Assembly (NCBI RefSeq): GCF_014195485.1 | Contig: NZ_JACIBU010000001.1 | Location: forward strand, 558,001-622,000 | Length of the DNA: 64,000 bases | Origin: Modestobacter versicolor | GTDB taxonomy: Bacteria; Actinomycetota; Actinomycetes; Mycobacteriales; Geodermatophilaceae | Reading direction: 5' to 3' | Shown here: positions 1-64,000 of the stretch, in pieces | How the letters are laid out: every line of letters begins with the position of its first letter | Numbering within the stretch: the first letter of the stretch is position 1 | The notes under the pieces: model-generated | Seen by the model: the letters and a program-made list of their open reading frames with translations, nothing else | What the model was told of the DNA's origin: nothing | The model's database searches: none | Translations under genes and position numbers: made by a program

Positions 1-131
1 GGAGGCGTGACCCGCTCGACGGGCGGTGCCCACCGCCGCGAGCCGCGGGCAGCCTGAAGCGGTGCCGGCCAGGCCGTGTCGCGCGGCCGTGGCGGTGGCC
101 CTGGACAGCCGGGCCGCGGGCGCCGAGGGTC

Positions 132-776
132 GTGGCCGTGCGGTGGTTCCGCGACCGGGCCGACGCCGGCCGGCAGCTGGCCGGGCGGCTGGCCCACCTG
201 CGCGGTGCGCACCCCGTGGTGCTCGGTCTCCCGCGCGGCGGGGTCCCGGTCGCCGCCGAGGTGGCCGCCGCGCTGGGCGCCCCGCTGGACGTGGTCGTCG
301 TCCGCAAGCTCGGGGTGCCGGCCCGGCCCGAGGTGGCGATGGGGGCCGTCGGCGAGGGGGGCGTGCTGGTGGCCGACGACGAGGTGCGCGCCCTGGCCGG
401 TGTCGGCGCGGCGGAGTTCGCCGACGTCGCGCAGCGCGAGCGCCGGGAGCTGGAGCGGCGGGCCTCCCTCCTCCGCCGCGCCCGGCCCCGGGTGCCTCTG
501 CCCGGCCGGACCGCGCTGGTGGTCGACGACGGGATCGCCACCGGCGCGACGGCACGGGCCGCCTGCCAGGTCGTCCGCGCGCAGGGGGCCGCCCGCGTGG
601 TGCTCGCGGTCCCGGTGTGCGCGCCCCGGGCCGCCGGACGCCTGCGCGCGGAGGTGGACGAGCTCGTCGTCGTGGCGACGCCGGGCGACTTCTCCGCCGT
701 CGGCCGGGCCTACGTCGACTTCGCGCCGGTGACCGAGCAGCAGGTCGTCGACCTGCTGGCCCGGGGCCCGGCGTAG
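132..776 (+). CDS. Phosphoribosyltransferase-family protein
   Basis: A 214-residue type I phosphoribosyltransferase fold. The PRPP-binding loop is clear at residues 129-141 (ALVVDDGIATGAT): two acidic residues followed by the GATA-type loop. An N-terminal LGLPRGGVPVAAEVA stretch (about 31-45) is typical of the 'predicted phosphoribosyltransferase' group often found next to stress or dienelactone-hydrolase-like genes. Cytoplasmic, with no membrane segment. GTG at 132 is chosen because the conserved WFRDRADAGRQLA start follows directly and a GAGGG stretch lies 5 bases upstream. The true substrate base is unknown, and this group often lacks a defined reaction. It is followed after 18 bases by a convergent gene and does not look part of an operon. 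Confidence 0.85.
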   Translation: MAVRWFRDRADAGRQLAGRLAHLRGAHPVVLGLPRGGVPVAAEVAAALGAPLDVVVVRKLGVPARPEVAMGAVGEGGVLVADDEVRALAGVGAAEFADVAQRERRELERRASLLRRARPRVPLPGRTALVVDDGIATGATARAACQVVRAQGAARVVLAVPVCAPRAAGRLRAEVDELVVVATPGDFSAVGRAYVDFAPVTEQQVVDLLARGPA

Positions 777-794
777 GCCCCGGACCGGCGTCCG

Positions 795-1421
795 TCAGGC
801 GCGATCGGTCATGTCCCCGGTCGCGGGCGTGCCCGGGACCAGGCCGTAGCGCAGGTACACCGTGCCCGACGGGCCGGCCGCGGGTGGCTCGAGGAGGGTG
901 GTGTTCGTCGGCACCGCGCCGCCGGCGAAGACCTTCTTCCCGACACCGAGCACGACCGGGTGGAGCCACAGGTCGAGCCGGTCGAAGAGCTTCTCGCGCA
1001 GCAGCGTCTGCACCAGGTCCAGGCTGCCGACCACCGCCACGTGCTCGTGCCGGTCGCGCACCTCGCGCACCGAGGCGGCCAGGTCCGGGCCGAGCTGGGT
1101 GGAGCCGGCCCACGACAGGTCGGGCGTCCCGCGGGAGGCCACGTACTTGGGGACGCGGTTGAACAGCGTGGCGATCTCGTCGTCCTCGCCGCCCTGCTGG
1201 TGCGGCCAGAAGGCCGCGAAGATGTCGTAGGTCCGCCGGCCGAGCAGCAGCGCGTCGGTGCCCTGGTACGCCGCGGAGACCTGCGCCCCGGCGACCTCGT
1301 CCAGCAGCGGGGCCTGCCAGCCGCCGAACGGGAACCCGCCCTCCGGGTCCTCCTCGGGTCCGCCGGGCGCCTGCCCGACGAGGTCGAGGGTCGCGAACAG
1401 CTCGATGTGGATGAGGCCCAT
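795..1421 (-). CDS. Dihydrofolate reductase-like (RibD C-terminal domain) protein
   Basis: A 208-residue single-domain protein of the RibD_C/DHFR-like family. It opens with a beta strand (LIHIELFATLDLVG) and has the ALLLGRRTYDIFAAFWP nucleotide-binding segment (about residues 57-73) and a late 'VVGSLDLVQTLL' strand. Family members bind NADPH, but only some reduce flavin precursors or folates, so the reaction is not assigned. It lies outside the folate block 10 kb away and is not evidently coupled to it. ATG at 1421 has GGGAG about 7 bases upstream on the minus strand. Convergent with the preceding gene. Confidence 0.8.
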   Translation of the reverse strand: MGLIHIELFATLDLVGQAPGGPEEDPEGGFPFGGWQAPLLDEVAGAQVSAAYQGTDALLLGRRTYDIFAAFWPHQQGGEDDEIATLFNRVPKYVASRGTPDLSWAGSTQLGPDLAASVREVRDRHEHVAVVGSLDLVQTLLREKLFDRLDLWLHPVVLGVGKKVFAGGAVPTNTTLLEPPAAGPSGTVYLRYGLVPGTPATGDMTDRA

Positions 1422-1520
1422 GCCGCGCTCCCTGCGGTCGGTCGTCCCGGTCGAGGTGTGGACCGCTGCCCGCCGGCGAACTCATCGCTGCCCCGGCGGG
1501 AGGTGCTCGGCAGGTCGGGC

Positions 1521-1552
1521 TTGACCTTGACGCAGCGTCAGGGCTCGACGCT
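1521..1552 (+). promoter_or_regulatory. MerR-type operator/promoter of the drug-exporter operon
   Basis: TTGACC at 1521-1526 is followed by a 19-20 base spacer and CGACGCT. The spacer carries the near-perfect inverted repeat CCTTGACGC-A-GCGTCAGGG (1525-1543, 8 of 9 pairs). A long spacer filled by a dyad is the hallmark of MerR-family promoters, and a MerR gene is the third gene of the operon. The -10 lies 6 bases from the ATG at 1559, so the mRNA is probably leaderless. Confidence 0.75.
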
Positions 1553-1558
1553 GTCGCC

Positions 1559-2341
1559 ATGACACCGACACCAGCCATCGAGATCGCCGGGCTGACCAAG
1601 TCCTACGGCGACCACGCGGTGCTCCGGGGGGTCGACCTCACCGTCGCCCCGGGCACCGTGCACGCCCTGCTGGGCTCCAACGGCGCGGGCAAGACCACCG
1701 TGGTGAAGATCCTGGCCACGCTGCTCCGGGCCGACGGCGGGACCGCCGCCGTCCACGGGCACGACGTCGCCACCCGGGCCGCGCAGGTGCGCGCGTCGAT
1801 CAGCCTCACCGGGCAGTTCGCCGCTGTCGACGAGGTGCTGACCGGGCGGGAGAACCTCGAGCTCATCGCCGAGCTGCGGCACCTCGCGCGGCCCCGCCGG
1901 GTCGCCGACGACCTGCTCGACCGGTTCGACCTCACCGCGGCCGCCGGGCGCCCGGCGGCGACGTACTCCGGCGGGATGCGCCGTCGCCTGGACATCGCGA
2001 TGAGCCTGATCGGCGACCCGCCGGTGCTCTTCCTCGACGAGCCGACGACCGGGCTGGACCCGCAGTCGCGGATCGAGGTCTGGACGACGGTCCGGGAGCT
2101 CGCCGGCCGGGGCACCACGGTGCTGCTCACCACCCAGTACCTCGACGAGGCCGAGCAGCTGGCCGACCGGATCTCGGTCCTGCACGGAGGACGGGTCATC
2201 GCCGACGGCACGCTGGCCGAGCTCCGAAAGCTCCTCCCGCCGGCGCGCGTCGAGTACGTCGAGAAGCAGCCCAGCCTGGAGGACGTCTTCCTCGCGATCG
2301 TCGGCCACGGCACCCCCACCGAGCAGGAGACCGACCGATGA
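1559..2341 (+). CDS. ABC exporter ATP-binding protein, DrrA/daunorubicin-resistance type
   Basis: ATPase subunit of an ABC-2 type exporter for drugs or lipids. The Walker A is at residues 39-46 (GSNGAGKT), the signature YSGGMRRRL at about 136-144, the Walker B LFLDEPTTGLDP at about 157-168, and the switch His region LLTTQYLDEAEQLAD follows. The end YVEKQPSLEDVFLAIVG is the usual DrrA tail. The protein (260 residues) is shorter than a classical DrrA of about 330: the segment between 'GTLAELRKLL' and 'VEYVEKQPSLEDVF' looks collapsed by roughly 50-60 residues, an internal deletion of the C-terminal regulatory domain. The permease gene overlaps by 4 bases (ATGA). The MerR-type promoter upstream suggests induction by the exported compound. 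Confidence 0.92.
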   Translation: MTPTPAIEIAGLTKSYGDHAVLRGVDLTVAPGTVHALLGSNGAGKTTVVKILATLLRADGGTAAVHGHDVATRAAQVRASISLTGQFAAVDEVLTGRENLELIAELRHLARPRRVADDLLDRFDLTAAAGRPAATYSGGMRRRLDIAMSLIGDPPVLFLDEPTTGLDPQSRIEVWTTVRELAGRGTTVLLTTQYLDEAEQLADRISVLHGGRVIADGTLAELRKLLPPARVEYVEKQPSLEDVFLAIVGHGTPTEQETDR

Positions 2342-3099
2342 CCAGCACCGTCGTCCGCGACACCGTCACCCTGACCAAGCGGTCGCTGCGCCACGTGCTG
2401 CGCAGCCCGGACACGATCATCACGACCGCCGTCACCCCGATCGCCATGCTGCTGCTGTTCGTCTACGTCTTCGGCAGCGCCATCGACGTCGGCGGCGGCC
2501 GGTACGTCGACTACCTGCTGCCCGGGATCCTGCTGGTCACCGTCGCCTCGGGGATCGCGTACACCGCCTTCCGGCTGTTCACCGACGTCTCGGGCGGGCT
2601 CTTCGAGCGGTTCCAGTCGATGCCGATCGCCCGGTCGGCGGTGCTCTGGGGGCACGTGCTGACCTCGTTGGTGGCGAACCTGGTCTCGCTCGTGCTCGTC
2701 GTCCTCGTCGCCGTCGCGATGGGCTTCCGCTCCGGTGCCGGCCCGCTCGCCTGGCTCGCGGTGCTGGGGGTGCTGGCGCTGTTCACCCTGGCGCTGACCT
2801 GGCTGGCCGTCGTCCCCGGGCTGACCGCCACCTCGCTGGACGGGGTGAGCGGCTTCTCCTACCCGCTGGTCTTCCTGCCCTTCATCAGCTCCGCGTTCGT
2901 ACCGACCGCCGGCATGCCGGGACCGGTGCGCTGGTTCGCCGAGCACCAGCCCGTGACGTCGATCGTCGCCACGCTCCGCAGCCTCTTCGCCGAGCAGCCG
3001 GTCGGCGACGACGGCTGGACGGCCCTGGCCTGGTGCCTCGGCCTGCTGGTGGTGGCCTACGCGCTCGCGATGCGCACCTACCGGCGGAAGATCAGCTGA
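2338..3099 (+). CDS. ABC-2 type permease, DrrB type
   Basis: Membrane subunit partnering the preceding ATPase, 253 residues with about six hydrophobic segments (for example TPIAMLLLFVYVFGSAI near residue 40 and NLVSLVLVVLVAVAMGF near 120). The YVDYLLPGILLVTVASG motif and the late FPLVFLPFISSAFVPTAGMPGPVRWFAEHQP-like stretch are characteristic of DrrB/ABC2_membrane proteins. Its start ATG overlaps the ATPase stop. The substrate is unknown. Resistance to a hydrophobic drug is the usual role of such pairs. Confidence 0.9.
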   Translation: MTSTVVRDTVTLTKRSLRHVLRSPDTIITTAVTPIAMLLLFVYVFGSAIDVGGGRYVDYLLPGILLVTVASGIAYTAFRLFTDVSGGLFERFQSMPIARSAVLWGHVLTSLVANLVSLVLVVLVAVAMGFRSGAGPLAWLAVLGVLALFTLALTWLAVVPGLTATSLDGVSGFSYPLVFLPFISSAFVPTAGMPGPVRWFAEHQPVTSIVATLRSLFAEQPVGDDGWTALAWCLGLLVVAYALAMRTYRRKIS

Positions 3100-3122
3100 C
3101 CGAGGAGAGGGGACCCAGCTCG

Positions 3123-3896
3123 ATGCTCACCATCAGCCAGCTCGCGTCGTACGCCGGCGTGACCGTGCGCGCGGTCCGGCACTACCACGCCACGGGGCTG
3201 CTGCCCGAGCCCGAGCGCGACCGCTCCGGCTACCGGCGCTACGACGCCGCGGCCGTCGTGGAGCTGATCCGGATCCGCACGCTGGCCGAGGCCGGCGTCC
3301 CGCTGTCCCGGGTGCAGGAGCTGCTGGCGGCCGACGAGGAGGAGTTCGCGGCGGCGGTCGAGGACGTCGACCGCCGGCTGCGGGCCGAGATCCGCGACCG
3401 CCAGCGGCACCGGGCGCGGATCGCCCGGCTGGTGGCCGGCGACAGCCTGGCGCTGCCGCCGCCGGCGGCGGCCTACGTCGACCGGATGCGCGAGCTCGGC
3501 TTCCCCGAGCGGCTGGTCGAGATCGAGCGGGACAGCTGGATCCTGATGGCCGCGCAGATGCCCGACCAGGTGCCGGCGATGATGGCGGTCAAGCACGCGC
3601 AGCTGGAGGACGAGGACCTGCGCCGGCTGTACCTGGACGTCGGGGAGCTCGCCGACTGCACGGCCGACGACCCGCGGCTGCCGGCGCTCGCCGACCGGGT
3701 GGTCGCCTTCCTCGAGGCCGCCGCCGCCCAGTCCGCGGGGGTCGAGCACCCCGAGCCGGTCGGCGACGACGTGATCGCGCTGCTCGACGCGCTGTTCCTG
3801 GCGTTCTTCCCGTGCGCGCCACGCCTGCTCCAGCTCCTGGAGGAGCGCGGCTTCACCGGGTGGACGAACATCCGGCGGCTGGACCCGGCGACCTGA
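3123..3896 (+). CDS. MerR-family transcriptional regulator
   Basis: 257 residues. The N-terminal winged HTH (MLTISQLASYAGVTVRAVRHYHATGLLPEPERDRSGYRRYD is the region, residues 1-42 as predicted) is canonical MerR, followed by a coiled-coil dimer helix and a long C-terminal ligand-binding half typical of multidrug-sensing MerR proteins. ATG at 3123 is preferred over upstream in-frame starts because MLTISQLA begins the domain and GAGGAGAGGGG lies 10 bases upstream. It follows the exporter genes by 23 bases and probably regulates them through the dyad at 1525-1543. Confidence 0.88.
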   Translation: MLTISQLASYAGVTVRAVRHYHATGLLPEPERDRSGYRRYDAAAVVELIRIRTLAEAGVPLSRVQELLAADEEEFAAAVEDVDRRLRAEIRDRQRHRARIARLVAGDSLALPPPAAAYVDRMRELGFPERLVEIERDSWILMAAQMPDQVPAMMAVKHAQLEDEDLRRLYLDVGELADCTADDPRLPALADRVVAFLEAAAAQSAGVEHPEPVGDDVIALLDALFLAFFPCAPRLLQLLEERGFTGWTNIRRLDPAT

Positions 3897-3911
3897 CCGG
3901 GCCGGCCGGGG

Positions 3912-4811
3912 TCAGTCGGTGCGGGCGCCCGGGGCGGGACGCGGGGCCTGCACGTCGGCGGTCGCGGCCCAGCTGGCCAGCAGCTTCAGGGCGTCCTCGG
4001 ACGGCGATCCGGGTTCGGCCGTGTAGATGGTCAGCCGGCGGACCGACGCGTCGTCGCCGGAGAGGTCCAGGGTGCGGTAGGTGAGGTCCAGCGACCCGAC
4101 GACGGGGTGCTGGAACTGCTTGGCGCCGTTGTGGTGGATGCGCACGTCGTGGGCGGCCCAGCGGACGCGGAACTCCTCGCTGACCGTGGAGAGCTCGCCC
4201 ACCAGCTCGCGCAGCTGGGCGTCGTGCGGGCGTCGGCCGGCCTCGGTGCGGAGCAGGGCGACGGTGACGCTGGCCGCGCCCGCCCAGTCCGGGTAGAAGT
4301 CCCGCGCCCGCGGGTCGAGGAACTGGAACCGGGCGAAGTTCGCCGTCCCGCGCGGGTTGTCGAACAGCGGGGCGTGCAGCGCCCAGCCCAGGCTGTTGGT
4401 GGCGACGATGTCCAGCCGGCCGTCGGCGACGAAGGCAGCCGACCCGGTCATCGAGTCCAGCATCCACTGCACCCGCGGCTCGATCGGCGCGCTGCCGCTG
4501 CTGCTGCGCCGCTGCGGACCCCGGGGCCGGGCGGCCGCGCGGGCCAGGTCGAACAGGTAGGTGCGCTCGGCCTCGTCCAGCTGCAGCGCCCGGGCGACCG
4601 CCTCGAGCACGTCCTCGGAGACGCCGGTGATGTGGCCCTTCTCCAACCGGGTGTACCAGTCGGTGCTGACCCCGGCGAGGACGGCGACCTCCTCCCGCCG
4701 CAGCCCGGGCACCCGCCGACGTCCGCCCCCGGGCAGCAGCCCGGCCTGCTCGGGGCTGATCCGCGCGCGACGGGTGGTGAGGAAGTCGCGGATGTCGGAG
4801 CGGTTGTCCAC
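3912..4811 (-). CDS. XRE-family regulator with MmyB-like C-terminal ligand domain
   Basis: 299 residues. An N-terminal HTH_31 domain ([14 protein letters not shown], then [27 protein letters not shown]) is followed by the MmyB-like domain ([26 protein letters not shown]), a PAS-like fold that binds fatty-acid-type ligands in the related MltR group. This is the common actinobacterial 'helix-turn-helix transcriptional regulator' that stands divergently next to a short-chain or zinc alcohol dehydrogenase, as here. GTG at 4811 is chosen because it directly precedes [10 protein letters not shown] and sits 7 bases after a TAGCGT -10. Likely represses itself and the facing dehydrogenase. Confidence 0.88.
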
Positions 4812-4818
4812 GCCCTCG

Positions 4819-4824
4819 ACGCTA
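4819..4824 (-). promoter_or_regulatory. -10 element for a leaderless regulator transcript
   Basis: On the minus strand TAGCGT ends 7 bases before the GTG at 4811, which puts the predicted transcription start at or next to the start codon. No separate Shine-Dalgarno sequence with normal spacing is visible. Confidence 0.5.
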
Positions 4825-4948
4825 CGTCGGCCATCCGCCGGAGGGAGGTCGAGCTTCCACCCCCCACAGACCCGCCCTCCCACGCGTGGTCCGCGAGGCG
4901 TTCCGTGGTGCCCAGCCCCACCGAGAGACCACGAAGAGGAGCACCACC

Positions 4949-5989
4949 GTGCAGGTGAACGCCTACGCCGCCCCCGCCGCCGGCCAGCCGCTGGCCCCGA
5001 CCACCATCGAGCGGCGGGACGTCGGCCCCACCGACGTCCTGATCGAGATCGAGTACGCCGGCATCTGCCACTCCGACATCCACACCGTCAACGGCGACTG
5101 GGGGCCGCAGCCCTTCCCGGTCGTGCCCGGCCACGAGATCGTCGGCGTCGTCGCCGAGGTCGGCTCCGAGGTCACCCGGCACCAGGTCGGCGACCGGGTC
5201 GGCGTCGGCTGCATGGTGAACTCCTGCGGCGAGTGCGCCAACTGCCGCAACGGCGACGAGCAGTACTGCCTGAACGGCATGGTCGGCACCTACGCCGCGA
5301 CCGACCGCGACGGCACGACGACCCAGGGCGGCTACTCCACCCACGTGGTGGTGGACGCCGGGTTCGCGCTCCGGGTGCCCGAGGGCCTCGACCCGGCGGC
5401 CGCCGCGCCGCTGCTCTGCGCCGGCATCACCACGTGGTCGCCGCTGCGCCGCTGGGGCGCCGGTCCGGGCCGGCGGGTCGCGGTCGTCGGCCTCGGCGGG
5501 CTCGGCCACATGGCGGTCAAGCTCGCGCACGCCATGGGCGCCGAGGTGACCGTGCTGTCGCAGTCGCTGAAGAAGCAGGAGGACGGTCTGCGGCTGGGTG
5601 CCGACGCCTACTTCGCCACCAGCGACCCGGAGACCTTCACCGAGCTCGCCGGCCGGTTCGACCTGGTCGTCAACACGGTCAGCGCCACCATCGACGTCGA
5701 CGCGTACCTGTCCCTGCTCGCGGTGGACGGCACCCTGGTGAACGTCGGCGCCCCGGCCGAGCCGCTCAGCCTCAACGCCATGTCGCTGATCAGCGGCCGC
5801 CGGTCCTACGCGGGCTCGATGATCGGCGGCATCGCCGCGACCCAGGAGATGCTCGACTTCTGCGCCGAGCACGGGCTGGGCGCCGAGGTCGAGGTGATCT
5901 CCGCCGACCGGGTCAACGAGGCCTACGAGCGGGTGCTCGCCTCCGACGTCCGCTACCGCTTCGTCATCGACGCGGCCACCCTCCGGTGA
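4949..5989 (+). CDS. Zinc-dependent NAD(P) alcohol dehydrogenase (YahK/CAD-like)
   Basis: 346-residue medium-chain dehydrogenase. The catalytic zinc site is [16 protein letters not shown] (Cys, then the GHE motif in VVPGHEIVG). The structural zinc is bound by four cysteines in [21 protein letters not shown], and the Rossmann motif is [13 protein letters not shown]. The CHSD...W pattern is typical of the NADP(H) cinnamyl-alcohol/aldehyde reductase branch (AdhC, YahK). GTG at 4949 follows GAAGAGGA by 8 bases. It is coupled to the next gene by a 4-base overlap and stands divergently from the MmyB-type regulator, which likely controls it. Substrate unknown. Confidence 0.9.
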
Positions 5990-7251
5990 CCGCGGGCCGC
6001 CTCGCCCCGCCCGACGTCCGCGCCGGGGCACCGCAGCCGGGCCGGGCGCAGGCGGCCCGCCTGCCGTTCGTGGTGTACGTGCTCGCGGTCGGCACGTTCC
6101 TCATGCTCACCACCGAGTTCGTCGTCGCCGGGCTGCTGCCCGAGATAGCCGGCGACCTGCGGGTCGGCGTGGCCCAGGCCGGGCTGCTGATCACCGTGTT
6201 CGCGGTGGGCATGATCGTCGGCTCACCGGCGATGGCGCTGCTCACCCGGCGGGTGCCCCGGCGGGTGACGCTGGTGCTCGCCCTGGCGGTCTTCGCCGTC
6301 GGGCACGTCGTCGTCGCGCTCGGCAGCAGCCTCCCGCTGCTGCTGGGGGCGCGGTTCGTCACCGCCTTCGCCACCGGTGCCTTCTGGTCGGTGGCGTCCG
6401 TGGTCGCGACCCGCGCCGCCGGCCCGGCGGCGAGCGCCCGCGCCCTGGGGCTGGTCGGCGCCGGGGGCATGCTCGCCAACGTCGTCGGGGTGCCGCTCGG
6501 CGCGTTCGCCGGTCAGCTGTCGGGCTGGCGCGGGCCGTTCTGGGCACTGGCCGCGCTGGCGGTGGCCGCCGTGCCGCTCATCGCCCGGCACGTCCCGCCC
6601 GAGGACGGCGACCAGCAGCCGGTGCCGCTGCGGCAGGAGCTGGGCGCGATGCGCTCCGGCCGGCTGTGGCTGGTGCTGGCCGCCTGCGCGACCACGACCG
6701 GCGGCGTGCTGTCGGCGTACTCCTACGTCTCCCCGCTGCTCACCGACCGGGCCGGCATCGCGGTCGGCCTCGTCCCGCTCGTCCTGGTCGGCTTCGGCGT
6801 CGGGTCCCTGGTCGGCACGATCTGGGGTGGCCGGCTCGGCGACGTCCGGCCGCACACGACGACGGTCGTCGTGCCGGTCCTGACCACGGTCGTGCTGGCG
6901 GCGGTCTGGCTGTTCTCCGCCCAGGCCCTGCCCACCGTGCTGCTCGTGGTCCTGCTCGGCCTGCTGGGGCTCAGCGCCAACCCGGTGCTCTCCGCGCTGG
7001 CCGTCCGGTTCGCGGGCGTGGCACCCACCCTGGGCGTGGCGATGTCGGTCTCCGCCTACAACCTGGGCACGGCGGCGGGCTCGTGGCTGGCCGGGCACGC
7101 GCTCGGCTCCGAGCTGGGGGCCGGCGGCCCGGTCCTGGTCGGCACCGGCATCGCCGCCCTCACCATGGTGCCCGCGGTCGCCCTCGCGGTGGTCCAGCGG
7201 CGGGCCGGCTCGCCCGGAGTCGGCGAGCCAGGAGAGCAGCCGGCCGCGTGA
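5986..7251 (+). CDS. MFS transporter, DHA1 drug-efflux type
   Basis: 421 residues with twelve hydrophobic segments. It carries the DHA1 motif around [21 protein letters not shown] and the loop-2/3 motif [22 protein letters not shown], as in chloramphenicol/arabinose efflux proteins (Cmx, AraJ-like). The GTG at 5986 overlaps the dehydrogenase stop by 4 bases (GTGA), so the two genes are translationally coupled and the pump may export the dehydrogenase's substrate or product. Its 3' end is crossed on the other strand by the DUF2332 reading frame. Confidence 0.88.
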
Positions 7252-8310
7252 CCAGCAGCGGCCGACCGCCGCGACGCGCAGCGCCGACCCGGCGGACACC
7301 GCCACGCCGATCGTGCTGTGCCCGGAGGCCGGCCGGTCGCCGAGCGTGGGCACCCCCGGCGCGACCCCGACGCCCTCGACCGACACCCACGCCAGCGGCC
7401 GTCCGGCCGCCGCCTCCTCCAGGCGGTGCCGGAACCGGAGCCGGGCAGGGGGCGGCAGGCGGGAGAGCGACCAGGTCGTGAGCACCACCGGCAGGGCGTC
7501 GGCGGGCACCCGGGCGAGGGCCTCGTGCAGCAGGTCGACGACGTCGCCGCGCACCAGCTGCGGGGGAGCGGCCACCGCCAGCGCGATCTCCGCGTCCAGG
7601 CGCGCTGCCTCCTCCGGGCGGCCCGGCCCCAGGCAGCCGCGCAGCCACCGGACGTCGTCCGGGTCGGTGACGTCGAGCGGGTCGCGGCCGACACCGACCC
7701 GCGCCACGACCGCGGGCAGGGAACGGTCCGGTACAGGGTGGTCGCCCACGACCGTCGCCGACAGCTGCACCGGTGACGACGGGTCGCCCAGCAGCTGCGC
7801 GGTGCCGGAGCCGGTGCGGTAGCCGGTGCCGACGCGGTCCAGGTGCAGCTCGAGCCCGGCCGGCGAGCCGACGCCGACCAGCCCCACCGCGTCCGCGCCC
7901 GCCCGGTGGGCCGCCTCGGCGACGGCCGGGTGCAGCACCGCGCAGCGCTGCGACTCGAACGACCGCACCGGCCGGCGGGCGGCGACGGCCACCACCTGAC
8001 CGGTCTGCCGGGTGAGCGTGCCGATGGCGGCGACGGCTGCGGCGTCGGCGTCCTCCGCGGCGCAGGCCGCGGCGAGCTCCGGCGCGTGCCCGGCGAGGGC
8101 CAGCGCGTGCAGCGCGGCGAGGACCGGCTCGGGGCCCCGGGCGCGGGCGGGCGCCGTCCCCAGCGCGCGCAGCGCCTCGGCGGACCCGCTCACGGCGAGG
8201 GCGACGCGGGCCCGCAGCGGCGACCTACCGGTGTCGCCCTCGCCGAACCGCCGGTACCGGTCGGCCAGGGTGCGGCCGCGGGTCGCGGGGACGGCGTCTG
8301 CTGCGGGCAT
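6223..8310 (-). CDS. DUF2332 family protein with apparent loss of its stop codon
   Basis: Starting at the ATG at 8310, residues 1 to about 366 form a complete DUF2332 domain: ADRYRRFGEGDTGRSPL at the start, then LGDPSSPVQLSATVVGDHPVPD, CDP-like DPLDVTDPDDVRWLRGCLGPGR, and the end [22 protein letters not shown]. Homologues end near this point. Here the frame has no stop until 6223, so the formal product is 695 residues and its last 330 run antisense through the MFS gene. The codon at 7212-7210 (minus strand CGA) sits where TGA would end the domain. The tail is low-complexity and charged, as expected for antisense of a GC-rich membrane gene. The function of DUF2332 is unknown. The domain is certain and the long tail doubtful. 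Confidence 0.6.
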   Translation of the reverse strand: MPAADAVPATRGRTLADRYRRFGEGDTGRSPLRARVALAVSGSAEALRALGTAPARARGPEPVLAALHALALAGHAPELAAACAAEDADAAAVAAIGTLTRQTGQVVAVAARRPVRSFESQRCAVLHPAVAEAAHRAGADAVGLVGVGSPAGLELHLDRVGTGYRTGSGTAQLLGDPSSPVQLSATVVGDHPVPDRSLPAVVARVGVGRDPLDVTDPDDVRWLRGCLGPGRPEEAARLDAEIALAVAAPPQLVRGDVVDLLHEALARVPADALPVVLTTWSLSRLPPPARLRFRHRLEEAAAGRPLAWVSVEGVGVAPGVPTLGDRPASGHSTIGVAVSAGSALRVAAVGRCWSRGRLLSWLADSGRAGPPLDHREGDRGHHGEGGDAGADQDRAAGPQLGAERVPGQPRARRRAQVVGGDRHRHAQGGCHAREPDGQRGEHRVGAEPQQAEQDHEQHGGQGLGGEQPDRRQHDRGQDRHDDRRRVRPDVAEPATPDRADQGPDAEADQDERDEADRDAGPVGEQRGDVGVRRQHAAGRGRAGGQHQPQPAGAHRAQLLPQRHRLLVAVLGRDVPGDERHGGHRQRGQCPERPAPARQLTGERAERHPDDVGEHAPGADQPQGAGARRRAGGAGRDHGRHRPEGTGGEGGDEPRPQQQREAAAERDDDVPDGEDRQGEHQRHPPGHPPGEQRHRR

Positions 8311-8535
8311 CCCGCTGATCCTCGCGCACGCGGCGGCCCCCGGCGGCGTCAGCGGCTCGCGGCACTCGGTCCGGGGAGGCGGGACGCACGGCGCGCTCTG
8401 CTGCGGCGGATGGCCGGGCCGCACCTCGGCGCCGGAGCGCAGCACGCCGCGCTCGACTCCGTCGGCGGCCTGGAGGAGCGGTCGGGCTTCGGCGACCTCT
8501 TCCCTGCCGTGGAGGGGCCGCCGTCCTGGGACGGG

Positions 8536-8886
8536 TCAGGCGACGTCGGTGCGCGCGCCGGCCAGGTACTGGCGGACGGCCGACTCCGGGACCCGGAAGG
8601 ACCGGCCGACGCGGACGGCGGCCAGCTCGCCGCCGTGCACGAGGCGGTACACCGTCATCTTGGAGACGCGCATGATCGCGGCGACCTCGACCACGGTGAG
8701 GAAGGCGACCGCGGGGCGCGGCGTGGGCCGCTCCATGACCGGGCGGGGGGCCATCGGCTGGGGAGCCGCCGGGCGCATGCCCAGCGGGCGCTGGCCGGCC
8801 GGGACGGCGGGCCGGGCGTAGGGGCGCTGGGTCGGGACGGCGGGACGGGCGAGGGCGGGGGCTGCGGTGCGCTGGGGCGTGGTCAC
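8536..8886 (-). CDS. Helix-turn-helix (excisionase/BldC-like) DNA-binding protein
   Basis: 116 residues. The C-terminal half, FLTVVEVAAIMRVSKMTVYRLVHGGELAAVRVGRSFRVPE in outline (residues about 62-102), is a MerR-like winged HTH of the excisionase group, nearly invariant among actinobacteria. The first 60 residues are a Pro/Ala/Arg-rich, probably disordered extension. Homologues are usually short and this extension varies. ATG at 8886 has GGAGG-like sequence (GAGAGGAACCTCCC context) just upstream. Probably a small nucleoid-associated or developmental regulator in the sense of BldC. It is not mobile-element excision, since no integrase is nearby. Flanking gaps 8311-8535 and 8887-9123 show no other gene. 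Confidence 0.82.
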   Translation of the reverse strand: MTTPQRTAAPALARPAVPTQRPYARPAVPAGQRPLGMRPAAPQPMAPRPVMERPTPRPAVAFLTVVEVAAIMRVSKMTVYRLVHGGELAAVRVGRSFRVPESAVRQYLAGARTDVA

Positions 8887-9123
8887 GGGAGGTTCCTCTC
8901 GAAGGCGGTGGGCGGGGCGCGGGCCCGGCTCGTTCGCCAGGGACGGTGCGCTTCCGTGCTGGTACCGACGGTAACGGCGAGGTCACGACACCGCGAGGAC
9001 CACGGCAGACGAGGCGGGCCGGACCGCTTCGTCACATGTTGACCGTGCGCCTGGCGTGACCCGTGCGTCGCCGCAGGTGACAGGCTGCGCCGGGCGGCCG
9101 CGCCGGAGCACGCCGACCGGCGG

Positions 9124-10098
9124 TCAACCGGCCGCCGCGTCGGCGAACCGGCGGGCGAGGGTGGCGAAGGCGTCCCGCAGCTGCGGCGGGTCGACGACGT
9201 GGACGGCGGTGTCGAAGCGGCCCAGCGTGGCGGCCAGCCCGGTCCAGGACCAGGCGCCCAGGGTGAGCCGGCAGCGGTCCGGGCCGAGCGCCTCCACCAC
9301 CCCGTCGAGGGCGAACGGGGCGACGTCGGCGGCCGGGAGGTCGAGCTCGACCACACCCCGGCAGGGCCACGCGTCGGCGCCGGTCGATCCCTTGAAGCGG
9401 GCGGAGACGAACGCCGCGAGGTCGCCGCCGGGCAGCTCGCGCGGCGTGAAGCGCGGGCCGGTGGGCGTGCGGGGGGTGATCCGGTCGGCCCGGAAGGTCC
9501 GCCAGTCGGCGCGGTCGAGGTCCCAGGCGACGAGGTACCAGCGGCCGCCGCGGGTGACCGTGGCGTGCGGCTCGACCCGGCGGGGCGGCGGGAGCTCGCC
9601 GGGGACGGCGCCGGCACCGGTCGCGTGGTCGAAGCGCAGCACCTCCCGGGCGCGGACCGCGGCGGTGATCGCGACCAGCACCGCGGGGTCGACGTCCTCG
9701 CCGCCGGGGCGGGTCGGCAGCGGGGTGACCTGGACGGCGTCGACGCGGTGCCGCAGCCGGGCCGGCAGCACCTGGCGCACGGTGACCAGGGCGCGGGCCG
9801 CCGCCTCGCCGATCCCGGCGCCGCCGGCCGCTGCGGCCTGCAGGGCGACGGCGAGGGCGACCGCCTGCTCGTCGTCGAACAGCAGCGGCGGCAGCTCGGC
9901 GCCCGCGGCCAGCCGGTACCCGCCGTCCGGCCCCTTGACCGCCTGCACCGGGTACCCGAGCTCCCGCAGCCGGTCGACGTCCCGCCGCACGGTGCGCGGC
10001 GTGACCCCGAGGCGCTCGGCCAGCACGCCGCCCGGCCAGTCGCGGCGTGCCTGCAGCAGCGACAGCAGGGCGAGCAGCCGTGCGGAGGTCCCGGTCAC
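9124..10098 (-). CDS. YafY-type HTH_11/WYL domain regulator
   Basis: 324 residues. An N-terminal HTH_11 (LALLSLLQARRDWPGGVLAERLGVTPRTVRRDVDRLRELG region, residues about 7-46) is followed by 'GYPVQAVKGPDGGYRL' and a WYL domain (GGRWYLVAWDLDRADWRTFRADRI, about 200-223). WYL proteins sense ligands, often nucleic acids or metabolites, and usually repress a neighbour. GTG at 10098 is chosen since VTGTSARLLALL starts the HTH and no ATG is closer. It stands divergently from the VOC gene at 10208, the likely target: YafY/VOC-PhnB pairs like this are common in actinobacteria. Confidence 0.88.
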   Translation of the reverse strand: MTGTSARLLALLSLLQARRDWPGGVLAERLGVTPRTVRRDVDRLRELGYPVQAVKGPDGGYRLAAGAELPPLLFDDEQAVALAVALQAAAAGGAGIGEAAARALVTVRQVLPARLRHRVDAVQVTPLPTRPGGEDVDPAVLVAITAAVRAREVLRFDHATGAGAVPGELPPPRRVEPHATVTRGGRWYLVAWDLDRADWRTFRADRITPRTPTGPRFTPRELPGGDLAAFVSARFKGSTGADAWPCRGVVELDLPAADVAPFALDGVVEALGPDRCRLTLGAWSWTGLAATLGRFDTAVHVVDPPQLRDAFATLARRFADAAAG

Positions 10099-10207
10099 GG
10101 GTCTGATGATGCCCGCAGTAGAGGACCGGACCTGTCCGCTTCCCCTGTGAGGGTGAAGCCGGACCGCCGGCGAGGACCGCCGGCGGCACGACACCGAGGA
10201 GCCCGGC

Positions 10208-10639
10208 ATGAGCATCACCACCACCACCCACCTGAACTTCCGCGGCCAGGCGCGTGCGGCGCTGGACTTCTACGCGTCCGTGTTCGGCGGGGAGGTCATG
10301 GCCTTCACCTTCGCCCAGGGCGGCGACGAGCGGGACACCGCCGACGGCGCGGTGGCCGAGCAGCTGAAGTGGGGCGGGGTGCAGGCACCGAACGGGTTCG
10401 CGGTCATGGCCTTCGACGTGCCGCCCGCGCGCCCGTACGACGCCGGCACCGACGCCGTCTACGTCTCGGTGCGCGGCACGGACACCGACGAGGTCACCCG
10501 GTACTGGCAGGCGCTGGCCGTCGGCGGCACCGTGCGGGCCGAGCTGGCGCCGGCCGGCTACGCCCCGCTGTACGGCATGGTCACCGACCGCTTCGGCGTG
10601 ACCTGGGTGCTCGACGTGCTGCCGCCGTACAACGGCTGA
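10208..10639 (+). CDS. VOC family (PhnB/glyoxalase-like) protein
   Basis: 143 residues with two beta-alpha-beta-beta-beta units. The PhnB-type start THLNFRGQARAALDFYASVFGGEVMAFTF and the end YGMVTDRFGVTWVLDV are typical of the group annotated as PhnB or 3-demethylubiquinone-methyltransferase-like. No enzymatic activity is established for the group, and metal-binding His/Glu positions are not complete here. CGAGGAG lies 8 bases before the ATG. It faces the WYL regulator across 109 bases and is closed by a strong bidirectional terminator. Confidence 0.85.
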   Translation: MSITTTTHLNFRGQARAALDFYASVFGGEVMAFTFAQGGDERDTADGAVAEQLKWGGVQAPNGFAVMAFDVPPARPYDAGTDAVYVSVRGTDTDEVTRYWQALAVGGTVRAELAPAGYAPLYGMVTDRFGVTWVLDVLPPYNG

Positions 10640-10648
10640 CCTGCGCCG

Positions 10649-10677
10649 GGGCGGGGGACCGGGCAGGTCCCCCGCCC
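10649..10677. terminator. Bidirectional hairpin terminator
   Basis: A perfect 12-bp stem, GGGCGGGGGACC (10649-10660) with GGTCCCCCGCCC (10666-10677), and a GGGCA loop, between two convergent genes (VOC and LRR lipoprotein). There is no U-tract, as is usual in high-GC actinobacteria. Confidence 0.75.
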
Positions 10678-10688
10678 GTCAGCGGGGC

Positions 10689-11645
10689 TCAGGCCAGGCC
10701 GTTGACGCTCACGCCGGCGGCGCGCAGCTCCTCGATCCCGGTCAGCCGCGAGGCGTCGGTCTCGTCCAGCCCGAGGTTCACCAGCGACCGCACCGCCACC
10801 AGGGGCGTGAGGTCGGTCAGCGGGTTGGCGCCCAGCTGGAGCTCCTGCAGCAGCGGTGCCGCCGCCAGCCCGCGGACGTCGGCGATCTGGTTGCCGAAGA
10901 CGTCGAGGACCAGCAGCGTCGGGATGGTGCCCAGCGGCGTCGGGTCGACGACGCGGTTGCCGGCCAGCCGCAGGGTGTCCAGCGTGGGCAGCCCGGCCAG
11001 CGGCGAGACGTCGCTGATCGCGTTGCCGGAGACGTCCAGCTCGCGCAGCGCGTCGGCGCCGGCCAGCGGCGCGATGTCGGTGAGCGCCGCGCCGGCCACC
11101 CCGAGGGCGCCGAGGGTGGTCGTGCCGGCCAGCGGCGTCAGGTCGGTGATCGGGTTCTGCGACAGCCCGAGGTCGAACAGCTCCAGGCCGGCCAGCGGGG
11201 ACAGGTCGGTGATCGCGTTGCTGGTCAGCGTCAGCGTGCCCAGCCGGGGGAGCGAGGCCAGCGGCGTCAGGTCGGCGATCTCGTTCCGCGGCGCGTCCAG
11301 GCTGGTCAGCGCGGTCAGCCGCTCGATGCCCGCCAGCGAGCGGACCGGACCGAGGGCGGAGCCCTGGCCGTCGCAGTGCAGCTCGGTGACCCCGTCGAGC
11401 GCGGCGTCGGTGACGGCGGCGGCCGCGTCGGGCAGGCCGGCGGCGGTGGCCACGCAGGCGGCCAGCGCGGCGTCGGCGACGAGCTGGTCGACCGGCCGGC
11501 CCGGTGCGCCGGGCTCGCCGCCCGGGGACGCGCCGCACCCGGCGAGCCCGGTGAGCAGCACCAGCACCGCGGCGGCGGCCGCGGGGCGCAGGGTGGGGAC
11601 GATGGTCGGTACCTCCGGGGTCGGGGGCCAGTGGCCTGCCGCCAT
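10689..11645 (-). CDS. Leucine-rich-repeat lipoprotein (internalin-like)
   Basis: 318 residues. A short N-terminus leads into a signal peptide with lipobox LAGC (VLVLLTGLAGCGAS), predicting a membrane-anchored extracytoplasmic lipoprotein. From about residue 100 there are at least eight leucine-rich repeats of about 22 residues, with the internalin-type pattern NAITDLSPLAGL / NPITDLTPLAGT / NAISDVSPLAGL. Such solenoids bind proteins, but the partner is unknown. ATG at 11645 is used, and an in-frame GTG 24 bases upstream is possible. It is divergent from, and only 37 bases from, the 5-formyl-THF cyclo-ligase. No adhesin or invasion context is present. Confidence 0.82.
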   Translation of the reverse strand: MAAGHWPPTPEVPTIVPTLRPAAAAAVLVLLTGLAGCGASPGGEPGAPGRPVDQLVADAALAACVATAAGLPDAAAAVTDAALDGVTELHCDGQGSALGPVRSLAGIERLTALTSLDAPRNEIADLTPLASLPRLGTLTLTSNAITDLSPLAGLELFDLGLSQNPITDLTPLAGTTTLGALGVAGAALTDIAPLAGADALRELDVSGNAISDVSPLAGLPTLDTLRLAGNRVVDPTPLGTIPTLLVLDVFGNQIADVRGLAAAPLLQELQLGANPLTDLTPLVAVRSLVNLGLDETDASRLTGIEELRAAGVSVNGLA

Positions 11646-11670
11646 CCTGCCAACGGCGCGCCCGCCCACC

Positions 11671-11676
11671 TAGGCT
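11671..11676 (+). promoter_or_regulatory. -10 element for a leaderless folate-gene transcript
   Basis: TAGGCT followed by 6 bases (GCCGTG) and the GTG at 11683. The spacing predicts a transcription start on the start codon. The same TAG..T-N6-GTG layout occurs at the zinc ATPase gene (58705-58719). Confidence 0.55.
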
Positions 11677-11682
11677 GCCGTG

Positions 11683-12279
11683 GTGAGCCATCCCGTCGAG
11701 TCCGCCGTCGCCAAGGACGCGCTGCGCGCGGACCTCCTCGCCCGCCGGCTGGCCCGCCCGGCCGAGGAGCGCGCCGCCGCCGCGGAGGCGATCGTGGCTG
11801 CCCTGCTCCGCGGGCTGGACGGTGTCGGCACGCTGGCCGCCTTCGTCCCCGAGCCCGACGAGCCCGGCGCCGGCCTCCTGCCGCGCGGCTACGCCCAGCT
11901 CGGCGCCCGGGTGCTGCTCCCGGTCGTGCTGCCCACGGGCCGGCTGATGGACTGGGCCGTCGACACCGGTGAGCTGGAGACCGGCCGCTTCGGGCTGCTC
12001 CAGCCGGTCGGCCCGCGGCTCGGGCCCGAGGCGATCGGCGCGGCGGACGCCGTCGTCGTGCCCGCGCTCGCGGTCGACGGGCTCGGCTTCCGGCTGGGCC
12101 GCGGTGGGGGCTACTACGACCGGGCGCTGGTGCACGCCCGCCCCGACGCCGTGCTGGTCACCGTGGTGTTCGACGACGAGCGGCTCGACGAGCTCCCGCG
12201 GGAGGTGCACGACCAGCCGGTGACCGCGGTGGTGACGCCGTCCGCCGGCTGGGTGGACCTGGTGCCCACCCAGCGCTGA
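11683..12279 (+). CDS. 5-formyltetrahydrofolate cyclo-ligase
   Basis: 198 residues. ATP-dependent conversion of 5-formyl-THF to 5,10-methenyl-THF, which rescues a storage folate into the active C1 pool. The family hallmark GLGFRLGRGGGYYDRAL (about residues 127-143) is intact, with the earlier phosphate-binding SHPVESAVAKDALR start. Two adjacent GTG codons (11680, 11683) could start it. 11683 fits the leaderless spacing from TAGGCT. It is convergent with folP (3-base gap) and so sits inside the folate block, though on the opposite strand from it. Confidence 0.9.
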   Translation: MSHPVESAVAKDALRADLLARRLARPAEERAAAAEAIVAALLRGLDGVGTLAAFVPEPDEPGAGLLPRGYAQLGARVLLPVVLPTGRLMDWAVDTGELETGRFGLLQPVGPRLGPEAIGAADAVVVPALAVDGLGFRLGRGGGYYDRALVHARPDAVLVTVVFDDERLDELPREVHDQPVTAVVTPSAGWVDLVPTQR

Positions 12280-12281
12280 GG

Positions 12282-13121
12282 TCAGGCCGGCAGCAGCGCG
12301 CCGGAGCCGACCGCGGCCAGGACGCGGACCGCGTCGGCGCTGCCGGCGACGTCGTGCACGCGCACGCCCCACGCCCCCGCGGCGGCGGCGAGCACCGAGG
12401 TGGCGACGGTGGCGCTGTCCCGCTGGTCCGGAGGCCGCGGCCGCCCGTCCGCCGCGGCCAGCACCGCGCCGAGGAACCGCTTCCGCGAGGCGCCGACCAG
12501 CACCGGGAAGCCGAGGTCGGTGATCCGGTCCAGGCCGGCCAGCAGGGCGAGGTCGTGCTCGGGGTGCTTGGCGAACCCCAGCCCCGGGTCGACGACGAGC
12601 CGCTCGGCCGCCACGCCCGCCGCCATCGCCGCGTCGACCCGCCGGCACAGCTCCCGCCGGACGTCGGCGACCACGTCGTCGTAGCGGGCCTGCGCGTACA
12701 TGTCGCGGCTCTCCCCCCGGCGGTGCATGAGCACCCAGGGCACGCCGGCCTCGGCGACGACCGGGCCCATGGCGGGGTCGGCGAGACCGCCGCTGACGTC
12801 GTTGACCAGCACCGCGCCGGCGGCCACGGCGGCGGCGGCGACCGCCGAGCGGGTGGTGTCGATGCTGACCGCGACGCCGCAGCGGGCCAGCTCGGCCACC
12901 ACGGGCAGCACCCGCCGCAGCTCCTGCTCGGCCGCCACCCGGTCGGCGCCGGGCCGGGTCGACTCCCCGCCGACGTCGACGTAGTCGGCACCTGCGGCCA
13001 CCATCGCCAGCCCGTGCGCGACCGCCGCCGCCACGGTGCCGTGGCGGCCGCCGTCGGAGAAGGAGTCCGGCGTGACGTTGAGGACGCCCATCACCACGCA
13101 CCGGCCGGGGCGGGCGATCAC
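12282..13121 (-). CDS. folP: Dihydropteroate synthase
   Basis: 279 residues, TIM-barrel enzyme joining p-aminobenzoate to 6-hydroxymethyl-7,8-dihydropterin pyrophosphate. Both family signatures are present: GVLNVTPDSFSDGGRH near residue 13 and DVGGESTRPGADRV near 49. DTTRSAVAAAAV, NDVSGGLAD, DPGLGFAK and VGASRKRFLG follow in order, the last holding the sulfonamide-pocket Lys/Arg. It is the last gene of the minus-strand folate operon, and its ATG overlaps the folC stop by 4 bases. A housekeeping paralogue elsewhere in the genome is likely but cannot be seen. Confidence 0.94.
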   Translation of the reverse strand: MIARPGRCVVMGVLNVTPDSFSDGGRHGTVAAAVAHGLAMVAAGADYVDVGGESTRPGADRVAAEQELRRVLPVVAELARCGVAVSIDTTRSAVAAAAVAAGAVLVNDVSGGLADPAMGPVVAEAGVPWVLMHRRGESRDMYAQARYDDVVADVRRELCRRVDAAMAAGVAAERLVVDPGLGFAKHPEHDLALLAGLDRITDLGFPVLVGASRKRFLGAVLAAADGRPRPPDQRDSATVATSVLAAAAGAWGVRVHDVAGSADAVRVLAAVGSGALLPA

Positions 13122-14449
13122 GCGGCGCCCGCCCGCAGCAGCGCGCCGGCCTCACCGGCGGTGACCACGCTGCCGGTGACCAGGACGGCGGTGCCCGGGT
13201 CGCCGGCCAGGTCCAGCGCCGCGCGCAGCGCGCGCGGGAGGTCCGCCTCGACGGTCACCCGGTCACCGCCCAGCACGCCGGCGGCGCGGTCGGCGAGGGC
13301 AGCGGCGGGCATCCGCCGCGGCGAGGAGTTCTCGGTGACCAGCACCGTGGCGGCGGTGCCGCGCAGGGCGGGCAGCATGCCGTCGACGTCCTTGCCCTCC
13401 AGCACGGCCAGCACGACGACGAGGCGCTGCACCGAGGGCAGCTCGCGGACGGCGGCGACGGTGGCGGCCATCCCGGCCGGGTTGTGCGAGGCGTCGACCC
13501 ACACCCGGGGTGCGGCCCGTACCGTCTCCAGCCGGCCGGGGGACTGCACCCGGGCCAGCACCTCCCGGACGGTCGGCGTCGCCAGCTCGCGGCCCGCGCC
13601 GGCCAGGAACGACCCCGCGGCGGCGACCGCGGTCGCCGCGTTGCCGGCCTGGTGCAGGCCGAGCAGCGGCAGGTGCAGGTCGCGGTGCTCGCGCCCGGCC
13701 CCCTGCAGGTCGAGCAGCTGGCCGTCGTCGCGCGGGGTGCGGCGCAGCACCGTCGCCGCGAGCCCCGCGTCGACCACCGTGGCGCCCACCTGCCGGGCCC
13801 GGTCGAGCAGCACCGCCCGCGCCGCGGCCGGCTGGTCGGCGAGGACCGCCACCGAGCCGGGCTTCACGATGCCCGCCTTCTCCCGGGCGATCGCCGCCAC
13901 GTCGGGGCCGAGGTACTCGGTGTGGTCCAGCGAGACGGGGGTGACGACGGCGACCCGCCCGTCGGCCACGTTGGTCGCGTCCCAGGTGCCGCCCATGCCG
14001 ACCTCGAGGACGACGGCGTCCAGGTCGGCGGCGGCGAACGCCTGGAAGGCCATGGCGGTGACCACCTCGAAGAACGAGAGCACGCCGTGCCGGGCCTCCA
14101 CCTGCTCGAGCGCGGGCTGCAGCGCCTCGTGCGCGGCGGCGAACCGCTCCTCGTCCAGCGGGGCACCGTCGACGACGATGCGCTCGCGCACGGTCTCCAG
14201 GTGCGGGCTGGTGCAGCGCCCCACCCGCAGGCCGGAGGCGCGCAGCAGGTCGTCGACGACGCGCGCGGTGGTCGTCTTGCCGTTCGTCCCGGTCAGGTGC
14301 ACCACCGGGACGGCGTCCTGCGGCCGGCCGAGCGCGTCGGTGAGGGCCCGGATGCGGTCCAGCGAGGGCTCCAGCCGGCTCTCCGGCCAGCGCCGGAGCA
14401 GGTCGCGCTCGACGGCCTCGACCGGGCGGAGGGACGGGAGCCCGGTCAC
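13118..14449 (-). CDS. folC: Folylpolyglutamate synthase / dihydrofolate synthase
   Basis: 443 residues. Adds L-glutamate to dihydropteroate and then to folates, using ATP. The Mur-ligase-like P-loop VHLTGTNGKTTTARVV lies near residue 52. SLDHTEYLGPDVAAIAREKAGI (the substrate-helix motif) and DASHNPAG in the C-terminal domain are all present. GTG at 14449 overlaps the previous stop by 4 bases (GTGA), so the stop of the cyclodeaminase and this start are coupled. Product location cytoplasmic. Standard length for the family. Confidence 0.92.
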   Translation of the reverse strand: MTGLPSLRPVEAVERDLLRRWPESRLEPSLDRIRALTDALGRPQDAVPVVHLTGTNGKTTTARVVDDLLRASGLRVGRCTSPHLETVRERIVVDGAPLDEERFAAAHEALQPALEQVEARHGVLSFFEVVTAMAFQAFAAADLDAVVLEVGMGGTWDATNVADGRVAVVTPVSLDHTEYLGPDVAAIAREKAGIVKPGSVAVLADQPAAARAVLLDRARQVGATVVDAGLAATVLRRTPRDDGQLLDLQGAGREHRDLHLPLLGLHQAGNAATAVAAAGSFLAGAGRELATPTVREVLARVQSPGRLETVRAAPRVWVDASHNPAGMAATVAAVRELPSVQRLVVVLAVLEGKDVDGMLPALRGTAATVLVTENSSPRRMPAAALADRAAGVLGGDRVTVEADLPRALRAALDLAGDPGTAVLVTGSVVTAGEAGALLRAGAA

Positions 14450-15087
14450 CGGGACATCTGCTCGCGCACCGCGACCTCGATCTCGTCGGCCTGCCGGATG
14501 AGGTCCTCGACGCCGGCGACGGCCGACCGGAGCTCGGCCACCGCCGCCTCGTCGTCGATCCCGCCGAGGTTCGCCTCCACGGACAGCCGGGCGGTCGTGG
14601 CGGCGGCCCGGGCGGCGGCGGTGGCCGCGGCGACGTCGCTGACCAGGTTCGGGTTCGCGACCGGCAGCACCCGCGCCGCCAGCGCCACCAGCTCGGCGGC
14701 CGAGCCGAGGACGGCCAGCGGTGGCCGGGTCGCTGCGAGCTGCGCCTCGGACAGCCGGGCGCGCCGGGTCTCCTGCTCGGCCGCGGTGCCGTGCGGCAGC
14801 TTCATCGCCGCGGCGACGGCCGAGAACGCCGCCTCGTCGTCGGCCGCGGCGGTGAGGCACCGGTCGCGCTGCGCGTCGGCCGCCGTCACCACCTCGCCCA
14901 CCAGCTCGGCGTGCTCCTCGTCGGTGCTGAACCGGCCGACCATCGCGACGAGCGACGCCGACAGGGCGGCCTCCACGGCGGCGGTCGCGCCGGCGCCCGG
15001 CGCGGCCATCCGGGCGGCCAGCTGGCCGAGGAAGTCACCGAGCGACTGGGAGTCGAGCTCGTCGCGGCCGTCCGGCGGGCCGGTCAC
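14446..15087 (-). CDS. Cyclodeaminase/cyclohydrolase (FTCD_C) family protein
   Basis: 213 residues of the all-helical FTCD_C family. Members are the formimino-THF cyclodeaminase domain or bacterial methenyl-THF cyclohydrolases (FchA). The start DSQSLGDFLGQLAARMAAPGAGATAA is the conserved first helix with the PGGGS-like folate-binding turn (here PGAGA), and ANPNLVSDVAAA is the second conserved region. Inference: it interconverts 5,10-methenyl-THF and 10-formyl-THF, a step FolD also performs. It lies between pabBC and folC with 4-base overlaps on both sides, so it is an integral operon member. Confidence 0.85.
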   Translation of the reverse strand: MTGPPDGRDELDSQSLGDFLGQLAARMAAPGAGATAAVEAALSASLVAMVGRFSTDEEHAELVGEVVTAADAQRDRCLTAAADDEAAFSAVAAAMKLPHGTAAEQETRRARLSEAQLAATRPPLAVLGSAAELVALAARVLPVANPNLVSDVAAATAAARAAATTARLSVEANLGGIDDEAAVAELRSAVAGVEDLIRQADEIEVAVREQMSR

Positions 15088-16889
15088 GAGGCGGCTCCCG
15101 GCGCGCTCTCGACGGCGAGCCCGGGTGCGGTCGTGCCGGGCAGCAGCACCGCCGGGCGCCAGCCGCGCAGCGAGTTGAGCACCGCGACCTCCTCGGCGTC
15201 GCGGAGGTCGCCGACGTGCAGGACGCGCTCGTGCAGCCGGCCCAGCCCCAGCAGGCGGACGCGCTCGACCCCGGGCAGGCAGCCGGAGGAGGTGGGCGGC
15301 GTCCACCAGGTGCCGCCGATCCGCAGCGCGAGGTTGGCCGTGGTGGTCTCGGTCAGCTCGCCGTGCTGGTTGACCAGCACGACGTCGTCGGCCTCGGGGT
15401 GCCGCAGCGCCCGGGTCAGGTAGACGTCACGGCGGGTGGACTTGTGCTGCAGCCACGGGCTGGCGGCGTCCACCGGGTCGTCGTCCAGCGCCAGCCGCAC
15501 CGGCAGCGGCCCGGCCGGCGGCAGGGCCTGCAGCTCCACCTCGACCTGCCCCGACCGGGACAGCAGGACGCGGACCCGGGCCGGCTCCGCGCGGCCGGCG
15601 ACGGCCTGCTCCAGCAACGCCAGCACGGCGCCGCGGTCGAACCGGAAGCCGGCCCAGCCGGCCGAGTCGGCCATCCGGTCGAGGTGGCCCTCGACCGTGC
15701 GCAGCCCCTCGCCGGGCAGGAAGGCCAGCGTCTCCAGCAGCCGGTGCTCGGTCACGTCGTGGCCCAGCACCGCCGTCTTGGCGCGCAGCTCGGCCCGCTC
15801 CGCCGCGGCCACCGACCCCCAGGTGATGCCACCGCCCGCGCCGTAGACGCCCTCGCCGGTGCTGCGGTCGACGACGGCGGTGCGGATGGCGACGTTGAAC
15901 CTGGCCCGGAACGGCGCCGACGGGGGAGCGACCAGGCCGACGGCGCCGCAGTACACCCCCCGCGGTGTCGGCTCCAGGTCGTCGATCAGCTGCATGGTGC
16001 GGCGCTTGGGTGCGCCGGTGACCGACCCGCACGGGAAGAGCGCGCGGAACAGGTCGAGCAGCCCGGTGCCCGGCCGGGTGCGGGCGCTCACCTGCGAGGT
16101 CAGCTGCCAGACGGTCGGGTAGCGCTCGAGCGTGAACAGCTCGTCGACCACCACGCTGCCGACCTCGGCGACCCGGCCGAGGTCGTTGCGCAGCAGGTCG
16201 ACGATCATCAGGTTCTCGGCCTGCTCCTTGCTGCTGGCGCGCAGCCGGCTGCTCTGCTCCCGGTCCTCGGCGGTGGTGCGGCCGCGCGGGGCGGTGCCCT
16301 TCATCGGCCGGGTGCGCACCACGTCGCCGGCCCAGTCGAAGAACAGCTCCGGGCTGGCGCTGGCGATGACGTGCCGGCCGAGGTCGAGGTAGACGTTGTG
16401 GGCGCCGCGCTGGGCGAGGGCCAGCCGGGCATAGAGCTGCTCGGGGTCGCCGGCGGCGGTGGTGCGCAGCCGGTCGGTGAGGTTGCACTGGTAGGTCTCA
16501 CCGGCGGCGATGTGCTCGCGGACGGTCTCGACCGCACGGGCGTGCTCGTCGTCGCTCCAGTCCGGCAGCCACGGCCCGGCCGGCGCACCCGCCTCGGCCG
16601 GCGGCGTCGGTGGCGCCACCTCCTGGGGCTCCCCGCACAGCCCGAACCACACGAGCGGCAGCTCCCCGGCCGTCGTCGAGCCGCCCGGCAGCAGCGGGTC
16701 CAGGCCGGCGGCCGCCTCGTAGGCCACGTAGCCGAAGGCCCAGCTGCCGGCCTCGGTCGCGTCGGAGACCTGCTGCAGCACCCCCGCGACCTCGTCGGGC
16801 GTGGTGGCGGTGAGCACCCGCGACGGCGGCGGGCAGCGCAACGACCGACCCGTGCGCAGGTCGTCGAAGCGCGCCCACGGCCCGGTCAT
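15084..16889 (-). CDS. pabB: Fused aminodeoxychorismate synthase component I / 4-amino-4-deoxychorismate lyase
   Basis: 601 residues, two enzymes in one chain. Residues 1 to about 390 are PabB: the chorismate-binding core includes VRTRPMKGTAPRGRT (the MKGT lysine), LMIVDLLRNDLGRV and GSVTGAPKRRTMQLI. Residues about 395-601 are a class-IV aminotransferase-like PabC lyase, with the PLP-lysine region LQHKSTRRDVYL and the NQHGELTETTTANLAL / GCLPGVERV motifs. Together they turn chorismate plus ammonia into p-aminobenzoate. The glutamine amidotransferase PabA is not in the window and must be supplied elsewhere. ATG at 16889 touches the folD stop (TGATG). Confidence 0.92.
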   Translation of the reverse strand: MTGPWARFDDLRTGRSLRCPPPSRVLTATTPDEVAGVLQQVSDATEAGSWAFGYVAYEAAAGLDPLLPGGSTTAGELPLVWFGLCGEPQEVAPPTPPAEAGAPAGPWLPDWSDDEHARAVETVREHIAAGETYQCNLTDRLRTTAAGDPEQLYARLALAQRGAHNVYLDLGRHVIASASPELFFDWAGDVVRTRPMKGTAPRGRTTAEDREQSSRLRASSKEQAENLMIVDLLRNDLGRVAEVGSVVVDELFTLERYPTVWQLTSQVSARTRPGTGLLDLFRALFPCGSVTGAPKRRTMQLIDDLEPTPRGVYCGAVGLVAPPSAPFRARFNVAIRTAVVDRSTGEGVYGAGGGITWGSVAAAERAELRAKTAVLGHDVTEHRLLETLAFLPGEGLRTVEGHLDRMADSAGWAGFRFDRGAVLALLEQAVAGRAEPARVRVLLSRSGQVEVELQALPPAGPLPVRLALDDDPVDAASPWLQHKSTRRDVYLTRALRHPEADDVVLVNQHGELTETTTANLALRIGGTWWTPPTSSGCLPGVERVRLLGLGRLHERVLHVGDLRDAEEVAVLNSLRGWRPAVLLPGTTAPGLAVESAPGAAS

Positions 16890-17749
16890 CAGCTGGCGCG
16901 GCCCTGCTGGACCGTGGCCGCGGTCAGGGTGTTGGCCAGCAGCATGGCGATCGTCATCGGGCCGACCCCGCCGGGCACCGGCGTGATCGCACCGGCCACC
17001 TCGGCGACGGCGTCGTACTCGACGTCCCCGTGCAGGCCGTCCTCGCCGCGGTGGATGCCGACGTCGATGACGGTCGCGCCGGGCTTGACCGCGTCGGCGC
17101 CGACCAGCCCGGGGATGCCCGCCGCGACGACCAGGACGTCGGCCCGGCGGCAGACCTCGGCCAGGTCGCGGGTGCGCGAGTGGGCGATGGTCACCGTCGC
17201 GTTCTGGGCGAGCAGCAGCTGCGCCATCGGCTTGCCGACCAGCACCGAGCGGCCGACCACGACCGCCTCGGCGCCGGACAGCGCGACGTCGTACTCCTCG
17301 AGCAGGGTCATCACGCCGGCCGGCGTGCACGGCCGCAGCCCGGGCCGGCCCTGGGCGAGCAGCCCGGCGTTCGCCGTGGTCAGCCCGTCGACGTCCTTCT
17401 CCGCCGGGATCCGGGCGATCAGCGCCTCGGAGTCCAGGTGCTCCGGCGTCGGCAGCTGCAGCAGGATGCCGGACACCGCGGGGTCGGCGGCCAGCTCGTC
17501 GAGGAGCGCGGCCACGGTCGCCTGGTCGACGTCACCGGGCAGGTGGCGGTGGTGGTCGGCCATGCCCGCGGCGACGCAGAGCCGGCGCTTGTTCCGGACG
17601 TAGACCTCCGACGCGGGGTCCTCGCCGATGAGCACCGTGGCCAGCCCCGGAGCGGTCCCGCCCTCGGCCAGCAGCTTCTCGACGCCTCGGGCGACGTCCT
17701 CCCGTACCCGTCGTGCGACGGCCGTGCCGTCGATCACCCGTGCGGTCAC
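16889..17749 (-). CDS. folD: Bifunctional methylene-THF dehydrogenase / methenyl-THF cyclohydrolase
   Basis: 286 residues. NADP-linked oxidation of 5,10-methylene-THF to methenyl-THF, then hydrolysis to 10-formyl-THF. The catalytic Tyr/Lys pair is in [15 protein letters not shown], with the substrate loop [23 protein letters not shown], the Rossmann motif [17 protein letters not shown] and the end [16 protein letters not shown]. First gene of the minus-strand folate operon and 51 bases downstream of metF. In the island it is the middle step that oxidises methyl groups taken from methoxy-aromatics. Confidence 0.95.
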
Positions 17750-17800
17750 CGGGTCCTCCTCGGTCGGGCGGGCCGGGCGTGGTGCCCGGCGGTACGGGGG

Positions 17801-18664
17801 TCAGGCAAGGTCCCTCAGCATCTGCTGGCGCCAGGCCTCGGTGGGTGCCAGGTCGTTGAAGGTGAAGACGTGGAAGCCCTCGAGGTGGTTGTCCGGCTTG
17901 CCGATGTGCGGGGCCAGCCCCTTGATGATCTTGTCAGGGCTGTACCCGCCGGGGATGAAGAACCTCCAGAGCAGGTTCTGCTGCTTCTTGAGGAACTTCG
18001 CCGACTCGCCGATCCCGAGGCCACCGGAGACCCGCATCAGCTTCTGCCGGTGGACCGCGCCGGGCACGCCCACGTGGATCGGCAGGTCGATGCCACGGTT
18101 CTTCAGCTCGCGGGCCCAGGTCAGGATGACCTTCGGGTCGAACACGATCTGAGTCTTGATGTGGTTGGCCAGCGGCGCCTTGTCCTTGAGCGCCTGGAAC
18201 AGCAGCTCGGCCGGCGCGCTCGGGTGGCCCTCGGGGTGGCCGCCGATGCCGATGTCGGTGAACCCGTGGTCCAGCTCGTGCAGCGCCACCAGCAGCTCGT
18301 GGGCGTTCTTGAAGCCGGTGGGCTCGTCGGTCGGGTCGCCGCCCACGACGAACACGTCGGTGATGCCGGCCTCGCGGCAGCGGGCGACGACGTCGGTCAG
18401 GTGGGCCCGGTCGCGGACCTGCTGGGCGGACAGGTGCGGGGCGACCGAGTACCCGTGGCCGGCCAGGGCGATCGTCAGGTCGATGGTCGCGTCCTGCCCC
18501 TTGGCGGGGGAGGCGGTCACGGTCAGCCGGACGTCCTTGGGGACGTTGTCCAGCACGGCCTGCTCGGTCTTCTTGAACGGGATGACCTCGAACCCGAGGT
18601 CGTTGATCGCCCGCTTCAGCGACTCCCGCGTGGCTCCGTCCCGGACGGTCAGCGCGCGCTTCAC
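17801..18664 (-). CDS. metF: Methylenetetrahydrofolate reductase, atypical
   Basis: 287 residues, MTHFR TIM barrel. In aromatic O-demethylation it works in the oxidising direction, from 5-methyl-THF to 5,10-methylene-THF. FEVIPFKK holds the expected catalytic Glu, APHLSAQQVRDRAHL and VVGGDPTDEPTGF follow, then GIGGHPEGHPSA (the YPEVHPE-like motif) and TQIVFDP. It differs from E. coli-type MetF at many positions and resembles the short variant that accompanies LigM in sphingomonads, as I recall. GTG at 18664 has GGGAGA about 9 bases upstream; farther in-frame starts lack conservation. The promoter at 18749-18832 carries the island's shared element pair. Confidence 0.88.
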   Translation of the reverse strand: MKRALTVRDGATRESLKRAINDLGFEVIPFKKTEQAVLDNVPKDVRLTVTASPAKGQDATIDLTIALAGHGYSVAPHLSAQQVRDRAHLTDVVARCREAGITDVFVVGGDPTDEPTGFKNAHELLVALHELDHGFTDIGIGGHPEGHPSAPAELLFQALKDKAPLANHIKTQIVFDPKVILTWARELKNRGIDLPIHVGVPGAVHRQKLMRVSGGLGIGESAKFLKKQQNLLWRFFIPGGYSPDKIIKGLAPHIGKPDNHLEGFHVFTFNDLAPTEAWRQQMLRDLA

Positions 18665-18748
18665 GTGGTGTCTCCCTCTGCACTGGTCGGGCGAGTTCCC
18701 GCCGCGGCGGACGGTCGGCGGCAGCCCGGCGTCGTCCGCCTGACCTCC

Positions 18749-18832
18749 ATGGTGACCTGGACCACCCGGGCCCGGGACGGTGGCATGACGGCACCTGCGG
18801 CACCGGATCGGTCGCCGCCCGTAGGTCAATCG
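18749..18832 (-). promoter_or_regulatory. Shared-element promoter of metF
   Basis: Minus-strand reading: outer element CGATTGACCTA (18832-18822), then inner element GTCATGCC (18789-18782) whose start is 43 bases on, then 27 bases, then CACCAT (18754-18749) as a weak -10. The outer element fits CNNWTGWC exactly. The inner one keeps GTCAT but ends C instead of G. Of the seven promoters with this layout it has the poorest -10. Confidence 0.55.
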
Positions 18833-18879
18833 TCGCGGTCGCCCCGGCTGCGGCGCCGGGACCGGCCCCGGACGACGGA

Positions 18880-18915
18880 CGCCCGCTCCCCCTGGTGGTC
18901 CGGGAGGAGCGGGCG
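18880..18915 (-). terminator. Terminator of importer operon 1
   Basis: A 10-bp inverted repeat, CGCCCGCTCC (18880-18889) with GGAGCGGGCG (18906-18915), just past the stop of the substrate-binding-protein gene at 18933. Confidence 0.6.
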
Positions 18916-18932
18916 GGTCCGGTCGGTCGAGG

Positions 18933-20204
18933 TCAGAACAGCGGGTCGGTCTCCTCGGCCTGGTACTGCACGGCGACCGCGCTGAGCCCGTAGGGCGTCG
19001 CGGGGTCGTAGGAGTAGATGGTCGTCGACTGGGGGAGCACCCGGTCCTCGGGCTGGCCGAGGGTCAGGTCGCCGTTGAGCCCCTGGAAGTCGATCTTGTC
19101 CATCTCGGTCAGGGCCTGGCGCAGCCCCGGGCCGGAGAGGTCGCCGTCCTCGACGGCCTGCTCGAGCAGCGTGGTGACGGCGACGGCCTGGATGTAGCCG
19201 TAGACGTGCTGCAGGGTCAGGTCGGTGTCGCCCAGCGACTCCTTGAGGATCCGGATCCCCTCGATGGACTCGTCGCTGAGGTCGGCGCCGGGCCCGGTGA
19301 AGAGGACGTTCTCCTGGAGGTACTGCGCGATCGGGGTGCCGGCGAAGGCCGTCGAGTTGGCGATGAACTCGGCGATCCACTGCGGCTTGAAGTCCAGCTG
19401 GGTGGCCGCGGCCACCATCGCCGGGGTGTTGTTCACCGCGCCGCTGAAGGCGACGACCTCGCAGCCGGCCTGCTTGAGCTCCTGCATCTGCGCGGTCAGC
19501 GCGGTGTCCAGCGGGGCGTACCGCTGCACCGAGGTGACCGTGGTGCCCAGCTGCTCGGTGGCGAAGGTCAGCCCCTCCTCGACCGCGTCGCCCCACTCGC
19601 TGTCGTAGCCGAGCTCGCAGTAGACGGCGTCCTTGAGCGAGGGGTCCTGCTCGTTGAGGTAGGCGACCGCGTTGACCACGTTCGTCTGGTACGAGGGGAA
19701 GACCGGCAGCAGGGCCGGCTCGTCGCGCAGCTCGGCCGCCTGGTTGCTCGGCACCGCCACCGCCTCGTCGCGGTTGAGGATCGGCACCAGCGCCTTGACC
19801 GAGGGCGTGCCGAGGATGCCGGAGAGCATCACGACCTCGTCCTTGATCTGCTGGTAGGCCTGCACCGTCACCTGGGCGTCGTACTGGTTGTCCGCGGTGA
19901 CCAGCTCGATCTCGTACTCACCGGCGATGCCGCCGTTGGCGTTGACCTCGTCGAACCAGGCCTGCTGGCCGAGCAGCTGCTCGCGCGCCGTGGCCGAGAT
20001 CGGGCCGCTGAGCGCGACCAGGTTGCCGACCGCGATGGTGCCGGCGTCGGGGTCGAACCCGGGCACGGCGGCCGGCGCGCCGCCGGACCCGGAGTCGTCG
20101 CTCCCGCCGGTGGTGCTCTGCGCACCGCACGCCGTCACGGCCAGCGCGGTGCTCAGGATCAGAGCGGGGATCGGCAGGCCGAGCCCCCGGGGACGGTGCC
20201 TCAT
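18933..20204 (-). CDS. Importer 1 substrate-binding lipoprotein (Peripla_BP_6)
   Basis: 423 residues. The signal peptide ends in lipobox VTAC (LAVTACGAQ), followed by a Gly/Ser linker and the leucine/aromatic-acid binding fold: GTIAVGNLVALSGPISATAREQ, then DNQYDAQVTVQAYQQIKDEVVMLSG. This family feeds Liv- or HAAT-type ABC importers, and in catabolic islands the ligand is often an aromatic acid. It is the last gene of a five-gene minus-strand operon, starting in a 4-base overlap with the permease. The regulatory link to metF and purU argues for a methoxylated aromatic ligand rather than an amino acid. Confidence 0.9.
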   Translation of the reverse strand: MRHRPRGLGLPIPALILSTALAVTACGAQSTTGGSDDSGSGGAPAAVPGFDPDAGTIAVGNLVALSGPISATAREQLLGQQAWFDEVNANGGIAGEYEIELVTADNQYDAQVTVQAYQQIKDEVVMLSGILGTPSVKALVPILNRDEAVAVPSNQAAELRDEPALLPVFPSYQTNVVNAVAYLNEQDPSLKDAVYCELGYDSEWGDAVEEGLTFATEQLGTTVTSVQRYAPLDTALTAQMQELKQAGCEVVAFSGAVNNTPAMVAAATQLDFKPQWIAEFIANSTAFAGTPIAQYLQENVLFTGPGADLSDESIEGIRILKESLGDTDLTLQHVYGYIQAVAVTTLLEQAVEDGDLSGPGLRQALTEMDKIDFQGLNGDLTLGQPEDRVLPQSTTIYSYDPATPYGLSAVAVQYQAEETDPLF

Positions 20205-21352
20205 TGCGTGTCCTCTCGGTGGGTGGTGCGGGGAGGTCGGCCGGCGGTGCCGCCGGACGGTCGGACGGCGCGACGGATGCGTCCGAGGGTGGCCACCAGC
20301 CCCTTGGGCTCGGCCAGCAGGAAGACGACGATCATCGCGCCGTAGAGGATCAGGCTCAGGTCGGTCGTGGTGAGCCCGGCGTTCCCGCCCTGGGCCATGA
20401 ACGGCAGGCTGGTGGCGAACTGGTCGACGAACACCGGCACCAGCGTCACGAACACCGCGCCGAGCACCGGGCCCCACAGCGAGGCCAGCCCGCCGATCAC
20501 GATGATCGCCAGGTACTGCACCGACAGGTCGATGTTGAAGCTGTCGGGGCGGATGTACTCCAGGTTCACCGCGAGCAGCCCGCCGGCGATGCCGCCCAGG
20601 GCGGAGGCCAGCACGAAGGCGTTGGTCTGGGTGCGCATCATCCGGACGCCGAGCACCTCGGCGGCGACGTCGTGGTCGCGGACGGCCTGCATGGCCCGGC
20701 CGCCGCGGGTGCGCATCACGTTGGCCACGACCAGCAGGACCAGCCCCAGGACCGCCCAGATGAGGATGAACAGCCCCTGCTCGCGGGCGAACACCAGCGT
20801 GCCGAGGGTGAGCTCCTCGAAGTCGATCGGCCCCAGGGTGGCCCGGGCCTCGACGATCGTGCCCTCGTTGCCGCCGGTGATCGATCGCAGGTTGCGGGCG
20901 ACGTAGATGCCGATGAAGACCAGCGCCAGCGAGACGATCATCAGGTACGGCCCGCGCAGCCGGAGGGCGAAGGGCGCAACCGCTGCGCCGACCAGGCCGG
21001 CCGCGATGCCCGCTGCCGGCAGCCAGAGGACCATCGGCAGGTCGAGGATGCCGCCCACCCACTGGGCGACGAAGGCCCCGAGCCCGACGAAGAAGGCGTG
21101 GCCGAGGGAGAGCTGGCCGGCGTACCCGGTGAGCACGTTCAGCCCGACCGCGGCGATCGCCGCCACCCCGGCGGCGTTGAGGATGCCCAGCCAGTACGTG
21201 CTGGTCATGTTCAGCGGCACCGCGATCACCAGCACGATGAAGACCAGCACGCCGATCCGGCCGGCCCGGGAGCCCACCAGCCGCAGCGGTGGCACCGTCC
21301 GCTGGGGGGTCGCGAGGGTCGAGCCCGTCGGTGTGGAGACGTCGGTGGCCAT
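20201..21352 (-). CDS. Importer 1 permease, LivM type
   Basis: 383 residues with about nine membrane segments. LivM/branched-chain signatures: LNVLTGYAGQLSLGHAFFVGLGAF near residue 70, LRLRGPYLMIVSLALVFIGIYVARN, the EAA-like loop RTRGGRAMQAVRDHDVAAEVLGV, and the end DLSLILYGAMIVVFLLAEPKGL. ATG at 21352 shares its first base with the LivH stop (TGATG). The C-terminal tail is basic and cytoplasmic. Confidence 0.9.
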   Translation of the reverse strand: MATDVSTPTGSTLATPQRTVPPLRLVGSRAGRIGVLVFIVLVIAVPLNMTSTYWLGILNAAGVAAIAAVGLNVLTGYAGQLSLGHAFFVGLGAFVAQWVGGILDLPMVLWLPAAGIAAGLVGAAVAPFALRLRGPYLMIVSLALVFIGIYVARNLRSITGGNEGTIVEARATLGPIDFEELTLGTLVFAREQGLFILIWAVLGLVLLVVANVMRTRGGRAMQAVRDHDVAAEVLGVRMMRTQTNAFVLASALGGIAGGLLAVNLEYIRPDSFNIDLSVQYLAIIVIGGLASLWGPVLGAVFVTLVPVFVDQFATSLPFMAQGGNAGLTTTDLSLILYGAMIVVFLLAEPKGLVATLGRIRRAVRPSGGTAGRPPRTTHREDTQ

Positions 21353-22242
21353 CAGATCCGCCTGACCTTCTTGGTCCCGAACAGGCCCTCGGGACGGACG
21401 AGCATGACCACGAGCATGAGCAGGTAGGGGACGACCTCGTAGAAGCCGGCGCCGAAGGACTCGGGGACCCGGACGACGGCGAACTGCTGGACGATGCCGA
21501 CGAACAGGCCGCCCAGGACGGCGCCCAGCGGCGACTCGAGGCCGCCCAGGATGATCACCGGGATCGCGAGCAGCGCGTACTGCTCGAGGCCCGGGCCGAG
21601 GCCGGCGCCGGCCGTGGTGGCCAGCATCGTGCCGCCGAAGGCGCCGAGTGCCCCGGCGATGCCCCAGGAGAGCCGGTGGACGGTGCGGTCGCTGACCCCC
21701 TGGGCCAGCGCCGCCTCCGGGTCCAGGGCGGTGGCCTGCATGGCCAGGCCGAGCCGGGAGAACCGGAAGAAGGCGCCGAAGGCGGCCAGCAGGACCAGGG
21801 TCGAGATGATCACCGCCAGGTCGCGGTGGGTGATGGTCAGGTCGCCCACCCGGAGGACGTCCAGCCCCCACGGGTCACCGAGGTTCTTCTGGTCCGGCCC
21901 CCAGATCCCCGCGGCGACCGGGGGGATGATGATCAGCAGGCCGAAGGTGACCAGGATCGGCGTGAAGAGGTTCGCGGTCGCGATCCGGTGCACGATCGTG
22001 GCCTCGAGGAGCACCGCCAGCGCGGACACCAGCACGATCGACAGCAGCACCGCCAGGACGAAGGGCAGCCCCCACGTCTGGTGGGCGGTGTAGCTGAGGT
22101 AGCCGCCCAGCACGACGAAGCCGCCCTGGGTGAGGTTGAAGACCCCGGTGGACTTCGCCACGACCACGAAGCCGAGCGCCAGCAGCGCCAGCACGCAGCC
22201 GAGCGAGATGCCCGAGATCAGGATCTGCAGGTTCGCGGTCAC
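21352..22242 (-). CDS. Importer 1 permease, LivH type
   Basis: 296 residues with about eight membrane segments. LivH features: NLQILISGISLGCVLALLALGF at the start, STGVFNLTQGGFVVLGGYLSY, the EAA-like ALDPEAALAQGVSDRTVHRLSW and the end PYLLMLVVMLVRPEGLFG. It pairs with the LivM-type permease to form the translocation channel. GTG at 22242 overlaps the ATPase stop by 4 bases. Confidence 0.9.
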   Translation of the reverse strand: MTANLQILISGISLGCVLALLALGFVVVAKSTGVFNLTQGGFVVLGGYLSYTAHQTWGLPFVLAVLLSIVLVSALAVLLEATIVHRIATANLFTPILVTFGLLIIIPPVAAGIWGPDQKNLGDPWGLDVLRVGDLTITHRDLAVIISTLVLLAAFGAFFRFSRLGLAMQATALDPEAALAQGVSDRTVHRLSWGIAGALGAFGGTMLATTAGAGLGPGLEQYALLAIPVIILGGLESPLGAVLGGLFVGIVQQFAVVRVPESFGAGFYEVVPYLLMLVVMLVRPEGLFGTKKVRRI

Positions 22243-23096
22243 GTGCGTGCTCCGGAGTCGGGACCGGCGTCGGCGGTGGGGGTGTGCAGGCCGGCCGTGG
22301 CCCGGTCGACCAGGGCGTCGCCGCTGCCGCCCAGGTAGGCGCGGATGACCCGGGGGTCGGAGACGGCGACGTCGGGGGTGTCGCAGCAGATGACCTCGCC
22401 GAAGTCGAGGACGAGCACCCGGTCGGCGACCTTGGTCACCAGCGCCATGTCGTGCTCGATCATCACCACGGTGAGGTCCAGCTCCTGCTTGGCGGCGAGC
22501 ACCCACCGGGCCAGCTCGTTGGTCTCCTGGCTGTTCATCCCGGCCACCGGCTCGTCGAGGAGCAGCAGCGTGGGCTGCATGGCCAGCGCCCGGGCCAGCT
22601 CGATCCGCTTCTTGACGCCGTAGGGCAGGTCGTGGACCACCTCGCCGCTGATCTCGTCCAGGCCCATCAGCTCCAGCAGCGGGAGGCAGTCCCGGCGGGC
22701 CTCCTGCTCCTCGCGGCGGGCCCGGCCGAACCACAGGGCGCCGGAGACCAGGCCGGCCTTCATCAGGTGGTGCCGGCCCAGCACCACGTTGTCCAGGACG
22801 GTCATCTCCTCGAACAGCGCGAGGTTCTGGAAGGTGCGGGCGATGCCCAGCGCCGCGATCTGCGCCGGCTTGCGGCCCAGCAGCGACCCGCCCTGGAAGG
22901 TGACCGACCCCGAGCTGGGGCGGTAGACGCCGTTGAGCACGTTCAGCAGCGAGGTCTTGCCCGCGCCGTTGGGCCCGATGACGGCGAAGAACTCGCCCTG
23001 CTGGACCTCGAAGGAGACGTCGCTGATCGCGGTGATGCCACCGAAGGTCAGCCGGAGGTGCTCGGCCTGCAGCAGCGGCTGCCCGGCGGCGGTCAC
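22239..23096 (-). CDS. Importer 1 ATP-binding protein, LivG type
   Basis: 285 residues. Walker A GPNGAGKTS, the long LivG-specific insertion with ARTFQNLALFEEMTVLDNVVLGRHH, signature-like VHDLPYGVKKRIELARALAM (the signature serine-glycine pair is replaced by PYG, as usual for LivG) and Walker B LLLLDEPVAGMN. GTG start overlaps the LivF stop by 4 bases. It energises uptake together with the LivF-type ATPase. Confidence 0.92.
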   Translation of the reverse strand: MTAAGQPLLQAEHLRLTFGGITAISDVSFEVQQGEFFAVIGPNGAGKTSLLNVLNGVYRPSSGSVTFQGGSLLGRKPAQIAALGIARTFQNLALFEEMTVLDNVVLGRHHLMKAGLVSGALWFGRARREEQEARRDCLPLLELMGLDEISGEVVHDLPYGVKKRIELARALAMQPTLLLLDEPVAGMNSQETNELARWVLAAKQELDLTVVMIEHDMALVTKVADRVLVLDFGEVICCDTPDVAVSDPRVIRAYLGGSGDALVDRATAGLHTPTADAGPDSGART

Positions 23097-23899
23097 GCCG
23101 GGGCCCCGTTGCCGGCCGGTGCGTGCTCGTCCGCGGCCTCGTCGAGCCCCAGGTAGAAGGACTGGATGTCCGGGTCGGCCAGCAGCTCCGACGAGGGACC
23201 GTGCTTGGTCACCGCACCGTGGGACAGGATGTAGCCGTGGTCGGAGACGGCCAGCGCCATCATCGCGTTCTGCTCGATCAGCAGGACGCTGGTGCCGGCG
23301 TCCCGGATGGTCCCGATCGTCTCCCGGATCTGGTCGACGATGATCGGGGCGAGGCCCAGGGACGGCTCGTCGAGGACCAGCAGCTCCGGCGACTGCATCA
23401 GGGCGCGCCCCAGGGCGAGCATCTGCTGCTCGCCGCCGGAGAGGTAGCCGGCCCGCTGGTCCAGCCGCTCCCGCAGCTTGGGGAACAGGTCGAGCACCCG
23501 GGTGCGGCTGTCCTTGAGCGCCTGGTCGTTGCGCCGGCTCATCCCGCCGACCGCGAGGTTCTGGTCGACGGTCAGCTCGGCGAAGATCCGGCGCCCCTCC
23601 AGCGTCTGGCTCACGCCGGCCCGGACGACCTGGCCCGGCTTGCGGCCCAGCAGCGAGCGCCCGCGCCAGGTGATGTCGCCGCCGACGACCGTGCCGGAGT
23701 GGAAGGGGAGCATGCCGGTGACGGCGCGGGCCAGGGTGGTCTTGCCGGCGCCGTTGACGCCCATCAGCGCGACCACCGTGCCGGCCGCCACCTCCAGGTC
23801 GACGGACCGCAGTACGGTGATGGCCCGGCCGTAGCGGACGGTGAGGTCCCGGATCACGAGCCCTCCCGACCCAGCTGGCTCCGGTGGCTGACGGTTCAC
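23093..23899 (-). CDS. Importer 1 ATP-binding protein, LivF type
   Basis: 268 residues. Walker A GVNGAGKTT, the LivF-type GVSQTLEGRRIFAELTVDQNLAVGG (normally VPEGRRVF; here SQTLEGRRIF), signature YLSGGEQQMLALGRALM and Walker B LLVLDEPSLGLAP. First gene of the operon. GTG at 23899 lies about 42 bases past the predicted transcription start from TACGTT at 23953-23948. Farther upstream in-frame starts are not conserved and overlap the promoter. Confidence 0.9.
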   Translation of the reverse strand: MNRQPPEPAGSGGLVIRDLTVRYGRAITVLRSVDLEVAAGTVVALMGVNGAGKTTLARAVTGMLPFHSGTVVGGDITWRGRSLLGRKPGQVVRAGVSQTLEGRRIFAELTVDQNLAVGGMSRRNDQALKDSRTRVLDLFPKLRERLDQRAGYLSGGEQQMLALGRALMQSPELLVLDEPSLGLAPIIVDQIRETIGTIRDAGTSVLLIEQNAMMALAVSDHGYILSHGAVTKHGPSSELLADPDIQSFYLGLDEAADEHAPAGNGAPA

Positions 23900-23947
23900 G
23901 ACCGCGCTCCTCAGGGCTGGGTGCGACCCTCGTTGGCCGACGGCCGA

Positions 23948-24063
23948 AACGTAGTGACGGGGGCGGGGGCGCACGAGAGTCCTATGACGTGGGTCACTCA
24001 CCAACTCTCCCGATGGGCCTACGTCATCTGTCCCGGAGCCGGGCGGCCACCGCTCGCTAGCGT
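23948..24063. promoter_or_regulatory. Bidirectional shared-element promoter (importer 1 and acyl-CoA dehydrogenase)
   Basis: CCTATGACGTG (23981-23991) and TACGTCATCTG (24020-24030) form an inverted pair, with 8-base cores at 23981 and 24023 (42 apart). Each acts as the inner element for one direction: 27 bases after the right one is TAGCGT (24058-24063) for the plus strand, and 27 bases after the left one on the minus strand is TACGTT (23953-23948). Neither promoter has a recognisable -35, suggesting activator dependence. Confidence 0.7.
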
Positions 24064-24099
24064 CGGGGGACCGACGAGGCAGCGACGAGGTCAGGGGAC

Positions 24100-25935
24100 A
24101 TGAGCCACTACACCGCCGACCTCCGCGACCTGGAGTTCGACCTGTTCGAGTTCCTGGACTCCCGGGAGCGCTTCGGCACCGGACCGTTCGCGCAGGTGGA
24201 CGCCGAGACCGCCCGCGGGGTGCTCGCCGAGGTGCGCCGGCTGGCCGAGGGGCCGGTCGCCGCGTCCTACGTCGACGCCGACCGCCACCCGCCGGTGTTC
24301 GACCCGGCCACCTCCTCGGTGACGCTGCCCCCGTCGTTCGTGGCCTCGTACCGGGCCTGGCGGGCGGGGGAGTGGTTCCGGCTCGACCTGCCCGAGTCCC
24401 TCGGTGGCTTCGGCGCACCGGCGACGCTGCGCTGGGCGGCCACCGAGATGCTGCTGGGCGCCAACCCGGCCCTGGTCATGTACGGCACCGCGACCACGAT
24501 GAGCACGGTGCTGCACGCGCTGGGCACGCCCGACCAGCAGCGGCTCGGCGAGCTGATGATCGAGCGGGGCTGGGGCGCGACGATGGCGCTCACCGAGCCC
24601 GAGGCCGGCTCCGACGTGGGCGCCGGGCGCACCAGGGCGGTGCGGCAGCCCGACGGCTCGTGGCACCTCACCGGCGTGAAGCGGTTCATCACCGGCGCCG
24701 AGCACGACCTCAGCGACAACATCGTCCACCTGGTGCTGGCCCGACCCGAGGGCGCCGGGCCGGGCACCAAGGGGCTGTCGCTGTTCGTCGTCCCCAAGGT
24801 GCACGTCGACCTGGCCACCGGGGAGCTGGGCGAGCGCAACGGCGTCCACGTCACCGGCGTCGAGAAGAAGATGGGCCTCAAGGTCTCCACCACCTGCGAG
24901 CTGAGCTTCGGCGACACCGGCGTGCCGGCGCAGGGCTGGCTGGTGGGGGAGGTGCACGACGGCATCGCGCAGATGTTCAAGGTCATCGAGTACGCCCGGA
25001 TGGTGGTCGGGGCCAAGGCCGTGGCCACGCTGTCGGCCGGGTACCAGGTCGCGCTGGCCCACGCCAAGGAGCGGGTGCAGGGCGCCGACCTGACCGCGAC
25101 GACGAAGGACGCCCCGCGCGTCACGATCACCCGGCACCCCGACGTCCGCCGCTCGCTGATGCTGCAGAAGGCCTACACCGAGGGCATGCGCGCGCTGTAC
25201 CTGTACACCGCGAGCCTGCGCGACCAGGTGTCGGCGGCGGGGGAGGACGACGGGGAGGCGGCGGCGCTCGCCGAGCGGGTGAACGACCTGCTGCTGCCGG
25301 TCGTGAAGGGCTTCTGCTCCGAGCGGGCCAGCCAGCTGCTGACGGCGGAGACGCTGCAGACCCTGGGCGGCTCCGGCTACCTGCAGGACCACCCGGTCGA
25401 GCAGTACGTGCGCGACTCCAAGATCGACACCCTCTACGAGGGGACGACGGCGATCCAGGGCCAGGACCTCTTCTTCCGCAAGATCGTCCGGGACGGCGGG
25501 GTGGCCCTGGGCTGGCTGGTCGGCCAGGTCGGCGCGACGGCCGCGCCGCGCACCGGGCCGGACGCCCTCGCGGTCGAGCGGCGCCGGCTCGCCACGGGCC
25601 TCGCCGACCTGCAGGGCACGGTGGCCGCGCTGTTCGGCTTCCTGGCCGACGCGGAGCAGGACCGCACGGCGCTCTACCGGATCGGGCAGCACACCACGCG
25701 GCTGCTGCTGGCCACCGGCGACCTGCTCACCGGCTGGCTCCTGGTGCGCCAGGCCGAGGTCGCGCTGGCCGCGCTGGCCGGCGAGGTCCCCGAGGCCGAC
25801 CGGTCCTTCTACGAGGGGAAGCTGGCGGCGGCGCACTTCTTCACCGGCGAGGTGCTGCCCCGGCTCGCGGCCGACCGGGTCGTGGTCGAGAGCACCGACG
25901 ACTCGCTCATGGCGGCGCCCGAGCGCGTGCTCTGA
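24100..25935 (+). CDS. Acyl-CoA dehydrogenase family protein (long, FadE5/DmdC-like)
   Basis: 611 residues, much longer than the 380-400 of simple members. The N-terminal helical domain is followed by the FAD/substrate part (ALTEPEAGSDVGAGRT; KRFITGAEHDLSDN), the catalytic-base region DTLYEGTTAIQGQDLFFRKI and an extra C-terminal helical domain (about residues 480-600). This architecture is that of FadE5 and 3-methylmercaptopropionyl-CoA dehydrogenase. Substrate unknown. It shares the divergent promoter with importer 1 and the island's regulatory element, so an aromatic side-chain (phenylpropanoid-CoA) or a C1-linked role is possible. ATG at 24100 has GACGAGG / AGGGG upstream. Confidence 0.88.
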   Translation: MSHYTADLRDLEFDLFEFLDSRERFGTGPFAQVDAETARGVLAEVRRLAEGPVAASYVDADRHPPVFDPATSSVTLPPSFVASYRAWRAGEWFRLDLPESLGGFGAPATLRWAATEMLLGANPALVMYGTATTMSTVLHALGTPDQQRLGELMIERGWGATMALTEPEAGSDVGAGRTRAVRQPDGSWHLTGVKRFITGAEHDLSDNIVHLVLARPEGAGPGTKGLSLFVVPKVHVDLATGELGERNGVHVTGVEKKMGLKVSTTCELSFGDTGVPAQGWLVGEVHDGIAQMFKVIEYARMVVGAKAVATLSAGYQVALAHAKERVQGADLTATTKDAPRVTITRHPDVRRSLMLQKAYTEGMRALYLYTASLRDQVSAAGEDDGEAAALAERVNDLLLPVVKGFCSERASQLLTAETLQTLGGSGYLQDHPVEQYVRDSKIDTLYEGTTAIQGQDLFFRKIVRDGGVALGWLVGQVGATAAPRTGPDALAVERRRLATGLADLQGTVAALFGFLADAEQDRTALYRIGQHTTRLLLATGDLLTGWLLVRQAEVALAALAGEVPEADRSFYEGKLAAAHFFTGEVLPRLAADRVVVESTDDSLMAAPERVL

Positions 25936-26065
25936 CCCCGCCGGTGGTGGCCCGCGGCCCCGGCCGGTGACGCGACCGGGCGCCCGCTCCTTAGGGTGGG
26001 CCCGGCAGCTGCGCCGCCCGCCGGGCGCGCACGCGTGCCACGATCTCCCCAGGGTGGCCGGGGCC

Positions 26066-27718
26066 ATGGCCACGACCGCGGCGACGATGCCGTGCTGGAA
26101 GGTGGGTCCGGTGGAGGCATCAGGAGGAACGGCGGTCGGCACGCGGACCGCTGCGGTCACGGCGGCCGACGACGTCGTGCGGCACGCCCCCGACGGCCTG
26201 GCCGTCATCGACGCCGACGCGCGCTTCGTCGAGGCGAACCCGGCCGCCGTGCTGCTGTGCGGCCTGGACCCGGAGCGGGTCGCGGGTGCGCCCTCGCCGT
26301 TCGCCGCCCCCGACGAGGCGGCCGCCGCCGGCCGGTCCGGTGAGCTGACCGTGGCCTGGGAGCCGGTGGCCGGCCAGCGGCGCGAGTTCGCCTACGTGCT
26401 CTCCCCGGTCCCCGGCCAGCGCCGGTGGATCGTGTCCTTCCGCGACGTCACGCTGAGCCGGCTCCGCGAGCGGCGGCTCGCCGCGATCGCCAAGGCCGCC
26501 TCCAGCGTCGCGTCCAAGCGCTCGCTGGTCGGCACCCTGGAGGCGCTGGCCCACGAGGTGGCGCGCACGGACTCGCTGGCCGGCGTCCAGGTGATGACGG
26601 TCAACTCGACCGGCAACCGGCTGCACGTCGTCGGCGCCTCCGGGTTCGGGCGGCACGCCGACTTCTTCGACAAGCTGATGGAGTGCCGGGCGCTCGGCGC
26701 CCGGCTGATGATGCTCGAGGCGCTGGAGACCCGGCAGCCGATCGTGGCGCCCAGCCGCTACGAGGCCGTCATGCGCGACCCGGCGTGGGCGCCGCTCAAG
26801 GAGCTCATGCGCCACCCCCGGTGGGACTGGTTCGTCAGCGTCCCGCTCCTCGCCGGCGGCGAGCCGGTCGGCATCCTGAACGCCTTCTTCGCCCCCGGCC
26901 AGGTCGTCGGGGACACCGAGCTGGAGTTCCTGCTGGCGATGGCCGAGCAGGCCGCGATGGCCGTCGACCACGCCGCACTGCTGGAGTGGGAGCGCGACGT
27001 CGCCCGGCGCGAGGAGCGCCAGAAGCTGGCCCGGGACCTGCACGACTCGGTGGTCCAGCAGGTGTTCTCGATGATGATGCAGGCCCGGTCGCTGGGGGTG
27101 CTGGTGGCCCGCGGGCTGCCGCCCACGCCCGAGAAGCTGGCCCAGGTGGCCGACGACCTGAGCAGCAGCGCCCAGGACGTGCTGGTGGACCTGCGCGGCA
27201 TGGTGGTCGAGCTGCGGCCCGCGGCCGCCACGGCCGGGGGGCTCGCCGCGGCGCTGCGCTCGCTGGTCGACAGCACCGCCGCGCGCACCGGCATGACCGT
27301 CTCGCTGGACGTCGTCGACCAGGCCGACGAGCTGGCCGCGCTGGACGCCGCCCTGCTGGAGGACGTCTACCGGGTGGTGGCCGAGGCGCTGCACAACAGC
27401 GTCAAGCACGCCGAGGCCGACCAGATCCACGTCCGGCTGGCGGTGACCGCCCACGGGCGGCGCCGGCGGCTGGTCGCCGAGGTCACCGACGACGGCCGGG
27501 GGATGGGCGCCTCGAGCGACGCCGCCCGCACCGCGGACTGCGCCTCGAGCGGGTTCGGCATGACGGTGATGCGCGAGCGCGCCGCCCGCTGGGGCGGCGC
27601 CGTCCGGGTGCGGCAGCCGGCCGCCGGTGGCACCAGCGTGCTGCTGAGCCTGCCGCTGCCGACCTCGCTCCCGGCCACCCCGGCCAGCCCGCCGACCCAC
27701 GAGGAGAACGCACCGTGA
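26066..27718 (+). CDS. Sensor histidine kinase with PAS and GAF domains (HisKA_3)
   Basis: 550 residues from the ATG at 26066. A PAS-like domain (VRHAPDGLAVIDADARFVEANPAA) is followed by a GAF domain (about residues 160-310, SLAGVQVMTVNSTGNRLHVVGASGFG to EFLLAMAEQAAMAVDHAALLEWE), a HisKA_3 dimerisation helix with the phospho-His in KLARDLHDSVVQQVFSMMMQARS, and a HATPase (ALHNSVKHAEADQIHVRL, DDGRGMG, GFGMTVMRERAARWGG). No membrane segment: a cytoplasmic sensor, recalling NarX-like or StyS/TodS-type aromatic sensors. GTG at 26111 with GGAAGG upstream is an alternative start. A TAGGGT hexamer at 25992 may be its own -10. It overlaps the regulator gene by 4 bases. Confidence 0.86.
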   Translation: MATTAATMPCWKVGPVEASGGTAVGTRTAAVTAADDVVRHAPDGLAVIDADARFVEANPAAVLLCGLDPERVAGAPSPFAAPDEAAAAGRSGELTVAWEPVAGQRREFAYVLSPVPGQRRWIVSFRDVTLSRLRERRLAAIAKAASSVASKRSLVGTLEALAHEVARTDSLAGVQVMTVNSTGNRLHVVGASGFGRHADFFDKLMECRALGARLMMLEALETRQPIVAPSRYEAVMRDPAWAPLKELMRHPRWDWFVSVPLLAGGEPVGILNAFFAPGQVVGDTELEFLLAMAEQAAMAVDHAALLEWERDVARREERQKLARDLHDSVVQQVFSMMMQARSLGVLVARGLPPTPEKLAQVADDLSSSAQDVLVDLRGMVVELRPAAATAGGLAAALRSLVDSTAARTGMTVSLDVVDQADELAALDAALLEDVYRVVAEALHNSVKHAEADQIHVRLAVTAHGRRRRLVAEVTDDGRGMGASSDAARTADCASSGFGMTVMRERAARWGGAVRVRQPAAGGTSVLLSLPLPTSLPATPASPPTHEENAP

Positions 27719-28377
27719 CCGCACCGGACCCGATCCGGGTCCTCGTCGTCGACGACCACGCGGTGGTCCGCCGGGGCGTGGTCGCCTACCTGGAGGCCCT
27801 CGCCGACGTCGAGGTGGCCGACGAGGCCGGCGACGGGCAGGAGGCGCTGGACCGGCTCGCCCGGGCGTCCGCGCACGGCGAGCTGCCCGACGTCGTCCTG
27901 ATGGACCTGCAGATGCCCGGGATGGACGGGGTCACCGCGACCGCGGAGGTGCTGCGCCGGTTCCCGCAGCTGAAGGTGGTCATCCTGACCAGCTTCGGGG
28001 AGACCGAGCGGGTGCACGCGGCCCTGGCCGGCGGGGCCTCCGGGTACCTGCTCAAGGACGCCGGCCCGGCCGAGGTCGACGCCGCGCTGCGGGCCGCGGT
28101 CCGCGACGAGGTCTTCCTCGACGCGGCCGTCACCCGGCGGCTCACCCAGGAGATCCGGGCGCCGCGCACCGGGATCGGCGTGCTCACCGCCCGGGAGAAG
28201 GAGGTGCTCGTGCTGGTCGCGGAGGGCCGGTCCAACAAGGACATCGCCGAGCACCTGGTGATCAGCGAGCGGACGGCGCGCACCCACGTCAGCCACCTGC
28301 TGGCCAAGATGGGGCTCACCTCCCGGACGCAGGCTGCCCTGCTGGCGGTCAAGGAGGGCCTGGTCCAGCCGCGCTGA
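27715..28377 (+). CDS. NarL/LuxR-type response regulator
   Basis: 220 residues. Receiver domain with RVLVVDDHAVVRRG, the phospho-acceptor in VVLMDLQMPGMDG, and LTSFGETE / GYLLKDAGP (Thr and Lys switch residues). The C-terminal LuxR HTH is LTAREKEVLVLVAEGRSNKDIAEHLVISERTARTHVSHLLAKMG in outline. It forms a two-component system with the overlapping kinase gene. Position between promoters that carry the shared island element makes it one of two candidate binders; the other is the IclR protein at 40943-41716. Confidence 0.93.
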   Translation: MTAPDPIRVLVVDDHAVVRRGVVAYLEALADVEVADEAGDGQEALDRLARASAHGELPDVVLMDLQMPGMDGVTATAEVLRRFPQLKVVILTSFGETERVHAALAGGASGYLLKDAGPAEVDAALRAAVRDEVFLDAAVTRRLTQEIRAPRTGIGVLTAREKEVLVLVAEGRSNKDIAEHLVISERTARTHVSHLLAKMGLTSRTQAALLAVKEGLVQPR

Positions 28378-28390
28378 CGCCGGGTGCCGT

Positions 28391-28474
28391 CATTTGTCGC
28401 GCCCGCCGCGCGACAGCGGCGCGCACCCGGACCGTCAAGCGGGCGATCCGCCGACCTCCCCGGCTCCCTACCGT
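28391..28474 (+). promoter_or_regulatory. Shared-element promoter of the ferredoxin gene
   Basis: Outer element CATTTGTCGCG (28391-28401), inner element GTCAAGCG (28434-28441; start-to-start 43), 27 bases, then TACCGT (28469-28474). The outer element fits CNNWTGWCGYR fully. The inner one fits GWCAWNNG. Confidence 0.6.
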
Positions 28475-28537
28475 GGCTCTCGGCAGGGCATCCGGCGACC
28501 TCGTCGCGGGCCCGACCGCTCGCTGGAGGGAGGCCCC

Positions 28538-28837
28538 GTGACCGCCGCTCCCGAGCCTGCCGCCGCCCTCGCCACGGTGCACGTCGTCTGCGCGGCCGCC
28601 GGCATCTCCCTCGCCGTCCCGCCGGGCGTCTCGGTGCTGGAGTGCGTGCGGGCGGCCGGGCTCGAGGTGCCGGCCCCGTGCGCCGACGGCCGCTGCGGGG
28701 AGTGCGAGACGCGGGTCCTCGAGGGCACGCCCGAGCACCGCGACGGCGTGCTGACCGCCGAGGAGCGCGCCTTCGGGGAGACGATGATGATCTGCGTCTC
28801 CCGGTCGGTGACGCCGCAGCTGGTGCTCGACCTCTGA
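28538..28837 (+). CDS. Stand-alone [2Fe-2S] ferredoxin related to PDR C-terminal domains
   Basis: 99 residues. Plant-type cluster ligands CADGRCGECETRVL (Cys-x5-Cys-x2-Cys, the first spacing being that of CADGRC) and a distant Cys in MMICVSRS. The order GVSVLECVRAAGLEVPAPC...GTPEHRDGVLTAEERAF...VLDL is strikingly like the C-terminal domain of the reductase at 41813-42796. So it looks like a detached PDR/VanB ferredoxin domain rather than a P450-type adrenodoxin. GTG at 28538 with GGAGGGAGG upstream. Possible electron carrier for the P450 or a Rieske oxygenase not in the window. Single gene with its own shared-element promoter. Confidence 0.85.
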   Translation: MTAAPEPAAALATVHVVCAAAGISLAVPPGVSVLECVRAAGLEVPAPCADGRCGECETRVLEGTPEHRDGVLTAEERAFGETMMICVSRSVTPQLVLDL

Positions 28838-28871
28838 CCGGCACCCGACCCGGACGGGTGGGCCGCCACGA

Positions 28872-28955
28872 CGGATGACGTAGCCGGCTCCTGCCGCGGC
28901 GGTGGCCACGTCGTGACATCGGGCCGATCCCGTCCGCCGTCGCCGTGCCTAGCGT
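28872..28955 (+). promoter_or_regulatory. Shared-element promoter of the hydrolase-ligAB operon
   Basis: Outer element CGGATGACGTA (28872-28882), inner GACATCGG (28915-28922; start-to-start 43), 27 bases, TAGCGT (28950-28955). Both elements match CNNWTGWCGYR / GWCAWNNG. Predicted transcript start is about 28962, 55 bases before the ATG. Confidence 0.65.
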
Positions 28956-29016
28956 GGGGCGGGAGGATCCCCCTGCGTCCGCCCGGACGCCGACGTCCCC
29001 CCGAGGAGGCCTGAGC

Positions 29017-29754
29017 ATGACCGCGTTCGTCCTCGTGCACGGGGCGTGGCACGGCGGGTGGTGCTGGGACCGGGTCGCCTCCCGGTTGCGCGCCGCCGGC
29101 CACGAGGTGCACGCGCCGACGCTCACCGGCCTCTCGGAGCGGGCGCACCTGCTCACCCCGCTCGTCGGCCTGGAGACGCACGTCGAGGACGTCGTCCGGC
29201 TGGTCGACGTGCTCGGCCTCACCGACGTGGTGCTGGTCGGGCACAGCTACGCCGGGCAGGTCGTGACCGCCGTCGCCGACCGCCGCCCCGGGGCGATCGC
29301 GCAGCGGGTGTACCTCGACGCCTTCGTCGGGGCCGACGGCGAGGCCGCGCGCGACCTGCTGCCGGAGACCGTCGAGCACCACTGGGCCGAGTCCGCGGCC
29401 GAGCAGGGCTTCGGCTGGCTGGTGCCGGTGCGCAAGCTCTCCGTGCTGGGCGTCACCGAGCAGGCCGACGTCGACTGGCTCACCCCCAAGCTCACCCCGC
29501 ACCCGTGGAAGACCTACACCGACCGGCTGCGGCTGACCGGCGCCGTCGACGACGTCCCCGCGGCGTTCGTCGAGTGCGTCAGCTGGATGCGCGTCTTCGC
29601 CGGCCAGGCCGACCGCGCCCGGGCGCACGGCTGGCCGGTGCACGAGCTCGAGACCGGGCACGAGGCGATGGTCACCGCCCCCGAGGAGCTGGCCCGGGTG
29701 CTGGCCGGGATCGCCGACCGGCTGCCGGTGCCGTCGCTGCAGGAGGAGAGCTGA
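29017..29754 (+). CDS. Alpha/beta hydrolase (esterase, salicylate-esterase/HNL-like branch)
   Basis: 245 residues. FVLVHGAWHGGWCWDRVASRLRAAGHEVHAPTLTGLSERAHL is the family start in outline, with HG oxyanion motif. The nucleophile Ser is in VVLVGHSYAGQVV (GHSYAG), and the late His is in ELETGHEAMVTAPEELA. This branch includes methyl-salicylate esterases and hydroxynitrile lyases. First gene of the ligAB operon, 1 base before the next. Inference: it may hydrolyse the methyl ester formed when an O-methylgallate ring is opened, or a lactone intermediate. GAGGAGG lies 7 bases before the ATG. Confidence 0.87.
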   Translation: MTAFVLVHGAWHGGWCWDRVASRLRAAGHEVHAPTLTGLSERAHLLTPLVGLETHVEDVVRLVDVLGLTDVVLVGHSYAGQVVTAVADRRPGAIAQRVYLDAFVGADGEAARDLLPETVEHHWAESAAEQGFGWLVPVRKLSVLGVTEQADVDWLTPKLTPHPWKTYTDRLRLTGAVDDVPAAFVECVSWMRVFAGQADRARAHGWPVHELETGHEAMVTAPEELARVLAGIADRLPVPSLQEES

Positions 29755-29755
29755 G

Positions 29756-30034
29756 ATGGAGTTCCTGGTCCGGTCGGAGAACCGGCTGCCGGTCGACACC
29801 CCCGCCGAACGCCGGGAGGAGCTGCGGGCGGGGGAGCGGGCCCGGGCGATGGAGCTGCGCGCCGACGGCGTGCTGAAGCGGCTGTGGCGGGTTCCCGGCC
29901 GCAACGCCACCATCGGTCTCTACGAGGCCGCGGACCCGGCCGCGCTGCACGACGCACTGATGTCCCTGCCGATGGCCCCGTGGCTCGACGTCCACGTGGA
30001 GGCGCTCGCCACCCATCCCCAGGAGCGGACATGA
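29756..30034 (+). CDS. Muconolactone delta-isomerase-like protein
   Basis: 92 residues, full-length for the CatC/MIase ferredoxin-like fold: MEFLVRSENRLP at the start, ERARAMELRADGVLKRLWRVPGRNATIGLYEAADPAALHDAL, and PMAPWLDVHVEALATHPQ at the end. The classical enzyme shifts the double bond of muconolactone in the ortho-cleavage pathway, but no catA/catB is near. In this meta-cleavage operon it may isomerise the ring-opened product. Its stop overlaps the ligA start (ATGA at 30031). Confidence 0.82.
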   Translation: MEFLVRSENRLPVDTPAERREELRAGERARAMELRADGVLKRLWRVPGRNATIGLYEAADPAALHDALMSLPMAPWLDVHVEALATHPQERT

Positions 30035-30447
30035 CCCACCAGCTCGCCACCGCACCGGTCCGGGAGAGAGGACACACGAGAGCCATGAGCACAGGGGCCG
30101 GACGTCTCGACCTGCCGGGCACGCCGATCTTCGACGGCGACACCAGCCGCCGGGGGCTGCGGATGAACAAGCTCTTCATGAGCCTGCGCGACGCCGCGAA
30201 CCGCGAGCGGTTCCTCGCCGACGAGGCCGCCTACTGCCAGGAGTTCGGGCTCACCGCCGAGCAGCAGCAGGCCGTGCTGGCCCGCGACTGGCAGGCGATG
30301 ATCGACCTGGGCGGCAGCATCTTCTACGTCTACAAGCTGGCGATGATGGACGGCCGGTCGATGCAGTACCTCGGCGGCGTGTTCACCGGGATGGGCGAGG
30401 ACGACTTCCTCGCCGCGATGCGCGCCGGGGGCCGCCGCGATGGCTGA
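30031..30447 (+). CDS. ligA: 4,5-extradiol dioxygenase alpha subunit (LigA)
   Basis: 138 residues, small helical subunit of the class III (LigAB) dioxygenase. LDLPGTPIFDGDTSRRGLRMNKLFMSLRDAANRERFLADEAAY, in outline, is the LigA core, and RDWQAMIDLGGSIFYVYKL and GVFTGMGEDDF follow; the residues from Met-Ile cover the active site of LigB in the known heterotetramer. Start: ATG 30031 is coupled (ATGA) and has AGGAGCGG 4 bases upstream; ATG 30085, giving 120 residues, is the alternative. The gene end overlaps ligB by 8 bases. Confidence 0.9.
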   Translation: MTHQLATAPVRERGHTRAMSTGAGRLDLPGTPIFDGDTSRRGLRMNKLFMSLRDAANRERFLADEAAYCQEFGLTAEQQQAVLARDWQAMIDLGGSIFYVYKLAMMDGRSMQYLGGVFTGMGEDDFLAAMRAGGRRDG

Positions 30448-31294
30448 GGTGATCTGGGGTCTGGCGACCTCGCACGTGCCCTCGATCGGGGCGGCGATGG
30501 ACCGCGGCAAGACCGACGACCCGAACTGGAAGGCGCTCTTCGACGGGTACGCCCCGGCGCGGGCGTGGCTGGCCGAGCACCAGCCCGACGTCGCGATCGT
30601 CGTCTACAACGACCACGCCAACGGGATCGACCTGGACTTCATCCCGACCTTCGGGCTCGGCACGGCCGAGCGGTACGAGGTCGCCGACGAGGGCTTCGGC
30701 CGGCGCCCGGTGCCCGACGTGCTCGGCCACCCCGAGCTCTCCTTCCACCTGGTCGAGAGCCTGGTCGACGAGGGGTTCGACCTGACCGTCTTCCAGGAGC
30801 TGGCCGTCGACCACGGGTTCACCGTGCCGCTGTCGGTCTGGACCCCCGACCCGGGCGACGCATGGCCGTGCCCGGTCATCCCGCTGCTGGTCAACGTGAT
30901 CCAGTACCCGCAGCCCACCGCGGCGCGCTGCTACGCGCTGGGCCAGGCGCTCGGCCGGGCGATCCGCAGCTACCCGGACGACCTCACCGTGGGCGTGCTG
31001 GGCACCGGGGGCATGTCCCACCAGCTGGCCGGCACCCGCGCGGGGTTCATCAACCCCGACTTCGACCACATGTGGATGGAGTCGATCGAGACCGACCCGG
31101 CCCGGCTGGCGGCGCTGTCCCGCGAGGAGCTGATCCGACAGGCCGGCTCGGAGGGGATCGAGCTGATCATGTGGCTGATCATGCGCGGGGCGATGCACGA
31201 CCAGGTCACCAAGGTGCACTCGGACTACTTCGTGCCGGCGTCCAACACCGCCGCCGGCATCGCGCTGTTCGACAACACGCCGCCCGCCGGCTGA
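30440..31294 (+). CDS. ligB: 4,5-extradiol dioxygenase beta (catalytic) subunit (LigB)
   Basis: 284 residues, LigB superfamily. Fe(II) ligands are expected from the conserved His of LATSHVPSIGAAMD (residue 12 region) and the His of VVYNDHANGIDLDF (about 56). A His-rich region (AVDHGFTVPLSVW) and LGTGGMSHQLAG follow. The enzyme cleaves the ring of protocatechuate, gallate or 3-O-methylgallate next to the hydroxyls. In the absence of LigC and LigI and presence of OMA-processing genes, gallate-type cleavage straight to 4-oxalomesaconate is favoured (inference). Closed by a strong terminator shared with the convergent O-demethylase. Confidence 0.92.
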   Translation: MAEVIWGLATSHVPSIGAAMDRGKTDDPNWKALFDGYAPARAWLAEHQPDVAIVVYNDHANGIDLDFIPTFGLGTAERYEVADEGFGRRPVPDVLGHPELSFHLVESLVDEGFDLTVFQELAVDHGFTVPLSVWTPDPGDAWPCPVIPLLVNVIQYPQPTAARCYALGQALGRAIRSYPDDLTVGVLGTGGMSHQLAGTRAGFINPDFDHMWMESIETDPARLAALSREELIRQAGSEGIELIMWLIMRGAMHDQVTKVHSDYFVPASNTAAGIALFDNTPPAG

Positions 31295-31311
31295 GCCGCA
31301 CCGCCCGCCGT

Positions 31312-31347
31312 CGAGGCCCCCGGGACCGCTCGGTCCCGGGGGCCTCG
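31312..31347. terminator. Bidirectional hairpin terminator after ligB
   Basis: A perfect 16-bp stem, CGAGGCCCCCGGGACC (31312-31327) with its complement at 31332-31347 and a GCTC loop, between convergent ligB and the O-demethylase gene. Confidence 0.85.
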
Positions 31348-31355
31348 GCGTGCGG

Positions 31356-32717
31356 TCAGCGGGAGCGGTAGCCCTCCCGGGCGAAGTCGACGAACGGGAC
31401 CGGCGCGACGGTGGCCCGGATCTCCACCTGGCGGTGCTCCTCGACCGCCGGCTTGCCCGAGACCGGCTGCTCGCCCCACAGCACCGTCACCTCGGTGCCC
31501 GGCGCGGCGTGCTCGTTCGCGATCGTGGCCAGCGAGACCATCGCCCGCTCGTTGGCCAGGTAGCCGCAGTCCAGCGAGATGCCGACCTGCTGCCCGTCGA
31601 CGAGCACGGCGTCCTCGTGGTGGGTGGCGTAGCGGATCTTGGGCAGGTCCATGTACTTGGCGCCCGGGCCCGGCCGGTAGAGGGAGCCGATCGCGGCGGT
31701 CACGTCGTCGGCGTCCCAGACCAGGGTCACCTTCTGCCGCGGCGGGGCCTCGGCCAGCCGCTCCAGGGCCGCCCGGCCGATGAAGTCGTGGTCGAACTTC
31801 ACCGTCTTGCCGTACCCGAGGTCGTACGGCGTCAGGTACCAGTCGGCGATGTCGGTGGCCGCGTGGCTGCCGCCGATGGAGCCGACCTTCGTCGCGGGCA
31901 GCCACTCGCGGTACTCGGCCATCAGCGGGTCGTCGCCGAAGAGCGCGGTCATCGGCGCGGGCGCCCAGCCGGACTCCAGGTTGGCGGTCGAGTACGCCTT
32001 CGCGCCGACCCGGACCAGGCCGTGCCGGGCGTCGGCGCCGAGCAGCGCGCCCAGCACCGCCTCGGCGTCCTCCCAGGGCCCGAAGAGCTCGTAGCCGGGC
32101 TGGCCGGCCATGCCGTGCCGCAGCGCTCGGACCCGGCGGCCGGCGATGGTGAACTCCGCCATGGCGAAGAACCTCACCTCCGGGAGCGGACCGCCGGTCA
32201 CCTCCTCCATCAGCGCCGCGGCCGTCGGCCCCTGCAGCTCGTAGCGGTACAGCCGCGGCGGCCCCGAGGCGCGGACGGCGGAGTTGTCGTCGCGCTCCGC
32301 GGTGGCCTCGTAGCTGCCCCGCTCGAGGTTGAAGGTGACCCAGTCGATGACCATCGGGTGCCCGACCAGGTCGAACAGCTCGTCCTCGAGGTGGAAGAGG
32401 ATGGCGTCGCCGATCAGGTGGCCGTCGGGGGAGACGGCGACGAACTGCTTGGCCCGGCCCACGCCGAAGTTCGCGAACGTGTTGACGCCGACGTCGCTGA
32501 GCAGCTGGAGCGCCCCGGGGCCGGAGAGGAACAGGTCGGTCATGTGGTGCGACTGGTCGAGCAGCGCGCAGGACTCCACCCACGACCGCTGCTCGGAGCG
32601 CCAGTTGGTGAACTCGGGCTGCACCGGGAACGTGCTGGGCGGGAACGCGAGGTTCCGCAGCAGCTCGACCGGGCTGCCGGCGCGGGCGAGGGCTGCAGCG
32701 AGTGTCTCGGAGGTCAT
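31356..32717 (-). CDS. THF-dependent aryl O-demethylase, DesA/LigM-like (paralogue 1)
   Basis: 453 residues, GcvT-like fold. Moves the methyl group of a methoxy-aromatic acid to tetrahydrofolate. EFTNWRSEQRSWVESCALLDQSHHMTDLF near residue 35-62 and AKAYSTANLESGWAPAP near 240-255 are the LigM/DesA signatures. The catalytic Tyr equivalent is Y242 and the Trp is W251. Where LigM has an Arg that contacts the substrate carboxylate (GRAPG at 120-124 in paralogue 2), this protein has GHPMV, so its substrate probably differs (syringate-type, inferred). The only shared-element O-demethylase promoter lies at 32811-32894. Confidence 0.88.
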   Translation of the reverse strand: MTSETLAAALARAGSPVELLRNLAFPPSTFPVQPEFTNWRSEQRSWVESCALLDQSHHMTDLFLSGPGALQLLSDVGVNTFANFGVGRAKQFVAVSPDGHLIGDAILFHLEDELFDLVGHPMVIDWVTFNLERGSYEATAERDDNSAVRASGPPRLYRYELQGPTAAALMEEVTGGPLPEVRFFAMAEFTIAGRRVRALRHGMAGQPGYELFGPWEDAEAVLGALLGADARHGLVRVGAKAYSTANLESGWAPAPMTALFGDDPLMAEYREWLPATKVGSIGGSHAATDIADWYLTPYDLGYGKTVKFDHDFIGRAALERLAEAPPRQKVTLVWDADDVTAAIGSLYRPGPGAKYMDLPKIRYATHHEDAVLVDGQQVGISLDCGYLANERAMVSLATIANEHAAPGTEVTVLWGEQPVSGKPAVEEHRQVEIRATVAPVPFVDFAREGYRSR

Positions 32718-32810
32718 GTCGGGTGGGGGCCTCTCGTCGTCGGACGGGCAGGCGGTGCGTGCCCGGAGGGGCCGCCGCAGGCGGTGCGCGCTGCTGGCGG
32801 GTCGTCCTCG

Positions 32811-32894
32811 ACGCTAGGGAGTCCCGCTGTGCCGCGGATCACGCAGATGACCATGATCTCGGGTCACCCGGTACCGGGGCGGACGCGACATCTG
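32811..32894 (-). promoter_or_regulatory. Shared-element promoter of O-demethylase paralogue 1
   Basis: Minus-strand reading: outer CAGATGTCGCG (32894-32884), inner GTCATCTG (32851-32844; start-to-start 43), 27 bases, TAGCGT (32816-32811). Identical inner element and spacing to the acyl-CoA dehydrogenase and purU promoters. Confidence 0.7.
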
Positions 32895-32926
32895 ACCTAC
32901 CGCCCCGCGGAAGGGGGCTGGACACA

Positions 32927-32966
32927 GCTGTGGCCGGGCGACGAGTCGTCGTCGCCCGGCCACAGC
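32927..32966 (-). terminator. Hairpin terminator after ligM
   Basis: A perfect 18-bp stem, with arms at 32927-32944 and 32949-32966 and a GTCG loop, 15 bases past the ligM stop at 32982. The strongest hairpin I found in the window. Confidence 0.85.
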
Positions 32967-32981
32967 CGCGGATCAGGTGCG

Positions 32982-34720
<1,739 letters not shown>

Positions 34721-35959
34721 ATGGCGCGGAGACCGGTGGGCCGGGGTGCCCCGCCGGAGACCGGTGCGGCAGCTGGGTCGACGTCGTGGGCGGCGGTGGC
34801 CGGCCTGATGGGCGCCGGCGTGGTCGCGGCCGCGCAGATCGGCGGTGCGTCGGCGGCGCTGCCGGTGCTGCAGGACGAGTTCGGGCTGAGCTCGACGACG
34901 GCTGCCTGGTACCTGTCCACCGTGAGCGCGCTGAGCGCGGTCGCCGGCGCGCTGCTCGGCTGGCTGGGGCAGAGCCTCGGACCGGCGCGCCAGGTCCGGC
35001 TGGGCCTCGTGGTGATCGTCCTCGCCGACGTCGCCGGCGCCCTGGTCGACTCGCTGCCCGGCCTGCTGGCCGCGCGGGTGGGGGAGGGCGTCGGGCTGGT
35101 CATGGTGATCCTGGCGGCGCCCGGTCTGCTGTTCACGGTGGCCACCCCCGCGCACCGGCGGCTGGTCGCCGGCATGTGGGGCGCCTACATGCCGGTGGGC
35201 GCGGGACTGGCCGCGCTCCTGGTGCCGCTGGCGATCCACTGGGTGGGCTGGCCGGGGGCGTCGCTGCTGGACGCCGTCGTGGCGGCGTGCGTGCTCGGGG
35301 CCGTCGTCCGCTGGGTGCCGGCGTCCGGCCCGGCGCGGTGGCCCGGGTCGCTGGCGGGGCTGCTGGGCGCGCTCCGCTCGCCCACGGTCCTGGTGATCAC
35401 CGGCTGCTTCGGCCTCTACGCCGCCCAGTACCTGGCCGTGGTCGGCCTGCTGCCCGCGTCGCTGGTGGCCGACGAGGGCGTGTCGGTCGCCGCCGCCGGG
35501 CTGCTGGGCGCCGTCGTCTTCCTGGTGAACGCACCGGCCAACCTGCTCGGGGCCTACCTGCTGCACCGCGGCGCGCCGCTGCGGTGGGTGATCCCCACCG
35601 GCTGCGCGGGCATGGCCGTCACGGTCTGGGGGGTGCTCGACCCGGGGTTGCCGCTCGGGGTGCGGGTCGCGTCGGCGGTGGCGTTCTCCTTCATCGCCGG
35701 GCTGGTGCCGGCCGCGCTCTTCGCCGGCGTGGCCGTGGTCTCGGCGGGCACCGGCTCGGCGGGTGCGGCGATCGGCCTGGTGACCCAGGGCTCGGGGGTG
35801 GGCCAGCTGCTCGGTCCGCCGCTGGTGGTCGCCGTGGGCACCGGGCTGGGTCCCGGCGCGGCCCAGTCGGCGCTGCTGGTGTGCCTCGCCGGCCTCGTCG
35901 CGCTCGGCGCGGTGCTGCTGCCGCGGGGCGAGCGGATCCCCGGCACCGTGCCGCCGTGA
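34721..35959 (+). CDS. MFS transporter
   Basis: 412 residues with 12 (possibly 14) hydrophobic segments. ASAALPVLQDEFGLSSTTAAWYLSTVSALSAV at the N-terminus and RVGEGVGLVMVILAAPGLLF correspond to MFS motifs of the EmrB/DHA2-like or CynX-like groups, which I cannot separate. It stands divergent from ligM and just before importer 2, so uptake of an aromatic acid is likely by context. ATG at 34721 has GAGGGAGC upstream. The gap 35960-36166 holds the importer 2 promoter. Confidence 0.82.
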   Translation: MARRPVGRGAPPETGAAAGSTSWAAVAGLMGAGVVAAAQIGGASAALPVLQDEFGLSSTTAAWYLSTVSALSAVAGALLGWLGQSLGPARQVRLGLVVIVLADVAGALVDSLPGLLAARVGEGVGLVMVILAAPGLLFTVATPAHRRLVAGMWGAYMPVGAGLAALLVPLAIHWVGWPGASLLDAVVAACVLGAVVRWVPASGPARWPGSLAGLLGALRSPTVLVITGCFGLYAAQYLAVVGLLPASLVADEGVSVAAAGLLGAVVFLVNAPANLLGAYLLHRGAPLRWVIPTGCAGMAVTVWGVLDPGLPLGVRVASAVAFSFIAGLVPAALFAGVAVVSAGTGSAGAAIGLVTQGSGVGQLLGPPLVVAVGTGLGPGAAQSALLVCLAGLVALGAVLLPRGERIPGTVPP

Positions 35960-36074
35960 CCCACGGTGGGCTGCGGCTGTGACCCCCGGCGGCAGGCGGC
36001 CGGGCGGCGGGCTGCAGGATGCGCGTCCCGGGCTGCGGCAGGGATGACAACAGCTCGGCAACACTCGCAACAAG

Positions 36075-36106
36075 ATCGTTGACAATCGTCAGCGGGGTCC
36101 TTACGT
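36075..36106 (+). promoter_or_regulatory. Importer 2 promoter with GntR-type operator
   Basis: TTGACA (36079-36084), 16 bases, TTACGT (36101-36106). The -35 lies inside ATCGTTGACAAT (36075-36086), whose half-sites ATYGT/ACRAT match the operator found at the GntR gene promoter (44068-44079). Binding there would block RNA polymerase. Confidence 0.65.
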
Positions 36107-36166
36107 TGCCCCGGCGGGTCGAGGCCCGAGCGGGCCGGTGCAACGGAGCAACGGGGAGGCGGAACG

Positions 36167-36949
36167 ATGGCGGCTGAGCTGGTCCTGCAGGACGTGGACC
36201 TGCAGTTCGGCGGCATCAAGGTGCTGCAGGAGGTGTCCTTCACCGTCGAGCCGGGCCAGATCTTCGGGCTGGTCGGTCCGAACGGTGCCGGCAAGACCTC
36301 GCTGTTCAACTGCATCAGCGGGCACTACACGCCCACCGCGGGCGCGGTGCGCATCGACGGCACCGAGGTGCAGGGGGCTCGCCCGGCGACCCTCGCCCGG
36401 CACGGGCTGGCCCGCACCTTCCAGCACCCCGCGCTGCAGCTGCACGAGACGGTGCTGGAGAACGTGCTGCTCGGCGGGCACTCCCGGCTCCCGGGCAGCC
36501 CGCTGGCGTGGGCGGTGCGCACGCCGGGCACCCGCCGCGCGGAGAAGGACCTGCGGGCCGAGGCGCTCGACCTGCTGGAGCGCAACGGCCTGGCCTGGGC
36601 CGCCCACCTGCCGGCCGACGAGCTCTCGCACGGTCTGCACAAGGGCGTCGAGCTGTGCCGCGCCCTGCTGATGAAGCCGCGGCTGCTGCTCCTCGACGAG
36701 CCCGCCGCCGGCCTCCCGCACGCCGAGGTGGAGCAGCTGATCGCGACGGTCCGGCGGCTGCGCAGCGAGGACGACATCACCGTCGTCATCGTCGAGCACC
36801 ACATGGGCCTCATCGCCGCCCTCACCGACCGCGTGGTGGTGCTCGACCACGGACGCAAGCTCATGGAGGGGACTGCTGCCGAGGCGCAGTCCGACCCCCG
36901 GGTCATCGAGGCCTACATCGGGAAGGACGCCGCGGATGACGCTGCTTGA
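36167..36949 (+). CDS. Importer 2 ATP-binding protein, LivG type
   Basis: 260 residues. Walker A GPNGAGKTS, LivG stretch ARTFQHPALQLHETVLENVLLGGH, DELSHGLHKGVELCRALLMKPRLLLLDEPAAGLPH (signature replaced by SHGLHKG, Walker B intact). First gene of a second five-gene Liv/HAAT cassette, in a different gene order (G-F-H-M-binding protein) from importer 1 (F-G-H-M-binding protein). Its promoter overlaps a GntR-type operator. Overlaps the LivF-type gene by 14 bases. Confidence 0.92.
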   Translation: MAAELVLQDVDLQFGGIKVLQEVSFTVEPGQIFGLVGPNGAGKTSLFNCISGHYTPTAGAVRIDGTEVQGARPATLARHGLARTFQHPALQLHETVLENVLLGGHSRLPGSPLAWAVRTPGTRRAEKDLRAEALDLLERNGLAWAAHLPADELSHGLHKGVELCRALLMKPRLLLLDEPAAGLPHAEVEQLIATVRRLRSEDDITVVIVEHHMGLIAALTDRVVVLDHGRKLMEGTAAEAQSDPRVIEAYIGKDAADDAA

Positions 36950-37646
36950 GCTCGAGGACGTCACGGCGTCCTACGGCCCGGTCCAGGTGCTGGAGGGGGT
37001 GTCGCTGAGCGTCCCGGAGAACGGCGCAGTCGGCATCCTCGGTGCCAACGGCGCCGGCAAGACCACCACCCTGCGCGCGATCAGCGGCACCGTCCGCGCG
37101 GGCGGCCGGATCGTGTTCGACGGCAAGGACATCCGCGGCCTGCGCCCGGACCAGGTGGCGGCGCTGGGCATCGCGCACGTGCCCGAGGGGCGCGGCACGC
37201 TGGGCGACCTCAGCGTCCGGGACAACCTGCGGGTCGGCGCGTACCTGCGCAAGGACCGCAAGGGCGTCGCGGAGGACATCGACTTCTGCCTCGACCTGTT
37301 CCCGAACCTGGCCGAGCGCATCACGTCCAACGCCTCGGCGCTGTCCGGTGGCGAGCAGCAGATGCTCGCGGTGGGCCGGGCGATCATGAGCAAGCCGCGG
37401 CTGCTGCTGCTGGACGAGGCCTCGCTCGGCCTCGCGCCGAGCACGGCCAAGAACGTCTACGACGCGATCCGCAAGCTGCGGCTGACCTCGGGCATCGCGA
37501 TGCTCGTGGTCGAGCAGAACGCCAACCTCGCCTTCACCCTCGTCGACAGCGCCACCGTCCTGGAGACCGGGCGGAGCGTGCTCACCGGCACCTCCGCCGA
37601 GCTCAAGGGCATGGACGAGATCCGTCGCGCCTACCTGGGAGGTTGA
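36936..37646 (+). CDS. Importer 2 ATP-binding protein, LivF type
   Basis: 236 residues. Walker A GANGAGKTT, HVPEGRGTLGDLSVRDNL (the LivF 'VPEGR' motif), signature ALSGGEQQMLAVGRAIM, Walker B LLLLDEASLGLAP, where the usual DEP is DEA. The start lies 14 bases inside livG. Together with the LivG-type subunit it powers import of a probable aromatic acid. Confidence 0.92.
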   Translation: MTLLELEDVTASYGPVQVLEGVSLSVPENGAVGILGANGAGKTTTLRAISGTVRAGGRIVFDGKDIRGLRPDQVAALGIAHVPEGRGTLGDLSVRDNLRVGAYLRKDRKGVAEDIDFCLDLFPNLAERITSNASALSGGEQQMLAVGRAIMSKPRLLLLDEASLGLAPSTAKNVYDAIRKLRLTSGIAMLVVEQNANLAFTLVDSATVLETGRSVLTGTSAELKGMDEIRRAYLGG

Positions 37647-37647
37647 C

Positions 37648-38529
37648 ATGGGCACATTCGTCCAACTCGTCGTCGACGGCCTGTCGACCGGCTCCGTCTA
37701 CGCCGCGATCGCCCTGGCCATCGTGCTGGTCCACCAGGCCACCGGGCTGATCAACTTCGCCCAGGGCGGCATGGCCGTCCTCGCCGTCTACATCGCCTGG
37801 TGGCTGACCACCAAGGACGTCCCGCTGATCCTGGCCATCCTGGTGTCGATCGCCTTCTCGATCGCCTTCGGCGCCGTCGTCGAGCGGTTCCTGATGCGGC
37901 GCTTCGAGCGCGGCGACCCGGACACCGCGGTCGTCGTCACGATCGGCCTCCTGACGCTGATCACCGGCGTCGCCGGCTGGCTCTGGACGTACAACAACCA
38001 GCAGTTCCCCTCGCTGTTCTCGCTGGACACGGTGAACTTCCTCGGTGTCTCGGTCAGCCAGCGCTCGCTCGGGACGACGGCCGTGATCATCGTGGTGATG
38101 GTCCTGCTGCAGGCGCTCTTCGTCGGCACCAAGCTCGGCCTGGCGCTGCGGGCGGTCGCCAACAACCCGGAGTCCGCGGCGTTCTCCGGCCTCCCCGTCG
38201 GGCGCCTGCTGATGGTCGGCTGGGGCCTGGCCGCCGCGCTCGGCGCCGTCGCCGGCGCCCTGGTGGCCCCGCAGCTGACGCTCACTCCCGGCATGCTCGA
38301 CAACGCCCTGGTGTACGCGCTCGCCGCGGTCATCCTCGGCGGGCTCACCAGCCCGGTCGGCGTCGTCGTCGCGGCGTGGCTGATCGGCGTGCTGGAGAAC
38401 CTCGCCGCGGTGTACGTCTCCTTCATCGGCTACGACCTCAAGGTGGCCGTGCCGTTCATCCTGATCTTCGTCGTCCTCATCGTCCGACCCCAGGGCCTGT
38501 TCGGCCGGAAGACCGTGGTGCGCGTGTGA
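37648..38529 (+). CDS. Importer 2 permease, LivH type
   Basis: 293 residues with about eight membrane segments. LivH signatures: QLVVDGLSTGSVYAAIALAIVLV, TGLINFAQGGMAVLAVYIAWWL, LRAVANNPESAAFSGLPVGRLL (EAA loop) and the end PFILIFVVLIVRPQGLFG. It starts 1 base after the LivF stop and ends overlapping the LivM start by 1 base (TGATG). Confidence 0.92.
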   Translation: MGTFVQLVVDGLSTGSVYAAIALAIVLVHQATGLINFAQGGMAVLAVYIAWWLTTKDVPLILAILVSIAFSIAFGAVVERFLMRRFERGDPDTAVVVTIGLLTLITGVAGWLWTYNNQQFPSLFSLDTVNFLGVSVSQRSLGTTAVIIVVMVLLQALFVGTKLGLALRAVANNPESAAFSGLPVGRLLMVGWGLAAALGAVAGALVAPQLTLTPGMLDNALVYALAAVILGGLTSPVGVVVAAWLIGVLENLAAVYVSFIGYDLKVAVPFILIFVVLIVRPQGLFGRKTVVRV

Positions 38530-39614
38530 TGGCCCGAGCTGTGGACACCTCCCCCTCGTCGTCCCTGCGGCAGAACCCCTGGCTCCGCCGCGCGGTCCCG
38601 CTGCTCGTCGTCGTCGTGCTCGCCGTGCTGCCGCTGGTGCTGACGGAGAACACCAACGACACGCTCGCCCGGATCGGCGTCTTCGCCGTCGCGGTGCTCG
38701 GGCTCAACGTGGTGATGGGCTACACCGGGCAGGTCTCGCTCGGCCAGATCTTCTTCGTGGGCCTGGGCGCGTACGTCACCGGCTACGGCGTCCAGCAGGG
38801 CTGGAACGTCGTGCTGGCGTTCCTCGCGGCGTGCCTGGCGGCCGCCGTCGCCGGGCTGGTCGTGGCGCTGGCCGCCGCGCGGCTGGGCGGTCTGGCGATC
38901 GCCATGGTCACGATCGCGCTGCCCATCGTCGGGGTGCCGCTGGCGAAGCGGCTGAGCGACGTCACCGGCGGTTCCCAGGGCCTGTCCGCGCGCTTCGCGG
39001 AGGCTCCGGAGGCGACCGGCCTCTACGACGACCAGTGGGTGCTCTACGTCGTGCTGGTCATCGGCGGCGCCGTCTTCCTGCTGACCCGCGCCCTGGTGCG
39101 CGGCAAGTACGGCCGGGCCTTCGCGATCGTCAAGGGCAACGAGGCCGTGGCGTCGTCCATGGGCATCTCGCCGTACCGCTACAAGGTGCTGGCCTTCACC
39201 ATCGCCTCGCTCATCGGCGGCATCAGCGGCTTCCTCTACATGTTCGTCATCCAGTACACGTCCCCGGAGACGATGAGCTTCGGGCACTCGATCGAGCTGC
39301 TCGCCGCGATGGTGATCGGCGGCGCGGGCAGCATCATCGGCTCGCTCCTCGGCGGCGCGTACTACGTGCTCGTGCCCGAGCTGACGAACCAGGTCGACTC
39401 GAGCCTCACGGCCCTGCTGCAGGGCGTGATCCTGCTGGCCGTGCTGTTCGTGCTCCCCGGCGGCCTCGCGTCGCTCCTCCGCAGGCTGACCCGCGGCCGG
39501 CGGCGCTCCGGCGCCGGGTCCGGTGCTGCGGCACCCCCGACCACTCCGTTGTCGACAGCAGTGTCGGGCACCTCGGCGGAGGAACCAGGAAAAGAGAGGC
39601 AAGGACACGCATGA
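38529..39614 (+). CDS. Importer 2 permease, LivM type
   Basis: 361 residues with about nine membrane segments. GLNVVMGYTGQVSLGQIFFVGLGAYVT, LAAARLGGLAIAMVTIALPIVGVPL, AFAIVKGNEAVASSMGISPYRYK (EAA loop), and a basic, disordered C-terminal tail. ATG at 38529 shares its A with the LivH stop. The end overlaps the binding-protein start (ATGA). Confidence 0.92.
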   Translation: MARAVDTSPSSSLRQNPWLRRAVPLLVVVVLAVLPLVLTENTNDTLARIGVFAVAVLGLNVVMGYTGQVSLGQIFFVGLGAYVTGYGVQQGWNVVLAFLAACLAAAVAGLVVALAAARLGGLAIAMVTIALPIVGVPLAKRLSDVTGGSQGLSARFAEAPEATGLYDDQWVLYVVLVIGGAVFLLTRALVRGKYGRAFAIVKGNEAVASSMGISPYRYKVLAFTIASLIGGISGFLYMFVIQYTSPETMSFGHSIELLAAMVIGGAGSIIGSLLGGAYYVLVPELTNQVDSSLTALLQGVILLAVLFVLPGGLASLLRRLTRGRRRSGAGSGAAAPPTTPLSTAVSGTSAEEPGKERQGHA

Positions 39615-40867
39615 ACATGCACTCTCGATCGCGGAAGGCGCTCGGCATCGCCGTGGCGTCGGCGCTCGCGCTCACCGTCTCGGCCTGCGGCCGTGAGGGA
39701 GGGGACGGCGGCGACCGGGGCTCCGGCGGGGAGGCCAGCCCCGGCATCACCGACGACTCGGTCACCCTCGGCATCTCCACCCCGCTCAGCGGTGCGACGG
39801 CGGGGCCGGGCACCTGCACGGTCGCCGGCATCACCGCGTACTTCGGCATGAAGAACGCCGAGGGCGGCGTCGAGTTCGGTGACGGGAAGACCCGCACGGT
39901 CGAGATCGAGGCGCTGGACGACACCTACGACCCGCAGCAGGCGAAGGCGAACTACGACCAGCTCAAGGACGACGTCTTCGCGATGACCGCGGGGCTGGGC
40001 ACGCCGACCAACCGCGCCTGGCGCGACGCGGCCATCGCCGACGAGGTGCCGCAGGCGCTGATCATGACCGGCGACCCGCTGTTCAGCGACCCCGAGGAGA
40101 GCCCCTGGCAGCTCGGCTTCGTGCCGATCTACCAGAACGAGGGTGAGGCCTTCGGCGAGCTGCTGGCGAGCTCCGGCCAGCAGCACCGGGTCGCGATCCT
40201 GTCGCAGAACGACGACTACGGCGAGGGCTACGTCGAGGGCTTCAAGTCCGCCGTCGAGGGTGCCGACAACATCGAGATCGTCGAGGAGCTCACCTACGAG
40301 GCGACCGACACGTCGGTCGACGCGCAGATGACCGAGCTGGCCGCCAGCGACGCCGACGTCATGTTCAACGCGATGTCGCTGGTGCCGCTCGCGGTCTCGG
40401 CGCTGCAGAAGGCGCAGCAGCTGAACTGGACGCCGAGCTGGTTCCTGCCCTCCAACACCTCCAGCCCGGGCGGGGTGCTCACCCCCGGCGGTGCGACGGC
40501 GTTCCCCGGCGTCTACTCGGTGGCGTTCTCCAAGGCGCCGGCCGGCCCGGCCGCCGGTGACCCGGACGTCGTGGAGTACCTGGCGGCGCTGAAGCAGTAC
40601 GGCGACTACCAGGACCCGCCGGCGTTCCCGCACTGCCAGTGGAGCTGGATGGTCGGCGCGACGCTCGAGCAGGCCTTCGGTGAGATGACCGAGCCGACGC
40701 GGGAGAACTTCATGGAGGCGCTGCGTGGCATCAGCGGCTTCGAGGCCCCGCTGATGCTGCCCGACACCTCGGTGGACACCACCGAGGCCGGGCAGCCCGC
40801 GGTCTCGACCGTGGTCGTGCAGAAGTACAACGGCAAGGGCTACGACACGGTGACCACCTTCGAGTGA
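39611..40867 (+). CDS. Importer 2 substrate-binding lipoprotein (Peripla_BP_6)
   Basis: 418 residues. Signal peptide with lipobox VSAC (LALTVSACGRE), a Gly/Asp linker, then SVTLGISTPLSGATAGPGTCTVAGITAYFG and DDTYDPQQAKANYDQLKDDVFAMTAGLG. It is clearly a homologue but not a duplicate of the importer 1 protein: 'GTPTNRAWRDAAIADEVPQ' replaces 'GTPSVKALVPILNRDE', implying a different ligand. Context suggests aromatic acids. Followed by a strong terminator. Confidence 0.92.
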   Translation: MNMHSRSRKALGIAVASALALTVSACGREGGDGGDRGSGGEASPGITDDSVTLGISTPLSGATAGPGTCTVAGITAYFGMKNAEGGVEFGDGKTRTVEIEALDDTYDPQQAKANYDQLKDDVFAMTAGLGTPTNRAWRDAAIADEVPQALIMTGDPLFSDPEESPWQLGFVPIYQNEGEAFGELLASSGQQHRVAILSQNDDYGEGYVEGFKSAVEGADNIEIVEELTYEATDTSVDAQMTELAASDADVMFNAMSLVPLAVSALQKAQQLNWTPSWFLPSNTSSPGGVLTPGGATAFPGVYSVAFSKAPAGPAAGDPDVVEYLAALKQYGDYQDPPAFPHCQWSWMVGATLEQAFGEMTEPTRENFMEALRGISGFEAPLMLPDTSVDTTEAGQPAVSTVVVQKYNGKGYDTVTTFE

Positions 40868-40880
40868 CACCGGCGTGGCA

Positions 40881-40910
40881 GGGGCGGCCCGTCCTCGGGC
40901 GGGCCGCCCC
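40881..40910. terminator. Bidirectional hairpin terminator after importer 2
   Basis: An 11-bp stem, GGGGCGGCCCG (40881-40891) with CGGGCCGCCCC (40900-40910), between convergent importer 2 and the IclR gene. Confidence 0.8.
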
Positions 40911-40942
40911 GCACGACCGCCCGGTGACCTGCCCGGGATGAC

Positions 40943-41716
40943 CTAGCCGGGGCGTGCCGGGTCGGCTGTCGGTCTGCGCAGCGCCCGGGAGATGCCGAGC
41001 GCGCTGGCCAGCAGCAGCGGCACCAGCGCCGGTCCCCGGCCGTCGTTGGGCACGATCACCGACAGCGAGGCGACGACCCGGCCGCCGCCGTCGCGCACCG
41101 GGACGGCCACCCCCGTCGCGTCCTCGTGCTGGTGGCCGTCGAGCACGGCCGCGTGGCCGCGGCGCACCTCGGCCAGGGCGGCCCGCAGCACCGCGGGGGA
41201 GCGGAACCCGGCCGGGGTGATCGGCCGCAGCGGTGCGGCCAGCACCTGCTCCTGCAGCTCGTGCGGGGCGTGCGCGAGCAGCACCAGCCCCGACGACGAG
41301 GTGGGCAGCGGCAACCGGCCGGCGATCCGGGAGAAGTTGACCACGGCGTCGCGTGCGGTGAGCCGCTCCAGGAACAGCACGTCGGTGCCGTCGAGCACCC
41401 CGAGCTGGACGTGGTGGCCGACGACCGCGTGCACGTCCTCCAGGAACGGCATGGCGGCGTCCCGCAGGGTGAGCGTCGGGGAAGCCCGCGCGCCCAGCTC
41501 CCACAGCCGCACGCCGACTCGCACCCGGCGGTCCGGCGTCCGCTCCAGCAGCCCGTGCGCGACGAGCTCGCCGACGATCCGGGACGCCGTGGCGACGTGC
41601 AGGCCGCTGCGCCGGGCGACCTCGCCCACGGTGAGCGTCGGCTCGTCGGCGGTGAAGGCGTCGAGCACCCGCACCGCACGTGCCAGCACCGACTCGCCGG
41701 TCGGGGTCCGCGCCAT
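40943..41716 (-). CDS. IclR-family transcriptional regulator
   Basis: 257 residues. N-terminal winged HTH (VLARAVRVLDAFTADEPTLTVGEVARRSGLHVATASRIVGELVAHG in outline, residues 10-55) and C-terminal IclR effector domain (LFLERLTARDAVVNFSRIAGRLPLPTSSSGLVLLAHAP; VAVPVRDGGGRVVASLSVIVP). IclR proteins of aromatic pathways (PcaU, PobR, PcaR) bind the substrate and usually activate. It is divergent from the reductase-P450 operon, with a 13-base palindrome between. It is one of two candidates for the shared island element. Confidence 0.92.
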   Translation of the reverse strand: MARTPTGESVLARAVRVLDAFTADEPTLTVGEVARRSGLHVATASRIVGELVAHGLLERTPDRRVRVGVRLWELGARASPTLTLRDAAMPFLEDVHAVVGHHVQLGVLDGTDVLFLERLTARDAVVNFSRIAGRLPLPTSSSGLVLLAHAPHELQEQVLAAPLRPITPAGFRSPAVLRAALAEVRRGHAAVLDGHQHEDATGVAVPVRDGGGRVVASLSVIVPNDGRGPALVPLLLASALGISRALRRPTADPARPG

Positions 41717-41749
41717 GCCCCGAGTGTGACACCGGTCTCCCGTCCATTG

Positions 41750-41762
41750 AGAAGCCGCTTCT
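41750..41762. promoter_or_regulatory. Palindrome in the IclR / reductase-P450 divergent region
   Basis: AGAAGC-C-GCTTCT, a perfect 13-base dyad, 34 bases before the IclR start and 51 bases before the reductase start. A plausible IclR operator by size and position; no clear -10/-35 pair is seen on either side. Confidence 0.45.
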
Positions 41763-41812
41763 GCCCCCTCCGTCCGGGCCGCACGCTGGGCGACGACGAC
41801 GAGGAGGTCGGC

Positions 41813-42796
41813 GTGCTCGGAGTGGAGCAGGTGGACGCCCGCTGGCGCAGCGGGACGGACCGCACGGTGGTGCGGGTGCAGGACAAGGTCCAGGTGGCCG
41901 AGGGCGTCGTGACGCTGACGCTCACCGCCCCGGACGGCGGGCGGCTGCCGGACTGGACGCCCGGGGCGCACGTCGACCTGACCCTGGAGAACGGCCTCAC
42001 CCGCCAGTACTCGCTGTGCGGCGACCGCTGGGACGCGCACAGCTACCGGGTCGGCGTGCTGCTGGAGCCGGCCGGGCGCGGCGGGTCCAGCTACGTGCAC
42101 GAGCAGCTCGAGCCGGGGCACGTCCTCGGGCTCGGCGGCCCGCGGAACAACTTCCCGCTGGTGCCGGCGGAGTCCTACCTGTTCGTGGCCGGGGGCATCG
42201 GCATCACCCCGGTCCTGCCGATGATCGCCCAGGCCGACCTGCTGGGCGCTGACTGGCAGCTGCTCTACGGCGGCCGGACCCGCAGCTCGATGGCGTTCCT
42301 GGACGAGCTGTCCGCGCACGGCGACCGGGTGCAGGTGCGCCCCCAGGACGAGTTCGGGCTCCTCGACCTGCCCGCCTTCCTCGGCGAGCCGCGGCCCGGC
42401 ACGCCGGTCTACGCGTGCGGGCCGGCGCCCCTGCTGGCCGCGCTGGAGACCGCCTGCGCCGGCTGGCCGGCCCGCGCGCTGCACACCGAGCGCTTCGTCG
42501 CCGCCGACCAGGGCGCCCCGGTGCGCACCACGGCCTTCGACGTCGAGCTGCACCGCTCCGGCCGCACCGTGACGGTCACGCCGGACACCTCGGTGCTCGA
42601 GGCGCTGGCCGCGGCCGGCGTCGAGGTGCTGTCCTCCTGCCGGCAGGGCACCTGCGGCACCTGCGAGACCACCGTGCTCGCCGGCGTGCCCGACCACCGC
42701 GACTCGCTGCTGGACGACGACGAGCGGGCCGCCGGCGACTGCATGTACCCCTGCGTCTCCCGGTCGTGCAGCGACCGCCTCGTCCTCGACCTCTGA
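41813..42796 (+). CDS. PDR/VanB-type ferredoxin reductase ([2Fe-2S] at C-terminus)
   Basis: 327 residues: a flavin domain (RQYSLCGDRWD, the RxYS motif), an NAD domain (VAGGIGITPVLPMIAQADLLG and YACGPAPLLAALE), and a C-terminal plant-type [2Fe-2S] domain (SCRQGTCGTCETTVLAG plus a fourth Cys near CMYPCVSRS). This is the order of phthalate dioxygenase reductase and VanB. GTG at 41813 has GAGGAGG 6 bases upstream. The next gene is a P450, 13 bases on, so the pair is a two-gene monooxygenase in which a PDR reductase replaces the usual ferredoxin plus ferredoxin reductase. Confidence 0.9.
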   Translation: MLGVEQVDARWRSGTDRTVVRVQDKVQVAEGVVTLTLTAPDGGRLPDWTPGAHVDLTLENGLTRQYSLCGDRWDAHSYRVGVLLEPAGRGGSSYVHEQLEPGHVLGLGGPRNNFPLVPAESYLFVAGGIGITPVLPMIAQADLLGADWQLLYGGRTRSSMAFLDELSAHGDRVQVRPQDEFGLLDLPAFLGEPRPGTPVYACGPAPLLAALETACAGWPARALHTERFVAADQGAPVRTTAFDVELHRSGRTVTVTPDTSVLEALAAAGVEVLSSCRQGTCGTCETTVLAGVPDHRDSLLDDDERAAGDCMYPCVSRSCSDRLVLDL

Positions 42797-42809
42797 TCCG
42801 GAGAAGACC

Positions 42810-44018
42810 ATGACGCTGCTCTCCACCTCCGCCGACCTGCCGGTCGACGACACCGACCCCTTCGGGCACGAGGTCCTCGAGGACCCGCTCCCGTTCCACC
42901 ACGCCCTGCGCGAGGCCGGGCCGGTGGTGTACCTGAGCCGGTACGACGTCCACGCGCTCGGCCGCTACGAGGAGGTGCACGCCGCGCTCGTGGACTGGCA
43001 GCGGTTCCAGTCCGCCGCCGGCGTGGGCCTGTCCAACTTCCGCACCGAGGAGCCGTGGCGGCCGCCGAGCCTGCTGCTGGAGGCCGACCCGCCGCGGCAC
43101 GACGCGCCCCGACGGGTGCTGGCCTCCGTCCTCGGCCCGCGGGCGCTGCGCACGCTGCGGGACCGGTGGACCGCCGATGCCGAGAGCCTGGTCGACGAGG
43201 TCCTCGCCGCAGGCACCGAGTTCGACGTCGTCCCCACGTTGGCCGAGGCGTTCCCGCTGCGGGTCTTCCCCGACGCGGTCGGCATCGGGAACGAGGGGCG
43301 GGAGAACCTGCTGCCCTACGGCGACCACGCGTTCAACGCCTTCGGCCCGGCCAACGACCTGGTGGCCAAGGGCGCGCACCGGGTCGCCGAGCTGTCCGGC
43401 TGGGTGGGCGAGCAGTGCGCCCGCGACGCGCTCACCGACGACGGCTTCGGCGCCGCCATCTGGGCGGCCGCCGACCGCGGTGAGATCACCCCGCAGCAGG
43501 CGCCGCTGGTGGTCCGGTCGCTGCTCACCGCCGGCGTCGACACCACGGTGCACGCGCTCTCGGCGATCCTCTACGCCTTCGCGACGAACCCCGACCAGTG
43601 GGCCCGGCTGGTCGCCGACCCGTCGCTCGCCCGGGTGGCCTTCGACGAGGCGATCCGCTGGGAGTCACCGGTCCAGACCTTCTTCCGGACCACCACCACC
43701 GACGTCCGGATCGGCGACGTCGTCGTCCCCGAGGGCCGCAAGGTGCTGATGTTCCTGGCCGCGGCCAACCGCGACCCGCGGCGCTGGGCCGACCCGGACC
43801 GCTTCGACCTCGGCCGCGACCCCTCCGGCCACGTCGGCTTCGGCATGGGCCTGCACCAGTGCGTCGGCCAGCACGTCGCCCGGCTGGAGGCCGAGGCGGT
43901 GCTGACCGCGCTGACCCGCCGGGTGCGCACGATCGAGCTCACCGGGCCGACGCAGCGGCACCACAACAACACGCTGCGCGCCTTCGGCAGCGTCCCCGTC
44001 AGGCTGACCGTCCGCTGA
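42810..44018 (+). CDS. Cytochrome P450, CYP199-like
   Basis: 402 residues. Heme loop FGMGLHQCVGQHVARLE with the Cys ligand, the I-helix oxygen motif LLTAGVDTTVHAL, and the ExxR region FDEAIRWESP. The overall sequence (HALREAGPVVYLSRYDVHALGRYEEVHAAL, in outline) resembles CYP199A para-methoxybenzoate O-demethylases, which would fit the island; this is by resemblance, not proof. GGAGAAG lies 9 bases before the ATG. Probably reduced by the preceding protein. Confidence 0.9.
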   Translation: MTLLSTSADLPVDDTDPFGHEVLEDPLPFHHALREAGPVVYLSRYDVHALGRYEEVHAALVDWQRFQSAAGVGLSNFRTEEPWRPPSLLLEADPPRHDAPRRVLASVLGPRALRTLRDRWTADAESLVDEVLAAGTEFDVVPTLAEAFPLRVFPDAVGIGNEGRENLLPYGDHAFNAFGPANDLVAKGAHRVAELSGWVGEQCARDALTDDGFGAAIWAAADRGEITPQQAPLVVRSLLTAGVDTTVHALSAILYAFATNPDQWARLVADPSLARVAFDEAIRWESPVQTFFRTTTTDVRIGDVVVPEGRKVLMFLAAANRDPRRWADPDRFDLGRDPSGHVGFGMGLHQCVGQHVARLEAEAVLTALTRRVRTIELTGPTQRHHNNTLRAFGSVPVRLTVR

Positions 44019-44034
44019 CCGCCCGCTGACCGTT

Positions 44035-44067
44035 CGTGTCCGCCACCCGGTGCGGGTGGCGGACACG
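44035..44067 (+). terminator. Hairpin terminator after P450
   Basis: A perfect 14-bp stem, CGTGTCCGCCACCC (44035-44048) with its complement at 44054-44067 and a GGTGC loop, directly abutting the GntR-gene operator. Confidence 0.8.
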
Positions 44068-44101
44068 ATTGTTGACGATCCCGCGCACCGCGCACTAGCT
44101 T
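44068..44101 (+). promoter_or_regulatory. Lower-pathway operon promoter with GntR-type operator
   Basis: TTGACG (44072-44077), 18 bases, TAGCTT (44096-44101). The -35 lies in ATTGTTGACGAT (44068-44079), half-sites ATYGT/ACRAT. It is the same motif, in the same position relative to the -35, as at importer 2 (36075-36086). Confidence 0.7.
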
Positions 44102-44128
44102 CCAGGTCACCGGACCGAGGAGGCGACG

Positions 44129-44779
44129 GTGAGCGGAGCGCACGAGGACGCGGCGCGGACCCTGCGAGCTGCGATCTCCCGCGGGGACATGCCGCCCGGG
44201 CTCCGGCTCGTCGAGGCCGACCTGGTCGAGCAGCTCGGCGTCAGCCGCGGCAGCGTGCGGCTGGCCATCGACGTGCTCGTCGCCGAGCGCCTGGTCGAGC
44301 GGTTCCCCAACAAGGGCGCCCGGGTCCGGGTCGTCTCCCTCGAGGAGGCCGTCGAGATCACCGAGTGCCGGATGCCCCTCGAGGCGCTGCTCGCCCGCAA
44401 GGCCGCCGAGCGCGTCACGGGTGCCGAGGCCGACCGGCTGCGGGCCCACCTGCACACCATGGCCGGCGCCGTCGACTCCGGTGACGTGCTCAAGTACGGC
44501 GAGCTCATCCAGCAGCTGCACGGCATGGTCGGCGAGGCCGCCCGGCACGCGGTCGCCGCCGACCTGGTCGGCAAGCTGCAGGCGCAGCTGGTCCGCCACC
44601 AGTTCCGGCTCTCGCTCCGGCCCGGGCGCGCCCGGGTCAGCCTCGGCGAGCTGACCGAGCTGGTCGCCGCCATCACCGACCGCGACCCCGACCGGGCCGA
44701 CGCCGCCGCGGTCGCCCACTTCCGCAGCGTCATCGCCGCGCTGTCCGAGCCGCACCCCGACCCCGGAGGACCAGCATGA
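44129..44779 (+). CDS. GntR-family (FCD) regulator
   Basis: 216 residues. Winged HTH RTLRAAISRGDMPPGLRLVEADLVEQLGVSRGSVRLAIDVLVAERLVE in outline, followed by an all-helical FCD ligand domain (ECRMPLEALLARKAAERV; AAAVAHFRSVI). FCD-type GntR proteins in aromatic operons (VanR-like) typically repress by sitting on T-GT-N-AC-A operators, as found over the -35 here. First gene of the lower-pathway operon. It overlaps the aldolase start by 4 bases. Confidence 0.92.
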   Translation: MSGAHEDAARTLRAAISRGDMPPGLRLVEADLVEQLGVSRGSVRLAIDVLVAERLVERFPNKGARVRVVSLEEAVEITECRMPLEALLARKAAERVTGAEADRLRAHLHTMAGAVDSGDVLKYGELIQQLHGMVGEAARHAVAADLVGKLQAQLVRHQFRLSLRPGRARVSLGELTELVAAITDRDPDRADAAAVAHFRSVIAALSEPHPDPGGPA

Positions 44780-45477
44780 GGAACGTCGTCGTCACCGACC
44801 CGCCCCGCGCCGACCAGGCGGACGCCGAGACCCTGGGCGGGTTCGGCGTCGCCACCGTGCACGAGGCCCTCGGGCGGGTCGGCTACCTCGGCCCCGCGTT
44901 CCGGCCGGCCTGGCCGGGCGCGCGGATCGGCGGCACCGCCGTCACGGCGCTGTGCTGGCCCGGCGACAACCTGATGATCCACGTCGCCGTCGAGCAGTGC
45001 CGGCCCGGCGACGTGCTGGTGGTGGCCACCAACTCCCCGTCGACCGACGGGCTGTTCGGCGAGCTGTTCGCCACGGCGCTCGCGCAGCGCGGGGTGCGCG
45101 GGGTGGTGCTGGGCAGCGGCGTCCGAGACGTCGCCGAGCTGCGCGAGATGGGCTTCCCCGCCTGGTCGACCGCGGTCAGCGCGCAGGGGTCGGTCAAGGC
45201 CACCCCCGGGGCGGTCAACGTCCCGGTCGTGCTCGGCGGCCAGCAGGTCTCGCCCGGCGACGTGGTCGTCGCCGACGACGACGGCGTGATGGTGGTGCCC
45301 CGGGCCGACGTGCCGCGGGCGCTGTCGGCCTCGCAGGCCCGGCTGGACAAGGAGGCCGCCAGCCGCGCGGCCTTCCAGCAGGGGGAACTGGGCTTGGACC
45401 GCTACGGCCTGCGCGACAAGCTCCCAGACCTCGGCATCGAGTACGTGCCCTACGAGAAGTGGGCGGAGGAGCGATGA
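44776..45477 (+). CDS. ligK: 4-carboxy-4-hydroxy-2-oxoadipate aldolase / oxaloacetate decarboxylase (LigK/GalC type)
   Basis: 233 residues, RraA/HMG-aldolase fold. VVVLGSGVRDVAELREMGFPAWSTAVSAQG holds the conserved Arg-Asp pair (GSGVRD) that binds substrate and the divalent metal; PGDVVVADDDGVMVVPRADV ends the core. It splits CHA into pyruvate plus oxaloacetate, the last step of the 4,5-cleavage pathway. Context (tautomerase and hydratase follow) makes this role more likely than an RNase E regulator. Coupled to both neighbours by 4-base overlaps. Confidence 0.88.
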   Translation: MRNVVVTDPPRADQADAETLGGFGVATVHEALGRVGYLGPAFRPAWPGARIGGTAVTALCWPGDNLMIHVAVEQCRPGDVLVVATNSPSTDGLFGELFATALAQRGVRGVVLGSGVRDVAELREMGFPAWSTAVSAQGSVKATPGAVNVPVVLGGQQVSPGDVVVADDDGVMVVPRADVPRALSASQARLDKEAASRAAFQQGELGLDRYGLRDKLPDLGIEYVPYEKWAEER

Positions 45478-46553
45478 CCTACGACGAGACCGGCGTCCGC
45501 TGCACGATGCTGCGCGGCGGCACCTCCCGGGGGCTGTTCTTCGAGGCCCGCGACCTGCCCGCCGACCCCGCCGAGCGCGACGACCTGCTGCTGCGGCTGA
45601 TGGGCACGCCCGACCCGCGGCAGATCGACGGCCTGGGCGGCTCGACCACGCTGACCAGCAAGGTGGCGGTGCTCTCGCCGTCCGAGGACCCCGACGTGGA
45701 CGTCGACTACCTGTTCCTCCAGCTCGGCGTGGACACCGCGACGGTCAGCGACCGGCAGAACTGCGGCAACATCCTCGCCGGGGTGGGCCCGTTCGCCGTC
45801 GAGCGCGGGCTGGTGCCGGCCGGCGACGGCGAGACCAGCGTGCGCATCCGGATGGTCAACTCCGACAGCGTCGCCGTCGCCACGTTCCCGACGCCGGGCG
45901 GCCGGGTCGAGTACCGCGGTGACGTCGAGATCGCCGGCGTCCCCGGGACGGCGGCGCCGGTGGTGCTCGCCTTCACCGACACCGAGGGCTCGGCGACCGG
46001 TGCGCTGCTGCCCACCGGCCACGTCCGGGACACCGTCGAGGGCATCGAGGTGACCTGCGTCGACAACGGCATGCCCGTCGTCCTGGCGATGGCCGACGCC
46101 TTCGGGCTCACCGGGTACGAGCCGCACGAGGAGCTGGCCGCCGACGCCGCGCTGCTGGAGCGGGTCGACGCGTTCCGCCGCAAGGCCGCCGAGCTGATGG
46201 GGATGGGCGACGTGTCGACGTCCTCGGTGCCCAAGACCGTGCTGCTGGCCGCACCGCGGGACGGCGGCCAGGTGAGCACCCGGTCGTTCATCCCGGTGCA
46301 GCCGCACACCTCGATCGGCGTCCTCGGCGCGGTCAGCGTCGTCACCGGGATGCTGCTGCCCGGGGCGGTCGGGCACGAGCTCACCGCCGGCTGGCCGGCG
46401 GGGACCTCGCAGGTCGACGTCGAGCACCCGACCGGCCACCTGCTGGTCGACGTCGTCGTCGACGCCGACTCCACGCCACCGCGGGCGGTCCGCTCCGGTG
46501 TCGTGCGCACCGCCCGCAAGCTGTTCGACGGCACGGCCTTCCCGCGCGCCTGA
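45474..46553 (+). CDS. galD: 4-oxalomesaconate tautomerase (PrpF/GalD family)
   Basis: 359 residues. PrpF-fold start CTMLRGGTSRGLFFEARDLP, NCGNILAGVGPFAVERG with the conserved Cys, and ISGxx-like FIPVQPHTSIGVLGAVSVVTG. GalD and LigU interconvert tautomers of 4-oxalomesaconate; PrpF itself acts on aconitate. Neighbouring LigK- and LigJ-type genes support the OMA assignment. A compound hairpin follows within the operon. Confidence 0.87.
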   Translation: MTYDETGVRCTMLRGGTSRGLFFEARDLPADPAERDDLLLRLMGTPDPRQIDGLGGSTTLTSKVAVLSPSEDPDVDVDYLFLQLGVDTATVSDRQNCGNILAGVGPFAVERGLVPAGDGETSVRIRMVNSDSVAVATFPTPGGRVEYRGDVEIAGVPGTAAPVVLAFTDTEGSATGALLPTGHVRDTVEGIEVTCVDNGMPVVLAMADAFGLTGYEPHEELAADAALLERVDAFRRKAAELMGMGDVSTSSVPKTVLLAAPRDGGQVSTRSFIPVQPHTSIGVLGAVSVVTGMLLPGAVGHELTAGWPAGTSQVDVEHPTGHLLVDVVVDADSTPPRAVRSGVVRTARKLFDGTAFPRA

Positions 46554-46558
46554 TGCAG

Positions 46559-46611
46559 GGCCTCGTCCTCCTCACCCCTCGCACGCTCGGGGTGCGCCTC
46601 GGGACGAGGCC
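46559..46611 (+). terminator. Intra-operon compound hairpin (attenuator or processing site)
   Basis: Outer arms GGCCTCGTCC (46559-46568) and GGACGAGGCC (46602-46611) with inner arms CACCCC (46573-46578) and GGGGTG (46589-46594). It lies in the 101-base gap between the tautomerase and the VOC gene, the only real gap in this otherwise overlapping operon, so it may set a partial terminator or an mRNA end. Confidence 0.6.
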
Positions 46612-46654
46612 GTGAGACCGCCCCCGCACGACACCTGACTCGAAGGAGAGCCCC

Positions 46655-47611
46655 GTGCCGCCGCTCCACGACATCGCCCACCTCGCCCACGTCGAGGTCC
46701 TCACCGACAAGCCCGACGAGTGCCTGGACTTCTACGTGCGCTACCTCGGGATGACCGAGAACGGGCGGGCCGGCGACTCGGTCTTCCTGCGCGCCTGGGA
46801 CGACTACGAGAACGCCACCATCAAGCTCACCGCCGCGCCGCAGCCGGGGGTGGGGCGGACCAACTTCCGGGCGAGCACGCCGGAGGCGCTGCAGCGGCGG
46901 GTCGCGGCGATCGAGGCCACCGGGCTCGGCCGCGGCTGGCAGGACGGCGACCCCGGCTACGGCCCGGTCTACGTCTTCACCGACCCCGACGGCCACGAGA
47001 TGGGCGTCTACTACGAGACGGAGTGGTACCGGCCGGAGGGCGACCTCAAGCCGGCGCTGAAGAACCAGGCGCAGGCCTACCCCGGTCGCGGGGTCAGCGT
47101 GCGGCGCATCGACCACATCAACTACCTGGGCGTGGACCCGGTCGCCAACCGCGACTTCGCCGTCGACGTGCTCGGCGGGATGGTCACTGAGCAGATCGTG
47201 CTCGACGACGGGGTGGCCGGCAGCTGGACGACGTTCACCAACAAGGGCTACGACGCGGTCTGGACCCGGGACAACACCGGCACCGCCGGCCGGCTGCACC
47301 ACCTGTCCTTCGCCGTCGACAGCCGGGACGACGTCATCCGGGCCGCCGACCTGGCGCTGGAGCACGGCATCCACATCGAGACCGGGCCGCACAAGCACAC
47401 CATCCAGCAGAGCTTCTTCCTCTACGTCTGGGACCCGGCGGGCAACCGGATCGAGCTGGACAACCCCGGCGCCCGGCTGGTCTTCGCCCCCGACTGGAAG
47501 CCGATCGACTGGTCGGCGGCGGAGCGCGCCAAGGGGCAGGCGTGGGGGCTGCAGACGATCTCCACCTTCCACACCCACGGCACGCCACCGGTGCCGCAGC
47601 AGCAGGCGTGA
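46655..47611 (+). CDS. Extradiol (catechol 2,3-type) ring-cleavage dioxygenase, VOC family
   Basis: 318 residues with two VOC modules. Metal ligands expected at His (RRIDHINYLG), His (RLHHLSFAVD) and Glu (GNRIELDNPG) in the second module, the arrangement of active type I extradiol dioxygenases. Residues 1-150 form the degenerate first module. Ring substrate unknown. In a gallate/OMA operon it could open another catechol, or act on a ring-opened product. GAAGGAGAG lies 7 bases before the GTG. Confidence 0.83.
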   Translation: MPPLHDIAHLAHVEVLTDKPDECLDFYVRYLGMTENGRAGDSVFLRAWDDYENATIKLTAAPQPGVGRTNFRASTPEALQRRVAAIEATGLGRGWQDGDPGYGPVYVFTDPDGHEMGVYYETEWYRPEGDLKPALKNQAQAYPGRGVSVRRIDHINYLGVDPVANRDFAVDVLGGMVTEQIVLDDGVAGSWTTFTNKGYDAVWTRDNTGTAGRLHHLSFAVDSRDDVIRAADLALEHGIHIETGPHKHTIQQSFFLYVWDPAGNRIELDNPGARLVFAPDWKPIDWSAAERAKGQAWGLQTISTFHTHGTPPVPQQQA

Positions 47612-48387
47612 GCACCCGGATCGCCGTCCTCGGCCTCGGTGAGGCCGGCTCGGAGATCGCCCGCGACCTGGTCGCCGCCGGGGCCGACGTGCGGGGCTAC
47701 GACCCCAAGGGGCTCCGGGTGGGCGGCGTGCAGGAGCGGGGGAGCGAGGCGGCGGCGGTCGCCGACGCCGACTGGGTGCTGAGCGTCAACAGCTCCCACG
47801 ACGCGATGACCGCGCTGACCAACGCGCTGCCCGCGCTCCGGCCCGGCACCGTCTGGGCCGACCTCAACACCGCCGCCCCGGCGCTCAAGACCGCCCTCGC
47901 GGCGGCCGCCGGGGAGGCGGTGCAGGTGGTCGACGTGGCGCTGATGGCGCCGGTGCCGGGCAAGGGGCTCCGGACGCCGATGCTGGTGTCCGGGCCGGCG
48001 GCCGAGCGCTACGCGACCGTGCTGTCCGGCCTCGGTGCCGAGGTCACCGTGCAGCCCGGGCCGGTCGGCGAGGCCATCTCCCGCAAGCTGCTGCGCAGCG
48101 TGTTCTACAAGGGGCTGGCGGCGGCGGTCGTGGAGGCCCTGGCCGCCGCCGAGCAGGCCGGTTGCGCCGACTGGCTGCGGGGCAGCATCAGCGCCGAGCT
48201 GGCCGGCTTCGACGACCGCTCGATCGACCGGCTGGTCGACGGCACGCACCGGCACGCCCGCCGTCGGGCCGACGAGATGGCCGCCGCCACCGAGCAGCTG
48301 GTCGACCTGGGCGTGCAGCCGCGCATCGCCGCGGCCGCCCGCGACCTGCTCGTCCAGCTCCGCGACACCCAGGAGGCAACACCGTGA
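47608..48387 (+). CDS. NAD(P)-dependent oxidoreductase, 6-phosphogluconate dehydrogenase-like (DUF1932)
   Basis: 259 residues. N-terminal Rossmann domain TRIAVLGLGEAGSEIARDLVAAGADVRGYDP, then VSVNSSHDAMTAL, and a helical C-terminal DUF1932 domain (KLLRSVFYKGLAAAVVEALAAAEQAG). The family includes 3-hydroxyisobutyrate dehydrogenase relatives. The LigC step of the protocatechuate route needs an NADP dehydrogenase of a different (Gfo/Idh) family, and this protein might replace it; that is a guess from position. Coupled to neighbours by 4-base overlaps. Confidence 0.82.
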   Translation: MSTRIAVLGLGEAGSEIARDLVAAGADVRGYDPKGLRVGGVQERGSEAAAVADADWVLSVNSSHDAMTALTNALPALRPGTVWADLNTAAPALKTALAAAAGEAVQVVDVALMAPVPGKGLRTPMLVSGPAAERYATVLSGLGAEVTVQPGPVGEAISRKLLRSVFYKGLAAAVVEALAAAEQAGCADWLRGSISAELAGFDDRSIDRLVDGTHRHARRRADEMAAATEQLVDLGVQPRIAAAARDLLVQLRDTQEATP

Positions 48388-49400
48388 TCATCGACTGCCA
48401 CGGCCACTACACGACCGCGCCGGCCGCGCACACGGCCTGGCGGGAGGCGCAGGTCGCCGCCTGGGAGGCCGGCACCAGCGCACCGGCCTACCCGGTGATC
48501 AGCGACGACGAGATCCGGGAGACGATCGAGGGCAGCCAGCTGCGGCTGATGGACGAGCGCGGCATCGACCTGACGGTCTTCTCCCCGCGCGCCTCGGCGA
48601 TGGCCCACCACGTGGGCGACGCCGCGGTGAGCCTGGAGTGGGCTCGCCGCTGCAACGACCTGATCGCCCGGGTCACCGCCCTCTACCCGGACCGGTTCGT
48701 CGGCGTCGCGCAGCTGCCGCAGTCGCCGGGCGAGCCGATCGAGGGCTCGATCGCCGAGCTGCGGCGCTGCGTCGAGGAGCTGGGCTTCATCGGCTGCAAC
48801 CTCAACCCCGACCCCAGCGGCGGGTTCTGGACGTCGCCGCCGCTGACCGACCGCAGCTGGTACCCCTTCTACGAGGCCATGGTCTCCCTCGACGTGCCGG
48901 CGATGGTGCACGTCTCGGCGTCGGCGACCCCGGTGTTCCACGCGACCGGCGCCTACTACATCAACGCCGACACCACGGCGTTCATGCAGCTGCTGCAGGG
49001 CTCGCTCTTCACCGACCTGCCCGACCTGCGGCTAGTGATCCCGCACGGCGGGGGAGCGGTGCCATACCACTGGGGCCGCTACCGCGGGCTGGCGGACATG
49101 CTCGGCCAGCCGCCGGTGGAGTCCAACGTCATGGGCAACGTCTTCTTCGACACCTGCGTCTACCACCAGCCGGGCATCGACCTGCTGCTGGACGTGATCG
49201 ACACCCGCAACGTGCTGTTCGGGTCGGAGATGGTCGGCGCGGTGCGCGGCATCGACCCGCGGACCGGGCACCACTACGACGACACCCGCCGCTACGTCGA
49301 GGCGTCCGCGCTGGACACCGACGCCCGGACGGCGGTCTTCGAGGGCAACGTCCGGCGGGTGTACCCGCGGCTCGAGGCGCGGCTGGGCGCCCAGCGGTGA
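48384..49400 (+). CDS. ligJ: 4-oxalomesaconate hydratase (LigJ type, amidohydrolase fold)
   Basis: 338 residues. Metal-binding IIDCHGHYTTAPAAH (HxH), middle AMVHVSASATPVFHATGAYYINADTTAFMQLL, and PHGGGAVPYHWGRYRGL with late VLFGSEMVGAVRGIDP. LigJ adds water to OMA to give CHA. The amidohydrolase family also contains decarboxylases (ACMSD type), but the strong order match and operon with LigK and tautomerase favour hydratase. GTG at 48384 has GGAGG upstream. Last operon gene; the downstream gap to the ABM gene is 22 bases. Confidence 0.9.
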   Translation: MIIDCHGHYTTAPAAHTAWREAQVAAWEAGTSAPAYPVISDDEIRETIEGSQLRLMDERGIDLTVFSPRASAMAHHVGDAAVSLEWARRCNDLIARVTALYPDRFVGVAQLPQSPGEPIEGSIAELRRCVEELGFIGCNLNPDPSGGFWTSPPLTDRSWYPFYEAMVSLDVPAMVHVSASATPVFHATGAYYINADTTAFMQLLQGSLFTDLPDLRLVIPHGGGAVPYHWGRYRGLADMLGQPPVESNVMGNVFFDTCVYHQPGIDLLLDVIDTRNVLFGSEMVGAVRGIDPRTGHHYDDTRRYVEASALDTDARTAVFEGNVRRVYPRLEARLGAQR

Positions 49401-49422
49401 CCCCGGTCCCCGGGGCGGCCGC

Positions 49423-50052
49423 TCAGGTCGTCTCGGGGACCCGCAGGTGCGCGATCGGCACGTCGAACTCGGCGCTGTCGACCACCTCGATGCCCATCGC
49501 GGGGGCGAACTCGTCGCGGAACTCCCGCGCGCCCTCGCCGGCCTGCGCGAACGTGTCGTCGCTGTCGTAGGAGATGGCGGCGACGGCCAGCCCCTCGGAC
49601 CGTCGGACCATGATGCTGACGCTGCAGAACCCCGGCAGGTCGTCGAGCTTGGGCATCAGCGACAGCCGGACGGCGTCGACGGCGCGGTCGACGGCGTCGG
49701 GGGCGGTGCGCAGCCAGGTCACCCGCGAGCGGGCCGCCTGCCGCGCCTCCAGCACCCGGTGCATCGCCGCGATCTCCCACTCCTGCAGCTCCGGCTCCCC
49801 GCCGAGGATCTCCGCGGTGCGCTGCGCCGAGGCGCGCACGCCCTCGCGGCTGGCGCGCATCGCCGCCTCGTCCCGCCAGGAGGTGGTCACGATGCACCGG
49901 CCCGAGGCGGGGTCGGCCAGCATCGACAGGCCGACGCAGCCGTCCATCGCCCGGACCTCCGGCATGACCTCGTCGCGGACGAAGTCCGTCGCCGCGCCGA
50001 CCGAGCCGGGGTCGCCGTGGATGGTGGTGGACCGGGCGTGCATGTCGGCCAT
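49423..50052 (-). CDS. Tandem antibiotic-biosynthesis-monooxygenase (ABM) domain protein
   Basis: 209 residues with two dimeric alpha/beta-barrel modules. Module 1 (residues about 2-95) has RSTTIHGDPGSVGAATDFVRDEVMPEVRAMDGCVGLSMLAD, and module 2 (about 110-205) has RLSLMPKLDDLPGFCSVSIMVRRSEGLAVAAISYDS. Fusing two half-sites could give a pseudo-dimer. No catalytic residue is clear, so it may be a cofactor-free oxygenase or a binding protein. ATG at 50052 with AGGAGG 4 bases upstream is preferred over 50043. Divergent from purU. Confidence 0.75.
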   Translation of the reverse strand: MADMHARSTTIHGDPGSVGAATDFVRDEVMPEVRAMDGCVGLSMLADPASGRCIVTTSWRDEAAMRASREGVRASAQRTAEILGGEPELQEWEIAAMHRVLEARQAARSRVTWLRTAPDAVDRAVDAVRLSLMPKLDDLPGFCSVSIMVRRSEGLAVAAISYDSDDTFAQAGEGAREFRDEFAPAMGIEVVDSAEFDVPIAHLRVPETT

Positions 50053-50160
50053 GCGTCCTCCTGGTGCAGCAGGGGCGTCGTCCACGCCGGTGGCGCAGCA
50101 GACAGCGTGCCCGCTGCCGGGCGGGGGGCGACAGTCACGGACGACCGGTCCGGCCTACGT

Positions 50161-50244
50161 CGATTGTCGCGGCCTGGGTCACACCTCCTGCACGCCGGGA
50201 GAGGTCATCTGCGGTACCCGTCACACCGTTTCGCTGCGTAGGTT
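50161..50244 (+). promoter_or_regulatory. Shared-element promoter of purU
   Basis: Outer element CGATTGTCGCG (50161-50171), inner GTCATCTG (50204-50211; start-to-start 43), 27 bases, TAGGTT (50239-50244). Predicted transcript start is about 50251. The same inner 8-mer and spacing occur at the O-demethylase (32844) and acyl-CoA dehydrogenase (24023) promoters. Confidence 0.7.
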
Positions 50245-50307
50245 CACGACGGCACCACCTGCTGAGGCCGGACCGGCCTCGGGCACCCGACCGGAGGAGG
50301 AGACCCG

Positions 50308-52438
<2,131 letters not shown>

Positions 52439-52452
52439 GCTGACCCGGCCGC

Positions 52453-53022
52453 TCAGTCGGCGTCGCGCTGCCGGTCGATCTCCCGGAGCACGGTCTTCCG
52501 CCCCCGGCCCAGCTCCTCCTCGGCGCGCCGGGCCCGGTCGAGCTGGCTCGCACCGTGCATCCCGGCCACCCGGGCCCGCGCCTCGGCCGCGGGGAGGTCG
52601 ATCAGCTCGGCGGCGGCCCGGGCCTCCCGGGCCGCGTCGGTGTTCGGCGCGTGCTGCTCGTCGGCGTCCCGCTTGGCCCGGTCGGTGGCCCGCTGCTCGG
52701 CCGGGGTGAGCAGCTGCCAGGCGGCGTCGGGAAGGTAGCGCGCGGTGCCCCCGCCGTCCCGGGCCCGGGTGCTGCCGTCGGCGGTGTGCCAGTCCTGCCC
52801 GGTCCACTGCTGCAGGTGCTCCTGCGACTCCGTCCGCCGGCCCTCGTGCCGGTAGCCGCCGCCGTGCTGCTCGTACTCGGTGACCAGCAGCTGGCTCTTC
52901 CGGGCGCTCCACTGGCCGGGCCGGCCGCCGCGGTCACCCGCCTCGAGCTCCTCCTTGAGCCGGGCCCGCAGCTCCGGGTCGGTGTAGTCGTCCGCGTAGT
53001 CGTCCGCCGTCTTGCCGCTCAT
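52453..53022 (-). CDS. DUF5872-like protein of unknown function
   Basis: 189 residues, hydrophilic, no membrane segment. The start DYTDPELRARLKEELEAGDRGGRPGQWSARKSQLLVTEYE and the middle HLQQWTGQDWHTADGST...RYLPDAAWQLLTPAEQRATDRAKR match a conserved actinobacterial family I recall as DUF5872; its function is unknown. The C-terminal third (AAREARAAAELIDLPAAEARARVAG to VLREIDRQRDAD) is helical and may be an added domain. Convergent with the Rpf-like gene across 14 bases. Confidence 0.75.
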   Translation of the reverse strand: MSGKTADDYADDYTDPELRARLKEELEAGDRGGRPGQWSARKSQLLVTEYEQHGGGYRHEGRRTESQEHLQQWTGQDWHTADGSTRARDGGGTARYLPDAAWQLLTPAEQRATDRAKRDADEQHAPNTDAAREARAAAELIDLPAAEARARVAGMHGASQLDRARRAEEELGRGRKTVLREIDRQRDAD

Positions 53023-53103
53023 CCCGCGCCGGTACCCCGTAGCGCCGGGGCACGCGCGCCACCCGGCGCCCGCGCCGCGGACCCGTGCACCGAGACTGGT
53101 GGC

Positions 53104-54342
53104 ATGAGCGCACCCACCACGGCCGACCAGCTGCTGGACGAGGCGACCCGGGTCGCCGACCACCTGCTGGAGGTCCAGACCCGGGTGAACGCGCAGATCG
53201 ACGCGACGCTGGCCGAGCTGCTGCCCGGCGTGCAGCAGCGGCTGGGCGTCGCGCCGGCGGCGGAGGGCGACCTGGCCGGCCTGGTGAACGCGCGGATCAC
53301 CGGGCTCAGCGTCGTCGTCACCCCGGCAGCGGTCGCGGCCGTCGTCCCGCTGTCGGCGGCCTCGGTCGCCACCACCCGGGACGCGCGCCGCGCCGTCACC
53401 GACGTGCTGGCCGGCCGCGACGACCGGCTGGCCGTCATCGCCGGGCCCTGCTCGATCCACGACCCGGCGGCGGCGCTGGAGTACGCCGGCTTCCTCGCCC
53501 GGATGCGCGAGCGGCACGGTGCCGACCTCGAGGTGCTGATGCGGACCTACACGGAGAAGCCGCGGACCGAGGTGGACTGGAAGGGCTTCGCCTACGACCC
53601 GTTCCTGGACGGCTCCAGCCGGATCAGCGTCGGGTTGGTCGCCACCCGGATGCTGATGCGCGCGATCACCGCCCTGGGCGTGCCGGTGGCCGCCGAGCCG
53701 CTGAACGCGCTGACGCCGCAGTACGTCAACGGGCTGGTCACCTACAACGGCGTGGGCGCGCGCAACGTCACCGACCAGACGGCCCGGGAGCGGGTGTCCG
53801 GCTTCTCCTCCGTCGTCGGCTTCAAGAACTCGCCGGAGGGCAGCATCGACGCCGCGATCCAGGCGGTGATGACCGCCCGGGCCCCGCACGAGTTCCTCGG
53901 CGTGGACGCCCACGGGGTGACCGCCCAGCTGTCGACCACCGGCAACGACACCGGCCACGTCATCCTGCGCGGCGCCAAGGACGGCCCGAACTACTCCGCG
54001 GCGCACGTCGCCGACCTCAAGCGGGCGCTGGCGGCCCGCGGGCTGCCGGAGGTCGTCGTCGTCGACGCCTCGCACGGCAACAGCCAGAAGGACCACCGCC
54101 GCCAGGCCGAGGTGGTGCGCGACCTCGCCGGGCAGGTCGCCGGGGGCGAGCAGGCGATCCGCGGCGTGATGGTGGAGAGCAACCTGGTCGCCGGACGGCA
54201 GGACCTGGACCGCCGGCACCCGGAGGCACTCGAGTACGGCAAGAGCGTCACCGACGCCTGCGTCGACCTGCCGACCACCGAGGCGCTGCTGGCCGAGCTG
54301 GCCGCGGCCGTCCGGGCCCGCCGGGGCACCGCGGCCGGCTGA
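53104..54342 (+). CDS. 3-deoxy-7-phosphoheptulonate (DAHP) synthase, class I
   Basis: 412 residues. First shikimate-pathway step: PEP plus erythrose-4-phosphate to DAHP. The core is AGPCSIHDPAAALEYA, RTYTEKPRTEVDWKGF, GFKNSPEGSIDAAI, STTGNDTGHVILRG, and VVDASHGNSQKDHRRQ (metal and PEP residues). Class I, AroF/G-like. The N-terminal 90 or so residues (VADHLLEVQTRVNAQIDATLAELLPGVQQRLG) extend the usual 350-residue length. Actinobacteria usually use class II, so a class I gene may be secondary. Own transcript; terminated by the hairpin at 54349. Confidence 0.9.
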   Translation: MSAPTTADQLLDEATRVADHLLEVQTRVNAQIDATLAELLPGVQQRLGVAPAAEGDLAGLVNARITGLSVVVTPAAVAAVVPLSAASVATTRDARRAVTDVLAGRDDRLAVIAGPCSIHDPAAALEYAGFLARMRERHGADLEVLMRTYTEKPRTEVDWKGFAYDPFLDGSSRISVGLVATRMLMRAITALGVPVAAEPLNALTPQYVNGLVTYNGVGARNVTDQTARERVSGFSSVVGFKNSPEGSIDAAIQAVMTARAPHEFLGVDAHGVTAQLSTTGNDTGHVILRGAKDGPNYSAAHVADLKRALAARGLPEVVVVDASHGNSQKDHRRQAEVVRDLAGQVAGGEQAIRGVMVESNLVAGRQDLDRRHPEALEYGKSVTDACVDLPTTEALLAELAAAVRARRGTAAG

Positions 54343-54348
54343 CCGCGA

Positions 54349-54381
54349 CGGCGGAGCTGCGCCGGGAGCGCAGCTCCGCCG
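54349..54381. terminator. Bidirectional hairpin terminator
   Basis: A perfect 14-bp stem, CGGCGGAGCTGCGC (54349-54362) with its complement at 54368-54381 and a CGGGA loop, between convergent DAHP synthase and the AztD-like gene. Confidence 0.8.
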
Positions 54382-54391
54382 CGGGGCACCG

Positions 54392-55630
54392 TCAGCCGGT
54401 GACGACCGCGATCTCGTTCGGCGTGGCCGGCAGCTCGGCGGTGGCCAGCACCTCGCCGGTGGCCAGGTCGACCGCGTGCACCGCGTCGGTGGCCGGCTCG
54501 GTCACGTAGGCGGTGCCGTCGTGCACCTTGACCGCCGGGTGCGGGTCCTGCCACTCGGCCGGCCCCTCCCAGGGAGCGATGACCGGGTGGCTGGCGAGCA
54601 GCTCACCGGTCTGCTCGTCGAGCACGTGCAGGCTGCCGTCCGTGCCGAGCACCACCGCCTCGCCCGCCGGGCCGCGCGCCAGGTCGCGGAAGGTGTACTG
54701 CACGCCGGCCGGCAGCGGGACGACGCGCAGGGTGGCCGTGGCGGTGTCGATCAGCGCGAGCTGGCTGAGCAGGTAGCCCTCGGCGTCGGGGTCGGCGTTG
54801 TAGTCGCCCAGCGCCACCGGTGAGTCCTCGGTGGTGAAGACGTTGCCGGTGCGGCCGTAGGCGTCGGGCGCGGTCAGCTTGGTGAAGGCGCCGTCGTAGA
54901 GCAGCACCCCGTCGGTGCAGCCGAACACCGCGACCTCCCCGGGCACGGTGCCCTCGCCGTGCACGTTCGGGCAGTCCTCGGACCGCGCCACCTCCTCGCC
55001 GGACGGGTCGAGCACCCGCACGCCGGTGCGCGACTCCTCGTCGCCGAGGGTGGACAGCAGCGACCCGTCGGCCAGCTCGATCGCGACGCCGTGGTGCGCC
55101 GCCTCCGACGTCCAGCTGCGCGTCTCCGGCAGCCCGTCGGCGGTGAGCAGCTCCTCGGTGCGGAAGGAGCTGATGTCGCCGGTGCCGTCGGCGAAGAGCA
55201 CCGTGCGGTCGCCGTGCACCACGACGTGGCCGGCGGTGTCGGCCGCGAACACGTCGTCGGTGAGGGCGGGGTCGGTGGCGTAGGAGGTGCCGTCCTGGGT
55301 CCAGACGCCGGCATCGAGGACCTGGAAGCCCTCCTCGGTGGTGACCAGGGCGTGCCGTCCGTCGCCGGCGGCGTTGACCCGGAGGAACCCGTCCAGCGCG
55401 TGGTCGCCGACCACGTCGAGGGTCTCGGCGTCCAGCACCAGCAGGCCGCCGTCGTAGGTCAGCGTGAGCCGGGGCTGCGGCGCGGGCACCGTCTCGGCGG
55501 CGGTGTCCGTGGCGGTGGTGGACGGGGCGGAGGCGTCGGCGTCGGTGCTCGAGGAGCAGCCGACCAGGAGCAGGCCGGCGGCGCCCAGGCCGAGCAGCCG
55601 GGCCCGGGGCCGGGGGTGAGTGGTGGTCAT
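54392..55630 (-). CDS. aztD: AztD-like zinc metallochaperone lipoprotein (copy 1)
   Basis: 412 residues. Signal peptide with lipobox LVGC (AAGLLLVGCSSS), then a beta-propeller of repeated blades (LTLTYDGGLLVLDAETLDVVGDH, GTVPGEVAVFGCTDGVLLYDG, TLRVVPLPAGVQYTFRDLARGPAG) and the end EVLATAELPATPNEIAVVTG. AztD hands zinc to the AztC binding protein in the periplasm-like space. It is transcribed separately from AztC, from a Zur-type site 16 bases upstream of its start. ATG at 55630. Confidence 0.85.
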   Translation of the reverse strand: MTTTHPRPRARLLGLGAAGLLLVGCSSSTDADASAPSTTATDTAAETVPAPQPRLTLTYDGGLLVLDAETLDVVGDHALDGFLRVNAAGDGRHALVTTEEGFQVLDAGVWTQDGTSYATDPALTDDVFAADTAGHVVVHGDRTVLFADGTGDISSFRTEELLTADGLPETRSWTSEAAHHGVAIELADGSLLSTLGDEESRTGVRVLDPSGEEVARSEDCPNVHGEGTVPGEVAVFGCTDGVLLYDGAFTKLTAPDAYGRTGNVFTTEDSPVALGDYNADPDAEGYLLSQLALIDTATATLRVVPLPAGVQYTFRDLARGPAGEAVVLGTDGSLHVLDEQTGELLASHPVIAPWEGPAEWQDPHPAVKVHDGTAYVTEPATDAVHAVDLATGEVLATAELPATPNEIAVVTG

Positions 55631-55645
55631 GGAACCGACTCTAAC

Positions 55646-55659
55646 GGGAACCGTTCTCA
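55646..55659 (-). promoter_or_regulatory. Zur-type operator upstream of aztD copy 1
   Basis: Minus strand TGAGAACGGTTCCC (55659-55646), a Zur-like box of the type TGAAAATGATTTTCA. It shares 12 of 14 bases with the box at 58684-58697 that sits between the two other zinc transcripts. Confidence 0.65.
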
Positions 55660-55673
55660 TTCTCATCAGCGGG

Positions 55674-56582
55674 TCAGCTCAGCCCGGCCACGATGTCCTC
55701 GGTGTTGGCGCGCATCATCTGCAGGTAGCTCTCCGCGCCACCGCCCGGGCCGGTCAGCGACTCGGTGAACAGCGGCACGACCGCCACCTGGACGCCGGCC
55801 TGCTCGGCCAGCACCTGCACGAGCCGGTCCGGCTGCGACGAGTCGGCGAACACCGTGCGGACACCGGCCTCCCGGATCGCCCCGGCCAGGTCCTCGAGGT
55901 CGCTCGCGCTCGGCGAGGCCAGCGTGGTGCCGCTCGGGACGACCGCACCGACGACGGTGAAGCCGAACCGCGCCGCCAGGTAGCCGAAGACGTGGTGGTT
56001 GGTGACCAGGTCCCGGCGCTCGGCCGGGATGAGCTCGAACTGGGCGCCCATCCAGGCGTCGAGATCCTCGACCTCGGCCCGGTAGGTCGCGGTGTCGGCC
56101 GCCAGCCGGTCCAGGTCGACGTCCGGGACGTGCTCGGCGACCGCCTCGGACACCGCGTCGACGACGGCGACCATCTGCTGCGGGTCGGTCCAGAAGTGCG
56201 GGTCCACCCCCGAGGCGTCCTCGGTCGTCCACTCGACCGGGTCGACGGCGTCGCCGGCCTCGACCACCGGCACGCCGTCGTCGCGGGCCGCCTGCACGTG
56301 CACGGCGAGCCCCTCCTCGAGGCCGAGGCCGTTGGCCACCAGCAGGTCCGCGGCCCGCATCCGGGCGGCCTCCTGCGCCGACACCTCGAACGAGTGCGGG
56401 TCGGCGCCGTCGGGCATGAGCACGACCACCTCGGCCTGCCCGCCCACCAGCTCGCCCACCACGTCGCCGAGGACGTTCGTGGTGACCACCACCAGCGGCC
56501 GGTCGTCGGCGGTGGCCCCGCAGCCGGCGAGCGCGCCGGCGGTCAGCAGCAGGGCGGCGGCGGTCCGGGTGAGTGCCCTCAT
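55674..56582 (-). CDS. aztC: Zinc ABC importer binding lipoprotein (AztC/ZnuA type)
   Basis: 302 residues. Lipobox LAGC (LLTAGALAGCGAT). Zinc ligands are expected from PDGADPHSFEVS (His), GVDPHFWTDPQQM (His), TNHHVFGYLAARFGF (His pair) and FADSSQPDRLVQVL (Asp). This is a cluster A-I metal-binding protein. The start overlaps the preceding gene's stop by 4 bases. There is no long His-rich loop, as in AztC rather than ZnuA. Confidence 0.9.
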   Translation of the reverse strand: MRALTRTAAALLLTAGALAGCGATADDRPLVVVTTNVLGDVVGELVGGQAEVVVLMPDGADPHSFEVSAQEAARMRAADLLVANGLGLEEGLAVHVQAARDDGVPVVEAGDAVDPVEWTTEDASGVDPHFWTDPQQMVAVVDAVSEAVAEHVPDVDLDRLAADTATYRAEVEDLDAWMGAQFELIPAERRDLVTNHHVFGYLAARFGFTVVGAVVPSGTTLASPSASDLEDLAGAIREAGVRTVFADSSQPDRLVQVLAEQAGVQVAVVPLFTESLTGPGGGAESYLQMMRANTEDIVAGLS

Positions 56583-57820
56583 CGCCCGGTCTCCGCGAGG
56601 TGGTCCGGGGTGACCGCGGTCGGGAAGGTGCGCGCGAGCCGGGCGCCGTCGGCGTAGTCGACCTCCACCAGCTGGTCCTGGTCCGGCACGTTCAGGTACG
56701 CCCGGTCGGCGTCCACCTGCAGGACGACGTCGGCAACCTGGTCGGGTGCGACCAGCGGCTCGGTGGCGGCCAGGGCGCCGGTGGCCGGTTCCAGCACGAC
56801 CACGCGGCCGCCGGTGTCCAGGCCCACCACCCGGTCCTGCGCGTCGTCGGCGGCGACCGCCTGCGCCCACGGCGTGGCGGTCGGCACCAGCTGCCAGCTG
56901 CGGGCCCGGGTGTCCAGCAGCCACACGCCGTGCTGCCCGGCGGGGGCGGCCAGCACGGGCCGCCCGGCCCGGTTGGCGAGCGAGACCGCCCGGTCCCCGT
57001 CGGCGACGGGCGACGGGTAGGGGATCCGCTCGAGGGTCACCCCCTCGGCGGTCTCGGTGGCGAGCACGGCCCCGTCGGCGCAGGACACGACCACCCCCAC
57101 CCGGGTGGCCGCCCCGCCGCGCGGGTCGGTGCAGGGGGCCTCGGTCCCGGTGGGGTCACCGCCGTCCTCCCGCACCTCGACCGACGCCGGTCCGGTGGCG
57201 ACGACCCGGCTGCCCAGGGGCACCAGCGCGCCGTCGTGCGGTACGCCCGCCGAGGTGGCGACGGTCTCGATCTCGCCCTGGCCGAGGGCCGCGCGGTCGA
57301 GCACCACGCCCGCGCCCGTAGTGGGGGAGAAGAGCGCGGTGAGCGTCTCCGAGGAGGCCGCCCGCACCTCCCCGGACCACGCCAGCGTGCCGACGACGCG
57401 GGCCGGTGCCCGGTAGTAGTGCACGTGGTCGCCGTGGTCCACGGTCCAGGTGCCGGTGTCGACGACGCTGAGCCGGCCGGCCGGGCCCGAGGTGAACAGG
57501 AACCGCCCGTCGCTGGCCACCGCGTCGGTGCGCCCGACCTCGCCCACCGGGGCGGACTCGCCGGTGAGCAGGTCGAGGGCGTGCACCGAGCCCGCCTCGT
57601 CCAGGTGGGTCAGCTGGAGCTGGGGCTCGCCGAGCTCCTCGGCCCCGGCGACGTACCCGTGACCGCCGGTGGGAGCCGGTCCGGCCCCGGTCGTGCCGGC
57701 GGGGGAGTCGGCGGCGGAGTCGGCGGCGCACCCGGTGGCGAGCAGCGCGGTGGCGCAGGCTGCGACCACCGGTGCGGACCAGCGGGTGCGCGGGGCGGGC
57801 GGGGGCAGGGGGCGGGGCAC
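56579..57820 (-). CDS. AztD-like lipoprotein (copy 2)
   Basis: 413 residues. Signal with lipobox LATGC (ACATALLATGCAADS) and beta-propeller blades (QLQLTHLDEAGSVHALDLLTGESAP, GRFLFTSGPAGRLSVVDTGTW, TRSWQLVPTATPW-like) ending RLARTFPTAVTPDHLAETGR. A diverged paralogue of copy 1, whose His/Asp-rich HGDHVHYYRAPAR run (about residue 145) could bind metal. GTG at 57820 with GAGGA upstream. In an operon after the AztB permease. Confidence 0.78.
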   Translation of the reverse strand: MPRPLPPPAPRTRWSAPVVAACATALLATGCAADSAADSPAGTTGAGPAPTGGHGYVAGAEELGEPQLQLTHLDEAGSVHALDLLTGESAPVGEVGRTDAVASDGRFLFTSGPAGRLSVVDTGTWTVDHGDHVHYYRAPARVVGTLAWSGEVRAASSETLTALFSPTTGAGVVLDRAALGQGEIETVATSAGVPHDGALVPLGSRVVATGPASVEVREDGGDPTGTEAPCTDPRGGAATRVGVVVSCADGAVLATETAEGVTLERIPYPSPVADGDRAVSLANRAGRPVLAAPAGQHGVWLLDTRARSWQLVPTATPWAQAVAADDAQDRVVGLDTGGRVVVLEPATGALAATEPLVAPDQVADVVLQVDADRAYLNVPDQDQLVEVDYADGARLARTFPTAVTPDHLAETGR

Positions 57821-57851
57821 GAGGAGCTCCTCGGTTCGGGTCGGGTGGGGT

Positions 57852-58667
57852 TCAGCGGCGGACGACGGCGCGGGCCACGACGGACAGGCCGACCGACCCG
57901 ACGGCGCAGGCTGCGATGGAGGCGCCGCCGGCGGTGCCGGCGTGCCAGGACAGGAGCAGGCCGGCCAGCACCGACAGCGCCCCGAGGAGGGCACCGAGCG
58001 CCATGGTCGAGGGCACCCGCCGGGTCCACTGGCGGGCCGCCGCGGCCGGTGCGAGCAGCAGCGCCACGACCAGCAGCGAGCCCAGCGACTGGTAGGAGGT
58101 GACGACGGCGGCGGTGACGGTCAGCACCATGACGACGTGGGTCGACCGCGGGCGCAGGCCCAGCGTGGCGGCGGTCCGGCGGTCGAACGCCAGGGCCAGG
58201 AACGAGCGGTGGAACAGCGCGCAGACGCCGACCAGCACCACCAGCGCGGTGCCGACGACGAGCAGGTCCGGCGTGCGGATCGCCAGCACGTCGCCGAAGA
58301 GGATCGCGGTGACGTCGGTGGCGAAGGACCGCGAGCGGGAGACGATCACCACCCCGAGCGCCAGCATGCCGACGAACAGCAGCCCGATGGACGTATCGGC
58401 CGACAGCCGGGCCCGGCGGGCGACGACACCGACCCCGACGCTCATCACCCCGGCGCTGACCGCGGCGCCGAGCACGGGTGGCCAGCCGGCGAGGGTGGCC
58501 ACCGCGACCCCGGGGAGCATGCCGTGGGCGAGCGCCTCGCCGAGGAACGCCATCCCGCGGACGACGACCCAGGTGCCCACCACCGCGCACATCGCCGCGG
58601 CGAGGACCCCGCCGAGCAGGGCGCGCTGCATGAAGGGCAGCGTGAACGGGTCGATCAGCCAGGCCAT
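57852..58667 (-). CDS. aztB: Zinc ABC importer permease (AztB/ZnuB type)
   Basis: 271 residues with about eight membrane segments, metal-ABC permease family: FMQRALLGGVLAAAMCAVVGTWVVVRGMAFLGEALAHGMLPG at the N-terminus, SRSRSFATDVTAILFGDVLAI in the middle. First gene of the minus-strand zinc operon. A TACAGT (58681-58676) -10 lies 8 bases before the ATG, giving an almost leaderless transcript. Confidence 0.92.
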   Translation of the reverse strand: MAWLIDPFTLPFMQRALLGGVLAAAMCAVVGTWVVVRGMAFLGEALAHGMLPGVAVATLAGWPPVLGAAVSAGVMSVGVGVVARRARLSADTSIGLLFVGMLALGVVIVSRSRSFATDVTAILFGDVLAIRTPDLLVVGTALVVLVGVCALFHRSFLALAFDRRTAATLGLRPRSTHVVMVLTVTAAVVTSYQSLGSLLVVALLLAPAAAARQWTRRVPSTMALGALLGALSVLAGLLLSWHAGTAGGASIAACAVGSVGLSVVARAVVRR

Positions 58668-58675
58668 GCCGGAGG

Positions 58676-58710
58676 ACTGTACTGGGAACGATTCTCAGTC
58701 TTGCTAGCCT
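58676..58710. promoter_or_regulatory. Bidirectional zinc promoter with Zur-type operator
   Basis: A Zur-type box GGGAACGATTCTCA (58684-58697) lies between two -10 elements: TACAGT on the minus strand (58681-58676) and TAGCCT on the plus strand (58705-58710). Both start codons are 6-8 bases past their -10s, predicting leaderless mRNAs for both aztA and aztB. A bound Zur would block both. Confidence 0.7.
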
Positions 58711-58716
58711 GGTCCG

Positions 58717-59382
58717 GTGCCGGGAGCCGAGGTCGACGTCGTGGGGCTCACCGTCCGGCGCGGCGAGGTGCTGGCCCTGGACGGGGTGTCCGCCCGGCTG
58801 CCGGCCGGCGCGGTGACCGCGCTCGTCGGCGGCAACGGCGCCGGGAAGTCGACGCTGCTCGACGTGCTCGCCGGGGTGCTGGAGCCGACCTCGGGTCGGG
58901 TGGACCGGCCGGCCGGGACGACGGTGGCCTACGTGCCGCAGCGCAGCGCCGTGCCCGACGACCTGCCGGTCACGGTGGGCGACACGCTCGCCATGGGCCG
59001 CTGGCGGGAGCTGGGCCGGTGGCGGCGGCTGCGCGCCACCGACCACGCGCTGGTCGCCGAGTGCGCCGACCGGCTGGGGCTCACCGGCGTGCTCGGGGTG
59101 CCGCTGTCCGCGGTGTCCGGCGGGCAGCGGCAGCGGGCGCTCGTGGCGCAGGGGCTGGTCGCCCGGGCCGGCCTGCTGCTGGTCGACGAGCCGACCGCCG
59201 GGGTGGACGCCGCCACCCAGGCCGTCGTCCTGGCGGCGCTGGCCGAGGAGGCGGCGCGTGGGGCCGTCGTCGTCCACGCGACCCACGAGCGGGCCGCCGT
59301 CGACCGCGCCGACCGGGTGCTGACCCTGGTGGCCGGGCGGGTCGACGGCGACCGGACCACGGCGTCGCTGCCGGCCGGCTGA
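58717..59382 (+). CDS. aztA: Zinc ABC importer ATP-binding protein (AztA/ZnuC type)
   Basis: 221 residues. Walker A GGNGAGKST, AYVPQRSAVPDDLPVTVGDTL, signature AVSGGQRQRALVAQGL and Walker B LLLVDEPTAGVD. Drives the AztB permease. GTG at 58717 fits a leaderless transcript; no ribosome site is visible. Confidence 0.92.
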   Translation: MPGAEVDVVGLTVRRGEVLALDGVSARLPAGAVTALVGGNGAGKSTLLDVLAGVLEPTSGRVDRPAGTTVAYVPQRSAVPDDLPVTVGDTLAMGRWRELGRWRRLRATDHALVAECADRLGLTGVLGVPLSAVSGGQRQRALVAQGLVARAGLLLVDEPTAGVDAATQAVVLAALAEEAARGAVVVHATHERAAVDRADRVLTLVAGRVDGDRTTASLPAG

Positions 59383-59434
59383 CCCCGGGCCGGGAGCGGC
59401 CGGCGGGTGTTCACCCGGTCGTCGCCGGGCCGCC

Positions 59435-59482
59435 TTGTTGCAACGCGTGTGCAACAACTAGCTTCTTGCCACGAGTTCGCAA
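59435..59482 (+). promoter_or_regulatory. Nur-type (nickel) operators flanking the nik promoter
   Basis: Two copies of TTGCAA-N5-TTGCAA-like sequence: TTGCAACGCGTGTGCAA (59438-59454), inside the larger inverted repeat TTGTTGCA/TGCAACAA (59435-59457), and TTGCCACGAGTTCGCAA (59466-59482). A TAGCTT -10 (59459-59464) lies between them. The recalled Streptomyces Nur box is tTGCaa-N5-ttGCAA, which fits repression of nickel uptake. Confidence 0.7.
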
Positions 59483-59522
59483 CAAGGCTGCCCAGGGTGG
59501 GCCGTCGGAACGGAGCCCCTGC

Positions 59523-61145
59523 GTGACCCCGCACCACGCCCGACCCGCTCTGCTCGGGGCCGGCCTGGCCGCCCTCGCCGTGCTCACCGGCTGCACGGCC
59601 CCCGGCTCGGCCGGTGACGACCCGGCCGAGGTGGCGCGGCTGGTGCTGGCCGACGCCTACGAGCCGGAGGCGTTCAACCCGGTCGCCGGCCACGGCGAGA
59701 CCGGCGCCTCCAAGGTCTACGACGGGCTGGTCCGGCTGGCCGGTGGATCCGGGCTGCCCGAGCTGGAGCCCGCGCTGGCCGCAGAGCTGCCCTCGGCCGA
59801 CGCCGCCGGCACGACGTGGACCGTCCCGCTCCGCGAGGGCGTCCGCTTCTCCGACGGCACCACCTTCGGCGCCGAGGACGTGGTGGCCACCTACCGGGCG
59901 GTGCTCGACCCGGTCTTGGCCTCGCCCATCGCCACGAACTACGCGATGGTCGCCGAGGTCACCGCACCCGACCCGCTGACCGTGCAGTTCCGGCTGGCGT
60001 ACCCGTACGCGCCGTTCCCGACCAAGCTGCTGCTCGGCATCGCACCGGCCGAGGCGCTGGCGACCCCCGGCCCGGCCGAGGAGAGCCCGCTCAACACCGA
60101 GCCGGTCGGCACCGGCCCGTACCTGCTCGCCGAGCGGCGCGGTGACCGCACCGTCTACACCGCCAACCCGGGGTACTGGGACGGCGAGCCCGAGGTCGGC
60201 GAGCTCGTCGTCGTGTACGTGCCCGATGACAACACCCGGGCCCAGCGGATGGCCGGGGGTGAGTTCGACGGCACGACGCTGCCCCCGCTGCTGGCCGACA
60301 CCCTGGCCGGCACCGACGGGCTCACGGTGGTGGGCCACCCCAGCGCCGACACCCGCTCGGTCTCGCTGCCGGCCGGCGACCCGGTGACCGGTGACCCGGC
60401 CGTGCGGCTCGCGCTCAACCACGCCGTCGACCGGGACGCCATGGTGGCCTCGATCCTCGGCGGGCACGGCGTCCCCGCGTCCACGCCGGTCCCCGAGGTG
60501 CTCGGCGACGCCTTCGAGCCCGCCGCCACGTTCGACCACGACCCCGACCGGGCCCGGCAGCTGCTCGACGCCGCCGGCTGGGTGCCCGGGCCGGACGGCG
60601 TCCGGGTGCGCGACGGTGTCCGGGCGGAGTTCACGCTGATGTACTTCCCGGAGGAGACGCTGCGCCGCGACCTGGCGCAGGCCTTCGCCTCCGACGCCCT
60701 GGCGGTCGGGGTGGAGGTCGACCTCGAGGCGGTGGACCGGCCGCAGTTCCGCCCGCGGATCCCGGTGGACGCCGGCCTGCTGGGCGGCGGGGACGTCCCC
60801 TACGACCCGGACACCCTGCTGTACGCGGCGCTGCACTCGGTCTACACCCGCGACGGCGTCGGCGGCCCGTTCGACAACCCGAGCGACCACGTCGACCCCG
60901 AGGTGGACGCCGCGCTCGACGCGGGCCGGCGGAGCAGCGACCCGGCGGTCCGGACGGCGGCCTACCGCTCCGTGCAGCGCGAGTTCGTCGCCGACCCGCC
61001 CGCGGTGGTGCTGGTCTTCCTGGAGCACGTCTACGTGGTGCGGGACGGCGGCTGGACCGGCGCCGAGGAGGTGCTCGAGCCGCACTCGCACGGGGTGAGC
61101 TGGGGCCCGTGGTGGAACGTGCGCGAGTGGCGGCGCGCCGGGTGA
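59523..61145 (+). CDS. nikA: Nickel ABC importer substrate-binding lipoprotein
   Basis: 540 residues, SBP_bac_5 family. Lipobox LTGC (ALAVLTGCTAP), EPEAFNPVAGHGETGASKVYDGLV start, EGVRFSDGTTFGAEDVVATYRAV, and late HVYVVRDGGWTGAEEVLEPHSHGVSWGPWWN with His-rich end near the metal site. The whole family also carries peptides, but the Nur-type boxes and following gene order argue for nickel (or nickel-chelate). GTG at 59523 with GGAG 10 bases upstream. Overlaps nikB by 4 bases. Confidence 0.85.
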   Translation: MTPHHARPALLGAGLAALAVLTGCTAPGSAGDDPAEVARLVLADAYEPEAFNPVAGHGETGASKVYDGLVRLAGGSGLPELEPALAAELPSADAAGTTWTVPLREGVRFSDGTTFGAEDVVATYRAVLDPVLASPIATNYAMVAEVTAPDPLTVQFRLAYPYAPFPTKLLLGIAPAEALATPGPAEESPLNTEPVGTGPYLLAERRGDRTVYTANPGYWDGEPEVGELVVVYVPDDNTRAQRMAGGEFDGTTLPPLLADTLAGTDGLTVVGHPSADTRSVSLPAGDPVTGDPAVRLALNHAVDRDAMVASILGGHGVPASTPVPEVLGDAFEPAATFDHDPDRARQLLDAAGWVPGPDGVRVRDGVRAEFTLMYFPEETLRRDLAQAFASDALAVGVEVDLEAVDRPQFRPRIPVDAGLLGGGDVPYDPDTLLYAALHSVYTRDGVGGPFDNPSDHVDPEVDAALDAGRRSSDPAVRTAAYRSVQREFVADPPAVVLVFLEHVYVVRDGGWTGAEEVLEPHSHGVSWGPWWNVREWRRAG

Positions 61146-62176
61146 CGGCCGCGCTGCTGGACGCTCCCGGGGCGCAGCGCCCGGGCGGGCAGCCGTCCTC
61201 GCGCCGGGCGGCCGCGGCCCGGATGGCCGGACGGCGGCTGCTGCACGCGGTGCCCGTCGTGCTGGCCGTGTCGGCCGGGGTGTTCGCGGCGGCGGCGGCC
61301 TCGCCGTTCGACCCGCTGGCCGGGTACCTCGGCGACCGCTACCTCACCGCCAGCCAGGCCACCCAGGACGAGATCGCCGCCCAGCTGGGCACCGACCGGC
61401 CATGGCCGGCGCAGTACCTGGGCTGGCTGGGCGACCTGGTCACCGGTGACCTGGGGACGTCGCGGTCCTTCGGGCAGCCGGTGGCGCAGGTGCTGGCCGA
61501 GCGGCTGCCCTGGACCCTGCTGCTGGTGGCGGTCGCGCTGCTGGCGGCCGTCGTCCTGGCGTTGGTCCTGGGCACCTGGACCGCGGCCCGTCGCGGCGGC
61601 TGGGTCGACCGGCTGGTGACGCCGGGCTGCCTGCTGCTGCAGGGGCTGCCGCCCTTCGTGGTGGCGCTCGGCGGGGTCGCGGTGTTCGGCGTCGCGCTGT
61701 CCTGGCTGCCGGTGGCCGGGCTGACCGACGCGGGCGCGGAGCTCACCGCCGGGCAGGTCGCCCGGCACCTGGTGCTGCCCGCGCTGGTGCTCGCGCTGTC
61801 GCAGCTGCCGTGGCTGCTGCTCAACGTGCGCCAGTCGCTGCTGCGGTCGCTGGGGGAGGACCACGTGGCCGGGGCGCGCTCCCGGGGGCTGGCCGAGCGC
61901 ACCGTCGTCCTGCGGCACGCGCTGCCCACCGCCCTGCTGCCGTTCGCCACCCTGCTGGGTGCCCGGCTGCCCGAGCTGGTGGTCGGTGCCGTGCTGGTCG
62001 AGGAGGTCTTCAGCTGGCCGGGGCTGGCGCAGGCGGTGGTCACCTCGGCCACCGAGCTGGACTTCCCGCTGCTGGCGTTCCTCACCGTGCTCACCACCGT
62101 CGCCGTGCTGGTCGGCTCGCTGGTCGCCGACGTGGCCTACGTGCTGCTCGACCCCCGGGTGGCCGCGGATGGCTGA
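61142..62176 (+). CDS. nikB: Nickel ABC importer permease
   Basis: 344 residues with about six membrane segments and an N-terminal extension of about 35 residues. LGTDRPWPAQYLGWLGDLVTGDLGTSRSFGQPVAQVLAERLPWT, in outline, and the EAA loop EDHVAGARSRGLAERTVVLRHALP are typical of DppB/NikB. GTG at 61142 overlaps the nikA stop (GTGA). The end overlaps nikC by 8 bases. Confidence 0.88.
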   Translation: MTAALLDAPGAQRPGGQPSSRRAAAARMAGRRLLHAVPVVLAVSAGVFAAAAASPFDPLAGYLGDRYLTASQATQDEIAAQLGTDRPWPAQYLGWLGDLVTGDLGTSRSFGQPVAQVLAERLPWTLLLVAVALLAAVVLALVLGTWTAARRGGWVDRLVTPGCLLLQGLPPFVVALGGVAVFGVALSWLPVAGLTDAGAELTAGQVARHLVLPALVLALSQLPWLLLNVRQSLLRSLGEDHVAGARSRGLAERTVVLRHALPTALLPFATLLGARLPELVVGAVLVEEVFSWPGLAQAVVTSATELDFPLLAFLTVLTTVAVLVGSLVADVAYVLLDPRVAADG

Positions 62177-62990
62177 CCGACGGCTCGTGCTGGGGCTGGC
62201 CGTGCTCGCGGTGCTGGCCGCCTACGCCGTCCTGGTGCCGGCGGTGGCCGGGGTCGACGACCGGGTGACCGACTTCGCCGCGGCCCGCCAGGCACCCTCG
62301 GCCGACCACCCGTTCGGCACCGACTCCGCCGGCCGCGACCTGTTCGTCCGCACTGCGGCGGGCCTGCGGGTCTCGCTGCTGATCGCGGCGGTCTGCGCGG
62401 TGCTGTCCACGGTGATCGGTGCGCTGGTCGGGGCGCTGTCCGGGGTCGCCGGCGGCTGGGCCGACCGGCTGGCCATGCGGGTGGTCGACGGGGTGAACGC
62501 GGTACCGCACCTGCTGCTGGGGATCGTGCTGGTGGCGCTGTTCCGCGGCAGCCTGGTCGCGGTCGTCGCCTCGATCGCGCTGACCCACTGGACCCAGGTG
62601 GCCCGCGTCGTCCGGGCCGAGGTGCTGTCGTTGCGCGACCGGCCGCACGTCGACGCCGCGGTGCTGGGCGGGGCCACCCGGTGGCGGGTCGTGCACCGGC
62701 ACCTGCTGCCCGCGGCCCTGCCGCAGGCCCTGGTCGCCGCGGTCCTGCTGCTGCCGCACGCCGTCTGGCACGAGTCGACGCTGAGCTTCCTCGGTCTCGG
62801 CCTGCCGCCGCACCGGGCCAGCCTGGGCACGTTGCTGGAGGAGGCGCGCAGCTCGCTGCTGCTCGGCGGCTGGTGGACGCTGGCCTTCCCCGCGCTCGGC
62901 CTGGTGCTCGCCACCCTCGCGGTGGCGGCGGTCGGCTCGGCGCTGCGTGACCGGGTCGCGCTGCCCCAGCGGGTCGAGGTGCCCCGATGA
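62169..62990 (+). CDS. nikC: Nickel ABC importer permease
   Basis: 273 residues with about six membrane segments. DHPFGTDSAGRDLFVRTAAGLRVSL is the DppC/NikC hallmark. The EAA loop is HVDAAVLGGATRWRVVHRHLLP. Pairs with NikB. Overlaps both nikB (8 bases) and nikD (4 bases). Confidence 0.9.
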   Translation: MADRRLVLGLAVLAVLAAYAVLVPAVAGVDDRVTDFAAARQAPSADHPFGTDSAGRDLFVRTAAGLRVSLLIAAVCAVLSTVIGALVGALSGVAGGWADRLAMRVVDGVNAVPHLLLGIVLVALFRGSLVAVVASIALTHWTQVARVVRAEVLSLRDRPHVDAAVLGGATRWRVVHRHLLPAALPQALVAAVLLLPHAVWHESTLSFLGLGLPPHRASLGTLLEEARSSLLLGGWWTLAFPALGLVLATLAVAAVGSALRDRVALPQRVEVPR

Positions 62991-63970
62991 CCCCGACGCT
63001 CGCGGTGCGCGACCTGACGGTCCGGTTCCCGCTGCGCCCCGCCCGCCGGCGGGCGCCCGGGCCGGTGGTGCACGCGGCGACGGAGGTCTCCTTCGACCTG
63101 CACCCCGGCCGGGTGCTCGCCCTGGTGGGGGAGAGCGGCAGCGGCAAGTCGGTGCTGGCCTCGGCGCTGCTCGGGCTGCTGCCCGCCACCGCGGTGGTCA
63201 CCGGGTCGGCCCTGCTGACCGGCGGTCCGCCGGTGGAGGTGCTCGCCGCGCCCACCCGGGTGCTGGGCACGCAGGTCCGCGGACGGCGGATCGCCCTGGT
63301 GCCGCAGTCGGCGGCCACCTCGCTGACCCCGGTGCGCACCGCCCGCAGCCAGCTCGAGGAGGCGGTGCGCGAGCTGGCACCGGGGGCCGACCCGCGGGCC
63401 CGCGCCGACGCGCTGGCGGAGCGGGCCGGCCTGGACCCGGGCGACCTGGACCGGTTCCCGCACCAGCTCTCCGGGGGCATGGCCCAGCGGGTGGTGGTCG
63501 CGCTGGCGCTGGCAGGCGACCCGGAGGTGGTGCTGGCCGACGAGCCGACCGCCGGGCTGGACCGGCCGCTGGTGGACCGGACCCTGGCGCTGCTGCGCGA
63601 GGTGGCCGACGCCGGCTGCGCGGTGCTCCTGATCACCCACGACCTGGGCGCGCTGCTGCGCACGCCGGGGGCGGCCGACGACCTCGCGGTCATGTACGCC
63701 GGCCGGCTGCTGGAGACCGGCCCGGCCCGCGCGGTGCTCGACGAGCCGGCGCACGACTACACCCGGGACCTGCTGGGCGCGCTGCCCGCCGGTGGTCTGG
63801 TGCCCATCCCGGGCGCACCGCCGGAGCTCACCGACCCGCCGGACGGGTGCGCGTACCACCGGCGCCGTCCGGACGCCGGGGCCTGCGACGGCGGCAGGCT
63901 GCACGCCGCCGGCAGCCGGTCGGCGCGCTGCCGCCCGCTCCCGGCCCTGGTCGGGGTGCGGCCGTGCTGA
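62987..63970 (+). CDS. nikD: Nickel ABC importer ATP-binding protein
   Basis: 327 residues. Walker A GESGSGKSV, LVPQSAATSLTPVRT, signature QLSGGMAQRVVVALALA, Walker B VVLADEPTAGLD. The C-terminal oligopeptide/nickel-type domain, ending CAYHRRRPDAGACDGG with three Cys, follows (a Cys-containing loop common in this family). Overlaps the next start (GTG 63964) by 7 bases. Confidence 0.9.
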   Translation: MTPTLAVRDLTVRFPLRPARRRAPGPVVHAATEVSFDLHPGRVLALVGESGSGKSVLASALLGLLPATAVVTGSALLTGGPPVEVLAAPTRVLGTQVRGRRIALVPQSAATSLTPVRTARSQLEEAVRELAPGADPRARADALAERAGLDPGDLDRFPHQLSGGMAQRVVVALALAGDPEVVLADEPTAGLDRPLVDRTLALLREVADAGCAVLLITHDLGALLRTPGAADDLAVMYAGRLLETGPARAVLDEPAHDYTRDLLGALPAGGLVPIPGAPPELTDPPDGCAYHRRRPDAGACDGGRLHAAGSRSARCRPLPALVGVRPC

Positions 63971-64000
63971 CCGCGGCCGGGGTGGTCGTCGGACACGCCC
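63964..64000 (+). CDS. nikE: Start of the second nickel importer ATPase (cut by window edge)
   Basis: GTG at 63964 lies 7 bases before the nikD stop (63968-63970). The frame stays open to the end of the window, giving VLTAAGVVVGHA (12 codons). Gene order predicts the NikE/DppF ATPase. No domain is visible in what remains, so the name rests on position alone. Confidence 0.55.
   Translation, partial: MLTAAGVVVGHA

Follow-up and report, generated by a model that had tools for sequence, protein, structure and literature searches.

Promoters of an O-demethylation island in Modestobacter versicolor share a paired element that very probably serves a two-component regulon as operator and promoter, with a NarL-type response regulator as activator. 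The sites, their spacing, the position of the -10 and the association with the regulator can be read from the sequences of this island, which lies in an analyzed stretch of 64,000 nucleotides (the window), and of its relatives.

The paired element is confirmed in the window. When CNNWTGWC and GWCAWNNG were searched at 42-43 bases, five places were found (23981/24030, 28391, 28872, 32894 on the minus strand and 50161), each appearing on both strands, and all other spacings from 10 to 129 yielded a single further pair. Six oriented matches (the 23981 region counted both ways) had TANNNT at a distance of precisely 35 bases from the start of the inner element. The pair with TANNNT arose in none of 300 first-order Markov simulations of the window, and an Rfam search of the window gave no match. 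The original prediction had joined seven promoters under one rule, with coordinates and letters that were correct on re-reading the sequence. Five pairs, that is six promoters, fit the rule, one pair serving both directions; metF is weaker and the acyl-CoA dehydrogenase (acd) direction is marginal.

Since the search pattern was derived from the window sites, the held-out tests are the fair ones. In 401 kb from 21 public loci whose regulator is at least about 60 % identical, pairs peaked at spacings 43 (10 distinct), 44 (8) and 42 (4), the other 117 spacings averaging 0.33 pairs each, and TANNNT followed 35-36 bases past the inner start in 21 of 22 pairs. These loci include near-duplicates, and 16 non-redundant sites were left; near-duplication across the collections (L057/G007, L058/G016, L059/G061) likewise means that pairs are not all independent. 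Spacings 42-44 were absent from the ten commonest in 59 comparison loci. Two of these, L083 and L126 (regulators 68 % and 56 % identical), were later removed, and the resulting 57 loci (998 kb) held three places above 14, of which a single one, at 18.3, exceeded 16.

For a second held-out test, the nine training sites of the matrix all came from other families. With it, promoters of the window scored 48.7, 39.3, 34.7 and 33.4, with 24.8 for the importer direction and 20.2 for metF, and 380 kb sampled from this genome reached 14.1 at most. With a matrix from all 16 non-window sites, the same six promoters scored 19.9-54.4 and the top of the 380 kb sample was 15.2. A scan with the other-family matrix, of the kind that the original prediction proposed, places six of the seven promoters at 20-49 over a background of at most 14.1. 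In the case of the acd direction, the two matrices gave 14.8 and 13.4, which is background level. This direction would mean autoregulation, yet its score is that of background.

A sequence model trained on the seven window promoters (R1) was over-fitted to the spacers and was therefore replaced by R2 (29 sites) and by the held-out-trained matrices. All eight places up to E 0.05 with R1 and all five up to E 1e-4 with R2 lay inside the island. Among the first-look candidates scored (the best 150 and 38, respectively), the rest of the genome held nothing comparable; as only these were scored, weak sites elsewhere could be missed. The held-out tests and the island-confined scans support the earlier view of an activator-type promoter element common to the O-demethylation island.

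The elements had been described as inverted copies of an 11-mer. One element does join the promoters, but the outer element, TACGWCA-NN-TGWCGTA, forms a palindrome of 16 bp with a 7-2-7 layout, and the inverted look arose partly because half of a palindrome was seen. At the expected centre 91 of 176 mirrored positions were complementary, some of them fixed beforehand by the search pattern, against 65 of 154 at the next best centre; bases outside the search pattern are also conserved, and a near-perfect copy of the palindrome occurs in locus L224. The inner element, with a strong left half (GTCA) and a degenerate right half (47 of 176 mirrored positions), reads as a weaker copy of the outer one, abutting the -35 position. 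Near -35 a non-consensus GATCCG is conserved, and TANNGT at -10. Centre to centre, the two sites are mostly 44-46 bp apart, and 23 bp at a minority. A spacing of two helical turns everywhere was kept only partly: strong outer sites accompanied by an inner site and a -10 numbered 69, of which 59 lay at 42-45, five at 21 and five at 70-93, and for each of the last five a nearer outer site used the same inner site and -10.

Table 1 Features of the proposed regulon in the window
Feature	Position	Strand	Basis
metF promoter, outer 7-2-7 site	18822..18837	-	palindrome score 17.5 (none >14 in 380 kb of genome); pair 20.2; kept in relatives
metF promoter, inner site (weak)	18777..18792	-	sequence; kept in relatives
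metF -10-like CACCAT	18749..18754	-	CACCAT or CACGAT in relatives
Importer 1 -10 TACGTT	23948..23953	-	sequence
Weak site, inner for importer 1, outer for acd	23976..23991	-	score 7.7
Strong 7-2-7 site, outer for importer 1, inner for acd-kinase-regulator operon	24020..24035	-	score 19.1, good palindrome
acd-kinase-regulator operon -10 TAGCGT	24058..24063	+	direction marginal by matrix score
Acyl-CoA dehydrogenase-like gene, head of kinase-regulator operon	24100..25935	+	Pfam
Cognate sensor kinase, PAS + GAF + HisKA_3 + HATPase	25967..27718	+	Pfam; start codon tentative
NarL-type response regulator, proposed activator	27715..28377	+	Pfam Response_reg + GerE; co-occurrence with sites
Ferredoxin-gene promoter, outer site	28386..28401	+	pattern, matrix, palindrome scan
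Ferredoxin-gene promoter, inner site	28431..28446	+	pattern, matrix
Ferredoxin-gene promoter -10 TACCGT	28469..28474	+	pattern
Hydrolase-MIase-ligAB promoter, outer site	28867..28882	+	palindrome score 19.8; matrix
Hydrolase-MIase-ligAB promoter, inner site	28912..28927	+	pattern, matrix
Hydrolase-MIase-ligAB -10 TAGCGT	28950..28955	+	pattern
O-demethylase 1 -10 TAGCGT	32811..32816	-	pattern
O-demethylase 1 promoter, inner site	32839..32854	-	pattern, matrix
O-demethylase 1 (31356-32717) promoter, outer site	32884..32899	-	score 19.1; top pair of window, 48.7
O-demethylase 2 probable -10 TAGGCT	34530..34535	-	105 bases from upstream site, as TACGCT in L059
O-demethylase 2 promoter, degenerate middle site	34604..34619	-	read by eye; position = palindrome in L059-L061
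O-demethylase 2 (32982-34382) promoter, upstream-most 7-2-7 site	34625..34640	-	score 19.1; similar, same place in three Blastococcus loci
purU promoter, outer site	50156..50171	+	score 19.7; matrix
purU promoter, inner site	50201..50216	+	pattern, matrix
purU (50308-51180) -10 TAGGTT	50239..50244	+	pattern

The metF inner site, GTCATGCC, falls outside the inner pattern, and the metF promoters of seven related genomes retain the same sites, which marks metF as a weaker true member of the regulon. An eighth promoter, that of O-demethylase 2 at 34640-34530, was absent from the original prediction.

The regulator consists of a receiver domain, whose signature residues look intact by eye, and a GerE/LuxR helix-turn-helix, and its partner kinase is of the HisKA_3 type (Pfam). 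DevR was the fifth of seven solved-structure matches of the regulator (E 6e-33), after VraR and NarL entries; the partner kinase of DevR/DosR is GAF-type, as here, and the DevR site sequence differs from the elements described here. The kinase carries the H-box ARDLHD, is without a clear membrane span (highest 19-residue hydropathy 1.34) and has a match in 22 of 23 regulator loci. The recognition-helix stretch ISERTARTHVS was found in every relative listed above 62.4 % identity.

Sites and regulator were also compared across genomes, with the best 38 or 10 first-look candidates scored per genome; loci used to train R2 may be from the same species as some of these genomes (G242 and G311 included). 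Among 112 family genomes, 35 had both, one had sites alone, six had the regulator alone and 70 had neither (Fisher p 1e-21), and wherever the regulator reached at least 82 % identity (27 genomes), sites were present. A class sample of 394 genomes gave 6, 1, 6 and 381 in the same order. Since the sites are mostly in the same island as the regulator, the co-occurrence is partly joint inheritance. Genome G008 carries a near-ideal pair 136 kb away from the regulator gene; it was rejected as a break of the link, since a 64 % identical regulator sits just under the cut-off of E 1e-80. Two cases of sites without a regulator, G109 (no palindrome above 13 in its 15 kb) and G387 (a single palindrome, 14.7, in its 3 kb), were chance-like. 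In 39 related loci, 68 of 85 strong pairs preceded a gene homologous to the island by no more than 600 bases, and none of the 85 lay inside a labelled gene. With regulators only 56-62 % identical, no pair above 12 was found nearby in L074, L077 and L126 and no strong site in 15, 15 and 6 kb of L214-L216; L126 and L215 retain the same recognition-helix stretch.

We also considered that another activator, encoded elsewhere, binds the elements and that the response regulator only travels with the island. Regulator and target genes are indeed linked in most genomes, and every one of the 31 genomes with O-demethylase 2 also has the regulator and the sites. However, the association persists in other families and in the 81 family genomes without O-demethylase 2 (4 with both, 1 with sites alone, 6 with the regulator alone and 70 with neither; p 6e-4), strong sites adjoin the regulator gene in clusters with no labelled O-demethylase (L166, L209, L211 and L213), and the 7-2-7 geometry matches NarL-type proteins, which makes such an activator unlikely. 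It is more improbable still that the pair is an unusual promoter for an alternative sigma factor, with no activator and no operator. The conserved GATCCG and TANNGT would suit such a promoter, but the best conserved part, the outer element, is palindromic, and at about 80-95 bases before the predicted start it is out of reach of the usual sigma contacts.

The original prediction had named two possible binders, the NarL-type regulator and an IclR-family regulator (40943-41716). IclR proteins are frequent controllers of aromatic catabolism, this gene lies within the island, and in the genus it is present in nine of the ten genomes with sites. Nevertheless, it tracks the sites poorly: among 23 genomes of the genus it occurs in 16, seven of which are missing the sites, and G015 (80 % complete) has sites without it, so that its association with the sites (p 0.09) compares with 4e-4 for the response regulator. 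Many site-bearing loci had no IclR match in the stretch examined (in G007 it is just beyond), and in the window, L060, L061 and L157 the gene is divergent to a reductase-P450 pair, a likelier target. IclR is thus a very unlikely binder, and the co-occurrence points to the NarL-type protein as the best candidate.

As for binding, phosphorylation, binding order, ligand and transcript starts, we infer the following activation by the NarL-type regulator. The cytosolic PAS-GAF kinase would sense an aromatic substrate or intermediate and phosphorylate the regulator, a dimer of which would bind the strong outer palindrome (centre near -87) and help another dimer to bind at the weaker inner site, centred near -42.5. 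This inner site abuts the -35, and the dimer there would recruit RNA polymerase to the TANNGT -10. The O-demethylases, protocatechuate 4,5-cleavage, metF and purU (methyl-tetrahydrofolate handling) and the importer would be switched on, and probably also the regulator's own operon.

This architecture has precedents. NarL acts at Escherichia coli ogt through two 7-2-7 sites in tandem, of which one (centre -44.5) abuts the -35 and the other (-77.5) lies upstream (PMC7419079). The arrangement is like that of the candidate NarL-type system here, but the centre spacing is 33 bp at ogt against 44-46 bp, and ogt has another sequence, a nitrate signal and one promoter instead of a catabolic regulon (PMC7419079). 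DevR/DosR of mycobacteria, also of the NarL subfamily, is described as binding high- and low-affinity sites cooperatively, the start-proximal site overlapping the -35, in an autoregulated operon (PMC3029386). Strong and weak sites with the proximal one at -35 are likewise predicted here from sequence alone; the DevR/DosR sites are closely packed, whereas those here are mostly 44-46 bp (at a minority 23 bp) apart, and its signal is hypoxia, here proposed to be aromatics (PMC3029386). BphS1T1 of Rhodococcus jostii RHA1 is similar by description only, as an actinobacterial two-component control of aromatic catabolism via a shared 24 bp promoter sequence, and unlike the island it targets biphenyl and related dioxygenase genes (cited in PMC11881993). 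The original prediction knew of no described regulon with this layout. The layout does have precedents, but among the open-licence papers listed by the literature searches neither this regulon nor a two-component regulator of tetrahydrofolate-dependent O-demethylation or protocatechuate 4,5-cleavage was seen. By analogy, the system resembles a new regulon of a known architectural kind (ogt, DevR-like). More tentatively, it may be an undescribed regulon shared by several families of actinobacteria. A single cytosolic two-component system of the PAS-GAF type would then detect lignin aromatics that are methoxylated or dihydroxylated, and would couple O-demethylation to one-carbon disposal (metF, purU, folD) through a rigid promoter. 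Positions of the regulator dimers in this promoter would differ by steps of roughly two helical turns, the outer site lying 43 bp above the inner in most cases, 21 bp in some and 64 bp in one that was read by eye.

Lignin use relies centrally on tetrahydrofolate-dependent O-demethylation and on protocatechuate 4,5-cleavage. As a candidate regulator, operator, promoter layout and targets are named, the proposal is directly testable and usable to predict missing pathway genes. The proposed regulon comprises the O-demethylases, protocatechuate 4,5-cleavage, metF and purU, and probably the kinase-regulator operon as well, and a soil actinomycete of the Modestobacter/Blastococcus type appears to switch on its genes for methoxylated lignin-type aromatics via a common site pair before each operon.

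When the window was re-read, the letters and coordinates of the original prediction were correct: an outer element, CNNWTGWC(GYR), and an inner element, GWCAWNNG, lie 42-43 bases apart upstream of a -10. This pairing occurs at five places in the window, other spacings being nearly empty, and the pair with TANNNT at +35 gave six oriented hits versus none in 300 simulations. As the pattern had been derived from the window's own sites, we gave weight to held-out tests instead, first in 21 public loci (401 kb) whose NarL-type response regulator is about 60% or more identical to that of the window. There, spacings of 42, 43 and 44 were represented by 4, 10 and 8 distinct pairs, respectively (average of other spacings 0.33), and TANNNT was found at +35 or +36 in 21 of 22 pairs. 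In the 59 loci used for comparison (1.04 Mb, including two that are actually relatives), 42-44 lay outside the ten commonest spacings.

A matrix from nine sites of other families scored six window promoters at 20.2-48.7 (best in 380 kb sampled from the window's own genome, 14.1), and one from all 16 non-window sites at 19.9-54.4 (best in the 380-kb genome sample, 15.2). Seven promoters had been proposed to share the element; six stand above this background, and the acyl-CoA dehydrogenase direction (14.8, 13.4) is inseparable from it. For metF, the inner pattern does not apply and the -10 is CACCAT; the arrangement itself is kept in related loci (L057, L058, L059, L162-L165), whose metF promoters have CACCAT or CACGAT as -10 and score 17-22.

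Twenty-two non-redundant sites (6 window, 16 others) were aligned. The outer consensus is TACGTC(A/G)N(A/T)TGTCGYR. Beyond the core and search patterns, the left flank has G and W in 22/22 each, and in the GYR tail, also outside the search pattern, G is found in 19/22, Y in 22/22 and R in 22/22. Mirrored positions are complementary in 91/176 cases at the expected 7-2-7 centre (two inverted heptamers around 2 bp) and in 65/154 at the next best, and near-perfect palindromes occur, for example in related locus L224. This geometry is that of NarL dimer sites, which are two inverted 7-base elements with 2 bp between (PMC7419079). The inner element keeps its left half, GTCA, but is a poor palindrome (47/176) and leads directly into GATCCG, which is conserved and occupies the -35 position. 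Assuming that the -10 starts at -12, site centres fall near -42.5 (inner) and -87 (outer). A weakly conserved GAC in the spacer of many promoters (alignment A2, columns 28-30) could be an additional half-site.

A symmetric matrix that had no window sites in its training gave scores of at least 14 at six places in the window and at none in 380 kb of the genome. A lone palindrome of moderate score (12.3) directly before a glyoxalase-type gene is unlike the usual activator site, being too close to the gene start.

Features of the window
Feature	Position	Strand	Remark
metF	17801-18829	minus	island member
O-demethylase 2 promoter, new 7-2-7 site	34625-34640		among the six places of at least 14 (symmetric matrix)
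Lone palindrome	46627-46642		before glyoxalase-type gene
IclR and reductase-P450 pair	40943-44018		divergent
folP-like, Mur-ligase-type and pabB-aminotransferase-type genes	12282-17330		adjoin island

The O-demethylase 2 promoter of Blastococcus (L059-L061) carries a pair of palindromes at a 21-bp spacing, which lie 83-84 and 104-105 bases upstream of TACGCT. Its counterpart in the window has a strong upstream palindrome and a degenerate middle one, with TAGGCT 105 bases away. For the 69 strong outer sites that had both an inner site and a -10, spacing was 42-45 in 59, 21 in 5 and 70-93 in 5, each of the last five also having a nearer outer site.

Targets were counted in 39 related loci, window excluded (L059 and L218/L219 are apparently one contig), with a matrix partly trained on the same loci and with labels for homologs of window genes only. 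Of 85 pairs scoring >22, 68 lay within 600 bases upstream of a same-strand labelled gene: hydrolase (13), O-demethylase 2 (13), O-demethylase 1 (12), ferredoxin gene (10), purU (7), metF (6), ligA (3), RraA-type (2), MIase (1) and reductase (1). The remaining 17 had no labelled gene, and none of the 85 lay inside one.

The window (C1:558001-622000 of a 4.59-Mb genome) is from a Geodermatophilaceae-like actinomycete, to judge by the nearest named relatives of its regulator. The island comprises metF, an importer of the branched-chain-amino-acid type, a gene resembling acyl-CoA dehydrogenases, a kinase with PAS and GAF domains, the NarL-type regulator, the gene of a 2Fe-2S ferredoxin, hydrolase-MIase-ligA-ligB, two O-demethylases of the GCV_T fold (LigM-like), a transporter, a second importer, IclR with the reductase-P450 pair, a lower pathway of the GntR-RraA-PrpF type and purU. 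Adjoining this tetrahydrofolate-using island, the folP-like, Mur-ligase-type (possibly FolC-like) and pabB-aminotransferase-type genes are a possible extra folate supply.

Two regulators were considered as binders. IclR was found in 16 of 23 genus genomes, 7 of these 16 without sites. It is divergent from the reductase-P450 pair (possibly guaiacol O-demethylase-like), and since no site of at least 14 precedes that unit, IclR and the pair are probably a regulatory unit of their own. The NarL-type regulator (closest named relatives: Modestobacter 95%, Blastococcus 87-91% identity) adjoins ligM, ligAB, metF or purU homologs, in combinations varying among taxa, in Modestobacter, Blastococcus, Pseudonocardia, Mycobacterium sp. 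AT1, Acrocarpospora, Nonomuraea, a Streptomyces, Prauserella, Quadrisphaera, Phycicoccus and Phytoactinopolyspora; among 23 regulator loci, L073-L076 and L126 have none of these homologs.

When 112 family genomes were scanned (sites, model R2, E up to 1e-4; regulator, up to 1e-60; O-demethylase 2, up to 1e-120), 35 had both sites and regulator, 1 had sites alone, 6 had the regulator alone and 70 had neither, which makes 36 with sites and 41 with the regulator. Sites are present in each of the 27 genomes whose regulator is at least 82% identical. Among the six with the regulator alone, G005 and G081 have a pair at spacing 21, G012 has a strong single site adjoining the regulator, and G074, G078 and G011 showed no site in the 15, 15 and 6 kb examined. 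Linkage alone could account for the 31 genomes with O-demethylase 2, as all have sites and regulator; in the 81 without it the association persists, as 4 have both, 1 has sites alone, 6 have the regulator alone and 70 have neither (p 6e-4). A class sample of 394 genomes gave both 6, sites only 1, regulator only 6 and neither 381, and the sites-only genome of each set is a weak match. The regulator of G008 (64%) is 136 kb away from a near-ideal pair fronting a purU-folD-metF-ligM cluster (L157, 10126-14521), where demethylation and one-carbon disposal stand side by side.

Among the matches listed, every relative above 62.4% identity retains ISERTARTHVS in the recognition helix, a stretch that differs in the one own-genome paralog (L004) and in the distant relatives. 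It is present in L126 and L215, yet no strong site was found at these loci, so the recognition helix alone is no predictor of sites. In L073-L077 (Pseudonocardia, Amycolatopsis), regulators 60-62% identical have nearly the same helix and sit in loci whose gene content differs; strong pairs occur in L075 and L076 only, about 8-10 kb from the regulator.

We conclude that the paired element marks a genuine regulon, one belonging to a known kind. The kinase has no clear membrane span; most likely it is cytosolic and responds to an aromatic acid. Once phosphorylated, the regulator would bind the strong outer site and help occupancy of the weak inner site beside the -35, giving co-operative, activator-dependent expression. 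In this proposal the cooperation step is borrowed by analogy from DevR (PMC3029386), and the tandem layout likewise from E. coli ogt (PMC7419079). No description of such a regulon was found in the literature searched, at the level of listings. The principle itself is not new; what is new is the pairing of this regulator with this pathway, and the fixed geometry.
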